A stretch of 45,853 nucleotides of DNA, from contig CALLBD010000045.1 of NCBI GenBank assembly GCA_938001915.1, positions 1-45,853 of the forward strand, given 5' to 3'. The DNA comes from an uncultured Caulobacterales bacterium. Its GTDB lineage: Bacteria > Pseudomonadota > Alphaproteobacteria > Caulobacterales > Maricaulaceae. Below, in pieces: positions 1 to 45,853 of the stretch. A program made the position numbers and the translations under genes. The notes beneath the pieces were generated by a model that searched no databases, was not told the origin of the DNA, and saw nothing but the letters and a program-made list of their open reading frames with translations. Within the stretch, counting starts at the first letter, position 1, and each line of letters starts with the position of its first letter.

Positions 1-330
1 GATCACAGGACAGGTAGAGCTCATCTGCTGGATTTGGAGACGATGGGTCTGAGCATCTGCGTGTGAGAGCGCGGACTGTGCCGGGATTTTAGGAGTGAGA
101 GCCGATGCCTGAGGCCAAAGTTGCCTTAACTGGTAGGACAGACGGGCCGCTTCTTCAAAAACCGTCGCCGCGTGGCTGATGCCTCGTAAAACAACTTTTC
201 TATTTGGTACTCCATCGGAGTATCGGCCACGCGGGCAGTCCTCATTCCAAGGCTTTCGCAATTCGCTGTACCCCAGATGGGCAGTCGCACATTCCGCATG
301 GCTCAAAATGTCCTCTCCTCCCGCGCCTGT
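1..330 (+). repeat. Dispersed intergenic element, copy A (left end outside window)
   Basis: Gene-less stretch before dnaB, homologous to 19579-20066 (+) and 36740-37432 (-). Shared blocks in order are GGACAGGT near 8-15, a 7-bp stem 56-62/69-75 with loop GTGAGA, GAGAGCCGA near 97-105, a block around GCTTCTTCAAAAACCGTCGC near 151-170, GTAAAACAA near 186, an 8-bp hairpin 206-213/217-224 with loop ATC, and CGGGCAGTCCT near 232. The right boundary is uncertain. Short open frames inside it are not convincing genes. It could be a structured RNA, a non-autonomous mobile element or a decayed gene; the stem covariation described in the findings favours RNA. Confidence 0.7.
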
Positions 331-445
331 AGTTATACCCAGCTTTCATGTGGACAAAATTGTATAAGAGGGTTAGTGACGAAATTAGGATAGTATTCCT
401 ATTTGGAATTAATGACATCCTGTCAAAAGCGAGTCACACACCCGT
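331..445 (+). promoter_or_regulatory. dnaB upstream region
   Basis: This 115-nt A+T-rich stretch separates element copy A from dnaB. It contains a small perfect inverted repeat, ATTCC-TATTT-GGAAT, near 394-408. No convincing -35/-10 pair or strong ribosome binding site could be fixed. It is presumed to hold the dnaB promoter because of its position only. Confidence 0.3.
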
Positions 446-1966
446 ATGGTTTTTCAAGCAGACAATGATTCGACAGACGGTTACGGGGCCGGTTCGGGTG
501 TAGAGCTCGACACGACCCCGCAGAGCCAAGAGGCCGAAGCCGCCCTGCTCGGCGTTTTGCTCTATGACAATGAAGTCTATCACAAGATTTCCCAAATCGT
601 TCAGGCCAAACATTTCTATAACCCCGTCCATGTCCGTATTTTCGATGCCGTGGCGCGCCTAATTGAGACAGGTAAACTCGCCGATGCGATTGTTCTCAAG
701 AACCGTTTCTCCCAAGATGAAACGCTCGTCGATATTGGCGGCGTGGAATATCTCGCGCTGCTGCTGGATAATGCCCCGCCGACATCGACAGCGACAGAAT
801 ATGCCAAGCTCATCTTTGACCTGGCTATGCGCCGCGAGCTTATCCGTCTGTCTGACCTGATTAAGCAAACCGCGACAGACCCCGACAGCGAAGCCGACGC
901 CCAAGCGCAAATCATCGAAGCCGAAAGCCAGCTCTATAATCTCGCGGAGCTCGGCGGGACACAGCAAGGCTTTGTTGATTTCGAAACCGCCCTTGTCGAG
1001 TCCATCGAAATGATGTCCGCCGCCTTTACGCGGGACGGCAATCTCTCTGGTATTTCAACAGGCTTAATTGACCTCGACCGACAGCTCGGCGGGCTACATA
1101 AATCAGATCTCATCATCCTCGCGGGGCGTCCGTCTATGGGGAAAACATCGCTTGCGACCAATATCGCTTTCCATGTTGCGAAACATTTCAAAAAACAAAA
1201 AGACGAAAACGGGATTGAGAAAACAATTGATGGCGGTGTTGTCGGCTTCTTCTCTCTCGAAATGAGCTCCGAGCAGCTCGCCACACGTTTGCTCGCCGAG
1301 CAATCGGGCGTGTCGTCCCACCATATTCGCCGCGGTGATATAACCACCGCGCAATATGAGCATATTCGCGATGCGGCGGATGAGATAATCCAAATCCCGC
1401 TCCATATTGATGATACGGGCGGCTTATCTATTGGGGCGTTATCTGCGCGGGCGCGACGGCTAAAACGGCAGCGCGGCCTTGATTGTATCGTGGTTGACTA
1501 TCTCCAGCTCCTTACGGGCGGTGCGGGCATGAATAGCTCTACCAACCGCGTGCAAGAAGTGTCGATGATTACGCAAGGTCTCAAAGCCCTCGCCAAGGAA
1601 CTTGATGTACCTGTCCTCGCCCTCGCCCAGCTCTCCCGTCAGGTTGAACAGCGCGATGATAAGAGACCGCAGCTCTCTGACCTGCGGGAGTCAGGCTCGA
1701 TTGAGCAAGATGCCGATGTGGTGATGTTCGTCTTCCGTGAAGAATATTACCTCGCGCGGACAGAACCGAGTGAGGACAATGTCGCCGAACATGAAGAATG
1801 GATGGCGAAGATGGAAAAGCTCCACGGCAAAGCCGAAGTCATCATCGGCAAACAACGTCATGGTCCCATCGGAACCGTCGCCCTCTCCTTCCAGCCAAAT
1901 CTCACAAAATTCGGCAATTGGATCGAAGAGGACTTTGGTAGCGGCAATGGCGGCGGTGCGTTTTAG
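446..1966 (+). CDS. dnaB: Replicative DNA helicase DnaB
   Basis: Hexameric 5'-3' helicase that unwinds DNA at the replication fork and binds primase. The 506 residues comprise the N-terminal DnaB domain (about 25-130), a linker, and the RecA-like C-terminal domain. Walker A is AGRPSMGKTS at 226-235 and Walker B is IVVDYLQLL at about 348-356, followed by the conserved QLSRxVE and SDLRESGSIEQDAD segments. Length is normal or slightly long for the family. The ATG at 446 is used; the ribosome binding site is weak. rpsR/rplI, which often precede dnaB, are not visible, although the window begins only 445 nt upstream. The next gene starts 8 nt after the stop and may be cotranscribed. Confidence 0.97.
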   Translation: MVFQADNDSTDGYGAGSGVELDTTPQSQEAEAALLGVLLYDNEVYHKISQIVQAKHFYNPVHVRIFDAVARLIETGKLADAIVLKNRFSQDETLVDIGGVEYLALLLDNAPPTSTATEYAKLIFDLAMRRELIRLSDLIKQTATDPDSEADAQAQIIEAESQLYNLAELGGTQQGFVDFETALVESIEMMSAAFTRDGNLSGISTGLIDLDRQLGGLHKSDLIILAGRPSMGKTSLATNIAFHVAKHFKKQKDENGIEKTIDGGVVGFFSLEMSSEQLATRLLAEQSGVSSHHIRRGDITTAQYEHIRDAADEIIQIPLHIDDTGGLSIGALSARARRLKRQRGLDCIVVDYLQLLTGGAGMNSSTNRVQEVSMITQGLKALAKELDVPVLALAQLSRQVEQRDDKRPQLSDLRESGSIEQDADVVMFVFREEYYLARTEPSEDNVAEHEEWMAKMEKLHGKAEVIIGKQRHGPIGTVALSFQPNLTKFGNWIEEDFGSGNGGGAF

Positions 1967-1973
1967 GTCACTT

Positions 1974-2378
1974 ATGCGCCACGTTAAATTCATTCATATT
2001 TCGGTCATTGGGGTCATGCTGCAAGCCGCAGATGCCTACGCAACCCAACCGATATGCCCCGATTTTTCATCTGAAATTGAACCAGATATGCAACGAAAAG
2101 AGACTGACTTTACGCAAGATAATTATAAATTCTCGCAACAAATGCTTGAGGTAACCCTCCCAGAATGGATGGAGTCAGCTTTTCAGCAGAACAAAAAATT
2201 CCCTGAAACCTACGAGAACTTATTTCAGGGTGATGTATGGTTAGCTCATATGAACCATTCCGCTACCGTTAAAGGCTATGTGTTAAAGTTAGAATATCTT
2301 GCTGCCCAACCCGAACAAAAAGAAGTTGCTAGAAAACGGTTCTGTAAATTCTTGGTTGAGACATCTTATTTCGATTAA
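1974..2378 (+). CDS. Small exported protein of unknown function
   Basis: 134 residues with a typical signal peptide (basic MRHVK, hydrophobic core, likely cleavage after about residue 23 near AYA). The mature part is hydrophilic and has two cysteines, one soon after the signal and one near the C terminus (RKRFCKF), which could form a disulphide in the periplasm. I do not recognise the family. A longer frame opens at 1737 inside dnaB, but the ATG at 1974 gives the signal peptide and has an AGG seven nt upstream overlapping the dnaB stop. It is A+T-richer than dnaB. Probably transcribed with dnaB. Confidence 0.65.
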   Translation: MRHVKFIHISVIGVMLQAADAYATQPICPDFSSEIEPDMQRKETDFTQDNYKFSQQMLEVTLPEWMESAFQQNKKFPETYENLFQGDVWLAHMNHSATVKGYVLKLEYLAAQPEQKEVARKRFCKFLVETSYFD

Positions 2379-2452
2379 ACTCTATTCGTTCCCGAACAGA
2401 CGGGGGCGATTACAGTAGATTTCTTCAAAATACCGAGCATAGCTCAGGCGTT

Positions 2453-3097
2453 TTAGGATTTCCGCAATCCCAAACCCTCTAACCGCCAACGCAGCGTCTC
2501 AATCCTATCTTGCCCAAAAAATGGCTCTCCCTGCACCACCATCGTCGGTACGCCCCAATGGCCCACGGCGTCTAATGCCTGATGATTGCGCTCTACTTCT
2601 TCGAGGTGATCGCCGTCACTTATGGCCGCTTCCATCTGGGCCAAATCGAGGCCTGCGGCGGCGGCGGCATTGGCGAGATGCTCCCCTTCATCCCACTTAT
2701 CTATACCCCCAAAAATTACATGCGAAACTTCCTTCGCAAAGGGCAAACCTTTGTCGCGCCGCTGCGCCTCTACGCCTAACTTCGCGAGGCGTTTAATGAG
2801 TGGCTGCTCTTCGGCGACCTTGAAGGTTTGATAGTCTTGCGTCACAGGATCAGGGTTTGTCGGAAACGCATAGGGCATGCCCAGAAACTCCGCGCGTCGC
2901 ATGCTGTCCATCAAAATATAAAAGGCGGGCTTGCGGTTTGAACTATCGAAAAGCGCCGCCTTCGACCGCACAGCAATAGGCAGCACCACGCGCAAATTCA
3001 TTTCGACATCATAATCCTCCGCAATCTTCAAAAGCCCCGGCGTCGCCAGATAGGAATAAGGACTGCGGAATGACCAGTAAACGTCGATAGGTTCCAT
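2453..3097 (-). CDS. DsbA-family oxidoreductase / 2-hydroxychromene-2-carboxylate isomerase-like
   Basis: 214 residues with the kappa-class GST/DsbA thioredoxin-like fold. The N terminus IDVYWSFRSPYSYLA is the characteristic SPYSYL motif in which Ser replaces the DsbA catalytic Cys, as in 2-hydroxychromene-2-carboxylate isomerases. Near the C terminus, GHWGVPTMVV carries the cis-proline loop (GVPT), followed by FFGQDRI. The family isomerises glutathione-linked aromatic intermediates, but many members are uncharacterised and no aromatic catabolism genes are adjacent. The ATG at 3097 has GGAG six nt upstream; an upstream TTG at 3109 is less likely. It converges with the preceding exported protein. 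Confidence 0.85.
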   Translation of the reverse strand: MEPIDVYWSFRSPYSYLATPGLLKIAEDYDVEMNLRVVLPIAVRSKAALFDSSNRKPAFYILMDSMRRAEFLGMPYAFPTNPDPVTQDYQTFKVAEEQPLIKRLAKLGVEAQRRDKGLPFAKEVSHVIFGGIDKWDEGEHLANAAAAAGLDLAQMEAAISDGDHLEEVERNHQALDAVGHWGVPTMVVQGEPFFGQDRIETLRWRLEGLGLRKS

Positions 3098-3198
3098 GAG
3101 GTTCTCCAATAACAGGCTTCAATGTTTCAGAGCATGATATAGTTTCGGGAGTCAACGTATCACAGAACCACGCCGCCCTATTTACCGCAAGGCCCTGT

Positions 3199-3582
3199 CT
3201 AATATTTGGAGCGCTCGCCATGAGGTCGCCGCGCATCTTCCAATATGCGGCGTTTGATTTGCGCGAGCGTGAAACCGATTGACTTACGCCGAAATAATAT
3301 GGGCGCGACCGCCGATAGCTCGTAGCGATAGGCGTCCTCATGTTTCCTCATCAGCTCCTTGTGGAGCGAGCGTATCATCACAATGTGCCCGCCGCGAATA
3401 AGGGTGTAATAGAACGCAAAGAACCCGATCACCGTCGCCACATGGTCCTTATTCACATCCCCGTCCCCAAAAGCCGACACGACATAGAGAAAGACTAAAA
3501 GACAAAACATCGTTGGCAGGACAATACGTTGCAGCCAGATCCGCAAGGAAAGATATTCGGCAATGAGCGTTTCTGGCGTCAT
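3199..3582 (-). CDS. Small two-helix membrane protein, unknown function
   Basis: The likely product has 127 residues starting at MTPETLIAEYLSLRIW. Two hydrophobic segments (about 18-37 and 45-69) are followed by a basic cytoplasmic tail rich in Arg and Lys. I do not recognise a domain. An open frame extends upstream to 3801 across the ychF start, but that part is very unlikely to be coding. No strong ribosome binding site precedes the ATG at 3582. It is divergent from ychF, with about 140 nt between the starts. Confidence 0.6.
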   Translation of the reverse strand: MTPETLIAEYLSLRIWLQRIVLPTMFCLLVFLYVVSAFGDGDVNKDHVATVIGFFAFYYTLIRGGHIVMIRSLHKELMRKHEDAYRYELSAVAPILFRRKSIGFTLAQIKRRILEDARRPHGERSKY

Positions 3583-3620
3583 AATGCGCGAGGGATAGCG
3601 CCAAAAACACGCTATGAAAA

Positions 3621-3691
3621 TGGGGCAATTTGACAGGCCCCACTGCCCGTTAGGTCTTGACGCTGCGCGGCGGGACTGAAAAGAGCCGCGC
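3621..3691 (+). promoter_or_regulatory. Two hairpins in the ychF upstream region
   Basis: Two perfect inverted repeats lie between the divergent starts. TGGGGC (3621-3626) pairs with GCCCCA (3637-3642) over a 10-nt loop. GCGCGGC (3665-3671) pairs with GCCGCGC (3685-3691) over a 13-nt loop, about 30 nt before the ychF ATG. The second could fold in the ychF leader. Neither is followed by a U-tract, so they are not typical terminators. Confidence 0.4.
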
Positions 3692-3721
3692 GAGTTCAAA
3701 AGTTTAGTTTCGGAGTCCCCC

Positions 3722-4819
3722 ATGGGTTTCAAATGCGGTATTGTTGGTCTGCCAAATGTAGGGAAATCTACCTTGTTTAATGCGCTGACTAAAACGGCCA
3801 ATGCACAAGCCGCGAATTATCCTTTCTGCACGATTGAGCCCAATGTGGGCGACGTGGCCGTGCCTGACCATCGCCTTGATACGATTGCTAAGATTGGCGG
3901 CTCTGCGCAGATCATTCCTGCGCGCATGAATTTCGTCGATATTGCGGGCCTCGTCAAAGGCGCATCCCAAGGCGAAGGTATGGGCAATCAATTTCTGGCA
4001 AACATTCGGGAAACAGACGCTATCATATATGTGCTGCGCTGTTTTGAAGATGAAGACATCACCCATGTCGACGGCCGCATCGACCCCATGAGCGATTTCG
4101 AAACGATTGAAACAGAGCTGATGCTCGCGGATCTTGAGAGCTTGGAGAAACGCAAGCCGGGCCTTGAGAAAAAGCTCAAGCAAAAAGATGCTGATGCACT
4201 CCAAACCATGCGCTTAATTGAAATGGCCATTGCCGCCCTCGAAGACGGTAAACCGGCCCGCACCGTTGAGATTGATGAGGAGGACAAAAAGGCCTGGAAA
4301 ATGCTGCAGCTCCTGACGTCGAAACCCGTGCTCTATGTCGCCAATGTCGATGAAGACAGCGCGGCGACGGGTAATGATTTCTCCGCCAAAGTTGTCGACC
4401 ATGCCGAATCTGAAGGCGCGCAAGCCGTAATTATCTCTGCGCAAATCGAGTCTGAAATGGCCGTATTGGAAGATGAGGAACAGGCCGAGTATTTAGACGC
4501 GATAGGCCTAACCGAACCGGGGCTGAACCGCCTTATCCATAAAGGTTATGCGCTCCTCGACCTGCGGACTTATTTTACAGTGGGCCCCAAAGAAGCGCGC
4601 GCTTGGACTTTCCAAACAGGATGGAAGGCGCCGCGCTGTGCCGGCGTCATTCACGGTGATTTTGAAAAAGGTTTTATCCGCGCGGAAACCACCGCCTATG
4701 ACGACTATGTCTCAAATCATGGCGAGCAAGGGGCGAAGGAAGCCGGTAAAGTCCGCCAAGAAGGCAAAGACTATGTCGTGCAGGACGGCGACATAATGTT
4801 ATTTAAATTCAACGTTTAG
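3722..4819 (+). CDS. ychF: Redox-regulated ATPase YchF (Obg-related)
   Basis: 365 residues, the usual length for the YchF/OLA1 family. P-loop GLPNVGKST is at 9-17 and the G3 region reads [10 protein letters not shown]. The G4 position reads NVDE (208-211), fitting the NxxE pattern that gives YchF its preference for ATP over GTP. A coiled-coil segment lies around 130-190 and the C-terminal TGS domain ends in [14 protein letters not shown]. The family binds ribosomes and is linked to stress responses and translation. GGAG lies about six nt before the ATG. In many proteobacteria the gene follows pth; here its neighbour is an unrelated divergent membrane protein. Confidence 0.96.
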
Positions 4820-4893
4820 TCCGGCGCAGGCGTTTAGGCGAATTTAACGTCTTCCGTTCCATAAAGCCTCCACGTAACTGGAGCGCTGCATAT

Positions 4894-5337
4894 ATGCAAA
4901 AATTTCTATTCGCCCTTTGCCTATCTGCCCTTGCGGCGCCAGCGCTTGCCACGGATTCAGGGGACGCTGCCTTTGAGCTCTTAGCGAAATATTCAGCTGA
5001 GACGCAACAAGAGAACTTTATTAAACTCCAGAGCGCAATTGACATAACAGATGCAAAATCCATTGACGCAAAAATCTCCGAGATTTACGGCGCGCCAAAA
5101 GTCGACCGCAGCGGATTGAAGGTTTGGGAGGTTAAAAACACAACCGGACACGGGCCGAAATTCACAACCATCATGTGCGGACCAGATAAAGAGGGCGGCA
5201 TTTGGATCTCCGCCGACAGACGTGGAAAAGCCGTTACGAAAGCCGCGAAAGGTCAGGAGCGTCCCTCGCCTAAGTCACCTCCCATCGGCCGCGCCAAAAG
5301 GTCAAAAGTCGTTCCGCGCGCCCTCGAGCGGGATTAA
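4894..5337 (+). CDS. Exported protein of unknown function
   Basis: 147 residues with a clear signal peptide (MQKFLFALCLSALAAPALA, cleavage near residue 19). The mature region has an acidic helical part (about 22-60) and then a compact segment ending in IMCGPDKEGGIWISADRR. The last 35 residues are basic and proline-rich. No family is recognised. GGAG lies about 11 nt before the ATG. It follows ychF by 74 nt on the same strand, but no functional link is evident. Confidence 0.7.
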   Translation: MQKFLFALCLSALAAPALATDSGDAAFELLAKYSAETQQENFIKLQSAIDITDAKSIDAKISEIYGAPKVDRSGLKVWEVKNTTGHGPKFTTIMCGPDKEGGIWISADRRGKAVTKAAKGQERPSPKSPPIGRAKRSKVVPRALERD

Positions 5338-5419
5338 ACGCAAGAATAGAGGCAAAGACCCGTTCCGCATTAAGACTTTTCTAATCTTACTTAACCTATT
5401 TGCTTTGGGGTGTGATAAT

Positions 5420-5437
5420 GCAGGCACGATAGCCTGC
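5420..5437 (+). promoter_or_regulatory. Small hairpin before the DUF11 protein gene
   Basis: GCAGGC (5420-5425) and GCCTGC (5432-5437) form a perfect 6-bp stem with a 6-nt loop. It ends 7 nt before the AGGGTGAG ribosome binding site at 5445-5452. Without a U-tract it is more likely a leader structure than a terminator. Confidence 0.3.
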
Positions 5438-5456
5438 GGCAATTAGGGTGAGAACG

Positions 5457-7406
5457 ATGAAGAGGGGTATTTACCACTTCATACGATGCGTGGGATTTAT
5501 ACTCGCCCTCCTCTGTCCGTCCCTCGCCGCCGCACAATCATTTATAAATACCACCACTGGCGCCATTGGTGACGCTACATTTTGTGCGGGCGGAACCAAT
5601 GCGAATGGCCAAGGCGTCGTAAATGACTTGGAGCGAACATTTACCGTTACGGGGCTTGCATCAGTCACGGATTTGAATGTTGGTCTTGTCGCCACACATA
5701 CGTGGCGCGGAGATATGGATGTGCGGCTCGAGTCGCCCGTTGGAACCGAAGTGCAACTCATTATCCCCGACACCAGCGGCGCTGGAAATTTGGACAATTA
5801 TAATATTGATCTGAGTGATGAAAATGCCGAGCTCGTAAATACGGGAACGCACGCCACCGCAAATGACACCGCGCCACCCTTTTATGAGTTTTCCGTCCGG
5901 CCGGATAATGTCCTGTCAGCCTTTGACGGCGAAGACCCAAACGGAATATGGACATTAAAAATATGCGATGATTTTACAGGAGAGAACGGCACGTTCCTCC
6001 GTAGCGAGCTCACATTCCTACCCAGTACGGGCGCGGATTTATCCCTTATCGTTGAAGCGGATACTGCTTTCCCAGCCACGGGCGATACAGTCACTTTAAC
6101 CCTAACTGCCAGCTCCGAAGGGCCACAAAGCGCAACCGCGTCAGCGCAGCTAAACTTGCCCTCTGGCGCGACTTTTTTATCTTCGAACGGGGACGGAACC
6201 TATAATAGTAGCACCGGCGTATGGGATATCCTATCTGGATTTTTACCCAACACGACGCGGACCCGCACTGTCGTGATTTCGTTACCCTCGTCTGGTAGCT
6301 TCTTTGTGACTGCGGAAATTTTGTCCTCCAACCGGGCAGATCCGGACTCCACCCCCAACAATGGAGTGACCACTGAAGATGATTATTCTGACCTGACCCT
6401 CAACGTTCAGCCGAGCTCCACGCCGCCCGTATTAAATTGTCCCGCAGCAGATCAATTCCAGCTCGCGTTTGATGCGCCGGGAACGACAAATGGCTGGACC
6501 GCTTCCAACCTGACGGAAAGCTTCACTGCGGCCGACCCCGTCAGTGAGTCCAATATTAACTTAGATTTCTTACTCTCTGGGGACACGGGATTCCTTGGCC
6601 AAATCGGCGGAGTGAATACTCCCGTCACCCAAACCACCTATACAGGCGGCATTTCCCCCGCAGAACATAGTGTTGGTATCGCAGCGGATTTTGACACAAC
6701 CGCGCAATTCGTAACGATGGAAATGGATATTGGGCTGGCGAGCATTGGTGTTGAGGCGCTTCAATTTTCTATTTTTGATGTGGATTTAGGCGGCTGGACG
6801 GATCGAATCCAAGTTCGAGGCTTTCTCGACGGGACCGCAGTCACCCCAGTGCTGACGCCCAGCGGTCAAAACTTTATTTCAGGAAATGAAGCTATCGGCC
6901 AAAATGGAAATGCGGCTCAGACATCAAGTGCCGGTAATATCACAGTTACATTCAACCAACCCGTTGACCGCGTCGAATGGGATTACGGAAATGATAGTAG
7001 CGCAGGCCCAAATCCCGCCTTTCAAATTATCGCCATGCATACAATAAATATGTGCGGACGCCGATTAGCGGATTTGAATGCCGTAAAAACGGTAGACGTC
7101 TATGACCCCGCCAATCTCGGATTATATATGACGCCCGGGAATGAGGTGCTGTACAAAATCACTGTCACGAACTCTGCAACCGCCACCGCCGCAGCCGAAG
7201 ATGTCGATATTTCTGATACCTTGCCGACTAATCTCGAATTTGTCTCTGCAACGACGACAGGTTTCACAGGCGGGGCCTTTGGATCACCCGACCTGCCCGC
7301 AACAAATACGGATTGTGGCGCTACCCCCTGCGTCATCCGCTTTTCTGGCGGCGACATTGCGACCAATACAACCGCAGAGATTGAAGTCCGCGCCCGTATC
7401 AAATAA
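5457..7406 (+). CDS. Secreted protein with proprotein-convertase P-domain and DUF11 modules
   Basis: 649 residues. A signal peptide (about 1-26, ending SLAAAQS) is followed by a P/Homo B-like domain (about 28-190) with the pattern TWRGDMDVRLESPVGT and EDPNGIWTLKICDDF. Next comes a DUF11-type Ig-like module (about 195-320), a lectin-like beta-rich region (about 330-540), and a second DUF11 module ending at the stop (SDTLPTNLEF, TAEIEVRARIK). P-domains usually accompany subtilisin-like proteases, but no protease domain is present here. The ATG at 5457 is preferred over the GTG at 5448 because AGGGTGAG precedes it. Probably a surface or extracellular adhesin-like protein. No sorting signal or membrane anchor is visible at the C terminus. 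Confidence 0.8.
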   Translation: MKRGIYHFIRCVGFILALLCPSLAAAQSFINTTTGAIGDATFCAGGTNANGQGVVNDLERTFTVTGLASVTDLNVGLVATHTWRGDMDVRLESPVGTEVQLIIPDTSGAGNLDNYNIDLSDENAELVNTGTHATANDTAPPFYEFSVRPDNVLSAFDGEDPNGIWTLKICDDFTGENGTFLRSELTFLPSTGADLSLIVEADTAFPATGDTVTLTLTASSEGPQSATASAQLNLPSGATFLSSNGDGTYNSSTGVWDILSGFLPNTTRTRTVVISLPSSGSFFVTAEILSSNRADPDSTPNNGVTTEDDYSDLTLNVQPSSTPPVLNCPAADQFQLAFDAPGTTNGWTASNLTESFTAADPVSESNINLDFLLSGDTGFLGQIGGVNTPVTQTTYTGGISPAEHSVGIAADFDTTAQFVTMEMDIGLASIGVEALQFSIFDVDLGGWTDRIQVRGFLDGTAVTPVLTPSGQNFISGNEAIGQNGNAAQTSSAGNITVTFNQPVDRVEWDYGNDSSAGPNPAFQIIAMHTINMCGRRLADLNAVKTVDVYDPANLGLYMTPGNEVLYKITVTNSATATAAAEDVDISDTLPTNLEFVSATTTGFTGGAFGSPDLPATNTDCGATPCVIRFSGGDIATNTTAEIEVRARIK

Positions 7407-7426
7407 AGCCTTAGCTTACCCGGTAA

Positions 7427-7963
7427 TCAGTGCCCCTCAAATTCAACAAGGGCGGTGACAGGAACGTTTAACGCTTCAATCCGCGTTGCCCCGCCTAGGT
7501 CTGGCAAGTCAATAACGAAAGCCGCGCCAACCACATCGCAATTTGTGCGCTGCAATAATTTAATGGCGGCTTCTGCGGTTCCGCCCGTCGCGATTAAGTC
7601 ATCAATCACAAGAACGCGCTGGCCTTTGGCTACGGCATCGGCATGAATTTGGAGCGTATCCGTCCCATATTCCAAGGCGTAGTCTTGCTCATATGTCTCA
7701 AACGGGAGCTTCCCTGCTTTCCGGACAGGCACAAAGCCCACACCTAAAGCCAACGCCACCGCCGTGCCAAAAATAAATCCGCGCGCATCAATGCCCGCAA
7801 CGATATCAATCTTCGCGTCTTTAAACGGCAAGGCCAGATTATCCACGGCCTGCTGCAAGGCGGCGGGATGCGACAAGAGCGTCGTAATATCGCGGTACAT
7901 AATCCCCGCTTCTGGAAAATCAGGGATAGTGCGAACGTGGTCTTTCAAATTCAAACTAGGCAT
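7427..7963 (-). CDS. apt: Adenine phosphoribosyltransferase
   Basis: 178 residues, the normal APRT length. It converts adenine and PRPP to AMP and pyrophosphate in purine salvage. The PRPP-binding motif VLVIDDLIATGGT is at 117-129. The N-terminal IPDFPEAGIMYRDITTLL and the GIDARGFIFG loop are typical of APRT. Its start overlaps the end of the upstream glutathione transferase-like gene by 8 nt (7956-7963), so it is the last gene of a minus-strand run and probably translationally coupled. It converges with the DUF11 protein gene, with only 20 nt between stops and no obvious terminator. Confidence 0.96.
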   Translation of the reverse strand: MPSLNLKDHVRTIPDFPEAGIMYRDITTLLSHPAALQQAVDNLALPFKDAKIDIVAGIDARGFIFGTAVALALGVGFVPVRKAGKLPFETYEQDYALEYGTDTLQIHADAVAKGQRVLVIDDLIATGGTAEAAIKLLQRTNCDVVGAAFVIDLPDLGGATRIEALNVPVTALVEFEGH

Positions 7964-8603
7964 TTACGGCATCCGTCTCTGGTAGAATATGTGTCTCGGA
8001 AAAAGCCAAAGCTTCCCACTCTAGATAATGGGGGTCGCTCATAAGCTCCGAAATGTACACATCAGAGCGCGTTGAGCGCGGCAGGCCATAGCTCTCAAAC
8101 CGCGTCGCCACAGGCAGATAAAAGGCGTCCGAAATCGTCCAATCATTGAACAAAAACGGGCCATCATGACGGCCGAGTAAATCATCCCACATCGCCGAAA
8201 TCTCAGCAGCTTCTTGCAGGCAATCCACAGGCATTGGACCTTGGGTGCGGCGGCGCAGATTCATGGGGGCTTCGCGGCGAATGGCTTCAAATCCGCTATG
8301 CATTTTCTTGACGACGGCTTTTGCTTCGGCCCATGTCGCGTCATCCTTCGGCCAAAGATTAGGCACGGCTTTCGCGCAAAATTCAGCTATAGCGAGGCTA
8401 TCAGGAATCATTGCGCCGTTGACTTCGAGGACAGGCACAGTCCCCGCGTCACTGACCTTCAAAAGCGCCTCTTTATAGCCCGGCACATCCAGATCTATCA
8501 TAACCGACTGAAATGGCAGTTCAGTCTTGCGTAAGACCTGCCAGGCCCGAAGCGACCAAGAGGAATAATTATAATTTCCAATATAAAGCGTTAGGTTAGA
8601 CAT
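7956..8603 (-). CDS. Glutathione S-transferase family protein
   Basis: 215 residues. The thioredoxin-like N-terminal domain has NYSSWSLRAW near residues 12-21, where the Ser lies at the usual glutathione-activating position. GTVPVLEVNG with the cis-Pro and the PDSLAIAEF segment contacting glutathione follow. The C-terminal half is the all-helical domain. Substrate cannot be told. The ATG at 8603 overlaps the cca stop as TGATG; a TTG one codon upstream is disfavoured. It sits between cca and apt in an overlapping gene run. Confidence 0.88.
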   Translation of the reverse strand: MSNLTLYIGNYNYSSWSLRAWQVLRKTELPFQSVMIDLDVPGYKEALLKVSDAGTVPVLEVNGAMIPDSLAIAEFCAKAVPNLWPKDDATWAEAKAVVKKMHSGFEAIRREAPMNLRRRTQGPMPVDCLQEAAEISAMWDDLLGRHDGPFLFNDWTISDAFYLPVATRFESYGLPRSTRSDVYISELMSDPHYLEWEALAFSETHILPETDAVNA

Positions 8604-9838
8604 CAATATCCCATGAATTTTAGAGCTGCGAGAAGCTGCGGCTTCTCTGTTGTAAATCCTGATCTAACCCAAAGCGCCTCTAGCGCCTTAAGCGCTTTAC
8701 CCATGGCTGGCCCCTTAGGCAGGCCTGCTTGCGTCAAATCCTTACCTGTGACGGGAAAAGTTGGAATGTCCCACTCAGACGCCAACCTAGCCAGTCCCAT
8801 CCAGCGAACCGATTGGATAGGGTCTGCATCACCCGCAGCGCGCAAGCGGGCGCGGTCAAAGATGACGGGCTTTCCCGACGTGTAGATTGCGGCCAGCTTA
8901 TCGCGCTCTGCCATATCGGTAGAGAGTTGCGCGCCATCATTCGCCCAGTCGCGCAGCCGAGTTGACTCCGCTTTGCTCATTTTTAACCGCTTCGTGAGTA
9001 AAGCGATTTGCAAGGAATCCCGCGCGCTCATGGCCATCACCCTGAGTAGCGGATCTGGTTCAATCCCTTCGCGCGTTTCGAGCTTCACTAAGGCCTCAAG
9101 GCCGTCAACATTATTGGCTTCAGGGAAGACGGTTTCCAACACGCCATTCGTCAGCATGATGTGGCAAGCCCGAACAGGATTGGGCGCAGACAGGAGCTTC
9201 TTCATCTCCATCCATATACGTTCAACCGAGAGGGATTTAACGCCTGCTTTATGCTCCCGGCAGGCTTTTAAGGATGCCGCGTCAACTTTCTCTTGTCCGC
9301 CATACCATGCCAAAAATCGAAAGAAGCGCAAGATACGCAAATAATCTTCCCGTACACGTTCATCTGCTTGGCCAACAAAGCGAAACTTGCGGGCGCTTAA
9401 ATCCTCTAAGCCTTGCCCAGTCGGATCAAATATCTGACCTGACACATCCGCATAAAGCGCATTTATCGTGAGGTCGCGGCGCTGCGCATCCTCCGCCCAA
9501 TCTGTCGTGTAGGCCACCGTCGCGCGGCGGCCGTCTGTTTCGACGTCGCGGCGAAGGCTAGTGATTTCATAGGGCGTTCCGTCAATCACGGCCGTCACTG
9601 TTCCGTGATCAATACCTGTTGGAACGAAGCGAATACTGGCCGCATCTAAAGCCGTGATGACGGCTTTAGGTTCCAACTGACACGCCAAATCAACATCCCC
9701 CACAGGTTCACCCCATAACGCATTCCTGACACAGCCGCCGACAAATCGTAGGCTAGCTTCAGGCATGGCCGTAAAAAGCGCCAAGACAGCCGTACTTTGC
9801 ATCCAAGGCATTTCCGCGGCGTTCAATTTCATGCTCAT
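8603..9838 (-). CDS. cca: CCA-adding tRNA nucleotidyltransferase
   Basis: 411 residues of the class II nucleotidyltransferase (poly(A) polymerase/CCA-adding) family, which builds or repairs the 3' CCA of tRNA. The catalytic head has RFVGGCVRNALWG (31-43) and the two metal-binding carboxylates in DVDLA (48-52). The RRDLTINAL segment and the RFRFVGQADERVREDYLRILRF-type region, here about residues 145-170, are typical. The ATG at 9838 has GAGG five nt upstream; a GTG at 9844 is also in frame. It lies 14 nt after the deacetylase gene stop and overlaps the next gene by one nt. Confidence 0.95.
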   Translation of the reverse strand: MSMKLNAAEMPWMQSTAVLALFTAMPEASLRFVGGCVRNALWGEPVGDVDLACQLEPKAVITALDAASIRFVPTGIDHGTVTAVIDGTPYEITSLRRDVETDGRRATVAYTTDWAEDAQRRDLTINALYADVSGQIFDPTGQGLEDLSARKFRFVGQADERVREDYLRILRFFRFLAWYGGQEKVDAASLKACREHKAGVKSLSVERIWMEMKKLLSAPNPVRACHIMLTNGVLETVFPEANNVDGLEALVKLETREGIEPDPLLRVMAMSARDSLQIALLTKRLKMSKAESTRLRDWANDGAQLSTDMAERDKLAAIYTSGKPVIFDRARLRAAGDADPIQSVRWMGLARLASEWDIPTFPVTGKDLTQAGLPKGPAMGKALKALEALWVRSGFTTEKPQLLAALKFMGY

Positions 9839-9852
9839 TCGCACCTCATAAC

Positions 9853-10773
9853 CTATAGGCCAAGCGCGTCCATCTCTTTGCGCCCGAACTCTAGATATTG
9901 TTCTGGATAGGGGTCAATTTCTACGTTAGCCGCCCGCTGTCTTAACGTCAGCCAATTTCGGCCTAATGTCGGCTCTGGCGGCATGGCATGATAGGCGGAG
10001 AAATTAAGCGCCTCTGCGGCATCCACAAATCCCCACCCATCTGATTTCAACGCCAGCAACACATCCTTCAAGAAATGACCGTTTAAAATATTGTGATGCA
10101 TAAGCGTCAAATGCGGCAAAGACTGAAACCCTACGGCTTGTGCAACGCCGTCCCAATGATTGGCCAATGTGACGCACATCTCTACGTAATAATCCCGATA
10201 GGGCCCTAGATCTTTATTAGGATTGATTTTCAACGCGGCCTCTAAACGATTAGAGGTAAACCAATCGACGGTGCCCACCGTGACGGGGGCATTGCGAAGA
10301 CCTAAGTCTTTCAAGCCATCAAATAGTGCAGTTTGCTGCCTGCGGTCGCGCCCATCGTCCAGATAGGGGAAACGAAAAAAATCAACCTGCCGCAAGAGCT
10401 CATCCAAATAGGATTTATTTTTCTGAATATCGGCCAGATATTTCGCTGTCTCGGTTTCACTCGCATGCGGATGAGACCACGTGTGGTTAGCAATTAGATG
10501 CCCTCGGTCGAGCCAGTTTTGAACTACCCGCCTACCCCAATCAGAAGTCACGAAACTGCCCGTTACAAAGCCTGCAGCCTTGTGACCCACCGCATCGAAG
10601 GCGTTTAAGATATTTTCATGGCGGCTTTCTTTATCAAGCCCAATATCAAACTCTAATTGAAAATCATCCAGCGTGATAGCCATGCGCTTCTTATGAGGCC
10701 TTGCGCCTAATCCAATTTCCGAACAGGCGGGAAGCGCGGCTAAGCCTGCCAGAAATAAGCGTCTATCCATCAT
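9853..10773 (-). CDS. Polysaccharide deacetylase (NodB-like) lipoprotein
   Basis: 306 residues. The N terminus MMDRRLFLAGLAALPAC has an RR-containing signal and a lipobox, with Cys17 as likely acylation site, so it may be a Tat-exported lipoprotein. NodB-homology motifs are present: TLDD (34-37), the metal-binding HTWSHPH (97-103), FRFPYLDDG (133-141) and LMHHN near the C terminus. Family members remove acetyl or formyl groups from polysaccharide sugars with a divalent metal. The substrate is unknown. ATG at 10773 overlaps the Nudix gene stop by four nt. Being placed between a Nudix gene and cca suggests only cotranscription. Confidence 0.88.
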   Translation of the reverse strand: MMDRRLFLAGLAALPACSEIGLGARPHKKRMAITLDDFQLEFDIGLDKESRHENILNAFDAVGHKAAGFVTGSFVTSDWGRRVVQNWLDRGHLIANHTWSHPHASETETAKYLADIQKNKSYLDELLRQVDFFRFPYLDDGRDRRQQTALFDGLKDLGLRNAPVTVGTVDWFTSNRLEAALKINPNKDLGPYRDYYVEMCVTLANHWDGVAQAVGFQSLPHLTLMHHNILNGHFLKDVLLALKSDGWGFVDAAEALNFSAYHAMPPEPTLGRNWLTLRQRAANVEIDPYPEQYLEFGRKEMDALGL

Positions 10774-11363
10774 GCGTCAAATCCCCTCTGCCACAGTCGA
10801 TAAATCGTCATGGCTGTCATCCCCCAAATATTCCGATGACGCCCATCAGGACCATCATAGGGCATATCAAACAACACATGATCTTGGCCGTCAAAAAAAA
10901 CCTCTCGTCTGACATGATTATCGGAATTCATCAAAAAACTAAGCGGGACTTCAAAGGCGCTCTCGACCTCGCGGGGGTCGGGTATAATTTCCGCAGATGG
11001 CGAGACAATACCGACAAAGGGCGTTACGCGATATTCGCTCACGGCGTTAAAACTCGGCAGCCGTCCAAGCAACTTAATATCGCGCGCCTTCACACCAATT
11101 TCCTCTTGGGTCTCCCGCAGTGCGGTTTGTGCGATTGTCTCGCCCCCTTCTGCTTTACCGCCTGGAAAGGCAATTTGGCCCGCATGGGACGGCATAGTTT
11201 CCGGTCTTTGCGTTAGGATGACGTGCCAGCCAACGCGCTTTACCAATGGGAATAAAACTGCGGCTCTGCGCTGACCCTCTCGTTTCACTTCATCCGTATC
11301 ATCGGAAATTTCAACGGGGAGTAATGCCTGTTTTACTTTGTTCAAAATGATGTCAGAGCTCAT
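10770..11363 (-). CDS. Nudix hydrolase, CoA pyrophosphatase type
   Basis: 197 residues. The Nudix box runs from Gly69 to Val91 (GKAEGGET, then RETQEEIGV) and matches GX5EX7REUXEEXGU. It is preceded by the NuCoA signature LTQRPETMPSHAGQIAFPGG-like stretch (50-69) of the CoA/acyl-CoA pyrophosphatase group (NUDT7/8, E. coli YeaB/NudL). The expected reaction splits CoA to 4'-phosphopantetheine and 3',5'-ADP. It overlaps DUF1285 by 11 nt upstream and the deacetylase by 4 nt downstream, so the genes are coupled. Confidence 0.92.
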   Translation of the reverse strand: MSSDIILNKVKQALLPVEISDDTDEVKREGQRRAAVLFPLVKRVGWHVILTQRPETMPSHAGQIAFPGGKAEGGETIAQTALRETQEEIGVKARDIKLLGRLPSFNAVSEYRVTPFVGIVSPSAEIIPDPREVESAFEVPLSFLMNSDNHVRREVFFDGQDHVLFDMPYDGPDGRHRNIWGMTAMTIYRLWQRGFDA

Positions 11364-11958
11364 GCGACCCCGCAGGGCCTAAGGGATAAAACTGTCCCGC
11401 AGCCCAGACCCCTAGCTGCGGTCCGTCGGGCGTTTCGCGTTCAACCGCAAGATCGACGAGCTCATAAAACACGGGACGAGACAGTGACGCCTCAAGCCGC
11501 CCCCATACCCCAACATACGGGTCAGGCTCGCCCGTGACTGCATCCGTTTCAATCCGCAGAGGCGTGTCCTCGCTGACTTCAATGACATCATCCATATTGG
11601 TTGTGAAAAAGAGCCTTTGCGTTTTTCCCTCGCCTTTCGCATCCATTCGCACCGCAATGAAATGCGCGCGCTCCACGGTAATCATCATTTTTTCGACAGG
11701 GGTGACGAGATAAGTCTGCCCATCTGCATCTTTTCGCAAGACTGAGGCGAATAATTTCACAAGACCTTTTCGCGTGATTCGAGACCCTTCATGCCACCAT
11801 GACCCATCGGATTTGATAACAATATCGATTTCGCCGCAATTCTCAGGATGCCAACGCTCGACCGGACGTCGTTCATCCGACGTATCGGCCAAAGCTGACA
11901 TCAAGTCTTCGAGAGAAAACGCAGAGTTACTGCCATTTAAGGTGTTTGGGGTGGACAA
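11353..11958 (-). CDS. DUF1285 domain protein
   Basis: About 201 residues. The DUF1285 core begins with WHPENCGEIDIVI, then DGSWWHEGSRITRKGLVKLFASVLR and PVEKMMITVE, the family hallmark. The family is uncharacterised. The first possible start is TTG at 11958, directly after an in-frame stop; an ATG at residue 19 (MSALADTSDERRP) is the alternative. Neither has a strong ribosome binding site. It is the first gene of the minus-strand run DUF1285-Nudix-deacetylase-cca-gst-apt and is divergent from the MoxR operon, a neighbourhood I associate with alphaproteobacteria. Confidence 0.85.
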   Translation of the reverse strand: MSTPNTLNGSNSAFSLEDLMSALADTSDERRPVERWHPENCGEIDIVIKSDGSWWHEGSRITRKGLVKLFASVLRKDADGQTYLVTPVEKMMITVERAHFIAVRMDAKGEGKTQRLFFTTNMDDVIEVSEDTPLRIETDAVTGEPDPYVGVWGRLEASLSRPVFYELVDLAVERETPDGPQLGVWAAGQFYPLGPAGSHEL

Positions 11959-12028
11959 TGGTTTTAACAGCTTTCATTCCTAGAGTTTAAACGAGTCTCT
12001 TTAATATTATCCATAGGCTATCATTTCG

Positions 12029-13018
12029 ATGCAAGATATTCCCGCCAACATAGAAAAAGCCGCAGGCACGGCCAGTGACAGGCTTCGCACAGCCCGTGAG
12101 AACATAGGCAGCGTCGTTTACGGCCAAGACAAAGTCATCGAATTGGCAATTGCAGCCCTGTTGTCTGGCGGTCACGCTCTATTGGTTGGTGTTCCGGGAC
12201 TAGCGAAAACTCTTTTGGTCGAAACACTCGGCACAGTTATGGGGCTAGAAGACAAGCGCGTTCAGTTCACACCTGACCTCATGCCTGGCGACATTCTAGG
12301 CTCGGAAGTTCTGGAGGAAACCGCAAAAGGCAAACGCGAGTTCCGCTTCATCCCCGGCCCGATTTTCACGCAGCTTTTGATGGCCGACGAAATCAACCGC
12401 GCCAGCCCGCGTACCCAATCGGCTTTGCTACAAGCCATGCAAGAACGCTTCGTCACAATCGCAGGTGTGCGTCACGACTTGCCAAAACCTTTCCACGTCC
12501 TTGCCACACAAAACCCCATCGAACAGGAAGGGACTTATCCTCTACCTGAAGCGCAGCTTGACCGCTTTCTGCTTCGCATCGACGTCGACTTCCCGACGCT
12601 GGCAACGGAGCGCGACATTTTGGTCCGCACAACTGGCGCAGATCAAGCTAGCGCCAAGAAAGCCATAACGCCAAAACAGCTTATCGATATGCAGGCCTTA
12701 GTTCGCAAACTGCCCGTCGGAGAAAATGTGCTCGAGGCTATTCTCACACTCGTGCGTAATGCCCGCCCCGCGCAAAGCGATATTGAGAGCATTCGCGAGC
12801 AAGTTAGCTGGGGCCCAGGACCGCGCGCAGGACAAGCCCTGATGCTGGCCACCCGGGCGCGCGCTTTGATTGATGGCCGCCTCTCCCCGTCTATTGATGA
12901 TGTATTGGAGCTGGCAGGCCCTGTTCTCTCACATCGTATGGCCTTGAATTTTGCCGCCCGCGCAGATGGACAAACCGTCAATAGTGTTATTGAGATATTG
13001 AAGGACCGCATTCGTTAG
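12029..13018 (+). CDS. MoxR family AAA+ ATPase
   Basis: 329 residues. Walker A GVPGLAKT is at 54-61, Walker B LLMADE at 116-121, followed by the MoxR pattern NRASPRTQSALLQAMQE and sensor 1 ATQNPIEQEGTYPLPEAQLDRF. MoxR ATPases act as chaperones with VWA and DUF58 proteins. It leads an operon: the DUF58 gene starts one nt after its stop, followed by the overlapping BatA/DUF4159 and VWA genes. The start ATG at 12029 lies 70 nt from the divergent DUF1285 start. Confidence 0.95.
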   Translation: MQDIPANIEKAAGTASDRLRTARENIGSVVYGQDKVIELAIAALLSGGHALLVGVPGLAKTLLVETLGTVMGLEDKRVQFTPDLMPGDILGSEVLEETAKGKREFRFIPGPIFTQLLMADEINRASPRTQSALLQAMQERFVTIAGVRHDLPKPFHVLATQNPIEQEGTYPLPEAQLDRFLLRIDVDFPTLATERDILVRTTGADQASAKKAITPKQLIDMQALVRKLPVGENVLEAILTLVRNARPAQSDIESIREQVSWGPGPRAGQALMLATRARALIDGRLSPSIDDVLELAGPVLSHRMALNFAARADGQTVNSVIEILKDRIR

Positions 13019-13019
13019 A

Positions 13020-13895
13020 ATGGCGCTTCTGGCCCGAAAAACTGACGTCAGGCGGCGCGCTCTTGCGCTCTCGCAAGGCTACCCCGCGCTACTTGCCGAA
13101 GCCGAACGCGTGGCCGCCGTTGTCGCATCGGGTGTGCATGGCCGCCGGCGCGCGGGACAAGGCGAGACCTTTTGGCAATATCGCAATTACCAAAACACAG
13201 ATGCCGCCAGCCAGATTGATTGGCGGCGTTCTGCGAGGGGTGACCAAATTTTTGTGCGCGACAATGAATGGGAAGCCGCAAACACGATTTATCTTTGGCC
13301 TGATACTCGGCCCAGTATGGTGTGGGGCAGCGATAAATCTTTGCCCACCAAAGCGGATCGTGGCCGTGTGCTGACACTGGCGATTGCCAACCTGCTCATG
13401 AAAGGCGGCGAGCGCTGCGCGCTTATTGGGCTGCAAGACCGAGCGCGCTCTGGCCGTATTGGGTTTGAGCGCCTTGCCGAGTCCATGATGCGCGCCCAAA
13501 CAGATGAGCGGGCCTTGGAAACAGATATTGCGGCGCACTCACGATTTATAATTGTCAGCGACTTTCTCGACCCCATCGATGAATGGCGAAAGCGGCTCTC
13601 GCGTCTATCGGGACGCCCTGTTACGGGCGTGATGGTCCAAATTATTGATCCCGCCGAAGAAGCCTTCCCGTATAAAGGCCGCCTAAATATTCGCGCCCCG
13701 GGCGGCGCGAGGCAGTTGCTCTTGGGCCGCGCAGAGTCGGCGAGAGAGGCCTATCAATCCCGCCTCGCCGAACATAATACGAAAATTGCAAATACCGCGA
13801 GCCGCTTGGGCTGGACGCTTATACGGCACCGCACGAATGAGCCTGCGACCCTTGCCCTTAATGCGCTTTATCAAGCCATGAGCGGTGACCAATGA
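13020..13895 (+). CDS. DUF58 domain protein
   Basis: 291 residues. The DUF58 signature is clear: GRRRAGQGETFWQYRNY, then IDWRRSARGDQIFVRDNEWE (about residues 41-87). The rest is a VWA-like fold with a LIIVSDFLDP-type strand (FIIVSDF near 178). No membrane helix, so it is cytosolic. Such proteins partner MoxR ATPases. The start lies one nt after the moxR stop, and the stop overlaps the next gene by four nt (13892-13895), showing strict coupling. Confidence 0.93.
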   Translation: MALLARKTDVRRRALALSQGYPALLAEAERVAAVVASGVHGRRRAGQGETFWQYRNYQNTDAASQIDWRRSARGDQIFVRDNEWEAANTIYLWPDTRPSMVWGSDKSLPTKADRGRVLTLAIANLLMKGGERCALIGLQDRARSGRIGFERLAESMMRAQTDERALETDIAAHSRFIIVSDFLDPIDEWRKRLSRLSGRPVTGVMVQIIDPAEEAFPYKGRLNIRAPGGARQLLLGRAESAREAYQSRLAEHNTKIANTASRLGWTLIRHRTNEPATLALNALYQAMSGDQ

Positions 13896-16561
13896 GTTTT
13901 GCTGGTGTAACATTCTTAGCGCCCCTCGTTTTATTGGGCCTGCTCACGCTCCCGATAGTGTGGTGGGTTTTACGCATTAGTCCGCCCAAACCGCGCGAGC
14001 AGATATTCCCGCCCCTGCGTATTTTGGAAGGCGTGCAATCGGATGAGGAAACGCCGTCAGGGACGCCGCTTTGGCTGCTGCTTTTTCGGCTGCTTATGGT
14101 CGCGCTTGTCGCCTTCGCTTTGGCGCAACCGATTATAAAATCCGCGAATAGTACAACGCTATCCCGCCCCACAATTTTCATCGACCAAGGCGTATTCTCT
14201 GCCCCAATTTGGGAAGATATAATTGACGAAGCAGAACGCCTCGCGCGGGTAGCGCAGCGCAATAATCTCGAAGTGAGTTTGATACCGTCCGAGGATGAGG
14301 CGCTCGGCTTTCGTCCCGCGCGCGAAGCGATAGAAACTCTAAAGTCCCTCCAACCCGTCAGCTACGTTAGCCTCTTTGAGACGACCGAGGTGGAAGATGG
14401 AACGGATGTCTATGTGCTCACCTCTGGCCTTGAAACCTCAAAAAATAGGAATTTCCCTGATGGCGCTACGATTTTCACGCCAGAGGTTCAAACCATTGTT
14501 ATCCCCGGCGACATCAGAGAAACTCCGCAAGGCTTTGATGTAGATTGGTTTCGTCCCGCGAGCTCGACGCCTACAACCCATACTATCGAAGCCCTAGGTG
14601 CGGGTGGCGGCGTTATCGCCTCAGAGACTTTACGATTTTCGCCGGGCGCAGACCTGGCGAGTGTTAGCTTTATATTACCCTCGCAGTTACGCGCGCGTGT
14701 GGCCCGGATTCGCGCTGCGGGCGTTCGCTCGGCGGCCAGTTTGAAATTGCTAGATGATAGTTTTGGGCGTCCCCTTGTCGGCGTTCTTCGGGCGAATGCG
14801 GACACCTCTAGCCCGCTGTTAACTGAGCCTTTTTACGCCAAACAAGCGCTTCTACCCTTCGCGGATGTATTCGAAGGCGACCAGGCCACCTTGCTGAATT
14901 TAAAGCCTTCCATCCTCGTCATGCCAGATAGCCAAGGCAGTGATGATGACGCGGTCAAAGCCTTTGTCGAAGACGGAGGCATTCTTATTCGCTTTGCGGG
15001 ACCGCGGCTCGCGAAACGGCCTGATACCCTGCTCCCTGTCGCCTTGCGGATTGGGGACAGGGCCATTGGTGGGGCCTTGGCGTGGGAGAGCCCACAAAAG
15101 CTCGCGCCCTTCGCCGCTGAATCCCCCTTTTCGGGGCTAGAAATTCCAGATGATGTGACTGTCTCCAAACAGGTCATGGCAGAACCCGGCATTGAAACCG
15201 ATACGCGCACATGGGCGCGGTTAGATGACGGCAGCCCGGTAGTCACGAGCGCGCCGCTAGGCCAAGGCCGCGTGGTTCTTTTCCATGTGACAGCGGGACC
15301 TGACTGGTCAAATTTAGCGCTCTCCGGTCTTTACGTCGATATGTTGCAACGCCTTCTGCCTCTGGCGAAGGGCCGCGCCATTGAGCAAACCGAGTCAGCT
15401 GCCGATTGGGTATTGGACCGCAAGCTTGATGCTTATGGACGTTTAAGTTCACCGCCGCCCGGCCTGCCGAATTTATCAAATGCAGATTTTGATATTGTCT
15501 CGACCTCCGCTTCGGCTCTGCCAGGTATATACCGCCAAGGTACGCGCCTGCGAGCGCTCCCCTCTATTCGTGATACGGCATCCATTAAGGAGATTGATAT
15601 GGGCTCCAGCGCCCTCGTCCGAAATTTCGGCGAAACGACCGATAGCTCCCTTATGGGGAAAATATTAGGCTTCGCTCTGATTGCCTTGGCCTTAGATGCG
15701 CTTTTCGCGCTGATCGCCTCAGGGCGCCTCAATTATTTCCGGTTTGGACGGGGCGCGGCGGCCCTTTTGATTATCGGGCTCTTTTTCACCCCCCTGGCTA
15801 TGGCGCAAGATACCGACCGTATCGTCGAAGCGGCGACGGGCTTGCATCTGGCCTATATCGAGACGGGTGATGCGCGGCGGGATGAACTCTCGCGGGTTGC
15901 GATGGAAGGCCTGAGGGAAGAGCTTACGCGCCGTACAACGATTGAGCCCGTAGGCGTACACGGCGTCGCGGCAGATATGGCCGGATTGGAAATGTATCCT
16001 TTCCTCTATTGGCCCATTCGTAGAGATACCTCTAGCCTCACTCCGGCTGAGCGCTTGAATATTAATGCCTATATGGCCGCGGGCGGCACAGTGGTATTTG
16101 ATACAGGCGATGAAGGCGACCGCGTTTTGCGCGCGGGCGCGCCGCACCCCGGATTAAAACGTATCAGTGAAGGCTTGGATATCCCGCGCCTAGCCGAGGT
16201 TCCAGAAGATCATGTACTAACGAAATCATTTTATCTCTTACAAGTCTTTCCTGGCCGATGGGCCAATGGCCCCGTCTATGTCCAAGCCGCAGAGGCGGGC
16301 GCAAGCGGGCGAGACGGCGTATCGCCTGTCATCATAGGGTCAAATGACTGGGCAGCAGGGTGGGCTGTGACGTCAGATGATGGCGCATTGGTTGATCTTG
16401 AAAGTGATATCCCGCGACAGCGAGAGTTTGCCCTACGCTTTGGCGTCAATATCGCCATGTATGCCTTATCGGGGAATTACAAAGCTGACCAAGTCCATGC
16501 GGCTGCGCTGGTTGAACGCCTTGGCGCTGGAAAACGCGCGCTCCCAGGTGAGACCGAATAA
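13892..16561 (+). CDS. BatA-like membrane protein with C-terminal DUF4159 domain
   Basis: 889 residues. The N terminus has the BatA/aerotolerance-type pair of membrane helices (about 7-29 and 58-82) around the PREQIFPPLRIL segment. A long periplasmic or cytosolic beta-rich middle follows, then helices near 592-610 and 622-640, and the DUF4159 domain (about 645-860) with LHLAYIETGD, FLYWPI and AAGGTVVFDTGD. DUF4159 resembles a glutamine-amidotransferase-like fold with no visible catalytic Cys triad. It overlaps DUF58 by four nt, and the VWA gene ATG overlaps its stop (TAATG). Likely an inner-membrane partner of MoxR/DUF58. Confidence 0.92.
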   Translation: MSFAGVTFLAPLVLLGLLTLPIVWWVLRISPPKPREQIFPPLRILEGVQSDEETPSGTPLWLLLFRLLMVALVAFALAQPIIKSANSTTLSRPTIFIDQGVFSAPIWEDIIDEAERLARVAQRNNLEVSLIPSEDEALGFRPAREAIETLKSLQPVSYVSLFETTEVEDGTDVYVLTSGLETSKNRNFPDGATIFTPEVQTIVIPGDIRETPQGFDVDWFRPASSTPTTHTIEALGAGGGVIASETLRFSPGADLASVSFILPSQLRARVARIRAAGVRSAASLKLLDDSFGRPLVGVLRANADTSSPLLTEPFYAKQALLPFADVFEGDQATLLNLKPSILVMPDSQGSDDDAVKAFVEDGGILIRFAGPRLAKRPDTLLPVALRIGDRAIGGALAWESPQKLAPFAAESPFSGLEIPDDVTVSKQVMAEPGIETDTRTWARLDDGSPVVTSAPLGQGRVVLFHVTAGPDWSNLALSGLYVDMLQRLLPLAKGRAIEQTESAADWVLDRKLDAYGRLSSPPPGLPNLSNADFDIVSTSASALPGIYRQGTRLRALPSIRDTASIKEIDMGSSALVRNFGETTDSSLMGKILGFALIALALDALFALIASGRLNYFRFGRGAAALLIIGLFFTPLAMAQDTDRIVEAATGLHLAYIETGDARRDELSRVAMEGLREELTRRTTIEPVGVHGVAADMAGLEMYPFLYWPIRRDTSSLTPAERLNINAYMAAGGTVVFDTGDEGDRVLRAGAPHPGLKRISEGLDIPRLAEVPEDHVLTKSFYLLQVFPGRWANGPVYVQAAEAGASGRDGVSPVIIGSNDWAAGWAVTSDDGALVDLESDIPRQREFALRFGVNIAMYALSGNYKADQVHAAALVERLGAGKRALPGETE

Positions 16562-18651
16562 TGGAACAGCTATTTGGAAATTTAGCCTTTGATCCGCTCC
16601 TGCCTTTGGCTTGGGTTTTGGTGCTGGGCGCGCTTATTTTTATTGCCTCCATCGCGGCGAGTATTGGCCGATTACGGAGCCAGTTCACGCGGCTAACGGC
16701 GGGGTTATTTCTGCTGATAGGGTTGCTTAATCCGCAGAATGTTGAGGAAGATCGGGAAACCCTCTCCGATACGGTCATTCTAATCGAAGATCGCAGTGAC
16801 AGCATGAAATTCGGAGGCCGGAGTGAAGCTCTGGCTGAGATGACTGCGGAGTTGAAATCCAAATTTCGAGACGATGGAAATCTAGACGTCATCACGGTTT
16901 CTGTGCCGCAAGATAATGACGGCACACTCATTGCCTCCGCATTGACTGATGCTTTGGCTGGCGCGCCGTCAGAACGACTCGCGGGCGTCATCGCCCTAAC
17001 GGATGGGCGCGCTCATGATATTTCTGAAGCCGTCCCAGGTTTTTTGCCTGAAAACACGCCCTTCCACAGCCTCATCATCGGCGAACCTCAAGCCAGAGAT
17101 CGCCGTATTTTTGCGACCAAAGCGCCTAAATTTGGCGTAGTTGGAGAGCAAGCGGAATATGAACTTCTCGTAGAAGATCCCGGTTTTGAGGGTGAACGCG
17201 CCCGCATTGAATTAAAGCTCAATGGGACTGTGAAAGCGCGCTTTCCAATTACCATTGGCAAACCTCTTTCTGTTCCTTTGGAGATTGAACGCCGCGGCAG
17301 CAATACCGTGGAGCTTTTAGTGCAAGGCGTTGAGGGCGAACTGACGCAGAATAACAATCTCTTCGTCTCTGAAATTCAAGGCATTAGAGACCGCTTGCGA
17401 GTTTTGCTCATTACGGGCGAGCCGCATAGCGGCGGCCGGGCCTGGCGGAATCTCTTAAAATCGGACCCCGCTCTGGATTTGGTGCAATTCACAATTTTGA
17501 CCAGCAGTAGCAAAACAACGAGAGCGGGAGAGGCAGAATTATCGCTGATACAATTCCCAACGCGTCAGCTTTTTGAAGAACGTTTGGATGAGTTCGATCT
17601 GATTATATTTGATCAGTATGAACGCCGCTCTAACTCCACACGGCGGGGCCGCTCTCGGCCCACCATCCCGCCGCAATATTTCCAAAATATTTCGCGCTAT
17701 GTTGAAGACGGCGGCGCGCTCTTGCTCGCGGCAGGACCTGCTTTTGCCACACAGGCCAGCCTTTACCGAACGCCCCTTGTCTCCGTACTCCCTGCGCGCC
17801 CTACGGGCGATATTCTAACAGGAGCTTTCCGCCCAGAATTAAATGAAAAGGGCAAACGCCATCCCATCACATCAGACTTTCAAGGTAATGAAGATCAAGC
17901 TTGGGGACCTTGGTACCGCGTGATTGATAATGACCCTATCGGCGGTGATGTCTTGATGGACGGGCCTGATGGGGTGCCTTTATTTGTGATTGATAAGGTC
18001 CGCGAGGGCCGCGTTGCGATGCTCATGAGTGATCAAGCTTGGCTTTGGGCCAAAGGTCATGAAGGCGGGGGGCCCTACCGAGAAATCTTCCGCAGAACGG
18101 CCCATTGGTTGATGGGAGAACCCGAATTAGATGCCGAGACCTTATCGGGTGTGCGTGACGGCGATAACCTCGTCATTACCCGACGGTCATTGGATAGGGT
18201 CGAGGACCCCGTTGAAGTCATAGCGCCAAATGTAAAGCGCAGCCGCGTCACCTTAGACCGCGTTGCGGATGGCCTATATCGCGGTGTCGTACCTCTGTCT
18301 GGCCCCGGCGCATACCGTCTCAAAAATGGAGACCTCACAACGATTGCTGCGGTGGGCTCTTTGAACCCCAAAGAATTTGAAAACCTCCTGCCAACAGAAG
18401 AGGTTTTATCGCCTGTTTCCGAGGCCTCCAAGGGGCTGATAAAATCGGTTGGGATCGACAGCGCAAGCCTGCCCGAAATTCGCCGTCCAAAAGCTGGCCG
18501 CGCGACCTCTGGCAAAAATTGGATGGGGTTAGTCTCGCATGAGGCCTATACCGTGACGCAAAGCCGCCGCACCCCCCTCGCCCCAAGCATATTTTTGTTC
18601 ATATTATTCTTCCTCTTCCTCATTTGGGCGTGGCGGAGAGAGGGCCAATAG
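16561..18651 (+). CDS. VWA/glutamine-amidotransferase-like membrane protein
   Basis: 696 residues. Two N-terminal helices (about 13-36 and 44-58) precede a VWA-like domain whose DRSDS (77-81) fits the DxSxS metal-site motif. A beta-rich region follows, then a class I glutamine-amidotransferase-like segment (YVEDGGALLLAAGPAF), and a C-terminal helix (about 673-690) with a short basic tail. The architecture matches the large membrane protein that ends MoxR-DUF58-BatA operons in alphaproteobacteria. TAATG overlap with the previous gene. The operon ends here, followed by 79 nt to the VOC gene. Confidence 0.9.
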   Translation: MEQLFGNLAFDPLLPLAWVLVLGALIFIASIAASIGRLRSQFTRLTAGLFLLIGLLNPQNVEEDRETLSDTVILIEDRSDSMKFGGRSEALAEMTAELKSKFRDDGNLDVITVSVPQDNDGTLIASALTDALAGAPSERLAGVIALTDGRAHDISEAVPGFLPENTPFHSLIIGEPQARDRRIFATKAPKFGVVGEQAEYELLVEDPGFEGERARIELKLNGTVKARFPITIGKPLSVPLEIERRGSNTVELLVQGVEGELTQNNNLFVSEIQGIRDRLRVLLITGEPHSGGRAWRNLLKSDPALDLVQFTILTSSSKTTRAGEAELSLIQFPTRQLFEERLDEFDLIIFDQYERRSNSTRRGRSRPTIPPQYFQNISRYVEDGGALLLAAGPAFATQASLYRTPLVSVLPARPTGDILTGAFRPELNEKGKRHPITSDFQGNEDQAWGPWYRVIDNDPIGGDVLMDGPDGVPLFVIDKVREGRVAMLMSDQAWLWAKGHEGGGPYREIFRRTAHWLMGEPELDAETLSGVRDGDNLVITRRSLDRVEDPVEVIAPNVKRSRVTLDRVADGLYRGVVPLSGPGAYRLKNGDLTTIAAVGSLNPKEFENLLPTEEVLSPVSEASKGLIKSVGIDSASLPEIRRPKAGRATSGKNWMGLVSHEAYTVTQSRRTPLAPSIFLFILFFLFLIWAWRREGQ

Positions 18652-18730
18652 GCGCCCAGGGAAATAACTCCCTAAGCGGATGTCACATGAGGCGCTTTAC
18701 CCAAGCGAATAGTCCTTTAAACGCTACTTC

Positions 18731-19504
18731 ATGCTATCCCAACTTGATCATATTGTCCTGCTAACCCGAAATTTCCAAAGCGCGATTCATGACTATGAAA
18801 TTCTTTTTGGGTTTGGGCCCGATGAATTTTCAAATCATCACGGTTTTCAAACAGCTTTATTTCGAACGAATAATACAAGCCTGGAAATCTTGGCGCCGCA
18901 AAGTGAGGCGGCCATTTCGAGGACAGGCGAGATTTTAGGAAAAGCTCCCTCCAGACTCACCTCCCTCGCATTTGGCGCTCACGATTTAACAGAGGTTCAT
19001 AGAGTTTTGAAACGCCGCGGGGGAGAGCCCACAGACATATCATCCGCTTTTCGTTTATCCGATGAGGTCTGCGCAGGCGTAAAAACCTTTATCGTCTCTG
19101 AGAACGCCCTGCCCAGAGAGAAAAATATTGGCCTCGATCATTTAGTGATAAACACGCCGAACCCCGACCGCGCGATTGCGCATTACGGCGCGCGGCTCGG
19201 GATTCGTTTTGCGCTGGACCGTAAGAACACGGATTGGGGCGCAAGATTTCTCTTTTTTAAACTGGGTGACATCGTACTCGAAATTATTCACCGCATGGAT
19301 CAAGAACACGACCTATTGGCACCAGATGAGCTATGGGGTCTCACTTGGAAAGTAGATAATATCGCTGTCCATCACGCACGCCTCTCTCAGCAGAATGTCA
19401 CCCTTTCTGAAATTAGAACGGGCCGCAAACCCGGCACGCAGGTCTTCACGGTTAAAAGCCATACGGACAATATTCCAACGCTTTTCTTGATGGGTAAGGG
19501 GTGA
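18731..19504 (+). CDS. VOC family protein (glyoxalase-like, two modules)
   Basis: 257 residues with two vicinal-oxygen-chelate modules. The first begins LDHIVLLTRNFQSAIHDYE, the second GLDHLVINTPNPDRAIAHYG (about 136-155), each giving the usual N-terminal His. LEILAPQ and LEIIHRM supply the Glu expected at the metal site. Substrate cannot be assigned; the layout resembles the Glyoxalase_3/lactoylglutathione-lyase-like group. It stands alone between the VWA operon and a repeat element. Confidence 0.85.
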   Translation: MLSQLDHIVLLTRNFQSAIHDYEILFGFGPDEFSNHHGFQTALFRTNNTSLEILAPQSEAAISRTGEILGKAPSRLTSLAFGAHDLTEVHRVLKRRGGEPTDISSAFRLSDEVCAGVKTFIVSENALPREKNIGLDHLVINTPNPDRAIAHYGARLGIRFALDRKNTDWGARFLFFKLGDIVLEIIHRMDQEHDLLAPDELWGLTWKVDNIAVHHARLSQQNVTLSEIRTGRKPGTQVFTVKSHTDNIPTLFLMGKG

Positions 19505-19578
19505 GTTTCGGACAGTCATGACAGGGCGAAGAGGTCTCGCTGGGAGCGCAATCCCGTTTTTAAAGCGCTCAAACCTTC

Positions 19579-20066
19579 CATAAAACCGCAGTTTCAAAAA
19601 ACATAATCCCCGCTTTCAAAAGCTGTGTCACACTAAACGGGTTCTTTCGGACATAGGACAGGTGAGACGTCGCTTACTGGTTCGGAAGACGGTGTGTCTA
19701 GGCAAAGTGAGTGATGCCGCTTTGTCGGGGCCAGAGGGCGAGAGCTGCACCTCCTGAAACGGGGGCAATCCAGTACGGCCGTTTTCTGTAAGCACCGCCG
19801 TAAGGCCTAGCATTTGGCACACGTCAAATGCGGGGGTTGATTGATTTAATATCAGTCGACTTCGGCTTTTGCGTAAAATATATTTCTTTTCGGTACTCCG
19901 TCGTGGAGGCCGACCTTACGGGCAGTCCTTCTTTCGAAGGCTGTGCCTTCCATGCAGGCGCGGCCGCCTATGACGATATTCCTGCAAGTCCTCAGATGGC
20001 CTGCGAGCGTTTTCGCTTGTCTCGAAACACGAGCCTGAAAGAAAACGGTCTAATTTCACACACCAT
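19579..20066 (+). repeat. Dispersed intergenic element, copy B
   Basis: Gene-less region of about 620 nt between the VOC and lipoprotein genes, mostly filled by this element. The first 85 nt (19579-19665) are nearly identical to the reverse complement of 37345-37432 in copy C, including CATAAAACCGC, TTTCAAAAAACATAATCC and TTCTTTCGGACATAGGACAG. Then come a stem 19701-19707/19720-19726, a block GGCCGTTTTCTGTAAGCACC, a perfect 7-bp hairpin 19810-19816/19825-19831, GCGTAAAATATATTTCTTTT, GGTACTCCGTCG and CGGGCAGTCCTTC. The right end is approximate. Frames at 19628-19822 (-) and 19828-20070 (+) look spurious. Confidence 0.75.
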
Positions 20067-20096
20067 TTAGATTTTTGTGTATATACTCCCTTAAAG

Positions 20097-20109
20097 GGAT
20101 CGAAAATAA
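20097..20109. promoter_or_regulatory. 13-nt palindrome near the lipoprotein promoter
   Basis: TCCCTT-A-AAGGGA is a perfect odd palindrome just downstream of TTTTTGTGTATATACTC, a promoter-like string that resembles one upstream of the next gene. It lies 15 nt before the lipoprotein ATG and could be an operator or a leader hairpin. Confidence 0.35.
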
Positions 20110-20123
20110 TAGGGTTATTCGAG

Positions 20124-20597
20124 ATGCGCAGTAAACTTCTTCCTATCGTCATCGCTCTTACAGGGCTTGGCTTATCGTCTTGTGCGGTCACAAAAGTTGT
20201 CACGGCACCCGTAAAAATGGCAGGTAAAGCCGCGGTTGGTACAACAAAACTTGTTGGAAATACCGCCATTGGCACCACAAAATTTGTCGGCAACACGGCT
20301 ATTGGAACGACAAAATTCGTTGGAAAAACCGCAGTTGGCGGTACGAAAATGGTGGGCAAAGGGCTCTGGGCAACAGGCAAAGGGGTCTATTATATCGGAA
20401 CTGTTCCCGTTAAAATTACGAACGCAGCTTTAGATACCACGGCCAAAGTTTTGACCATCACAACACAGGCCGTTGATTTATCAGGCCGCGTGGTGAGCGT
20501 GACGCGCGAAGTGCAAGCCGTGCAGTTAGACGCCGAACTTGCGGGTCTCAGAGCCGCGAAGAATGTGCTCTCCGTCTTCGTGGATGCCGTTTCTTAG
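20124..20597 (+). CDS. Lipoprotein with 11-residue repeats
   Basis: 157 residues. Signal peptide with lipobox LGLSSC, acylated Cys20. Residues 39-82 hold four consecutive 11-mers of the pattern GTTK-[LFM]-VG-[NK]-T-A-[IV] (GTTKLVGNTAI, GTTKFVGNTAI, GTTKFVGKTAV, and the degenerate GGTKMVGKGLW). The codons of the copies differ at many third positions. An 11-residue period can form an amphipathic 11/3 helix lying on a membrane; a glycine-zipper sheet is an alternative. The C-terminal 60 residues are a predicted helix. No characterised homologue recognised. It follows element copy B and precedes another exported protein on the same strand. Confidence 0.8.
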   Translation: MRSKLLPIVIALTGLGLSSCAVTKVVTAPVKMAGKAAVGTTKLVGNTAIGTTKFVGNTAIGTTKFVGKTAVGGTKMVGKGLWATGKGVYYIGTVPVKITNAALDTTAKVLTITTQAVDLSGRVVSVTREVQAVQLDAELAGLRAAKNVLSVFVDAVS

Positions 20598-20607
20598 ATA
20601 ACATAAT

Positions 20608-20672
20608 TGTTAAGCCTTGGGCGCGCTCGAGGCTTTGCGCTTCAGCCTATTTTGTGTTATATTCTCACAAAA
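20608..20672 (+). promoter_or_regulatory. Possible terminator-like stem and leader hairpin between two envelope genes
   Basis: AAGCCT near 20612 and AGGCTT near 20630 can pair below a GC-rich middle, but no long U-tract follows. Further on, TTTTGTG (20650-20656) pairs perfectly with CACAAAA (20666-20672) over a 9-nt loop containing TATATT, immediately before the AGGAG ribosome binding site of the next gene. Confidence 0.35.
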
Positions 20673-20684
20673 CAGGAGTGACCT

Positions 20685-21308
20685 ATGCGCAAATTTCTGA
20701 CTATCCTCTCGGCTGCGGCTCTGATGGCAACCCCCGCGATGGCTCAAGCTCGGGGATTCGATTCCGATTTTTCACAAAAAGTGACAGGCCCGTATAAGCT
20801 GGAGGTGGTGGCGTCAGAAGATTTAGCCCACCGTGCGAATAACCTACCGAAGAAACTGTCCGACCGCGGCACGTCGAGCCGGTTGAGAGGGTCATTCTCG
20901 AATAATGGGAAATATGGTGAAAAAGAGATCGAAAATCTCTTGGAAGATATGGAAATGGAAATTACGCATGATTTCACCAAACGCGGTTTGACCCTATCGG
21001 ATACTGCGCCCACCATTCTGCGTATCACAATAAACGAGGTGAAGCCCAATCGACCTACGTTTAATCAGCTGAGCAAAGACCCCTCTCTGTCATTTAGAAG
21101 CCTGAGTATTGGCGGGGCAGATGTCTCAGCTGAAATTATTTCTGCGGGAGGCAGCGTCGTCGGCACAGCAGAATATGATTATTTTTCAAGTTTCAATGAT
21201 ATCAATATCCGTTCAAATGGAATTTGGACGGATACAAATCGCGCCTTTTCGCGCTTCTCTAAAAAATTGAGCAAAAAACTCGCGGCGGTAGAAGGGACGG
21301 CGACCTGA
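20685..21308 (+). CDS. Exported protein of unknown function
   Basis: 207 residues with a signal peptide (MRKFLTILSAAALMATPAMA). The mature protein has a region predicted helical (about 70-100, EKEIENLLEDMEMEI) followed by beta-rich segments (ILRITINEVKPNRP, GADVSAEIISAGGSVVGTAEY) and a helical basic end. The pattern of a conserved domain that compares additive contributions resembles periplasmic DUF3313/DUF4410-like proteins, but I cannot assign it firmly. AGGAG lies seven nt before the ATG. It converges with queE, with two nt between the stops. Confidence 0.72.
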   Translation: MRKFLTILSAAALMATPAMAQARGFDSDFSQKVTGPYKLEVVASEDLAHRANNLPKKLSDRGTSSRLRGSFSNNGKYGEKEIENLLEDMEMEITHDFTKRGLTLSDTAPTILRITINEVKPNRPTFNQLSKDPSLSFRSLSIGGADVSAEIISAGGSVVGTAEYDYFSSFNDINIRSNGIWTDTNRAFSRFSKKLSKKLAAVEGTAT

Positions 21309-21310
21309 GC

Positions 21311-21952
21311 CTAGGGCACACCGATTGATTTATGGGTTTGAACAGACAAACGCCATTTCGGGTGCTTTAAGCAATATTCAAAGGCTGCCTGCGAATGATC
21401 CACCTTTTTTTCTGCGCCCAAATAACTATCGTCTCGAGGCTGCAGGCAAAAATGGGTAAAATCTAAAGCTATAAAATCTGCGGGCTGATTTTCATCTTGA
21501 GGGTAAACAAGCTTTAATTCATCACCAGTCACTTGCACCAACTCCGCATCTGCCTTTGGCGAGACACAAATCCAATCTATTCCGTCTGGCACGGGCAATG
21601 TTCCATTTGTCTCAACGGCAATTTTGAAACCGCGCGCATTCAGCGCGTTTATAAGGGCGGCATCAAGCTGTAGGACTGGCTCGCCGCCTGTGCAGACGAC
21701 CCATTTCTCGCCCTCGCCCACCCACAGCGAATTCACCTTTTCCGCCAGAGAAAGCGCATCATATTTTCCGCCATTTACGCCATCCGTCTTTACAAAATCA
21801 GTATCACAGAATTTACATATCGCAGACATACGGTCAGGCTCCAATCCAGACCATAAGTTACAGCCCGCAAAGCGGAGAAAAATGGCCGCCGTACCTGCAC
21901 GCACGCCCTCACCCTGAACCGTGAGAAATATCTCTTTGACGGCATAGCTCAT
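21311..21952 (-). CDS. queE: 7-carboxy-7-deazaguanine synthase
   Basis: 213 residues of a radical SAM enzyme that turns 6-carboxy-tetrahydropterin into 7-carboxy-7-deazaguanine, an early step to queuosine. The [4Fe-4S] cysteines are Cys31, Cys46 and Cys49, spaced CX14CX2C, the long variant known in some proteobacterial QueE proteins rather than CX3CX2C. The N terminus [23 protein letters not shown] and [11 protein letters not shown] are typical. Its ATG overlaps the queC stop by four nt (ATGA). Confidence 0.95.
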
Positions 21953-22659
21953 CCGGCGACTCCCGCATATTCATCCCAGCCAGCGGCTCTTAATTCACAG
22001 GCAGGGCAGCTTCCACAGCCATAGCCCCAGTCGTATAAATCGGAATGAACGCCCTTGTAACACGTATGGCTTTTCCGGCGAATAATCTCGACTAAAGCGT
22101 CACCGCCCAGCGTTTTGGATAAGTGCCACGCCCCCGCTTTCGACAAATGCATAAGTGGCGTATGCAAGGTAAACTCTCGATCGAGCCCAAGCTCAATCGC
22201 AGACATTTGTGCCTCTAAGGTCGCCTTACGACAATCAGGATATCCCGAAAAATCAGCTTCGCACATACCCGCCACTAAATGGGTAAAGCCGCGCCGCCAC
22301 CCTAGCGCCGCTGCGTAATTCAGAAATATCAAATTTCGACCCGGAACAAATGTCGTCGGCAGGCCATTCGCATATACGCCAATCTCAACATCCCGCGTCA
22401 AAGAGGTTTCACTGATCTGGCCTAATCCAGCCAAATTAATCACATGATCTTCCCCAAGCTTGGCCGCCCAGTGCGGAAAGGCGTCACGTACAGCCTCTCG
22501 AACCTCCATACGGCACGTCATTTCTATGTCATGCCGTTGTCCATATTCGAAACCGATAGTTTCCACACGCGCGAAATTTTCTAGGGCCCAAGCGAGGCAG
22601 GTCGCCGAGTCCTGCCCTCCCGAAAATAATAGGCCTGCCGTATGCATTTGGATACTCAT
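21949..22659 (-). CDS. queC: 7-cyano-7-deazaguanine synthase
   Basis: About 236 residues from the ATG at 22659. It uses ATP and ammonia to convert 7-carboxy-7-deazaguanine to preQ0. The PP-loop SGGQDS is at residues 13-18. The C-terminal zinc site is formed by Cys in HTCYKG and the GCGSCPAC cluster. A GTG at 22707 with AGGGA upstream would add 16 residues and cannot be excluded. It is coupled to queE downstream; queD and queF are not in the window. It is divergent from an exported protein gene. Confidence 0.94.
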
Positions 22660-22769
22660 AAGCAGGCGCTTAGCGGATTGGACACTTTTCGCCAAGCAAT
22701 CTTGCACACGGTCCCTAAAGCTGCACTGCGGCAGAGGAACTGAGGCACGATAATTGCATCGTGAGTTGC

Positions 22770-23297
22770 ATGAAGAATCGCCTCAAGAAATTAGCCCAAC
22801 TAAAAGGTAAGAAACGGTATTTACTCGTGTTATGGCTTGGGCTTGAACTATTGAGCCTACCGGCCGCGGCGGCGCAAATCATGAACCGCGTGTCTTTTAA
22901 AATTCCCCCCATTGTAAATGCCGTCGAAATCCCAACATCAGAACGTGGCGTCTCTCGTTTTCTTGTTTCCTCCAATTCAGGGTTCAGCGTCACAAGTAGC
23001 GACATTATTGGCGAAATTCACATTGAGGTCCATGTAAGTGGTACGCTCCACGGCACGTCCCGATTTGGCGACGCAGCGCAATTGCCTGGACCTAAAAATG
23101 GCTGTGCACAGGCAAATGGATTAGGGTCAAATGTCTATCTCGCCGAACAGAAAACAGCCAACACGCCTGGATCGCCCGTTCAACAAGCCGTCATCATTGA
23201 GTTTACCTATGACGCTGCTGCTCAGCCGAGGTTCAAATTTACACCAGGCGCTGACGTGACCGCCACATTGGAGAGCTGTCAGGGCGCGACGTCCTAA
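22770..23297 (+). CDS. Exported protein of unknown function
   Basis: 175 residues starting at [15 protein letters not shown]; a GTG at 22761 is an alternative. A basic N terminus and a hydrophobic stretch ending LPAAAAQ give a signal peptide. The mature protein is beta-rich with two distant cysteines (NGCAQ, LESCQ), which suggests a disulphide-linked periplasmic or pilus-like domain. I do not recognise the family. It is divergent from queC and its stop overlaps the convergent recQ stop region by four nt. Confidence 0.72.
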
Positions 23298-25090
23298 CCC
23301 TTTAGCTCCGCTAGAAACGCCTCTCCAAACCTGTCAAATTTACTCGGCCCGACCCCGCTTACGCCCAGCATTTCTTCGCGCGTTTTAGGTTTACGTGTCA
23401 CCATATCAATCAAGGTCGCGTCAGAAAAAACAACAAAGGCCGGCTTTCCAAGTTGCTTCGCAAAATCCATACGCAAAGCTTTCAGCCGAGAGAGAACCGC
23501 ATTATCTCTCTCATCAAAAGCGGAGGCCTTTTTAAAGGCTGAAGCCCGAGATTTCGATGCCTTGACGACACGTTTAATTGTTGGGTCTTTACATTTAAAG
23601 GGTTGGCGCCCCTCCAATACCTCTCGCCCTTTAGCCAGTAGTTCCAGCCGCCCATAGGCTTCCATGTCCACGTTCAAATAGCGCAAAGCCACGGCTTGCC
23701 TCAAGAGACCTTGGAACCACGGCTTTGGCTTATCAGATGTACCGAAAGCGGGAAGTTGATCATGCTCAAATTGTAAGATCCGTGCCGTTTTCTCACCGCG
23801 TGCCACGCCAATAACATGGGTCGCGCCAAACCGCTCTCCCGTGGCTTTTATAGCCCTAAACAACGCCAAAGCCTCCGCTGTGGCATCTATCAATTCAGGC
23901 GGATTGAGACACACGTCGCAATTGCCGCACGGTTCTGATGTTTCGCCAAAATAGGACATCAACACTTGTCGCCGACATTTGGACGCTTCGCAGTACCCCA
24001 GCAACGCATCCAAGCGGCGGTGTTCACGCATTTGGTGTTCTGCGTCTGACCCATCATCAGAAATGAATTGACGCCGCATACGAATATCATCCATCGCGAA
24101 TATAAGGCCAGTTTCAGAGGGCGCGCCATCACGGCCTGCGCGGCCAATCTCTTGATAATAAGCTTCCAGCGAGCTGGGTAAATTTAGATGATAAACAAAG
24201 CGAACATTGGACTTGTCAATGCCCATCCCAAACGCAATCGTTGCGACAATAACGACGGCAGATTCGGCCAAAAACCGCTCTTGATGCTCAAACCGCATCT
24301 CCGCAGTTAGTCCCGCGTGATAGGGCAGTGCGTTAAACCCATGCTGCCTTAATATCTCAGCATATTTCTCTGTGTTCTTCCTGGACAAGCAATAGACGAT
24401 ACCGCTTTCGCCGCGCTGAGATTCCATCCACGCAAGCAGTTGTTCCGTTCGGTTCGTCAAAGAGGAGACAGTCAAACTCAGGTTAGGTCTGTCAAACCCC
24501 TGCACAATGATTTCGCCTTGCTCTGCGAATAATTGTGAGGCGATATCCTTCCGTGTCGACGCATCCGCTGTGGCTGTAAAGGCTGCGATACCCGCGTCAG
24601 GGAAAAGGTCTTTCAGGCGGCTCAAATCTGCATATTCAGGGCGGAACGCCGGTCCCCATTTAGATACGCAATGCGCCTCATCAACGACAAATAATGATGG
24701 GTTAAGCGCTCTCATTGCGGACAACATGCGCGGTTGCATCAAACGCTCTGGTGAAAGATAAAGAAGCCTCGTCTGCCCTTGCGCGACGGCTTGCCACTGC
24801 GCGACGTTTTCTTCTCGGGATTGTCCCGAATGGATCGCGGACACGGAGACACCATTTGCGCGCAAGCCCGCAGCTTGATTGTCCATCAAAGCAACAAGCG
24901 GCGAAATCACAACCGTAGGATTTTCGAGCAATTGACTCGGCACTTGATAACAAATGGATTTCCCTGCACCCGTTGGCATAACCGCAAGGACATTTTTACC
25001 CGCCAATATCATATCAACAATTTCTGCTTGCCCAGGGCGGAAGGCATTGTGGCCGAAATTTTCTGATAAAATATACTGTGGTGTTGTCAT
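23294..25090 (-). CDS. recQ: ATP-dependent DNA helicase RecQ
   Basis: 598 residues. Walker A MPTGAGKS (38-45), DEAH at 137-140, helicase C-terminal motifs (YHAGLTAEMR, GIDKSNVRFVYH, YYQEIGRAGRDG), the RecQ zinc-binding domain with four cysteines (CEASKC... CGNCDVC), a winged-helix region and a C-terminal HRDC domain ending at the stop. The aromatic-rich loop reads SKWGPAFRPEY instead of the common SQWGHDFRPEY. It acts in recombination and stalled-fork repair. Divergent from the ABC exporter. Confidence 0.96.
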   Translation of the reverse strand: MTTPQYILSENFGHNAFRPGQAEIVDMILAGKNVLAVMPTGAGKSICYQVPSQLLENPTVVISPLVALMDNQAAGLRANGVSVSAIHSGQSREENVAQWQAVAQGQTRLLYLSPERLMQPRMLSAMRALNPSLFVVDEAHCVSKWGPAFRPEYADLSRLKDLFPDAGIAAFTATADASTRKDIASQLFAEQGEIIVQGFDRPNLSLTVSSLTNRTEQLLAWMESQRGESGIVYCLSRKNTEKYAEILRQHGFNALPYHAGLTAEMRFEHQERFLAESAVVIVATIAFGMGIDKSNVRFVYHLNLPSSLEAYYQEIGRAGRDGAPSETGLIFAMDDIRMRRQFISDDGSDAEHQMREHRRLDALLGYCEASKCRRQVLMSYFGETSEPCGNCDVCLNPPELIDATAEALALFRAIKATGERFGATHVIGVARGEKTARILQFEHDQLPAFGTSDKPKPWFQGLLRQAVALRYLNVDMEAYGRLELLAKGREVLEGRQPFKCKDPTIKRVVKASKSRASAFKKASAFDERDNAVLSRLKALRMDFAKQLGKPAFVVFSDATLIDMVTRKPKTREEMLGVSGVGPSKFDRFGEAFLAELKG

Positions 25091-25189
25091 CCCTACCCAT
25101 TGGCCCCGTTTGGTTGCGCCTTCAAGATGTGAGGCAGAAGAGAATGAGGCTTTTACACCTTCGTCACAAAATGCAATAGCGCGCGCAAT

Positions 25190-27070
25190 ATGTCTTCACG
25201 CACCACAGACTCCTCCCGTAGCTCAGGCACAGCCTTCGCCGCGAAAATTGATCAGGACAAAGCGGGCCGGAAAAAGGCGCGCTCCTTACGTCCGCTCGTG
25301 AAGCTTTGGCCGTTTATCGGTCGATATCCGGGTCAATTAATTGCCTTTCTGATCTTTCTCGCGCTCTCAGCGTTGGGAAGTTTGAGCATGCCTTGGATTG
25401 GTAAGATTATCGTCGATTGCGGCTTTGGCGCGAATACGGACACTATAAAATTTTGCGCATCCATAAGTGGGGGCAACAATCGGTCACTCCTGCCTTACTT
25501 CGTCCTCGCAGGTGTCTTCGCTATTCTTTTCGCCATAACGGCCTCATTACGATTCTTCTTCATCACGCGCTTGGGGCAACGCGTTATCACAGATCTGCGT
25601 AAAGCCGTCTTTGACAGGCTGACATATCTGTCACCCGCATATTTTGAACGGGTAAGAACGGGTGAAGTTCTCTCTCGGCTAACCACGGATACGACCCTTG
25701 TGGAAACCGTTATCACAGGCTCGATAAGCTTTGCGTTACGGTCGATAGCGACAATCACAGGGTCGATTATTATGATGTTTTTCATCTCGTGGAAATTAGC
25801 TCTTATGGTTTTGGCGATTGCCCCTGCGATGATCTTGCCTTTGATTTTGACGGGGAAGAAAATCAAAAATCATTCACGCGACGCCCAAGATAGACTGGCG
25901 GACGCCTCGGCTCGGGCAGGCGAAGCTATCGGCGGCATTCAAACTGTTCAGGCCTATACGCAAGAATCGGGTGAGCGCCGCCTTTTCACCGAACAAATCG
26001 AGGCAAGTTTCACGGCACAACGCAAACGCATTCTTATACAATCGGCCTTAACCGCGCTCATGTTCATAATTGCCTTTATGGGCATTATTATTATATTTTA
26101 TTTCGGTGCGGGTTATGTGAAACGCGGTGAGCTCACCGGCGGCAGTATTACCGCGTTTTCCTTCCTCGCCTTCCTTGCCATTGGCGGCGCAAGTTCACTG
26201 ACAGAGACCTTCACTAACCTTTTGCGCGCAGCCGGTGCGGCCGACAGACTTGTCGAAATTTTGGATGAGACCCCTTTAATTACGGCTCCCAAAAACCCCA
26301 AAACACTGCCCGTTATTCGCGGCGAGGTCAGCTTCCATGCGGTTGATTTTTCCTATCCGAGCCGACAAGATCGTCCGGCTCTCACCGATATATCTTTGTC
26401 AATCTCCCCTGGCGAAACCGTAGCCCTAGTCGGGCCTAGCGGTGCAGGGAAATCCACCGTTTTTCAGCTACTCCTCAGATTTTATGATATCCAGAGCGGT
26501 AAAATCACAATTGATGGAACAAACATTGCGCAATTAGCCCCAGAAGCGCTTCGGTCTCACATCTCGGTTGTCCAGCAGAGCGCCCCCCTATTTTCAGGTA
26601 CGCCAGCTCAAAATATCGGCTATGGCAAAACTGGCGCGACCCAAGATTCAATCGAAGCAGCCGCCAGAGCCGCCTATGCGCATGATTTCATCATGGCTTT
26701 GCCTAACGGTTATGACACGGATATCGGTGAGCAAGGTACGACCTTATCAGGCGGTCAGCGTCAACGACTCGCTATTGCGCGCGCTATATTACGTGACGCG
26801 CCCATTCTGCTGCTCGATGAAGCGACATCGGCTTTAGATTCTGAGTCAGAGCAGGCCGTTCAAAAAGCTTTTGAAACAGCCTCTCAAAATCGCACGACAT
26901 TGGTTATTGCCCATCGGCTCTCGACCGTAATGAAGGCCGACCGAATACTCGTTTTGGATGACGGAAAAATTGTTGAAATCGGGTCCCATTCCGAACTTGT
27001 CAAAAAGGGGGGGCTTTACGCGCGTCTTGCCAAAATTCAATTTGACCAAGGCACCTCGCTCACGCTCTAA
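25190..27070 (+). CDS. ABC exporter, fused permease and ATPase (MsbA/multidrug type)
   Basis: 626 residues. A charged N-terminal extension (about 1-40) is followed by six predicted membrane helices (about 45-325) and a nucleotide-binding domain (about 360-610). Walker A GPSGAGKST is at 415-423, the signature LSGGQR at 519-524, Walker B ILLLDEATSALD at 539-550, H-loop in IAHRLST. It is a half-transporter that would dimerise, probably exporting lipids or drugs; the substrate is not evident. It is divergent from recQ and converges with glk with only three nt between the stops. Confidence 0.95.
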   Translation: MSSRTTDSSRSSGTAFAAKIDQDKAGRKKARSLRPLVKLWPFIGRYPGQLIAFLIFLALSALGSLSMPWIGKIIVDCGFGANTDTIKFCASISGGNNRSLLPYFVLAGVFAILFAITASLRFFFITRLGQRVITDLRKAVFDRLTYLSPAYFERVRTGEVLSRLTTDTTLVETVITGSISFALRSIATITGSIIMMFFISWKLALMVLAIAPAMILPLILTGKKIKNHSRDAQDRLADASARAGEAIGGIQTVQAYTQESGERRLFTEQIEASFTAQRKRILIQSALTALMFIIAFMGIIIIFYFGAGYVKRGELTGGSITAFSFLAFLAIGGASSLTETFTNLLRAAGAADRLVEILDETPLITAPKNPKTLPVIRGEVSFHAVDFSYPSRQDRPALTDISLSISPGETVALVGPSGAGKSTVFQLLLRFYDIQSGKITIDGTNIAQLAPEALRSHISVVQQSAPLFSGTPAQNIGYGKTGATQDSIEAAARAAYAHDFIMALPNGYDTDIGEQGTTLSGGQRQRLAIARAILRDAPILLLDEATSALDSESEQAVQKAFETASQNRTTLVIAHRLSTVMKADRILVLDDGKIVEIGSHSELVKKGGLYARLAKIQFDQGTSLTL

Positions 27071-27073
27071 GTC

Positions 27074-28075
27074 TTAATCCCTGAGTACCATCGCTGCCGC
27101 GCCATACAATGGGACAAAATCGGCCTGTATCAAACGTACGGGTATATTCTTGACATACCAGCTTCCGGGTCCGCGGTCTTTAAACCGGGATATAAAGTCA
27201 GACCCTTTTATAAATTTTGCAATATGCCGAGACACGCCGCCGCCAATGACAACGCCGCCAGATGCGCCTTGCGTGACGGCCGCGTTCCCAGCAAAGCCGC
27301 CCAACATTGAACAAAATTGATTTACGGTGACACGGGCAACGGATGATTTGTCCAGCTCCGCCGCGCTGACAATCTCGGGCGGCGTCAAATCATTATCTAA
27401 ACGATCCATGATCGCGCAAATTGCTACATGGAGCCTTGCCAGACCTGGCCCGGACAAAAGCGTTTCGGCGGAAACAAATGGCAAATGTTTGGACCAAAAG
27501 GCTAAAACCTCACGTTCCAAATCATTCCCTGGCGCAAAGCTTGTATGTCCGCCCTCAGTGGGGACAATGCGCACAGGTTTTCCAGGTAAGATACAAGACA
27601 GACCTAAGCCTGTTCCAGGGCCAAGCACGGAGACGGGTTTAGTATAATCAACCTTCCCCTCAATCAACACATCAAACCCATCATCTGGAATGACCGTTGC
27701 ACCATGCGCCATTGCAACAAAGTCATTTAAGACAACTGCGATGTCTAAACCAAATGTCTGGCGCAAGTCCTTTTCTGACACACTCCAATTTAGATTTGTC
27801 ATCCGAATTTCGTCATCGAATTTCGGCCCCGCAAAAGCAAAGGCCCCGCGGGTCACATTAATTTCGTGAGTCGTCAAAAAATCTGCAACCACGTCGTTAA
27901 AATGCTCAAATTCTGCTACGGCGTATCGCTTAGAATGATGCAACTCAATAGCGCCCGGTCCAGTCCGTTCAGCCAGAGCAAGGCGACAATTCGTACCGCC
28001 AATATCGCCAACAAGCGTCAAGCTGTTTGCAGTATTTACCGAGGAAGAAGCGTTCGCTATGCGGCTAGAAGTCAT
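27074..28075 (-). CDS. glk: Glucokinase
   Basis: 333 residues of the proteobacterial Glk family. It phosphorylates glucose to glucose 6-phosphate with ATP. The phosphate-binding loop GDIGGTN is at 23-29, with GPGTGLG and the C-terminal GVVIGGGVSRHI segment. The ATG at 28075 overlaps the edd stop as TGATG; an upstream in-frame start at 28087 is disfavoured. Last gene of zwf-pgl-edd-glk, so it feeds the same pathway from the intracellular glucose side. Confidence 0.95.
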   Translation of the reverse strand: MTSSRIANASSSVNTANSLTLVGDIGGTNCRLALAERTGPGAIELHHSKRYAVAEFEHFNDVVADFLTTHEINVTRGAFAFAGPKFDDEIRMTNLNWSVSEKDLRQTFGLDIAVVLNDFVAMAHGATVIPDDGFDVLIEGKVDYTKPVSVLGPGTGLGLSCILPGKPVRIVPTEGGHTSFAPGNDLEREVLAFWSKHLPFVSAETLLSGPGLARLHVAICAIMDRLDNDLTPPEIVSAAELDKSSVARVTVNQFCSMLGGFAGNAAVTQGASGGVVIGGGVSRHIAKFIKGSDFISRFKDRGPGSWYVKNIPVRLIQADFVPLYGAAAMVLRD

Positions 28076-29925
28076 CAACTGAACCAAGGCATGTCGCCGA
28101 GAGTCGAGGCTCCGCTTTCCGAGTTCGTCGCAATCGCCCGTTGAGCCGCGAACATATTCATCCCGAGCGCAGCTAATTGCGGCTGATCAGGCTGTAAGGC
28201 TGTTTCTCGGGTTGATAAATCAACGCCGACCACCTCAACGGTATTATTGGCTGGATCGACTCGCAGGATGTCGCCTGTTTGAACCCGAGCAATTGCGCCG
28301 CCCATAAGCGCTTCTGGATGTAAATGAATGGCCGCTGGGACTTTCCCTGAAGCACCAGACATACGCCCATCTGTCACCATCGCGACCTTAAAGCCTTTAT
28401 CCTGCTGCAAGCCCAATACGGGTGTCAATTTGTGAAGCTCTGGCATCCCGTTGGCACGCGGTCCTTGAAACCGCAGAACAACAACAAAATCTCGCTCTAG
28501 CTCCCCGGCTTTGTGCATCTTTATCAAATCATTCTGGTCATCAATAACAATGGCGGGGGCTTCGACCTCCCAATTTTCCTCTTCTACGGCAGAGGTCTTC
28601 ATAACGGCGCGGCCAAGATTACCTTCAAGCAGCGCCAGCCCCCCATCTTTCCGAATAGGTCTTTCAACTGTCGTCAAGATTTCAGCATCAAGACTCTCTT
28701 TGGGTCCCTCCCGCCAGATTACCGAGTCAGGCTCAAGGTGCAAATTTTTGATTGGCTCTCGCGTATAGGCACCCAGGCCGTCTCCGCCCGCAATTGTCGT
28801 AACATCACCTTGCATCAAACCAGCGTCCAACAACTCACCAATAAGATAGGCCATGCCCCCTGCTGCATGGAAATGATTCACATCCATAATTCCATTCGGA
28901 TAGATTTTACAAATGAGCGGCACGACGCGGCTAATAGCGGCATAGTCGTCCCAATTGATGATAATACCCGCTGCCCGCGCAATAGCGGCCATGTGAATTG
29001 TTAAATTCGTCGAACCACCCGTCGCCATTAATCCAACCAGGCCATTTACAATACTCTTTTCGGAAATGACGTCACAAGCTGGCGTGAAGGCAGCGTTCTT
29101 CCCTTCGGCCATATTCGTGATTTGCGTGGCCCGCCGAACGGCTTGGGCAGTCAGCGCGTCTCGAAGAGGTGTATTCGGGTGAACGAAACTTGAGCCCGGC
29201 AATTGCATCCCCATGACTTCCATCAACATCTGATTTGTATTCGCCGTGCCATAAAATGTGCAGGTGCCAGGTGCGTGATAGCTGGCAGCTTCCGCAGCAA
29301 GTAGGTCCTCGCGGCTTGCCTCACCTGCGGCAAACGCTTGTCTCACACGCGCTTTTTCTGGGTTTGGCAATCCAGACGGCATGGGACCTGCGGGAGCGAA
29401 AATTTGTGGTATCCATCCGAAACGAAGTGCGGCGATTAACAGACCTGGTACGATCTTATCACACACCCCCAGATGTATGGCCGCATCGAACATATCGTGA
29501 GACAGCGCGATAGCCGCGCCTTGCGCAATATTATCGCGAGAGAAGAGCGACAGCTCCATTCCATCTCGTCCTTGTGTGACGCCATCGCACATTGCTGGCA
29601 CGCCGCCAGCTACTTGGGCTGTAGCACCATTTCGGCGAGCCGCATGGCGAATCAATTCAGGAAATTTCTCAAACGGCGAATGCGCCGACAACATGTCATT
29701 ATAGGCGGTAACAATCCCTATATTCGGCCATTTCGCCCCTAATAATTCGGTTTTTTCCAACACGGCACATCCCGCCGAGGCATGCGCCACATTCCCCTCT
29801 GAGAGACGTCTGCGTCTAGGCCCTTCTCGCATCTGTGCTTTGCACGCGGCAAGATAGCCTGCTCGGCTTTTCTTAGATCGCTCGGTAATCCGCGCAGTGA
29901 CATCTTGTATCGCGGCATGTGTCAT
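28075..29925 (-). CDS. edd: 6-phosphogluconate dehydratase
   Basis: 616 residues of the IlvD/Edd family, the [4Fe-4S] dehydratase that converts 6-phosphogluconate to KDPG, the key step of the Entner-Doudoroff pathway. Diagnostic segments include the N-terminal [52 protein letters not shown] and [17 protein letters not shown]. Length fits Edd rather than DHAD. Start overlaps pgl by four nt (ATGA), stop overlaps glk by one. The KDPG aldolase gene (eda), often adjacent, is not in this window. Confidence 0.96.
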
Positions 29926-30629
29926 AAGGCGGAACTCGCAAAAACATGTAGGTTTTGCCCTGCAGTCAGCAGCGCTTTGACAGGCGACTCAAGACGGGGC
30001 TTATTGATAGCGGCATCGAAAACCGCCCGCTTCTCGTTCCCGGGAATAAATAGAACGACGGCATGAGACTTCAACACAGCTTGTAGCGTTAAACTAATGC
30101 GCTCAGGGTGATCACCTGCGACAGGGGCGCCTGTTGCATCTATCGCACATAAAATATTGAGATGGTTAAGGTCGAGAGCCGCCTCCAATCCTTTTGACCG
30201 CGGAAACCAAGACGCTGTATGCATATCCAAACCCATTCCCATAACGCAAACGTCAAACGGCTGCGGAACAGAATTAAACCTTCTTTCCGAGTGTCTAAGG
30301 CCCGCTTTGGCCGTTGCCTGCGGCGTTTTTAGCCCGAAGAAATTCGCCTTAGAGGCCTTATCTTGAATGAGAGTGGCGCGAATAAAATCTTCGTTGGAGC
30401 CTGGCTGGCCGGGATCAACCCACCGTTCATCGACAAGGCTTATCGCAATCTTTGACCAATCTAAATCTGCACGAGACAATTTTTCATAGAGCGGCCGGGG
30501 GGAGCTACCTCCGCTTACCATCAAGCTCGCTTCACCGCGCGTAATCAGAGCTTGTCTCAGTATCGCTTCAATCGCGACTGCGGCGTCAGACGCAATGTCA
30601 GGCCCTTCATACATGTTGAAATCAGACAT
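29922..30629 (-). CDS. pgl: 6-phosphogluconolactonase
   Basis: 235 residues of the SOL/DevB family. It hydrolyses 6-phosphogluconolactone to 6-phosphogluconate. SGGSSPRPLYEKL (39-51) is the sugar-phosphate loop and SLVDERWV (64-71) the second signature. The ATG at 30629 overlaps the zwf stop as TAATG. A further in-frame start upstream at 30647 lies inside zwf and is unlikely. Between zwf and edd in the glucose operon. Confidence 0.94.
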   Translation of the reverse strand: MSDFNMYEGPDIASDAAVAIEAILRQALITRGEASLMVSGGSSPRPLYEKLSRADLDWSKIAISLVDERWVDPGQPGSNEDFIRATLIQDKASKANFFGLKTPQATAKAGLRHSERRFNSVPQPFDVCVMGMGLDMHTASWFPRSKGLEAALDLNHLNILCAIDATGAPVAGDHPERISLTLQAVLKSHAVVLFIPGNEKRAVFDAAINKPRLESPVKALLTAGQNLHVFASSAL

Positions 30630-32113
30630 TATTTGACATCCGACCATTCATCACCCTGCTGGGCCAGCATTCTCTCGGCCCCTGTCGGGCCATCCGATCC
30701 CGCGGGATAATATGAAACAGCTTGCCCCACTTCTTCCCACGCATTTAAAATCCCGTCACACCATGTCCATGCGGCCTCAACTTCATCACGCCGCATGAAG
30801 AGCGACAAGTTCCCTCTGACCACATCCATGAGCAAACGCTCATAGGCGTCGGGATAGCGAACTGTAAAATTATCAGCATATGACAAGTTCAAGGGCAAAG
30901 TTTTTAACCGCAACCCACCTGCACCTGGCTCTTTAATTTCCATCCATAGGTTTACCGCCTCGTCTGGCTGCAAACGAATAACGAGCTTATTAGGATTAAC
31001 GGGAGTTCCCTCTCCGAAGATAGAATGCGGGACGGGTTTAAATTGTATGATAATCTCGGATCTACGGGTGCGCATACGTTTGCCTGTCCGAATATAAATC
31101 GGAACGCCTTGCCAGCGCCAGTTATCTACCTTTGCATGTATCGCGACGTAGGTTTCAGCATCGCTTTCTTCCAATTCAACATCCGTAAGGTAATCTGGTG
31201 CCATTTCACCGTCTACTTTCCCTTTCACATATTGGCCTCGAACCGTCGCCTCCTCGACATTTTCGGCCGTAATCGGCGCCAAAGCTCTTAAAACCTTAAT
31301 CTTTTCCAGACGCAGATCATCCGCCGCCGTAGACCCTGGCGCCTCCATCATCGTCAGGCAGAGCAATTGAAGTAAGTGATTTTGCACCATATCCCGCAAC
31401 GCGCCCGACTTATCATAGTAAGATCCTCGTCCGCCTGCGCCGATTGACTCGGCGACAGTGATTTCAATGTGCTCAATTGAGTCCCTATTCCAAAGCGGCT
31501 CCAATAAAACATTTCCGAAGCGCAGAACGAGCAGGTTTTGAACCGTTTCTTTGCCAAGAAAATGATCAATCCGGTAAATGCGTTTCTCTGAAAAAACTTG
31601 GCCAACGGCCTCGTTAATTTCATCCGCAGATTTAAAATCATGCCCCAAAGGTTTTTCGAGTACGACGCGGCTTTGTTTGTGAGCTAGTCCTGCCGCCTTC
31701 AAACCTTGACAAATATTCGCAAAAAGAGCCGGCGGCATTGCCAAATAAAAGACACGAATAAGTTTCTTCGAGGCGTCTAATTTTTTACCTAACTCAGACC
31801 AATCTTTGCTGGAGGTAACGTCAATTGCCACATAGTCCAAAAGTTCACAGAATGCGTTCCATTTTGTATCAGACAAAGTGACTTCAGGATTGAAGGACTG
31901 GTAAGCCTCTTTAATCTTAGCCAGATATTCGTCTCGCGTTAGCTTGGAACGGGACGCGCCGATAATTCTGGATTTTTTTGAAATCTGCCCATCGCAAAAA
32001 CGGTGATAGAGGGAAGGAATGAGTTTGCGGCGCGCCAAATCCCCAGTGCCGCCAAAAACAACAATTTCGAAAGGCTCTACTGGGACGAAGGCCGATCCTG
32101 CATCTTGAGCCAT
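30629..32113 (-). CDS. zwf: Glucose-6-phosphate 1-dehydrogenase
   Basis: About 494 residues from the ATG at 32113. The NADP-binding GGTGDLARRK is at 21-30, and the catalytic RIDHFLGKE motif starts at Arg181 with the substrate-binding His184 region. It oxidises glucose 6-phosphate to 6-phosphogluconolactone. A GTG at 32176 with AAGGA seven nt upstream would add 21 residues; the shorter form is closer to usual family length, but the site is open. First gene of zwf-pgl-edd-glk, preceded by a LacI-type operator. Confidence 0.95.
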   Translation of the reverse strand: MAQDAGSAFVPVEPFEIVVFGGTGDLARRKLIPSLYHRFCDGQISKKSRIIGASRSKLTRDEYLAKIKEAYQSFNPEVTLSDTKWNAFCELLDYVAIDVTSSKDWSELGKKLDASKKLIRVFYLAMPPALFANICQGLKAAGLAHKQSRVVLEKPLGHDFKSADEINEAVGQVFSEKRIYRIDHFLGKETVQNLLVLRFGNVLLEPLWNRDSIEHIEITVAESIGAGGRGSYYDKSGALRDMVQNHLLQLLCLTMMEAPGSTAADDLRLEKIKVLRALAPITAENVEEATVRGQYVKGKVDGEMAPDYLTDVELEESDAETYVAIHAKVDNWRWQGVPIYIRTGKRMRTRRSEIIIQFKPVPHSIFGEGTPVNPNKLVIRLQPDEAVNLWMEIKEPGAGGLRLKTLPLNLSYADNFTVRYPDAYERLLMDVVRGNLSLFMRRDEVEAAWTWCDGILNAWEEVGQAVSYYPAGSDGPTGAERMLAQQGDEWSDVK

Positions 32114-32256
32114 TCTTTTGCCCCCCGACGTCTTACGATAATTCGCACTGGAGGTTTTGGCGCTTTGCTTTGTCACCTGTATTTCCTTTTTTACAGACAG
32201 CGTCCTTAGACGGCCTCTTAGCGCGACTGCGCCTAATTGTCCAAGGTATGTCTCGT

Positions 32257-32271
32257 TATGACAGCGCTGTC
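32257..32271 (-). promoter_or_regulatory. LacI-family operator overlapping a -35-like hexamer
   Basis: TGACAGCGCTGTCA (32257-32270) is a perfect 14-bp palindrome with central CG, the form typically bound by LacI-family regulators. On the minus strand it overlaps a consensus TTGACA (32271-32266). The corresponding -10 (CATACC or ATACCT) is weak. It lies 144 nt before the zwf ATG at 32113 and 63 nt past the lacI stop, so the linked regulator is a natural candidate to bind it. Confidence 0.7.
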
Positions 32272-32333
32272 AATTAAGAAAGAGAGACGCAGTAAGTACG
32301 TCAAACTACGCTGTTATCGACACATATTTCTTC

Positions 32334-33353
32334 TCATTTGAGCGCGGTCACCGACCCCCTCACCTTGATTTCGAAGTCTAAAATTTGGCTATTTCCTGAG
32401 AGGTCATCAGCCTTCCGCACCAGTTCCTTTGTCGCTTGATAGCCCATTTTATATATTGGCTGCTTGACCGTTGTTAGAGCCGGCCAGATAACGCGCGCCA
32501 AAGGCGTGTCATCAAACCCACATACAGATAGCGAACACGGCACATCTATACCCATTTGCCCCGCAACAGAAATGACAGCCGCAGCCATATCATCATTAGA
32601 CGCAAAAATGGCTGTGGGCCTGGCTTCTTGCGGCACACTTAAAAGCTCACGTGCCGCTTGAACGCCCGATTCATAAGAAAAATCGCCCTGCGCTACTAAA
32701 TCGTCCACAACATCGACGCCTGCGGTCCGCATAGCGCGTGCAAATCCAGCATATCTTAGGCCCGCGCTAGAATGATCAACATGCCCTTGGATGAAGCCAA
32801 TTCTCTCATGGCCCTTGGATAATAGAAATTGTGTCATTTCATAAGCGGCTGTTTCGTCATCCATGCCAACGCAAGGCAATGCCATCTCGTTTTTCGGTGC
32901 AATACGTACAGATTTTACCCCAAGCTCTTTCAACACAGCTAACACGGCCTTATCGTCACTGAGCGGCGGTGTTAAAATAACCCCGTCCACGGGGAGGCGA
33001 TCTAAAACTTCACGCGTAAGCTTGACCTTTTCATCATAGGATGCCGCGCCAACGAGAGACATGGGCTCAACAACAAGATGATAACGTGCCTCACGACAGG
33101 CCTCAATCGCACCGCGCTGAATAAGAGAAATATAGTTAGGTGTGGGGTTGTCATAGATTAAAGCGATTAAGAAGGACTTCGACGTCGCAAGGCCTCTCGC
33201 CGCAAGATTAGGAAAATATCTGAGTTCGTCAGCTATAGCCTTAACATGCTCCCTCGTTTTTTCAGCGACGTTAGGCTCATTATTTAAGACGCGGGAAACG
33301 GTCTTTATAGAAACACCCGCTTTTTTGGCAACATCTGTAATCGTAACCTTCAT
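32334..33353 (-). CDS. LacI-family transcriptional regulator
   Basis: 339 residues from MKVTITDVAKKAGVSIKTVS, with the N-terminal LacI helix-turn-helix (about 3-26) and hinge, then a periplasmic-binding-protein-like sugar domain (DGVILTPPLSDDKAVL, ERIGFIQGHVDHSSAG, FASNDDMAAAVISVA). GAGGG precedes the ATG at 33353; an upstream open frame to 33413 adds 20 unlikely residues. Being directly upstream of zwf-pgl-edd-glk on the same strand suggests it controls glucose use. Effector is not known. Confidence 0.93.
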   Translation of the reverse strand: MKVTITDVAKKAGVSIKTVSRVLNNEPNVAEKTREHVKAIADELRYFPNLAARGLATSKSFLIALIYDNPTPNYISLIQRGAIEACREARYHLVVEPMSLVGAASYDEKVKLTREVLDRLPVDGVILTPPLSDDKAVLAVLKELGVKSVRIAPKNEMALPCVGMDDETAAYEMTQFLLSKGHERIGFIQGHVDHSSAGLRYAGFARAMRTAGVDVVDDLVAQGDFSYESGVQAARELLSVPQEARPTAIFASNDDMAAAVISVAGQMGIDVPCSLSVCGFDDTPLARVIWPALTTVKQPIYKMGYQATKELVRKADDLSGNSQILDFEIKVRGSVTALK

Positions 33354-33882
33354 ATCCCTCGATTTCCCGCTTCTCAGCCTTCCTAGACAACTGCCATGCG
33401 CCTCTATTCCCAACTCAGCTCTATGTCACGCAAATCCGCAAAAGTGGACTCGGAGGGCAAGGTCATTCATTGTCTATCTTGGGAGAAGATTTTGTTTGGT
33501 TTCTGGCTTTAAATTAAAACAGCTATTTCGAAATCATGGCAGCAATAGATATCGGCGATACCATAGCCGACACGACTCCCAATCAGGGCAGGTATTTCAG
33601 TTATAGACCCAAAAGAGAGAGAAGGATCAAAACAAGCGCAATTAGAATTTGTTTTGCAATGGCAATCATGTTTTTCTTTTATACAAAAAAAGCACAGCTG
33701 ACTAGCCCCCATTTTGATATTTCAACCAGACGTCCCTTAAAGGACGCGTTCACGATTATGCGCTTAACGAAAAAGAGGCTGGCCTATATGTCATTTGGAT
33801 TGTCGCAAAAACTTCATAAAAATATCGCAGCGCCGTTAAATGTTTCGATTATCGATGCATCGAAGTGAAAGGATAACAGGTC
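33354..33882. other. A+T-rich gap without a confident gene
   Basis: About 530 nt between lacI and phoU. Open frames at 33536-33868 (+) and 33509-33712 (-) have no ribosome binding site and no recognisable domain. A 22-codon minus-strand frame starting at about 33669 (MIAIAKQILIALVLILLSLL) is hydrophobic but unsupported. It probably holds the divergent lacI and phoU promoters. AAAGGATAACAGG before 33883 is the phoU ribosome binding region. Confidence 0.5.
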
Positions 33883-34602
33883 ATGATTCAGAACGGCGCC
33901 CATATCGTTTCGGGCTATGACGAAGAATTACTTAGCCTTACAAATGACCTAACTGACCTCGGGACATTGGTAAGCGAAATGGTCGATAACGCCATGTATG
34001 CTTTTAAACAGGGCGACAGCGCTTTAGCACAAGACGTAATAGAGCGAGATAATAAGGCCAATGCGCTCCAACTAAAAATCGACCAAGCCGTGCAGCACAT
34101 TATCGCAAAACGAAACCCCGTCGCGCAAGACCTTAGGAGCATCATCGGTGCATCTCGGATAGCCTCTGATCTCGAACGCGTTGGCGATTTAGCGGAAGGG
34201 ATCGCGCGGCGCGCGGTGGTTATCAATAAAGAAGCCCGCATTGACATGTCTCGATCGGTCTACCGCATGGGGAAACAAGTTCGAACACAGCTGGCCGGCG
34301 CGCTGGAGTCCCTACTGAAAGGCGACTCTCTTGCCGCGCTCCATTTTTGGCAAGCCGACAGTGATCTGGATGATTTATATGATTCCCTATTCAAGGAATT
34401 GGTCACCGTAATGATGGGGGATCCGCGCAAAATTCCTATATGCACAGAGCTTTTATTTGTCGCCAAAAACCTAGAGCGAATAGGCGATCACGCGACGAAC
34501 ATCTGCGAGGCCGTATATTTCACGGACAAAGCCGATCAGCTAATCAACGACCCCGCCCTGCAGCATCACAAGGCGCGGCAAGATGGCTCCGAAACGCGCT
34601 AG
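33883..34602 (+). CDS. phoU: Phosphate signalling complex protein PhoU
   Basis: 239 residues with two PhoU helical repeats. Metal-binding type motifs are present: IASDLERVGDLAEGIARRA (first repeat) and KNLERIGDHATNICE (second). It modulates PhoR and Pst in phosphate sensing. The usual neighbours pstSCAB and phoB are absent, so it is a detached phoU. An AAAGGA site precedes the ATG. Its TAG stop overlaps the TAG of the convergent PepSY-like gene through the shared CTAG at 34599-34602. Confidence 0.93.
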   Translation: MIQNGAHIVSGYDEELLSLTNDLTDLGTLVSEMVDNAMYAFKQGDSALAQDVIERDNKANALQLKIDQAVQHIIAKRNPVAQDLRSIIGASRIASDLERVGDLAEGIARRAVVINKEARIDMSRSVYRMGKQVRTQLAGALESLLKGDSLAALHFWQADSDLDDLYDSLFKELVTVMMGDPRKIPICTELLFVAKNLERIGDHATNICEAVYFTDKADQLINDPALQHHKARQDGSETR

Positions 34603-35150
34603 AGTATAAATCCAACTAATATGAACAGGACAACCCCCACGGTGACGGCAATGGTCGTCTGGCGTCTATAGGTTTTCGCTAAGAGCCCCACTAAAATCCC
34701 GCCCAGCACGACCCCAAGCAGTAAAAGCGCCACGAATTTTTGGTAAGATTTAAATATCTGCGGTCCATGTCCCTTGTGTAATTCCATCATAGACATGACG
34801 TTATCGGGCTTGACCCGCGAGGCCGTTAATCCCCGTGGCGTTTGCCGGAATTCGAGATAAGTCTTTGATGTTGGGCGCAATTGAATAACGGTTCCGCGGT
34901 TTCTGATATACTCAAAATCATGGGAAATATTCGCCTCCGAAAGAAGGGCGCGAACCTCCGCCTCAAGTGTGGAGCTCTTGAAATCAAGTGCAGCGCCCTG
35001 GGGCAGAGCTACCCGTTCAGTAGCGGCCTTTCCCTTTATATTCATCAAATATAGTCCGCCCGAAATGGCGTGAAGCGCAAAAGCTGGTGCCATTAAACCG
35101 GCGAACCACAGGTGAGCCAGCACAAGATATTTACGGAGCTTAGGAGACAT
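34599..35150 (-). CDS. PepSY-associated membrane protein
   Basis: 183 residues. An N-terminal helix (about 9-33, LAHLWFAGLMAPAFALHAISGGLYL) with a His, an intervening soluble part (about 34-125) with PepSY-like features, and two helices near the C terminus (about 137-159 and 162-182). The HxW/HAISG pattern and Fur-like box upstream fit a family of inner-membrane proteins found with iron uptake; whether it reduces ferric compounds is inference. The ATG at 35150 has AGGTGG six nt upstream. Convergent with phoU. Confidence 0.72.
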   Translation of the reverse strand: MSPKLRKYLVLAHLWFAGLMAPAFALHAISGGLYLMNIKGKAATERVALPQGAALDFKSSTLEAEVRALLSEANISHDFEYIRNRGTVIQLRPTSKTYLEFRQTPRGLTASRVKPDNVMSMMELHKGHGPQIFKSYQKFVALLLLGVVLGGILVGLLAKTYRRQTTIAVTVGVVLFILVGFIL

Positions 35151-35191
35151 ATTACCCACCTGATTAAATGGCGCTGATAGAACAGCCCTTA

Positions 35192-35208
35192 TTGAGAATG
35201 GTTCGCAA
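35192..35208 (-). promoter_or_regulatory. Fur-like box upstream of the PepSY-like gene
   Basis: TTGAGAATGGTTCGCAA is a near-perfect palindrome (six of seven arm pairs match) with the GAGAAT-n-GTTCGC pattern of proteobacterial Fur boxes. It lies 41 nt before the ATG at 35150, where a promoter would be expected. Confidence 0.55.
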
Positions 35209-35266
35209 TACTGAGTTGTGCTGATAAGGTCAATAGAGCAATAAGTTCACAAGACGCATCCAAAGT

Positions 35267-35845
35267 TCATACCCTATGTTTATTCATGACCTCTCGCACC
35301 CTAATTAAATCCTCATATGTATCTACGTCTTGCGCAAACGCCTTATCTAATTCGAGTGTTTTCAAGTTAAGCCTGTCAAATATTGACCGCGCCGTTACGC
35401 CAGAACTCTGCGTCAAAAGCAGCTCCATACTGGCCTCATTAAAAATCGCAGGCGGCATGCGTACAGATTCAGACATACTGATAACCGACTGATCTATTGT
35501 ATAATTTTCAATTAATTTTTGAAGATGGGATGTGGGGACAAGCGGCATATCACCCAGTATAACCGCACAAGACCGCCACCCTTTTATTCTCACAGCCTCA
35601 AGACCAAGCCGTAAGCTATACCCCTGCCCGCGTTCGGGATTTATGTTCTTCACCCAATCTATCTTTTCAGGGCCTGCCGCCTTGGCAATACAAAACACGT
35701 CGCCAAAACCCATAGCGGTCACGGTATCAAGAACATGGGATAAAACGGGCTTTCCGCAAAGATCCGCATTCAGCTTATCTGACGAACCAAAGCGTTTAGA
35801 TAATCCACTCGCCAGAACCACACAGGCAATCTCACCCGCGCTCAT
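35267..35845 (-). CDS. MocA/MobA-like nucleotidyltransferase
   Basis: 192 residues of the GT-A-like NTP transferase family. The N-terminal LASGLSKRFGSSDKL is the nucleotide-binding loop, and AVILGDMPLV carries the metal-binding Asp. Relatives transfer CMP to molybdopterin. It overlaps the XdhC gene by four nt (35842-35845), so the pair is coupled and probably matures a molybdenum hydroxylase, although none is encoded here. Confidence 0.88.
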   Translation of the reverse strand: MSAGEIACVVLASGLSKRFGSSDKLNADLCGKPVLSHVLDTVTAMGFGDVFCIAKAAGPEKIDWVKNINPERGQGYSLRLGLEAVRIKGWRSCAVILGDMPLVPTSHLQKLIENYTIDQSVISMSESVRMPPAIFNEASMELLLTQSSGVTARSIFDRLNLKTLELDKAFAQDVDTYEDLIRVREVMNKHRV

Positions 35846-36681
35846 ATGAGCGCCGCACTTTGTGCCGCCTGAATAATTTCAGCCAATATCGAGATTGCTA
35901 AAAGGCGCGCATCTCGCTGCGAGGCGATAAGGCCAATGGGCGCATGAATTCGGTCAATATCTTCTCGCGCCACAGCTAATTGGCTCAGGGTCTCGCAGCG
36001 TATTTCATGGGTTCGGACACTCCCCATCGCGCCGACATAAAAGGCAGGCCCCGCCAACGCTTGCTGTAACAACGCCGCCTCCCAATCATGATCATGAAAC
36101 AAACACACCACCGCAGTATATATATCATCCTCACTGGCGGGCGGTATCTCTGGGTGTTTCAAATGCTGCGCATCTGGGAGAATATGCGCATCTGGCGATT
36201 GTACGCGAACCGCAAATCCACTGCGCACTGCGAGTTCCGCGAGCGCCAAACACACCTCCCCTCGTCCTGCAATTCGTAGCTTTATGCGCGGGGACAGCGA
36301 GATAGAAAAATCGCCAAAATTTAGCGTCGCCGTCTGACGCGCATTCAAATCATCCAAGGCGCTCTGAATAGCCGCCCTATCTGGCTGTTGGATAATCGCT
36401 ATGTCTAAACGCCCGCCGCAGGGCAAAGAAATATCTCGATAGGGCGAACCCTCACCATAGATAAAAACACCCGACTCCCCGCCGCGCGCGCGCGCGATTA
36501 CATCGGCGTCGATACATCCATTTGAGATATAGCCTACCGCCTGCTCTGCTGTGACAGCCATCATCGCGCCCTTTGCGCGTAAAGTCCCGCCTGTCACACC
36601 GCGCAAAACAACCAAAACTGCCTCGGCATGGCCGGTGCAGTAGCGCAATACATCTTCAGCTCGATCATAGGTTTGATCCAT
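35842..36681 (-). CDS. XdhC family molybdenum-enzyme maturation protein
   Basis: 279 residues. The N-terminal XdhC/CoxI domain (about 10-80, AVLVVLRGVTGG) and the C-terminal Rossmann domain with YVGAMGSVRTHEIR and HAPIGLIASQRDARLLAISILAEI. XdhC proteins carry sulphurated molybdenum cofactor to xanthine dehydrogenase-type enzymes. No xdh or cox genes occur within the window. ATG at 36681; first gene of the pair with the MocA-like enzyme. Confidence 0.9.
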   Translation of the reverse strand: MDQTYDRAEDVLRYCTGHAEAVLVVLRGVTGGTLRAKGAMMAVTAEQAVGYISNGCIDADVIARARGGESGVFIYGEGSPYRDISLPCGGRLDIAIIQQPDRAAIQSALDDLNARQTATLNFGDFSISLSPRIKLRIAGRGEVCLALAELAVRSGFAVRVQSPDAHILPDAQHLKHPEIPPASEDDIYTAVVCLFHDHDWEAALLQQALAGPAFYVGAMGSVRTHEIRCETLSQLAVAREDIDRIHAPIGLIASQRDARLLAISILAEIIQAAQSAALI

Positions 36682-36739
36682 AGGCGTAGATTATGCACCT
36701 TAGCCCTCATGGCAATGCTTTATTGGCGAGTAAGCCGCC

Positions 36740-37432
36740 CCGGAATGAAGGCCACAATCGATCCGGATTGCAGTGTAGCGCCGAACGGCTAAGTCGTTCG
36801 GTGTGCGATGTTAGGGATTTAGACATGCGGAAGTTTCCACAGCCCATCTCGTGACTGCCGAAGCTTAGAATTAAAACAGGACGTGCCCGCAGATGTGTCT
36901 TCCCGATGGACGCGAAACGTCCGCAATCGACCCTGTGAGTCGATTGCAGCGAAGCGCCGAACGGCTAAGTCGTTCGGTGTGCAATGTTAGAGTTATAGGC
37001 AAGTTGAATTCCTCACTGCCTATCGAGAGGTCAGCCGAACTAAAATACAAAAACAGGACATGCCCGCAGATGTGTCTTCCCGATGGAATACCAAGGGGTA
37101 GAAGAAGTTTTGTTTTACGCGAAGACTGGTGGAATTGGCTTACAGCCAAATCCACAGCGTGCATTTTTTGCAGAGCAAAAATTGCACTATCTGCGGCGAT
37201 GGTTTTTGAAGAAACGGCCAGTCATAAACCCCTGAGTTCAGCCACTTGGACTGACAGGTCGGCTCTCGTTCCTAAAGCCCCGGCACCTCCCAAGTTCTCA
37301 CACTTGAGCGCTCAGGCCCATCGTCCTCCAGACGGCAAGCGAGGCCTCACCTGTCCTATGTCCGAAAGAACGAGTCTAATTTAACACAGCTTTTGAAAGC
37401 GTGGATTATGTTTTTTGAAAGGGCGGTTTTAT
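36740..37432 (-). repeat. Dispersed intergenic element, copy C, with internal tandem duplication
   Basis: Gene-less stretch between xdhC and the helicase gene. Read on the minus strand it begins at 37432 with the same ~85 nt as copy B, then the stem 37308-37302/37295-37289 with loop GTGAGA, GAGAGCCGACC, GGCCGTTTCTTCAAAAACCA, an extra ~13-bp hairpin (37159-37187), GCGTAAAACAAAACTTCTTC and GGTATTCCATCGGG. Its end carries two units about 170 nt apart, with CCGAACG hairpins at 36781 and 36957 and an AAAACAGGACRTGCCCGC block at 36873 and 37040. A 163-codon plus-strand frame through it is probably spurious. Confidence 0.75.
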
Positions 37433-37574
37433 GCGGGATATCAGGGAATGAAAAGAAGGAAAGAAATTGGAACCGCATCCTTTCCTACTCACACCTTTCG
37501 TCTCTGCCGCTTCGTCTTTTGCATGCAAACGACTGAATAGCGGCAATCCATTCGATACCGAAACTGGGTTATGG

Positions 37575-37597
37575 ATTACCGTCACAAGGACGGTAAT
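37575..37597. repeat. REP-like perfect palindrome
   Basis: ATTACCGTC (37575-37583) and GACGGTAAT (37589-37597) form a perfect 9-bp stem with a 5-nt loop ACAAG. It lies in the region between element copy C and the helicase gene. Such short palindromes are often repeated in bacterial genomes; here only one copy was noticed. Confidence 0.5.
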
Positions 37598-37736
37598 GAC
37601 GGAAGACGCCATCCTCACCCCCACCTGCAAACACGCCTATACACTCCCCCCTAAACCCCATAGGGAGCGGCTTTCTGGCCTGAATTGAGTTGGCCTTTTC
37701 GATTGTTATAGACGATCAACCCGAAAGACGGCCACC

Positions 37737-39779
37737 ATGTCCAATATACACCACGCGCACCCTGCGCTCGCCTCTGCTTTGGCGGCAAAGGGCTATGACA
37801 CCCTCACACAAGTTCAGGACGCGGTTTTGGACCCGAAACTCGCGGGGGAAGATTTGCTGGTTTCCGCGCAGACCGGGTCGGGGAAAACTGTCGCCTTTGG
37901 CCTGTCTATGGCGGATACATTGCTGGAGGGCGCAGAGACCTTGCCCCGTGCAGGCTCGCCCATCGCGATTTGTATCGCCCCGACACGCGAGCTGGCCATG
38001 CAGGTTAAGCGCGAGATTGATTGGCTTTATAAGGACGCCAAAGCCCAAACTGCGAGCTGTATTGGCGGGATGGATAGCCGCGCCGAGCGCCGCACGCTGG
38101 AACGCGGCGTCCACATTGTAGTCGGCACGCCAGGCCGCCTGTGCGATCATATTAATCGCGGCGCGCTGGATATGTCCGACATCAAAGCCATCGTCCTCGA
38201 CGAGGCGGACGAGATGCTGAAAATGGGCTTCCGTGAGGAATTAGAACTTATCCTCAACGCTGCCCCCGACGAGCGCCGCACGCTCATGTTCTCGGCCACG
38301 GTTCCCAAAACCATCTTGGGCATGACGAAGAAATATCAACGCGGGGCCGTGCGCGTAAATACGGCCGCCGAAGCGAAGCAGCATTTGGACATTACCTACC
38401 GCGCCCTGACCGTCGCCAGCCCCGACAAAGAAAACGCCATCATCAATGTGCTGCGCTATTATAATGCGAAAAATGCGATTGTCTTTGGCGATACGCGCGT
38501 GGCCGTAAACCGTATGACCCAGCGGTTTAATAATCGCGGCTTCTCGGTTGTCGCGCTCTCAGGGGAACTCTCCCAAGCGGAACGCAGCAATGCCCTGCAG
38601 GCCCTACGCGATGGCCGCGCGCAGGTTTGTATCGCGACGGATGTGGCGGCGCGAGGCTTGGACCTGCCTGATTTGGACCTCGTCATTCATGCCGATGTCC
38701 CGCGCAACCGCGAAGCTTTGCTTCACCGCTCTGGACGGACAGGCCGCGCGGGCCGCAAAGGTGTGTCGGCCTTGATTATCGCGCCGAACCGCCGCCGTAA
38801 TGCCGAGCGTCTTTTAAGGGATGCGAAAATCACCGCCGAATGGGGTGAAGCGCCGAGCGCGGATATGATTATCGAAAAAGATAATGAGCGACTCCTCGCC
38901 AATATGACGCTCGAGGGAGAGATCACAGAGGATGAGCGCACACTGGTTACGCGCCTGCTAAAAGCGCACTCCCCTGAGCACATCGCCACCGCCTTCATTC
39001 GCGAAGTTCGCAAAGGCCAATCCGCGCCCGAAGAGCTGCTGCCATCTAATTACAAACCCAGCCGAGATGAGCGCGGCGGCAGAGATGACCACGGCGGACG
39101 GGACGAGCGCGGACCGCGCAATGCCAAACTTCGCGAAGATTTCGACGACGGTGTGTGGATGTCCCTCAATGTGGGGCGCAAGCAAAAGGCCGAGCCGAAA
39201 TGGATTCTGCCCATGTTGATGAAATCGGGCGGGCTAAAGAAAGGCGAGATTGGCGCGATTAAAATTGTCGAAAATAAAACCTTCGTCGAAATCGCGCCCA
39301 AAGGCGTGGAAGGGTTTCTCGACACCATTGGCCCAGACATGAAAATCGAAAAGGCGATTACCGTCTCTCGCGTCGAGGGCAAACCCGATCTCAATGCGCC
39401 GTCGAAATCTTTCCGCTCCCGCGATAGAGATAATGCTTCGGGTAAGACACGCCGCAATCCTTATGGCGACAAGCCCAGAGCTCGCAAAGATGGCGGCGGG
39501 AAAGGCAAGCCTTGGGAGACGCGCAAGCCCGCACGCGATGAAGATGGCGGGAAACCTAAACGGCGTACACCAGAACCGTCAGAGGACAGCGGATTTAAAC
39601 GCAAACCCCGCAAGAAAACTCACGCGGATATGCCCACCCCGCCCGCGCAAGATTTCTCTGAAGGCAAGCCCAAAAAGCCGCATAAAAAGAAACTCGCCCG
39701 CGCCGAGGCTCGCAAGGCCGGAAAGGGCACCAAGAAGGGGTCAAAGAAAAATACGCGCAAATCGAGGAAAAGCAAATGA
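37737..39779 (+). CDS. DEAD-box RNA helicase with DbpA RNA-binding domain
   Basis: 680 residues. Motif I AQTGSGKT (44-51), DEAD at 155-158, SATVPK, then the C-terminal helicase lobe with HRSGRTGRAG. A DbpA/CsdA RNA-binding domain (about 465-545, WMSLNVGRKQKAEPKWILPMLM-like) follows an Arg/Asp/Gly-rich linker. The last ~130 residues are a lysine- and arginine-rich tail of low complexity. Likely an RNA-unwinding protein for ribosome assembly or cold adaptation, as CsdA/DeaD. The longer palindromic upstream region has no clear promoter. Confidence 0.95.
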   Translation: MSNIHHAHPALASALAAKGYDTLTQVQDAVLDPKLAGEDLLVSAQTGSGKTVAFGLSMADTLLEGAETLPRAGSPIAICIAPTRELAMQVKREIDWLYKDAKAQTASCIGGMDSRAERRTLERGVHIVVGTPGRLCDHINRGALDMSDIKAIVLDEADEMLKMGFREELELILNAAPDERRTLMFSATVPKTILGMTKKYQRGAVRVNTAAEAKQHLDITYRALTVASPDKENAIINVLRYYNAKNAIVFGDTRVAVNRMTQRFNNRGFSVVALSGELSQAERSNALQALRDGRAQVCIATDVAARGLDLPDLDLVIHADVPRNREALLHRSGRTGRAGRKGVSALIIAPNRRRNAERLLRDAKITAEWGEAPSADMIIEKDNERLLANMTLEGEITEDERTLVTRLLKAHSPEHIATAFIREVRKGQSAPEELLPSNYKPSRDERGGRDDHGGRDERGPRNAKLREDFDDGVWMSLNVGRKQKAEPKWILPMLMKSGGLKKGEIGAIKIVENKTFVEIAPKGVEGFLDTIGPDMKIEKAITVSRVEGKPDLNAPSKSFRSRDRDNASGKTRRNPYGDKPRARKDGGGKGKPWETRKPARDEDGGKPKRRTPEPSEDSGFKRKPRKKTHADMPTPPAQDFSEGKPKKPHKKKLARAEARKAGKGTKKGSKKNTRKSRKSK

Positions 39780-39819
39780 AGACTAAGGCAATAAATGTCG
39801 AATTTTCGCAAGCTAGAGC

Positions 39820-39853
39820 TAGACACGACTGATTTTAATTCGTACAATGTACG
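39820..39853 (+). promoter_or_regulatory. Promoter-like sequence with GTACAATGTAC palindrome over the -10
   Basis: TAGACA (39820-39825), a 17-nt spacer and TACAAT (39843-39848) form a good sigma-70 type promoter. The -10 lies inside CGTACAATGTACG (39841-39853), a perfect odd palindrome. The same palindrome covers the -10 of the rhodanese gene promoter. It leads towards the HTH gene at 39960. A bound repressor would block the promoter. Confidence 0.6.
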
Positions 39854-39959
39854 TAATTCTTTGTAGCTTGCATCGGCATTTTGTTTTCCAAGCTCCGCAT
39901 TTATTTTCATGTAGGCCATGAATAGCTTCACATGAGCAGAAAGTTTGGATTTGCTAGAT

Positions 39960-40226
39960 ATGGAACACCCCTCCCTTGTGCGCGCAGAGAACATCGAGGC
40001 TCTACATTTTCGCATGGCGCGGGCCGGCGTAAACTTAAGTATTCGAGAACTAGCGCAGATGACAGGCCTGAATAAGGCCACCATCGTCAGGTTAGAAGCA
40101 GGCGGAACCGTCAGGCCCGCATCCAAAATCGCTGCACGCGAAGCCTTGGAAACCTTGGGCGCTAATTTTTGGATCTGTCAACCGTCAGATAAAATTGTGA
40201 TTAGTGTCGACAGAAATTTATGCTAA
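39960..40226 (+). CDS. Small XRE-type helix-turn-helix regulator
   Basis: 88 residues. The helix-turn-helix spans about 27-48 (LSIRELAQMTGLNKATIVRLEAG), the XRE/Cro pattern. The C terminus (about 64-88) is a short segment that may dimerise. The ATG at 39960 has no strong ribosome binding site; a TTG at 39945 is also possible. It is 52 nt before the BLUF gene on the same strand and may be cotranscribed. The A+T-rich base use matches the BLUF and rhodanese genes and differs from the helicase gene. Confidence 0.8.
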   Translation: MEHPSLVRAENIEALHFRMARAGVNLSIRELAQMTGLNKATIVRLEAGGTVRPASKIAAREALETLGANFWICQPSDKIVISVDRNLC

Positions 40227-40278
40227 GGCTTAGACAAGGCTAAGTTGCTGAAATTTTTCAGAAGGTTCGTATATCCCC

Positions 40279-40731
40279 ATGCATATGATTTCTTATGTTT
40301 CCGATGTGAGGGTCGGGCCGCAAATTGTCAAAAATGAAATGGTCAATATCGTTGACTCTGCGCGTAAAAAAAACTCGAACCTCGATGTAACAGGCGTTCT
40401 ATTTTTTGAGAATAATCATTTTTTCCAAATCATAGAAGGACCAGAAGATAATTTGCGCCAACTCTACGGGACAATTGAAAAAGACGAGCGTCATTGCCGG
40501 ATTACCAAATTGCTAGATCAACCTGTGTCAGACAGAACCTTTAAAGAATGGTCTCTTGAGACCTTCTATGTTGATAACCCGTCGATAATTAATCCAACAA
40601 CACTGAAGCTGATGCGTGAGCTCTATGTTCAAAATTTCGGCGTTAGCGCGACAGGTCTATTAGAATTCGTGACGAAAATGGTCGATGAAATGGACACCTT
40701 TAAAATCAATAAAGACTTGGGAAACATTTAG
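40279..40731 (+). CDS. BLUF-domain blue-light sensor protein
   Basis: 150 residues. The N-terminal ~95 residues form a BLUF domain that binds FAD. The residues needed for the photocycle are present: Tyr6 (MISYVS), Asn32 (KKNSN) and Gln50 (FFQIIEG), with the DVTGVLFF strand between. The Asn-Gln spacing is as in AppA and Slr1694; the Tyr-Asn distance is two residues longer. The C-terminal ~55 residues are helical and carry no output domain, so signalling would be by protein contact. Adjacent to a small HTH regulator and opposite a rhodanese gene. Confidence 0.9.
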   Translation: MHMISYVSDVRVGPQIVKNEMVNIVDSARKKNSNLDVTGVLFFENNHFFQIIEGPEDNLRQLYGTIEKDERHCRITKLLDQPVSDRTFKEWSLETFYVDNPSIINPTTLKLMRELYVQNFGVSATGLLEFVTKMVDEMDTFKINKDLGNI

Positions 40732-40759
40732 CGTCACAAGCCTTCGAAGGCGGAAATCA

Positions 40760-41341
40760 TTACTGGATTAAAAGCCTCCACTCAGAGCCGTGAATAAGGT
40801 CTTTTGACCAGGGCAAGCCCGCATTTTTCCACGCATGTTGCGTATTTAGCCCGGGTTTGTCATCCCCTTCATATCCATCGGGGATATGCCAAACATTCGT
40901 ATATCCAGCTCTCGTCAATTTATTTGCCGCTATAGCAGAGCGCATGCCCGAACCACAGGAAACGATTATCATATGACCCTTATCGACGCCCTCCATTTGA
41001 ATAATGTCATTTACTTCTTTTAGGAAAGTCGGATTGTCCGCGAGTCTATATTCCTTTAAACTCTCATCAAATTCAGGGGTTCGTATTCTCAGCGGAACAA
41101 TCGCGTCCATGTATGCAGGATAACCAGACTGCCCTATTTCGACGGTATCTCTAACATCAATAAAAACGATTGTTTCATCCATGACGAGTAACGCTTGAGC
41201 CTGCCGAGACGTCAGATAGTTCCCAGATAAAATCTGCTTCACCTCAGGAATTCTTATCTCATTTGAGGGCCCTGCATTAGCCCCAGCAGCCAAGAGGCTA
41301 ATACCCAAGGCAATCAAACTTACGGTCAGTTTACGTTTCAT
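40760..41341 (-). CDS. Exported rhodanese-like protein
   Basis: 193 residues with a signal peptide (MKRKLTVSLIALGISLLAAGANA) and a single rhodanese domain (about 40-185). The active-site loop CGSGMRS starts at Cys129. FIDVRDTVE is the typical strand and WHIPDGYEG the later segment. It may transfer sulphur or handle cysteine persulphides in the periplasm; similar proteins occur next to PQQ genes, none of which are present. GAGAGGG precedes the ATG at 41341; a TTG at 41353 is disfavoured. It converges with the BLUF gene. Confidence 0.85.
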   Translation of the reverse strand: MKRKLTVSLIALGISLLAAGANAGPSNEIRIPEVKQILSGNYLTSRQAQALLVMDETIVFIDVRDTVEIGQSGYPAYMDAIVPLRIRTPEFDESLKEYRLADNPTFLKEVNDIIQMEGVDKGHMIIVSCGSGMRSAIAANKLTRAGYTNVWHIPDGYEGDDKPGLNTQHAWKNAGLPWSKDLIHGSEWRLLIQ

Positions 41342-41388
41342 TTTCCCTCTCAACGCAGAACAAATCGACTGTATTATCGCTTATATTC

Positions 41389-41419
41389 GTACATTGTACT
41401 ATTTTAAGGGCTTTGTCTA
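41389..41419 (-). promoter_or_regulatory. Promoter-like sequence with GTACATTGTAC palindrome over the -10
   Basis: On the minus strand, TAGACA (41419-41414) and TACAAT (41398-41393) flank a 15-nt spacer. The -10 is inside GTACATTGTAC (41389-41399), the same palindrome as at 39842-39852. The rhodanese ATG lies 48 nt downstream. Shared operator for one regulator is likely. Confidence 0.6.
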
Positions 41420-41507
41420 CTAAAATTTTAATAGGTTCACTAAATTATCCCACCCGCAAAAGCGTGATGGATTTTCGGAAATTCAGACCTCAACAAATCG
41501 TATGATT

Positions 41508-42404
41508 TTAGGGAAGCTTTGCACAAAGCTCGACGAGCATCTTACTTAACTCCCCATGCACATCTTCTTGCAAAAAATGCCCACCGCCTTTTAGGATCGC
41601 GTGGGGCTGCCCCGCCGCGCCGGGAATGAGTTTTTGAAAAAGCTTTTCCCCGCCCTTTGTTACAGGATCTTCGTCGGAGAACCCGGTGAGAAACGGCTTG
41701 GCCCAAGTCTTTAGAATTTTCCAGGCCTGTATATTCTCTGCTACACCCTCCATAGACGGGTCCGTTGGGACGAGCGCAGGAAAAATGCGCGCGCCTGCTT
41801 TATACGTCTCATCTGGATAAGGCGCATCATAGGCCGCGACCTCAGCCGCACTCAACTTCCGCACCGTCGCGCCTTGTAAAATTTGACCCGTTGGGAAAAC
41901 GGGAATGGTTTGTGAGAATTTTTGCCATTTCAAAAACGCCTCGGACGGCGTGCCTTTTCCAATGGGCAATCCCGTATTCCCTGCCATCACAGCGGCAAAT
42001 TTATCAGGGTTTTCTGCCACGAGACGCAATCCAATTAATCCGCCCCAATCCTGACAAAATAAGACCGCATCTTTTATATCCACATGATCCAGCCAATCCT
42101 GCATCCACGCGACATGCGCCGTATAACTATAGTCACTTAACGCCGTTGGTTTATCTGATTTCCCAAAGCCAATGAGATCAGGCGCCAAAACCCGAAACCC
42201 TGCAGCGGAGAGATGGCTAATCATGAAGCGATAGAGATAAGACCAGCTCGGCTCCCCATGCATCAAAATTATCACACGGCCCGTCCTTGGTCCCGTGTCT
42301 ACATAATGCACACGCAGGCCATCGCGCACCTCGCAATAATGGGGCTCAAAATCATAATCCGGCAGGTTGTCAAACCGGGCATCAGGCGTACGGAGAAATT
42401 TCAT
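41508..42404 (-). CDS. Haloalkane dehalogenase (HLD-I-like alpha/beta hydrolase)
   Basis: 298 residues. The oxyanion region HGEPSWSYLYR starts at His49. The nucleophile is Asp119 in FCQDWGG, followed by halide-binding Trp120; Trp160 matches the second halide Trp of DhlA; Asp244 (GFSD) and His276 (GGGHFLQE) complete the triad. These agree with the HLD-I (DhlA-like) group, which hydrolyses carbon-halogen bonds to alcohols. The preferred substrate cannot be told; no halogenated-compound pathway is adjacent. It stands alone, divergent from no close partner on the minus strand after the ParB-like gene. Confidence 0.9.
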   Translation of the reverse strand: MKFLRTPDARFDNLPDYDFEPHYCEVRDGLRVHYVDTGPRTGRVIILMHGEPSWSYLYRFMISHLSAAGFRVLAPDLIGFGKSDKPTALSDYSYTAHVAWMQDWLDHVDIKDAVLFCQDWGGLIGLRLVAENPDKFAAVMAGNTGLPIGKGTPSEAFLKWQKFSQTIPVFPTGQILQGATVRKLSAAEVAAYDAPYPDETYKAGARIFPALVPTDPSMEGVAENIQAWKILKTWAKPFLTGFSDEDPVTKGGEKLFQKLIPGAAGQPHAILKGGGHFLQEDVHGELSKMLVELCAKLP

Positions 42405-42438
42405 GGGAGGGCTTTCTATATAGACTTAAACGCCGGCA

Positions 42439-42684
42439 TTATTTTCGCTGTGCGGCCACGATGTGACCGTCAATTATCGTCTCACCCAGAAGCTTCATAG
42501 CTTCCACGCGGTGGAGACCTTCTTGCAATACATAGCGGCCTTTGCCGATTCGGACGTAAATGGGTTTTTGAAGCCCGTTTTCTAATATGTCCTCTGCCAA
42601 TTCTACGACTTTTTCCTCATCTAATGTCTTCCGCCGGGCCGCAGGGACGTAAATTTTATCGATTTGGACATCGACAATTCGCAT
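42439..42684 (-). CDS. Small ParB/Srx-fold protein
   Basis: 81 residues covering only the ParB N-terminal domain: VPAARRKTLDEEKVVELAEDI, NGLQKPIYVR and LQEGLHRVEAMKLLG (compare the ParB GERRxRA motif, here EGLHRVEA). It lacks the HTH part, so it is not a chromosome-partition ParB. The fold can have CTPase or Srx-like functions, but nothing here decides. A GGAG-like GAGTTTC precedes its ATG at 42684. It is followed 34 nt later by the haloalkane dehalogenase gene. Confidence 0.82.
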   Translation of the reverse strand: MRIVDVQIDKIYVPAARRKTLDEEKVVELAEDILENGLQKPIYVRIGKGRYVLQEGLHRVEAMKLLGETIIDGHIVAAQRK

Positions 42685-42749
42685 ATGAAACTCCTAAAAC
42701 TATGCTACTAGGATAGGCAGAGGCCGACCTAAAATGCAAATGAGATGAT

Positions 42750-43406
42750 ATGATAAAATACGCCTTTCCTCCGCACGATCCCGTTAGCCTTGCCATTTCT
42801 GGTACGAAAACCCGCTTTCCTGTCCGCCGCATATATTGCATCGGAAAAAATTACGCTGACCACGTCAAAGAGATGGGCGGAGACGTCGCCAGATCCGAGC
42901 CTATCTTTTTCACCAAAGCCGCCGAAACCCTTGTGGCGAGCGGGGAAGACATTCCCTTCCCGCCCAATACGAGTGACTTACATTATGAAGTTGAATTGGT
43001 TGTCGCTATCGGCCCCCATTTAAAAATTTTCGGATATGGCGTCGGCATTGATTTGACGCGTCGTGATTTGCAGTCTGCGGCAAAGAAAAAGGGCGGCCCG
43101 TGGGCGCGCGCAAAAAACTTCAATCGCTCTGCCCCCTGCTCCGCAATAACCCCAGCGGATAGGTTTGATCCGTCCAAAGGAAAAATCGTTATGCGCAAAA
43201 ATGGCGACCTCGTGCAGTCTGCCTGCCTGTCCCACATGATCTGGGGCGTAGATGAAATCATCGAGCGCCTCCGCGGGGATATGGACTTACAACCTGGGGA
43301 CTTGATTTATACCGGCACGCCTGCGGGCGTAGGTCCCGTCCGCGTTGGAGATGAATTATCAGGGGGTGTTGAGGGTTTGGAGCGTATTACGGTACGTTTC
43401 ATATAA
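42750..43406 (+). CDS. Fumarylacetoacetate hydrolase family protein
   Basis: 218 residues. Catalytic/metal residues are visible: IGKNYADHVKEMG near 31-43, Glu80 and Glu82 (HYEVELVV), Asp101 (GIDLTRRDLQ) and the TGTPAGVGPV segment. The DLTRRDLQ and KKKGGPWARAK features recall fumarylpyruvate hydrolases, but the substrate is not proved. It cleaves carbon-carbon bonds in acylpyruvates as a metal enzyme. Divergent from the ParB-like gene. Confidence 0.9.
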   Translation: MIKYAFPPHDPVSLAISGTKTRFPVRRIYCIGKNYADHVKEMGGDVARSEPIFFTKAAETLVASGEDIPFPPNTSDLHYEVELVVAIGPHLKIFGYGVGIDLTRRDLQSAAKKKGGPWARAKNFNRSAPCSAITPADRFDPSKGKIVMRKNGDLVQSACLSHMIWGVDEIIERLRGDMDLQPGDLIYTGTPAGVGPVRVGDELSGGVEGLERITVRFI

Positions 43407-43461
43407 TGGCGCTAATTTGAAAATTATCGAATTTGGGCCCCAATTTGGCATGGTAATCCCA

Positions 43462-43528
43462 GGTTCAAAACTGTAGCTACTATAAAAATTGAACCACGTA
43501 TTAAGCAAGCACCCCTCCAAGGCTTGCT
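43462..43528 (+). promoter_or_regulatory. Two inverted repeats upstream of the TerB-like gene
   Basis: GGTTCAA (43462-43468) pairs with TTGAACC (43489-43495) across a 20-nt loop that contains TATAAA. AGCAAGC (43504-43510) pairs perfectly with GCTTGCT (43522-43528) over an 11-nt loop, 30 nt before the ATG. They could be a promoter operator and a leader hairpin. Confidence 0.4.
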
Positions 43529-43558
43529 GTGAGTACGACAAAAGAATAGGGCTGTTAC

Positions 43559-43954
43559 ATGTCTTTTACGCATGACGATATCCTGCTACCGCTCGCCATA
43601 ACGGTAATAATTGACGATAAGGTGCGAAAGCCTGAGATGAGTAGTTTCAGACTACAGGCTGAGGGGCTATTTGAGCTGTTCTCTCTACCGCCGCTTTCTG
43701 ACGCAGAAATCGTGACCTGGTTTGAAAACCATTCGACGGAACTCGAGGAAAAACTCAAAGGACCACGCCGTAATACACTTGTCCTGCGCGCCCTCTCCAA
43801 GTTCAAGGAAGATCGCGATGTCGAAGCCGTTTATGATGCGATGGTGTCAATCTCGGTGAGTGACAAGGAATATGTCAAATCCGAGAGCGAGTTGATTAAA
43901 TCCGCAGGGTCCATTTGGGGTTTCCCGCGTCCGCCAATCAAAGTCGACCGCTAG
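43559..43954 (+). CDS. TerB-like small helical protein
   Basis: 131 residues, all predicted helical. The pattern of acidic helices (DDKVRKPEMSSF, LSDAEIVTWFENH, YDAMVSISVSDKEYVKSESELI) resembles the TerB/DjlA-N metal-associated fold. No other tellurite genes are near. Likely cytosolic; function unknown. The ATG at 43559 follows a leader with inverted repeats. It converges with typA. Confidence 0.7.
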   Translation: MSFTHDDILLPLAITVIIDDKVRKPEMSSFRLQAEGLFELFSLPPLSDAEIVTWFENHSTELEEKLKGPRRNTLVLRALSKFKEDRDVEAVYDAMVSISVSDKEYVKSESELIKSAGSIWGFPRPPIKVDR

Positions 43955-43988
43955 GTTTTCGCTAAAAGGCGCTACCGCTCTAATTCCG

Positions 43989-45851
43989 CTACCCCTGCTC
44001 TTTTTCCAACGCTTCCATACGGCGCTGATCTTTCTTACGGTCTGTTTCTAGCAAGTAGCGCTTGCGAATACGAATAGACTCTGGTGTCACTTCGACGAGC
44101 TCATCATCATTGATATACTCTAGCGCAAGTTCAAGCGTCATGGTGATCGGCGTCACTAGCGTCACGGCTTCGTCTGTGCCAGAGGCCCGCACATTGGTGA
44201 GCTGCTTCCCCTTAAGCGGGTTCACCGTCAGATCATTATTGCGCGAATTTTGTCCGATAACCATGCCCTCATAAACTTCCGTTGCATGGCCAATAAACAT
44301 TTCGCCGCGCGCCTGTAGGTTCCACAGCGCAAAGGCCAAAGCCTTACCCGTAGAGTTAGAAATCAACACGCCTTTTTGGCGGCGGCCAATGCGCGCTTTT
44401 GTGCGCGGCTTATAGCTATCGAAAGTATGATAGAGCAGGCCCGACCCAGAGGTCAGCGTCATAAATTCAGAGCGAAACCCAATCAGGCCGCGTGTCGGAA
44501 TTTCGTAGTCCAAACGCACCCGGCCATTCCCGTCAGGGGTCATGTCTTGGAGATTGCCCTTACGCTCGCCGAGCTTCTCCATGATGGAGCCTTGATGATC
44601 GGCTTCGACATCCACTGTCAATTTTTCATAGGGCTCGCAGATCACGCCATCGATTTCTTTATTCACCACCTGCGGGCGGGAAATCGCGAGCTCATAGCCT
44701 TCACGGCGCATATTCTCGATGAGGATAGACAAATGCAGCTCACCGCGACCCGAGACGCGGAACTTATCTGCATCATCTAATTGCTCAACGCGCAAGGCGA
44801 CGTTGGAAATGAGTTCTTTATCAAGGCGGTCTTTGATATTCCGCGAAGTTACAAATTTTCCTTCACGGCCCGCAAAAGGCGAGTCATTAACTTGGAAGGT
44901 CATAGAGATGGTCGGCTCATCCACGGAGAGCGGCGGCAAAAGCTCAACATGTTCAGGGTCGCAAATCATGTCTGAGATGCCCAGCTTATCGATCCCCGTG
45001 AAACAGCAAATATCACCCGCAGAAACGCTTTCCATTTTCACGCGGTCCAGACCCATGAAACCATAGAGATCAACAATACGGCCCTTGCGCTCTGTTCCCT
45101 CAGGAGAGGCGATTACCACATTCTGTTTCGCATTTAACGTGCCGCGCACAACACGGCCAATCCCGATAACCCCCGTATATGAGCTGTAATCTAGCGCCGA
45201 GACTTGAAGCTGAAGCGGCGCTTCTGGATCAACATTTGGTACAGGCGCATTTTTGACAATCGCCTGGAAAAGCGGCGTCATGTCTGTGCCCTCTTGGTCG
45301 GCTTCATCTGACGCCCAACCATTCAGAGCCGAAGCGAAAACAACGGGAAAATCTAGCTGCTCATCAGTCGCGCCGAGGCGGTCAAACAAATCGAATGTCT
45401 GGTCGACAACCCAATCTGCACGCGCCCCAATACGGTCAATTTTATTGACCACAACAATCGGGCGAAGGCCTTGGGCCAAGGCTTTTTTCGTCACGAAACT
45501 TGTTTGTGGCATGGGGCCTTCGACAGCGTCCACGAGCAGCACAACGGAATCGACCATAGAGAGCACGCGCTCGACCTCGCCGCCAAAGTCAGCATGGCCC
45601 GGTGTGTCGACGATGTTAATACGCCACTCTTGCTCGTCGGGCGCGGTCCAGCGGATAGCTGTATTCTTCGCAAGGATCGTAATGCCGCGCTCTTTTTCAA
45701 TATCGCCGCTGTCCATCACCCGCTCTTCGCGGTCGCCGCGCTCATCCAGCGTACCAGATTGGCGGAGGAGTTTATCTACGAGGGTCGTTTTACCATGGTC
45801 AACGTGAGCCACAATCGCGACATTACGGAGGAATTCGACAGAGTTAGACAT
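43989..45851 (-). CDS. typA: GTP-binding translational regulator TypA/BipA
   Basis: 620 residues, complete within the window with the ATG two nt from its end. G1 AHVDHGKTT (15-23), the RGITILAKNTAI switch, DTPGHADFG, and NKIDRIGAR give the GTPase. Domains II, III and the BipA C-terminal domain follow, with TRGLIGFRSEFMT as a family hallmark. It is a ribosome-binding elongation-factor-like GTPase used for cold and stress growth. Slightly longer than most family members because of the charged C-terminal tail (KRYLLETDRKKDQRRME). Any upstream promoter is outside. Confidence 0.96.
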   Translation of the reverse strand: MSNSVEFLRNVAIVAHVDHGKTTLVDKLLRQSGTLDERGDREERVMDSGDIEKERGITILAKNTAIRWTAPDEQEWRINIVDTPGHADFGGEVERVLSMVDSVVLLVDAVEGPMPQTSFVTKKALAQGLRPIVVVNKIDRIGARADWVVDQTFDLFDRLGATDEQLDFPVVFASALNGWASDEADQEGTDMTPLFQAIVKNAPVPNVDPEAPLQLQVSALDYSSYTGVIGIGRVVRGTLNAKQNVVIASPEGTERKGRIVDLYGFMGLDRVKMESVSAGDICCFTGIDKLGISDMICDPEHVELLPPLSVDEPTISMTFQVNDSPFAGREGKFVTSRNIKDRLDKELISNVALRVEQLDDADKFRVSGRGELHLSILIENMRREGYELAISRPQVVNKEIDGVICEPYEKLTVDVEADHQGSIMEKLGERKGNLQDMTPDGNGRVRLDYEIPTRGLIGFRSEFMTLTSGSGLLYHTFDSYKPRTKARIGRRQKGVLISNSTGKALAFALWNLQARGEMFIGHATEVYEGMVIGQNSRNNDLTVNPLKGKQLTNVRASGTDEAVTLVTPITMTLELALEYINDDELVEVTPESIRIRKRYLLETDRKKDQRRMEALEKEQG

Positions 45852-45853
45852 GA

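What the first reader, a model, noticed from the sequence alone, without database searches (positions are those of the whole stretch)
1..37432. Three diverged copies of an undescribed-looking structured intergenic element
Copies A (1-~330, +), B (19579-20066, +) and C (36740-37432, -) share ordered blocks: GGACATAGGACAGG, GGCCGYTTCTTCAAAAACC (GGCCGTTTTCTGTAAGCACC in B), GTAAAAYAW, GGTAYTCCRTCG and GGGCAKGTCCT-like. A stem between blocks is kept by compensatory changes: TCTGCGT/GCGCGGA in A (56-62/69-75), CTCAAGT/ACTTGGG in C (37308-37302/37295-37289), GGCAAAG/CTTTGTC in B (19701-19707/19720-19726). A and C have the same loop GTGAGA; B has a 12-nt loop. This fits a multicopy structured RNA or a non-autonomous mobile element. 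I do not recognise it as a known RNA family.
Basis: partly seen in the sequence, partly recalled or inferred. Interest (0 to 1): 0.8.

Follow-up and report, generated by a model that had tools for sequence, protein, structure and literature searches.

The report
Dispersed self-pairing RNA gene family
The three look-alike stretches belong to a previously uncatalogued family of structured RNA genes, present in dozens of copies in many marine Litorimonas bacteria, and almost every copy examined carries a self-complementary loop, of about ten different kinds, that would let two molecules of the same kind stick to each other.

Summary
Copies A, B and C are three of 38 covariance-model hits in this draft genome (Litorimonas group, Robiginitomaculaceae); 12 of 18 genus genomes have 8-52. 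Rfam, plasmids, phages and viral contigs gave no credible match; a class sample gave only the own genome. In 97 distinct sequences 96.9% of cells of a 25-pair 5' domain are paired, 24 of 25 pairs with double changes; helices P7 and P8 of a 3' domain covary too. The surprise is hairpin P3: its loop region holds a palindrome of 6 nt or more in 83 of 97 sequences (4 nt in 13), of about ten kinds; two control segments have 0 and 1 of 97. Switching between palindromes is the signature of a symmetric kissing loop, so I infer RNA homodimers with several separate pairing codes per cell. Copies share a promoter box, are free-standing by neighbour strand, and look like mosaics, mostly closer to own-genome paralogs than to their positional counterpart (12 of 13). 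A new large structured RNA family; dimerisation and function are inferred. Non-autonomous spread is possible, not shown.

The parts
1..303 (+). Copy A of the RNA, promoter and first bases cut off by the contig end
   Evidence: R1 hit 1-90, model positions 9-99, cut off at 5'; P7, P8, GTCCT and tail strings found
17..22 (+). Copy A, palindrome GAGCTC in the P3 loop region
   Evidence: class counted
56..75 (+).
   Evidence: covariation
178..224 (+). Copy A, helix P8 with its conserved loop UAAAACA...GGUACUCCAU
   Evidence: covariation of P8 (copy A itself was not matched by the pattern)
19600..19637 (+). Copy B, upstream box AACATAATCCCCGC (19600-19613) and -10-like region (19626-19637)
   Evidence: inferred promoter, no transcript data
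19641..20022 (+). Copy B of the RNA (variant middle module)
   Evidence: R1 hit 19641-19734; tail end
19661..19678 (+). Copy B, hairpin P3 with palindrome GACGTC (19666-19671)
19655..19659 (+). Copy B, 5' strand of the proposed pseudoknot (AGGAC), partner GTCCT at 19925-19929
   Evidence: weak covariation
19798..19921 (+). Copy B, helix P7 (19798-19805 with 19914-19921) enclosing P8 (19864-19873 with 19902-19911)
   Evidence: covariation in other copies
37376..37412 (-). Copy C, upstream box AACATAATCCACGC (37399-37412) and -10-like region (37376-37387)
   Evidence: inferred promoter
36821..37371 (-). Copy C of the RNA, with a tandem second copy of its 3' end (about 36821-36910)
   Evidence: R1 hit 37274-37371 minus; tails 36997-37037 and 36821-36860
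37334..37351 (-). Copy C, hairpin P3 with palindrome GAGGCCTC (37341-37348)
37289..37308 (-). Copy C, hairpin P5
37064..37196 (-). Copy C, helix P7 (37189-37196 with 37064-37071) enclosing P8 and its loop (37073-37127)

Best explanation
These are genes for a free-standing structured RNA of roughly 300-600 nt that acts in trans and associates with itself. SHOWN by comparison: a conserved fold with helix P1, hairpin P3, domain P4/P5, a weaker-supported helix P6 around an exchangeable middle module, helix P7, and helix P8 with a strongly conserved loop. SHOWN: the P3 loop region is kept palindromic while its sequence changes. SHOWN: a common upstream box in most copies of the two genomes examined, and copies that combine modules in different ways. 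INFERRED: two RNA molecules with the same palindrome pair through P3 as a symmetric kissing loop, as reported for OLE RNA and known for retroviral dimer initiation sites; copies with different palindromes do not pair fully with each other, so one cell would hold several self-recognising sets. INFERRED: the copies are expressed together from the common promoter, and the dimer (or a larger assembly) presents the conserved P8 loop to a partner not yet known. INFERRED: recombination between copies (gene conversion) exchanges modules. The biological job of the assembly is open.
For: 5' domain: 97 distinct rows, 96.9% of 2353 cells paired, 24 of 25 pairs with double changes, 0 of 500 shuffles as high on any of five measures, slid controls 26-54%. 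P8: 35 distinct rows, 86.9% paired, slid controls 36-52%, 8 of 10 pairs with double changes. P7: 29 distinct strand pairs, 91.8% paired against 77.4% shuffled, maximum 83.2% of 1000. P3 region: palindrome of 6 nt or more in 83 of 97 distinct aligned rows, 4 nt in 13, none in 1; control segments after P1 and in P5: 0 and 1 of 97 with 6 nt or more, 6 and 12 of 97 with any. Wider, looser count: 111 of 136 pattern anchors with 6 nt or more, against 4-14 of 135-136 in six control windows of the same elements and 13% in letter shuffles. Other genera keep it: GACGTC in G028, AACGCGTT in G137 and G027. Box TCCYCR at -60..-28 in 38 of 43 copies of G013 and 17 of 35 of G000; control windows 0-3. Nearest downstream reading frame: + 20, - 14, none 5 of 39 in G000; + 23, - 20 of 43 in G013 (crude gene picking). 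Module exchange: of 9 G000 pairs whose middle module is at least 95% identical, 4 are under 65% in the 5' domain and 4 under 65% in the P7-P8 module; of 16 such G013 pairs, 5 and 8 (25 of 39 and 15 of 43 copies could be dissected).
Against: No transcript, probing or binding was measured. One P3 loop (L147, GGGACCTC) is not palindromic and 13 of 97 have only 4 nt, which is common by chance: control windows have exactly 4 nt in 35-47 of 135-136, shuffles in 38%. Copies are related, so neither shuffles nor counts give probabilities; the independent evidence is the roughly ten kinds. A2 is fitted to the model's structure and A1 was made from 28 of the 56 entries (one type, no large inserts, duplicates dropped). 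P6 is barely above its shuffles: 90.8% against 84.9%, maximum 91.7%; Watson-Crick only 71.7% against 59.8%, maximum 69.2%. The pseudoknot rests mostly on pairs that my search pattern required; its fifth pair is A-T 20, G-C 25, G-T 22, T-A 1 but T-T 12 of 80. For P8, 17 of 500 shuffles reach the number of pairs with double changes. The box is found in only 17 of 35 copies of this genome, and upstream genes here are skewed (+ 24, - 11, none 4 of 39). G015 has 11 R1 hits but no R2 hit, so the 3' domain is not universal at that threshold. No pair with a P7-P8 module at least 95% identical had a middle module under 65% (0 of 4 in each genome). No protein partner is known and none was searched for.
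Confidence: 0.62

Rival explanations
1. A non-autonomous mobile element whose RNA structure serves its own spread; the cell gets no service from it.
For: 8-52 copies in 12 of 18 genus genomes and none at E<=0.001 in 6; copy B lies at a site that is empty in seven relatives; the RNA near the DEAD-box gene is turned round in G007 and G013 and gave no R1 hit in the stretches of four other genomes.
Against: 13 picked positions share flanking genes with G013, 5 of them on both sides; upstream similarity fades gradually; no RVT_1 match in 4 of the 7 carriers tested, G000 and G013 among them; double changes and a kept upstream box in the two genomes looked at point to selection on the RNA. It does not exclude the best explanation: a dispersed gene can have spread this way.
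Confidence: 0.2
2. The RNA is the scaffold or guide of an effector protein (as HEARO/omega RNA is for IscB or IsrB) and the P3 palindrome only helps two ribonucleoproteins meet.
For: Structured RNA of similar size with a pseudoknot candidate and a strongly conserved loop; many dispersed copies.
Against: No Rfam match at the gathering score in the window and only sub-threshold chance matches in six further copies; that HEARO is in Rfam is recalled. Eight window proteins scanned near the copies include DnaB, glyoxalase-like, DUF6726, XdhC-like, DbpA-type helicase and BLUF; two had no family. A distant effector gene was not searched for.
Confidence: 0.15
3. The palindromes act at DNA level, as sites of a dimeric protein or recombinase, and the RNA fold is incidental there.
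For: They are palindromic in DNA too.
Against: About ten different sequences at one place would not suit one protein; they lie in the loop of a hairpin whose stem covaries (5 of 6 pairs with double changes, 95.6% paired).
Confidence: 0.06
4. A cis-acting leader or riboswitch that controls the next gene.
For: Some copies lie just upstream of a gene on the same strand (e.g. copy B).
Against: The nearest downstream reading frame is on the other strand in 14 of 39 and 20 of 43 copies.
Confidence: 0.03

Closest known systems
OLE, GOLLD and ROOL RNAs (large ornate bacterial RNAs that form homo-oligomers; PMC12286853: search listing, passages, one section)
   Same: Large structured RNA; a symmetric kissing loop inferred from a loop that switches between palindromes (reported there for OLE L9.3: GGCC to GAUC or AGCU).
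   Different: No Rfam match here (that these three are in Rfam is recalled). ROOL is said there to be encoded in prophages and phages; that these RNAs are usually single genes is recalled. Here: 8-52 chromosomal paralogs per genome, about ten palindromes, exchanged modules.
Dimer initiation site of retroviruses (recalled; retroviral RNA dimers are mentioned in PMC12286853)
   Same: Hairpin with a 6-nt self-complementary loop, e.g. TGATCA, GTATAC or ACGCGT here.
   Different: No virus, no genome packaging, different fold around it.
Phi29 packaging RNA (recalled; the phage is named in PMC12286853)
   Same: Natural RNA assembling through loop-loop contacts.
   Different: Its loops pair with unlike partners (recalled); here each loop would pair with itself.
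HEARO / omega RNAs
   Same: About 300 nt and structured (HEARO 343 nt in PMC12286853); dispersed copies (recalled).
   Different: No Rfam match; none of the eight window proteins scanned near the copies is an IscB, IsrB or TnpB by Pfam.
Dispersed bacterial repeats (REP, MITE-like; recalled)
   Same: Many intergenic copies, patchy distribution.
   Different: Longer, with an upstream box, a multi-helix fold with double changes, and exchanged modules.

Membership tests
Any Rfam 15 family (GOLLD, ROOL, OLE, HEARO, introns, RNase P, tmRNA: presence in the library recalled) | Covariance-model match at gathering score | tested here: not met
   0 matches in the whole window; permissive scans of L020 900-1600 (E<=10) and of five further loci (E<=1) gave only RMST_1 (19 bits, cut-off 40, opposite strand) and RNAI (26 bits, cut-off 47, outside the element)
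Large ornate homo-oligomeric RNA (functional class) | Symmetric kissing loop supported by palindrome switching | tested here: met
   83 of 97 distinct rows with 6 nt or more, about ten kinds; controls 0 and 1 of 97
Large ornate homo-oligomeric RNA (functional class) | Multimer seen by biophysics or cryo-EM | not testable with these tools
   needs purified RNA
Multicopy structured RNA | Many copies with compensatory changes | tested here: met
Non-autonomous transposon / MITE | Defined ends, terminal repeats or target duplication | tested here: inconclusive
   Upstream information falls gradually between about -40 and -120; the empty site of copy B gave no clean junction because 1.6 kb with a second gene differs. 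No dedicated search for terminal repeats or target duplications was made
Non-autonomous transposon / MITE | Presence/absence at orthologous sites | tested here: met
   copy B absent in seven genomes; RNA beside the DEAD-box gene in 3 of the 7 genomes compared, the window included
Retroelement-borne RNA | Reverse transcriptase in carriers | tested here: not met
   RVT_1 in 3 of 10 genomes; 4 of 7 carriers lack a match; G000 is 89.65% complete, G013 100%
Cis-regulatory leader / riboswitch | Fixed position upstream of a gene on the same strand | tested here: not met
HEARO / omega RNA | Adjacent or distant IscB/IsrB/TnpB effector | tested here: inconclusive
   absent among eight window proteins scanned; rest of the genome not searched

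The most novel reading that the evidence does not exclude
A chromosomal multigene family of RNA building blocks with mutually exclusive self-pairing codes: each cell makes several sets of RNA homodimers, defined by different palindromes, that assemble into separate RNA-only (or RNA-protein) particles sharing one conserved P8 docking loop, with recombination shuffling modules between sets. It would be the RNA counterpart of a protein paralog family with orthogonal dimer interfaces.
Probability: 0.3. Interest if true: 0.92.

Novelty: new variant of a known kind. Interest (0 to 1): 0.8.

Why it matters
Natural RNA homo-oligomers are rarely observed and their relevance in cells is mostly unproven (PMC12286853). 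Here nature supplies dozens of paralogs per genome in which the presumed contact has changed repeatedly but has stayed self-complementary, which makes RNA quaternary structure in cells directly testable in a named strain (L. cladophorae KCTC 23968, 43 R1 hits). It also raises how 30-50 dispersed copies stay functional while exchanging modules.

Tried and rejected
Known families: Rfam at gathering and permissive thresholds gave nothing credible. Plasmids and phages by distant blastn with one copy: none. Viral contigs by one pattern: none. tRNA/tmRNA in the window: none. Retrotransposition by an own reverse transcriptase: not supported. Cis-regulation: not supported. A first P7 extraction was off by one base and gave no signal (42.6% against 41.9% shuffled); the corrected one is, where 4 of 83 copies gave no P7 strand and several mis-anchored ones were left in. 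The first palindrome listing misplaced the anchor in some copies (7 of 82 without a palindrome); replace it. In one search, 4 of 136 anchors had no palindrome and by their sequence are not the element; I left them in the count. Exact element ends could not be fixed because the closest genomes are only about 70-74% identical beside copy B. A protein query for the glyoxalase-like gene rang in none of 9 genomes, which by the tool's own warning shows little. Literature: searches (listings only) and word finds in the main texts of PMC11109978 and PMC8632094 (no mention of Hellea, Litorimonas, Maricaulis, Caulobacter, Robiginitomaculum or Hyphomonas) showed no description of this RNA; only open-licence PMC papers were searched, no supplements.
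Full report
WHAT WAS CHECKED. The three stretches were read on their strands. Copy B (488 bases) was compared with the window's own draft genome, G000 (2.6 Mb, 120 contigs, 89.65% complete): 44 matches, some of them parts of one copy. The window is the whole contig C45; its left end lies inside copy A, which explains why A looks short.

MODEL AND DISTRIBUTION. A 28-sequence alignment of the 5' domain (A1: 14 copies of this genome and 14 of relatives, kept from 56 entries because they are of one type, without large inserts and distinct) gave model R1. R1 finds 38 copies in G000, 43 in G013 and 5 in G028. In the genus 12 of 18 genomes have 8-52 matches and six have none at E<=0.001. In the family 29 of 137 genomes, 5 of 19 genera; in an order sample 11 of 299, all of the own family; in a class sample 1 of 385, the own genome. 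The larger scans use stricter filters and score few candidates per genome, so their counts are lower bounds. A second model, R2, from helix P8 was run on the same family: 22 of 137 genomes, 21 of them also found by R1; G022 is found by R2 only, eight (G015 and seven of other genera) by R1 only. Some R1 matches in other genera are weak (E 1e-4 to 1e-6). A pattern scan of the genome contigs (one genome for each of 84,980 species by the tool's description) gave 63 stretches, all titled Litorimonas cladophorae KCTC 23968, uncultured Caulobacterales, or Hellea sp. MAG-194 (the tool warns that records near the window may be left out). Contig lengths identify G013 as L. cladophorae, G009 as CANNER01, G007 as CALLIK01 and G010 as CALKXY01. 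NCBI places Litorimonas in Maricaulales, Robiginitomaculaceae. Plasmids, phages and viral contigs: none.

STRUCTURE. 5' domain (P1, P3, P4, P5): A1 97.3% paired, 17 of 25 pairs with double changes; with 100 matches from 99 chosen sources aligned to R1 (97 distinct rows) 96.9% paired, 24 of 25 pairs with double changes, 0 of 500 shuffles as high on any measure, slid controls 26-54%. A2 is fitted to the model, which favours the structure; A1 was not. Helix P7: 29 distinct strand pairs, 91.8% paired, shuffled mean 77.4%, maximum 83.2%; the patterns fix part of both strands, in the shuffles too, and mis-anchored copies were left in. Helix P8: 86.9% of 350 cells in 35 distinct sequences, slid controls 36-52%; 87.2% in 64 distinct. 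P6: modest (20 distinct; 90.8% against 84.9%, maximum 91.7%; Watson-Crick 71.7% against 59.8%, maximum 69.2%). Pseudoknot between AGGAC and GTCCT, crossing P1: my patterns largely required the first four pairs; the fifth is A-T 20, G-C 25, G-T 22, T-A 1, T-T 12 of 80, and C occurs only opposite G, partly following species. I treat it as likely, not shown. The P8 loop region has 11 invariant columns in 35 sequences (GUAAA ... GG ... CC.UC), but those sequences were found by a pattern that asks for much of this. The tail shows one or two further hairpins (read, not counted).

THE PALINDROME. In the P3 loop region (12 nt) of 97 distinct aligned rows, 83 hold a palindrome of 6 nt or more, 13 one of 4 nt, 1 none: GACGTC 31, GAGGCCTC 21, GGCC 11, GAGCTC 10, AGCGCT 5, ACGCGT 5, AACGCGTT 2, TGATCA 2, GTCGAC 2, GATATC 2 and singles. 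Segments after P1 and in P5 have 0 and 1 of 97 with 6 nt or more (6 and 12 with any). A wider set of 136 pattern anchors gave 111 with 6 nt or more, 21 with 4 nt and 4 without; six control windows in the same elements gave 4-14 of 135-136 with 6 nt or more and 35-47 with 4 nt, letter shuffles 13% and 38%. So 4-nt palindromes alone mean little; the 6-nt ones, of about ten kinds, carry the argument. Neighbouring bases in one loop cannot pair with each other, so keeping self-complementarity through changes points to pairing between two molecules; the same argument was made for OLE and GOLLD (PMC12286853, section read). A palindrome pairs fully with itself and not with a different one, so kinds in one genome are separate. 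G000 alone has GACGTC, GAGCTC, GAGGCCTC, AGCGCT, ACGCGT, GTCGAC and GATATC.

GENES, NOT LEADERS. Upstream conservation rises from under 0.1 bit at -130 to 0.5-1.2 bits between -52 and -16. Box TCCYCR at -60..-28 occurs in 38 of 43 (G013) and 17 of 35 (G000) copies, control windows 0-3. The nearest downstream reading frames lie on either strand (20 + and 14 - of 39; 23 + and 20 - of 43); upstream ones are skewed in G000 (24 + and 11 -) but not in G013 (19 and 23). Promoter and shared control are likely but inferred.

POSITION AND MOSAIC. Proteins within about 2.5 kb of 39 copies (G000) and 43 (G013) were compared (some G000 stretches are shorter). From that listing I picked 13 pairs of positions sharing flanking genes: 5 on both sides (C70, C75, C16, C26:57262, C49), the rest on one; the C114 pair is doubtful because its two flanks match two different G013 sites. 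In 12 of 13 pairs the element is more like a paralog in its own genome than like its positional counterpart; the exception is C2 (227 against 215). Forty copies (25 of 39, 15 of 43) could be cut into three modules by pattern. In G000 9 pairs share the middle module at 95% or more; 4 of them are under 65% in the 5' domain and 4 in the P7-P8 module; in G013 16 pairs, 5 and 8. The reverse, a shared P7-P8 module with a different middle module, was seen in 0 of 4 pairs in each genome. This fits exchange between copies. Copy B's site is empty in G008, G012, G013, G004, G007, G009 and G010: its flanking genes are joined with 174-202 bases between aligned ends, against about 1.6 kb here with a glyoxalase-like gene as well. 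The RNA beside the DEAD-box gene is on the other strand relative to it in G007 and G013, and R1 found none in the 5-kb stretches of G009, G005, G015 and G002. So some copies are old in place, yet copies move or arise over long times.

VERDICT. A new structured RNA family, very well supported; a symmetric kissing loop, well supported by comparison; assembly, regulation and function, inferred. I found no description in the searches named, which cover open-licence papers only.

Noticed in passing
window 36821-37086 (minus strand): Copy C carries a second, tandem copy of its 3' end (CATCGGGAAGACACATCTGCGGGCACGTCCTG plus tail); three other G000 copies (C26:57262, C36:10710, C36:26265) show a like duplication.
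   Followed up: partly
L019, L037, L032, L027, L040 (P3) and L023, L025, L029, L034 (P5): Small hairpin-forming inserts sit in P3 or P5 of some copies, as if a second, tiny repeat inserts into the RNA genes.
   Followed up: no
window 18731-19504: Two-domain glyoxalase-like gene beside copy B, missing from the empty sites of seven relatives and unmatched in 9 genomes at E<=1e-20.
   Followed up: partly
   Followed up: no
G000 copies, about -135 to -90: A second TCCYCR box occurs in 13 of 35 copies (4 of 43 in G013; control of equal length 3 and 0).
   Followed up: no
window 40279-40731: Short BLUF blue-light sensor protein.
   Followed up: no
L072-L077 (G009): The six copies of this species printed carry an extra block with AACGGTATCGCCGAC before the P8 region; by eye it is not in the G013, G015, G003 or G028 copies printed there.
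   Followed up: no
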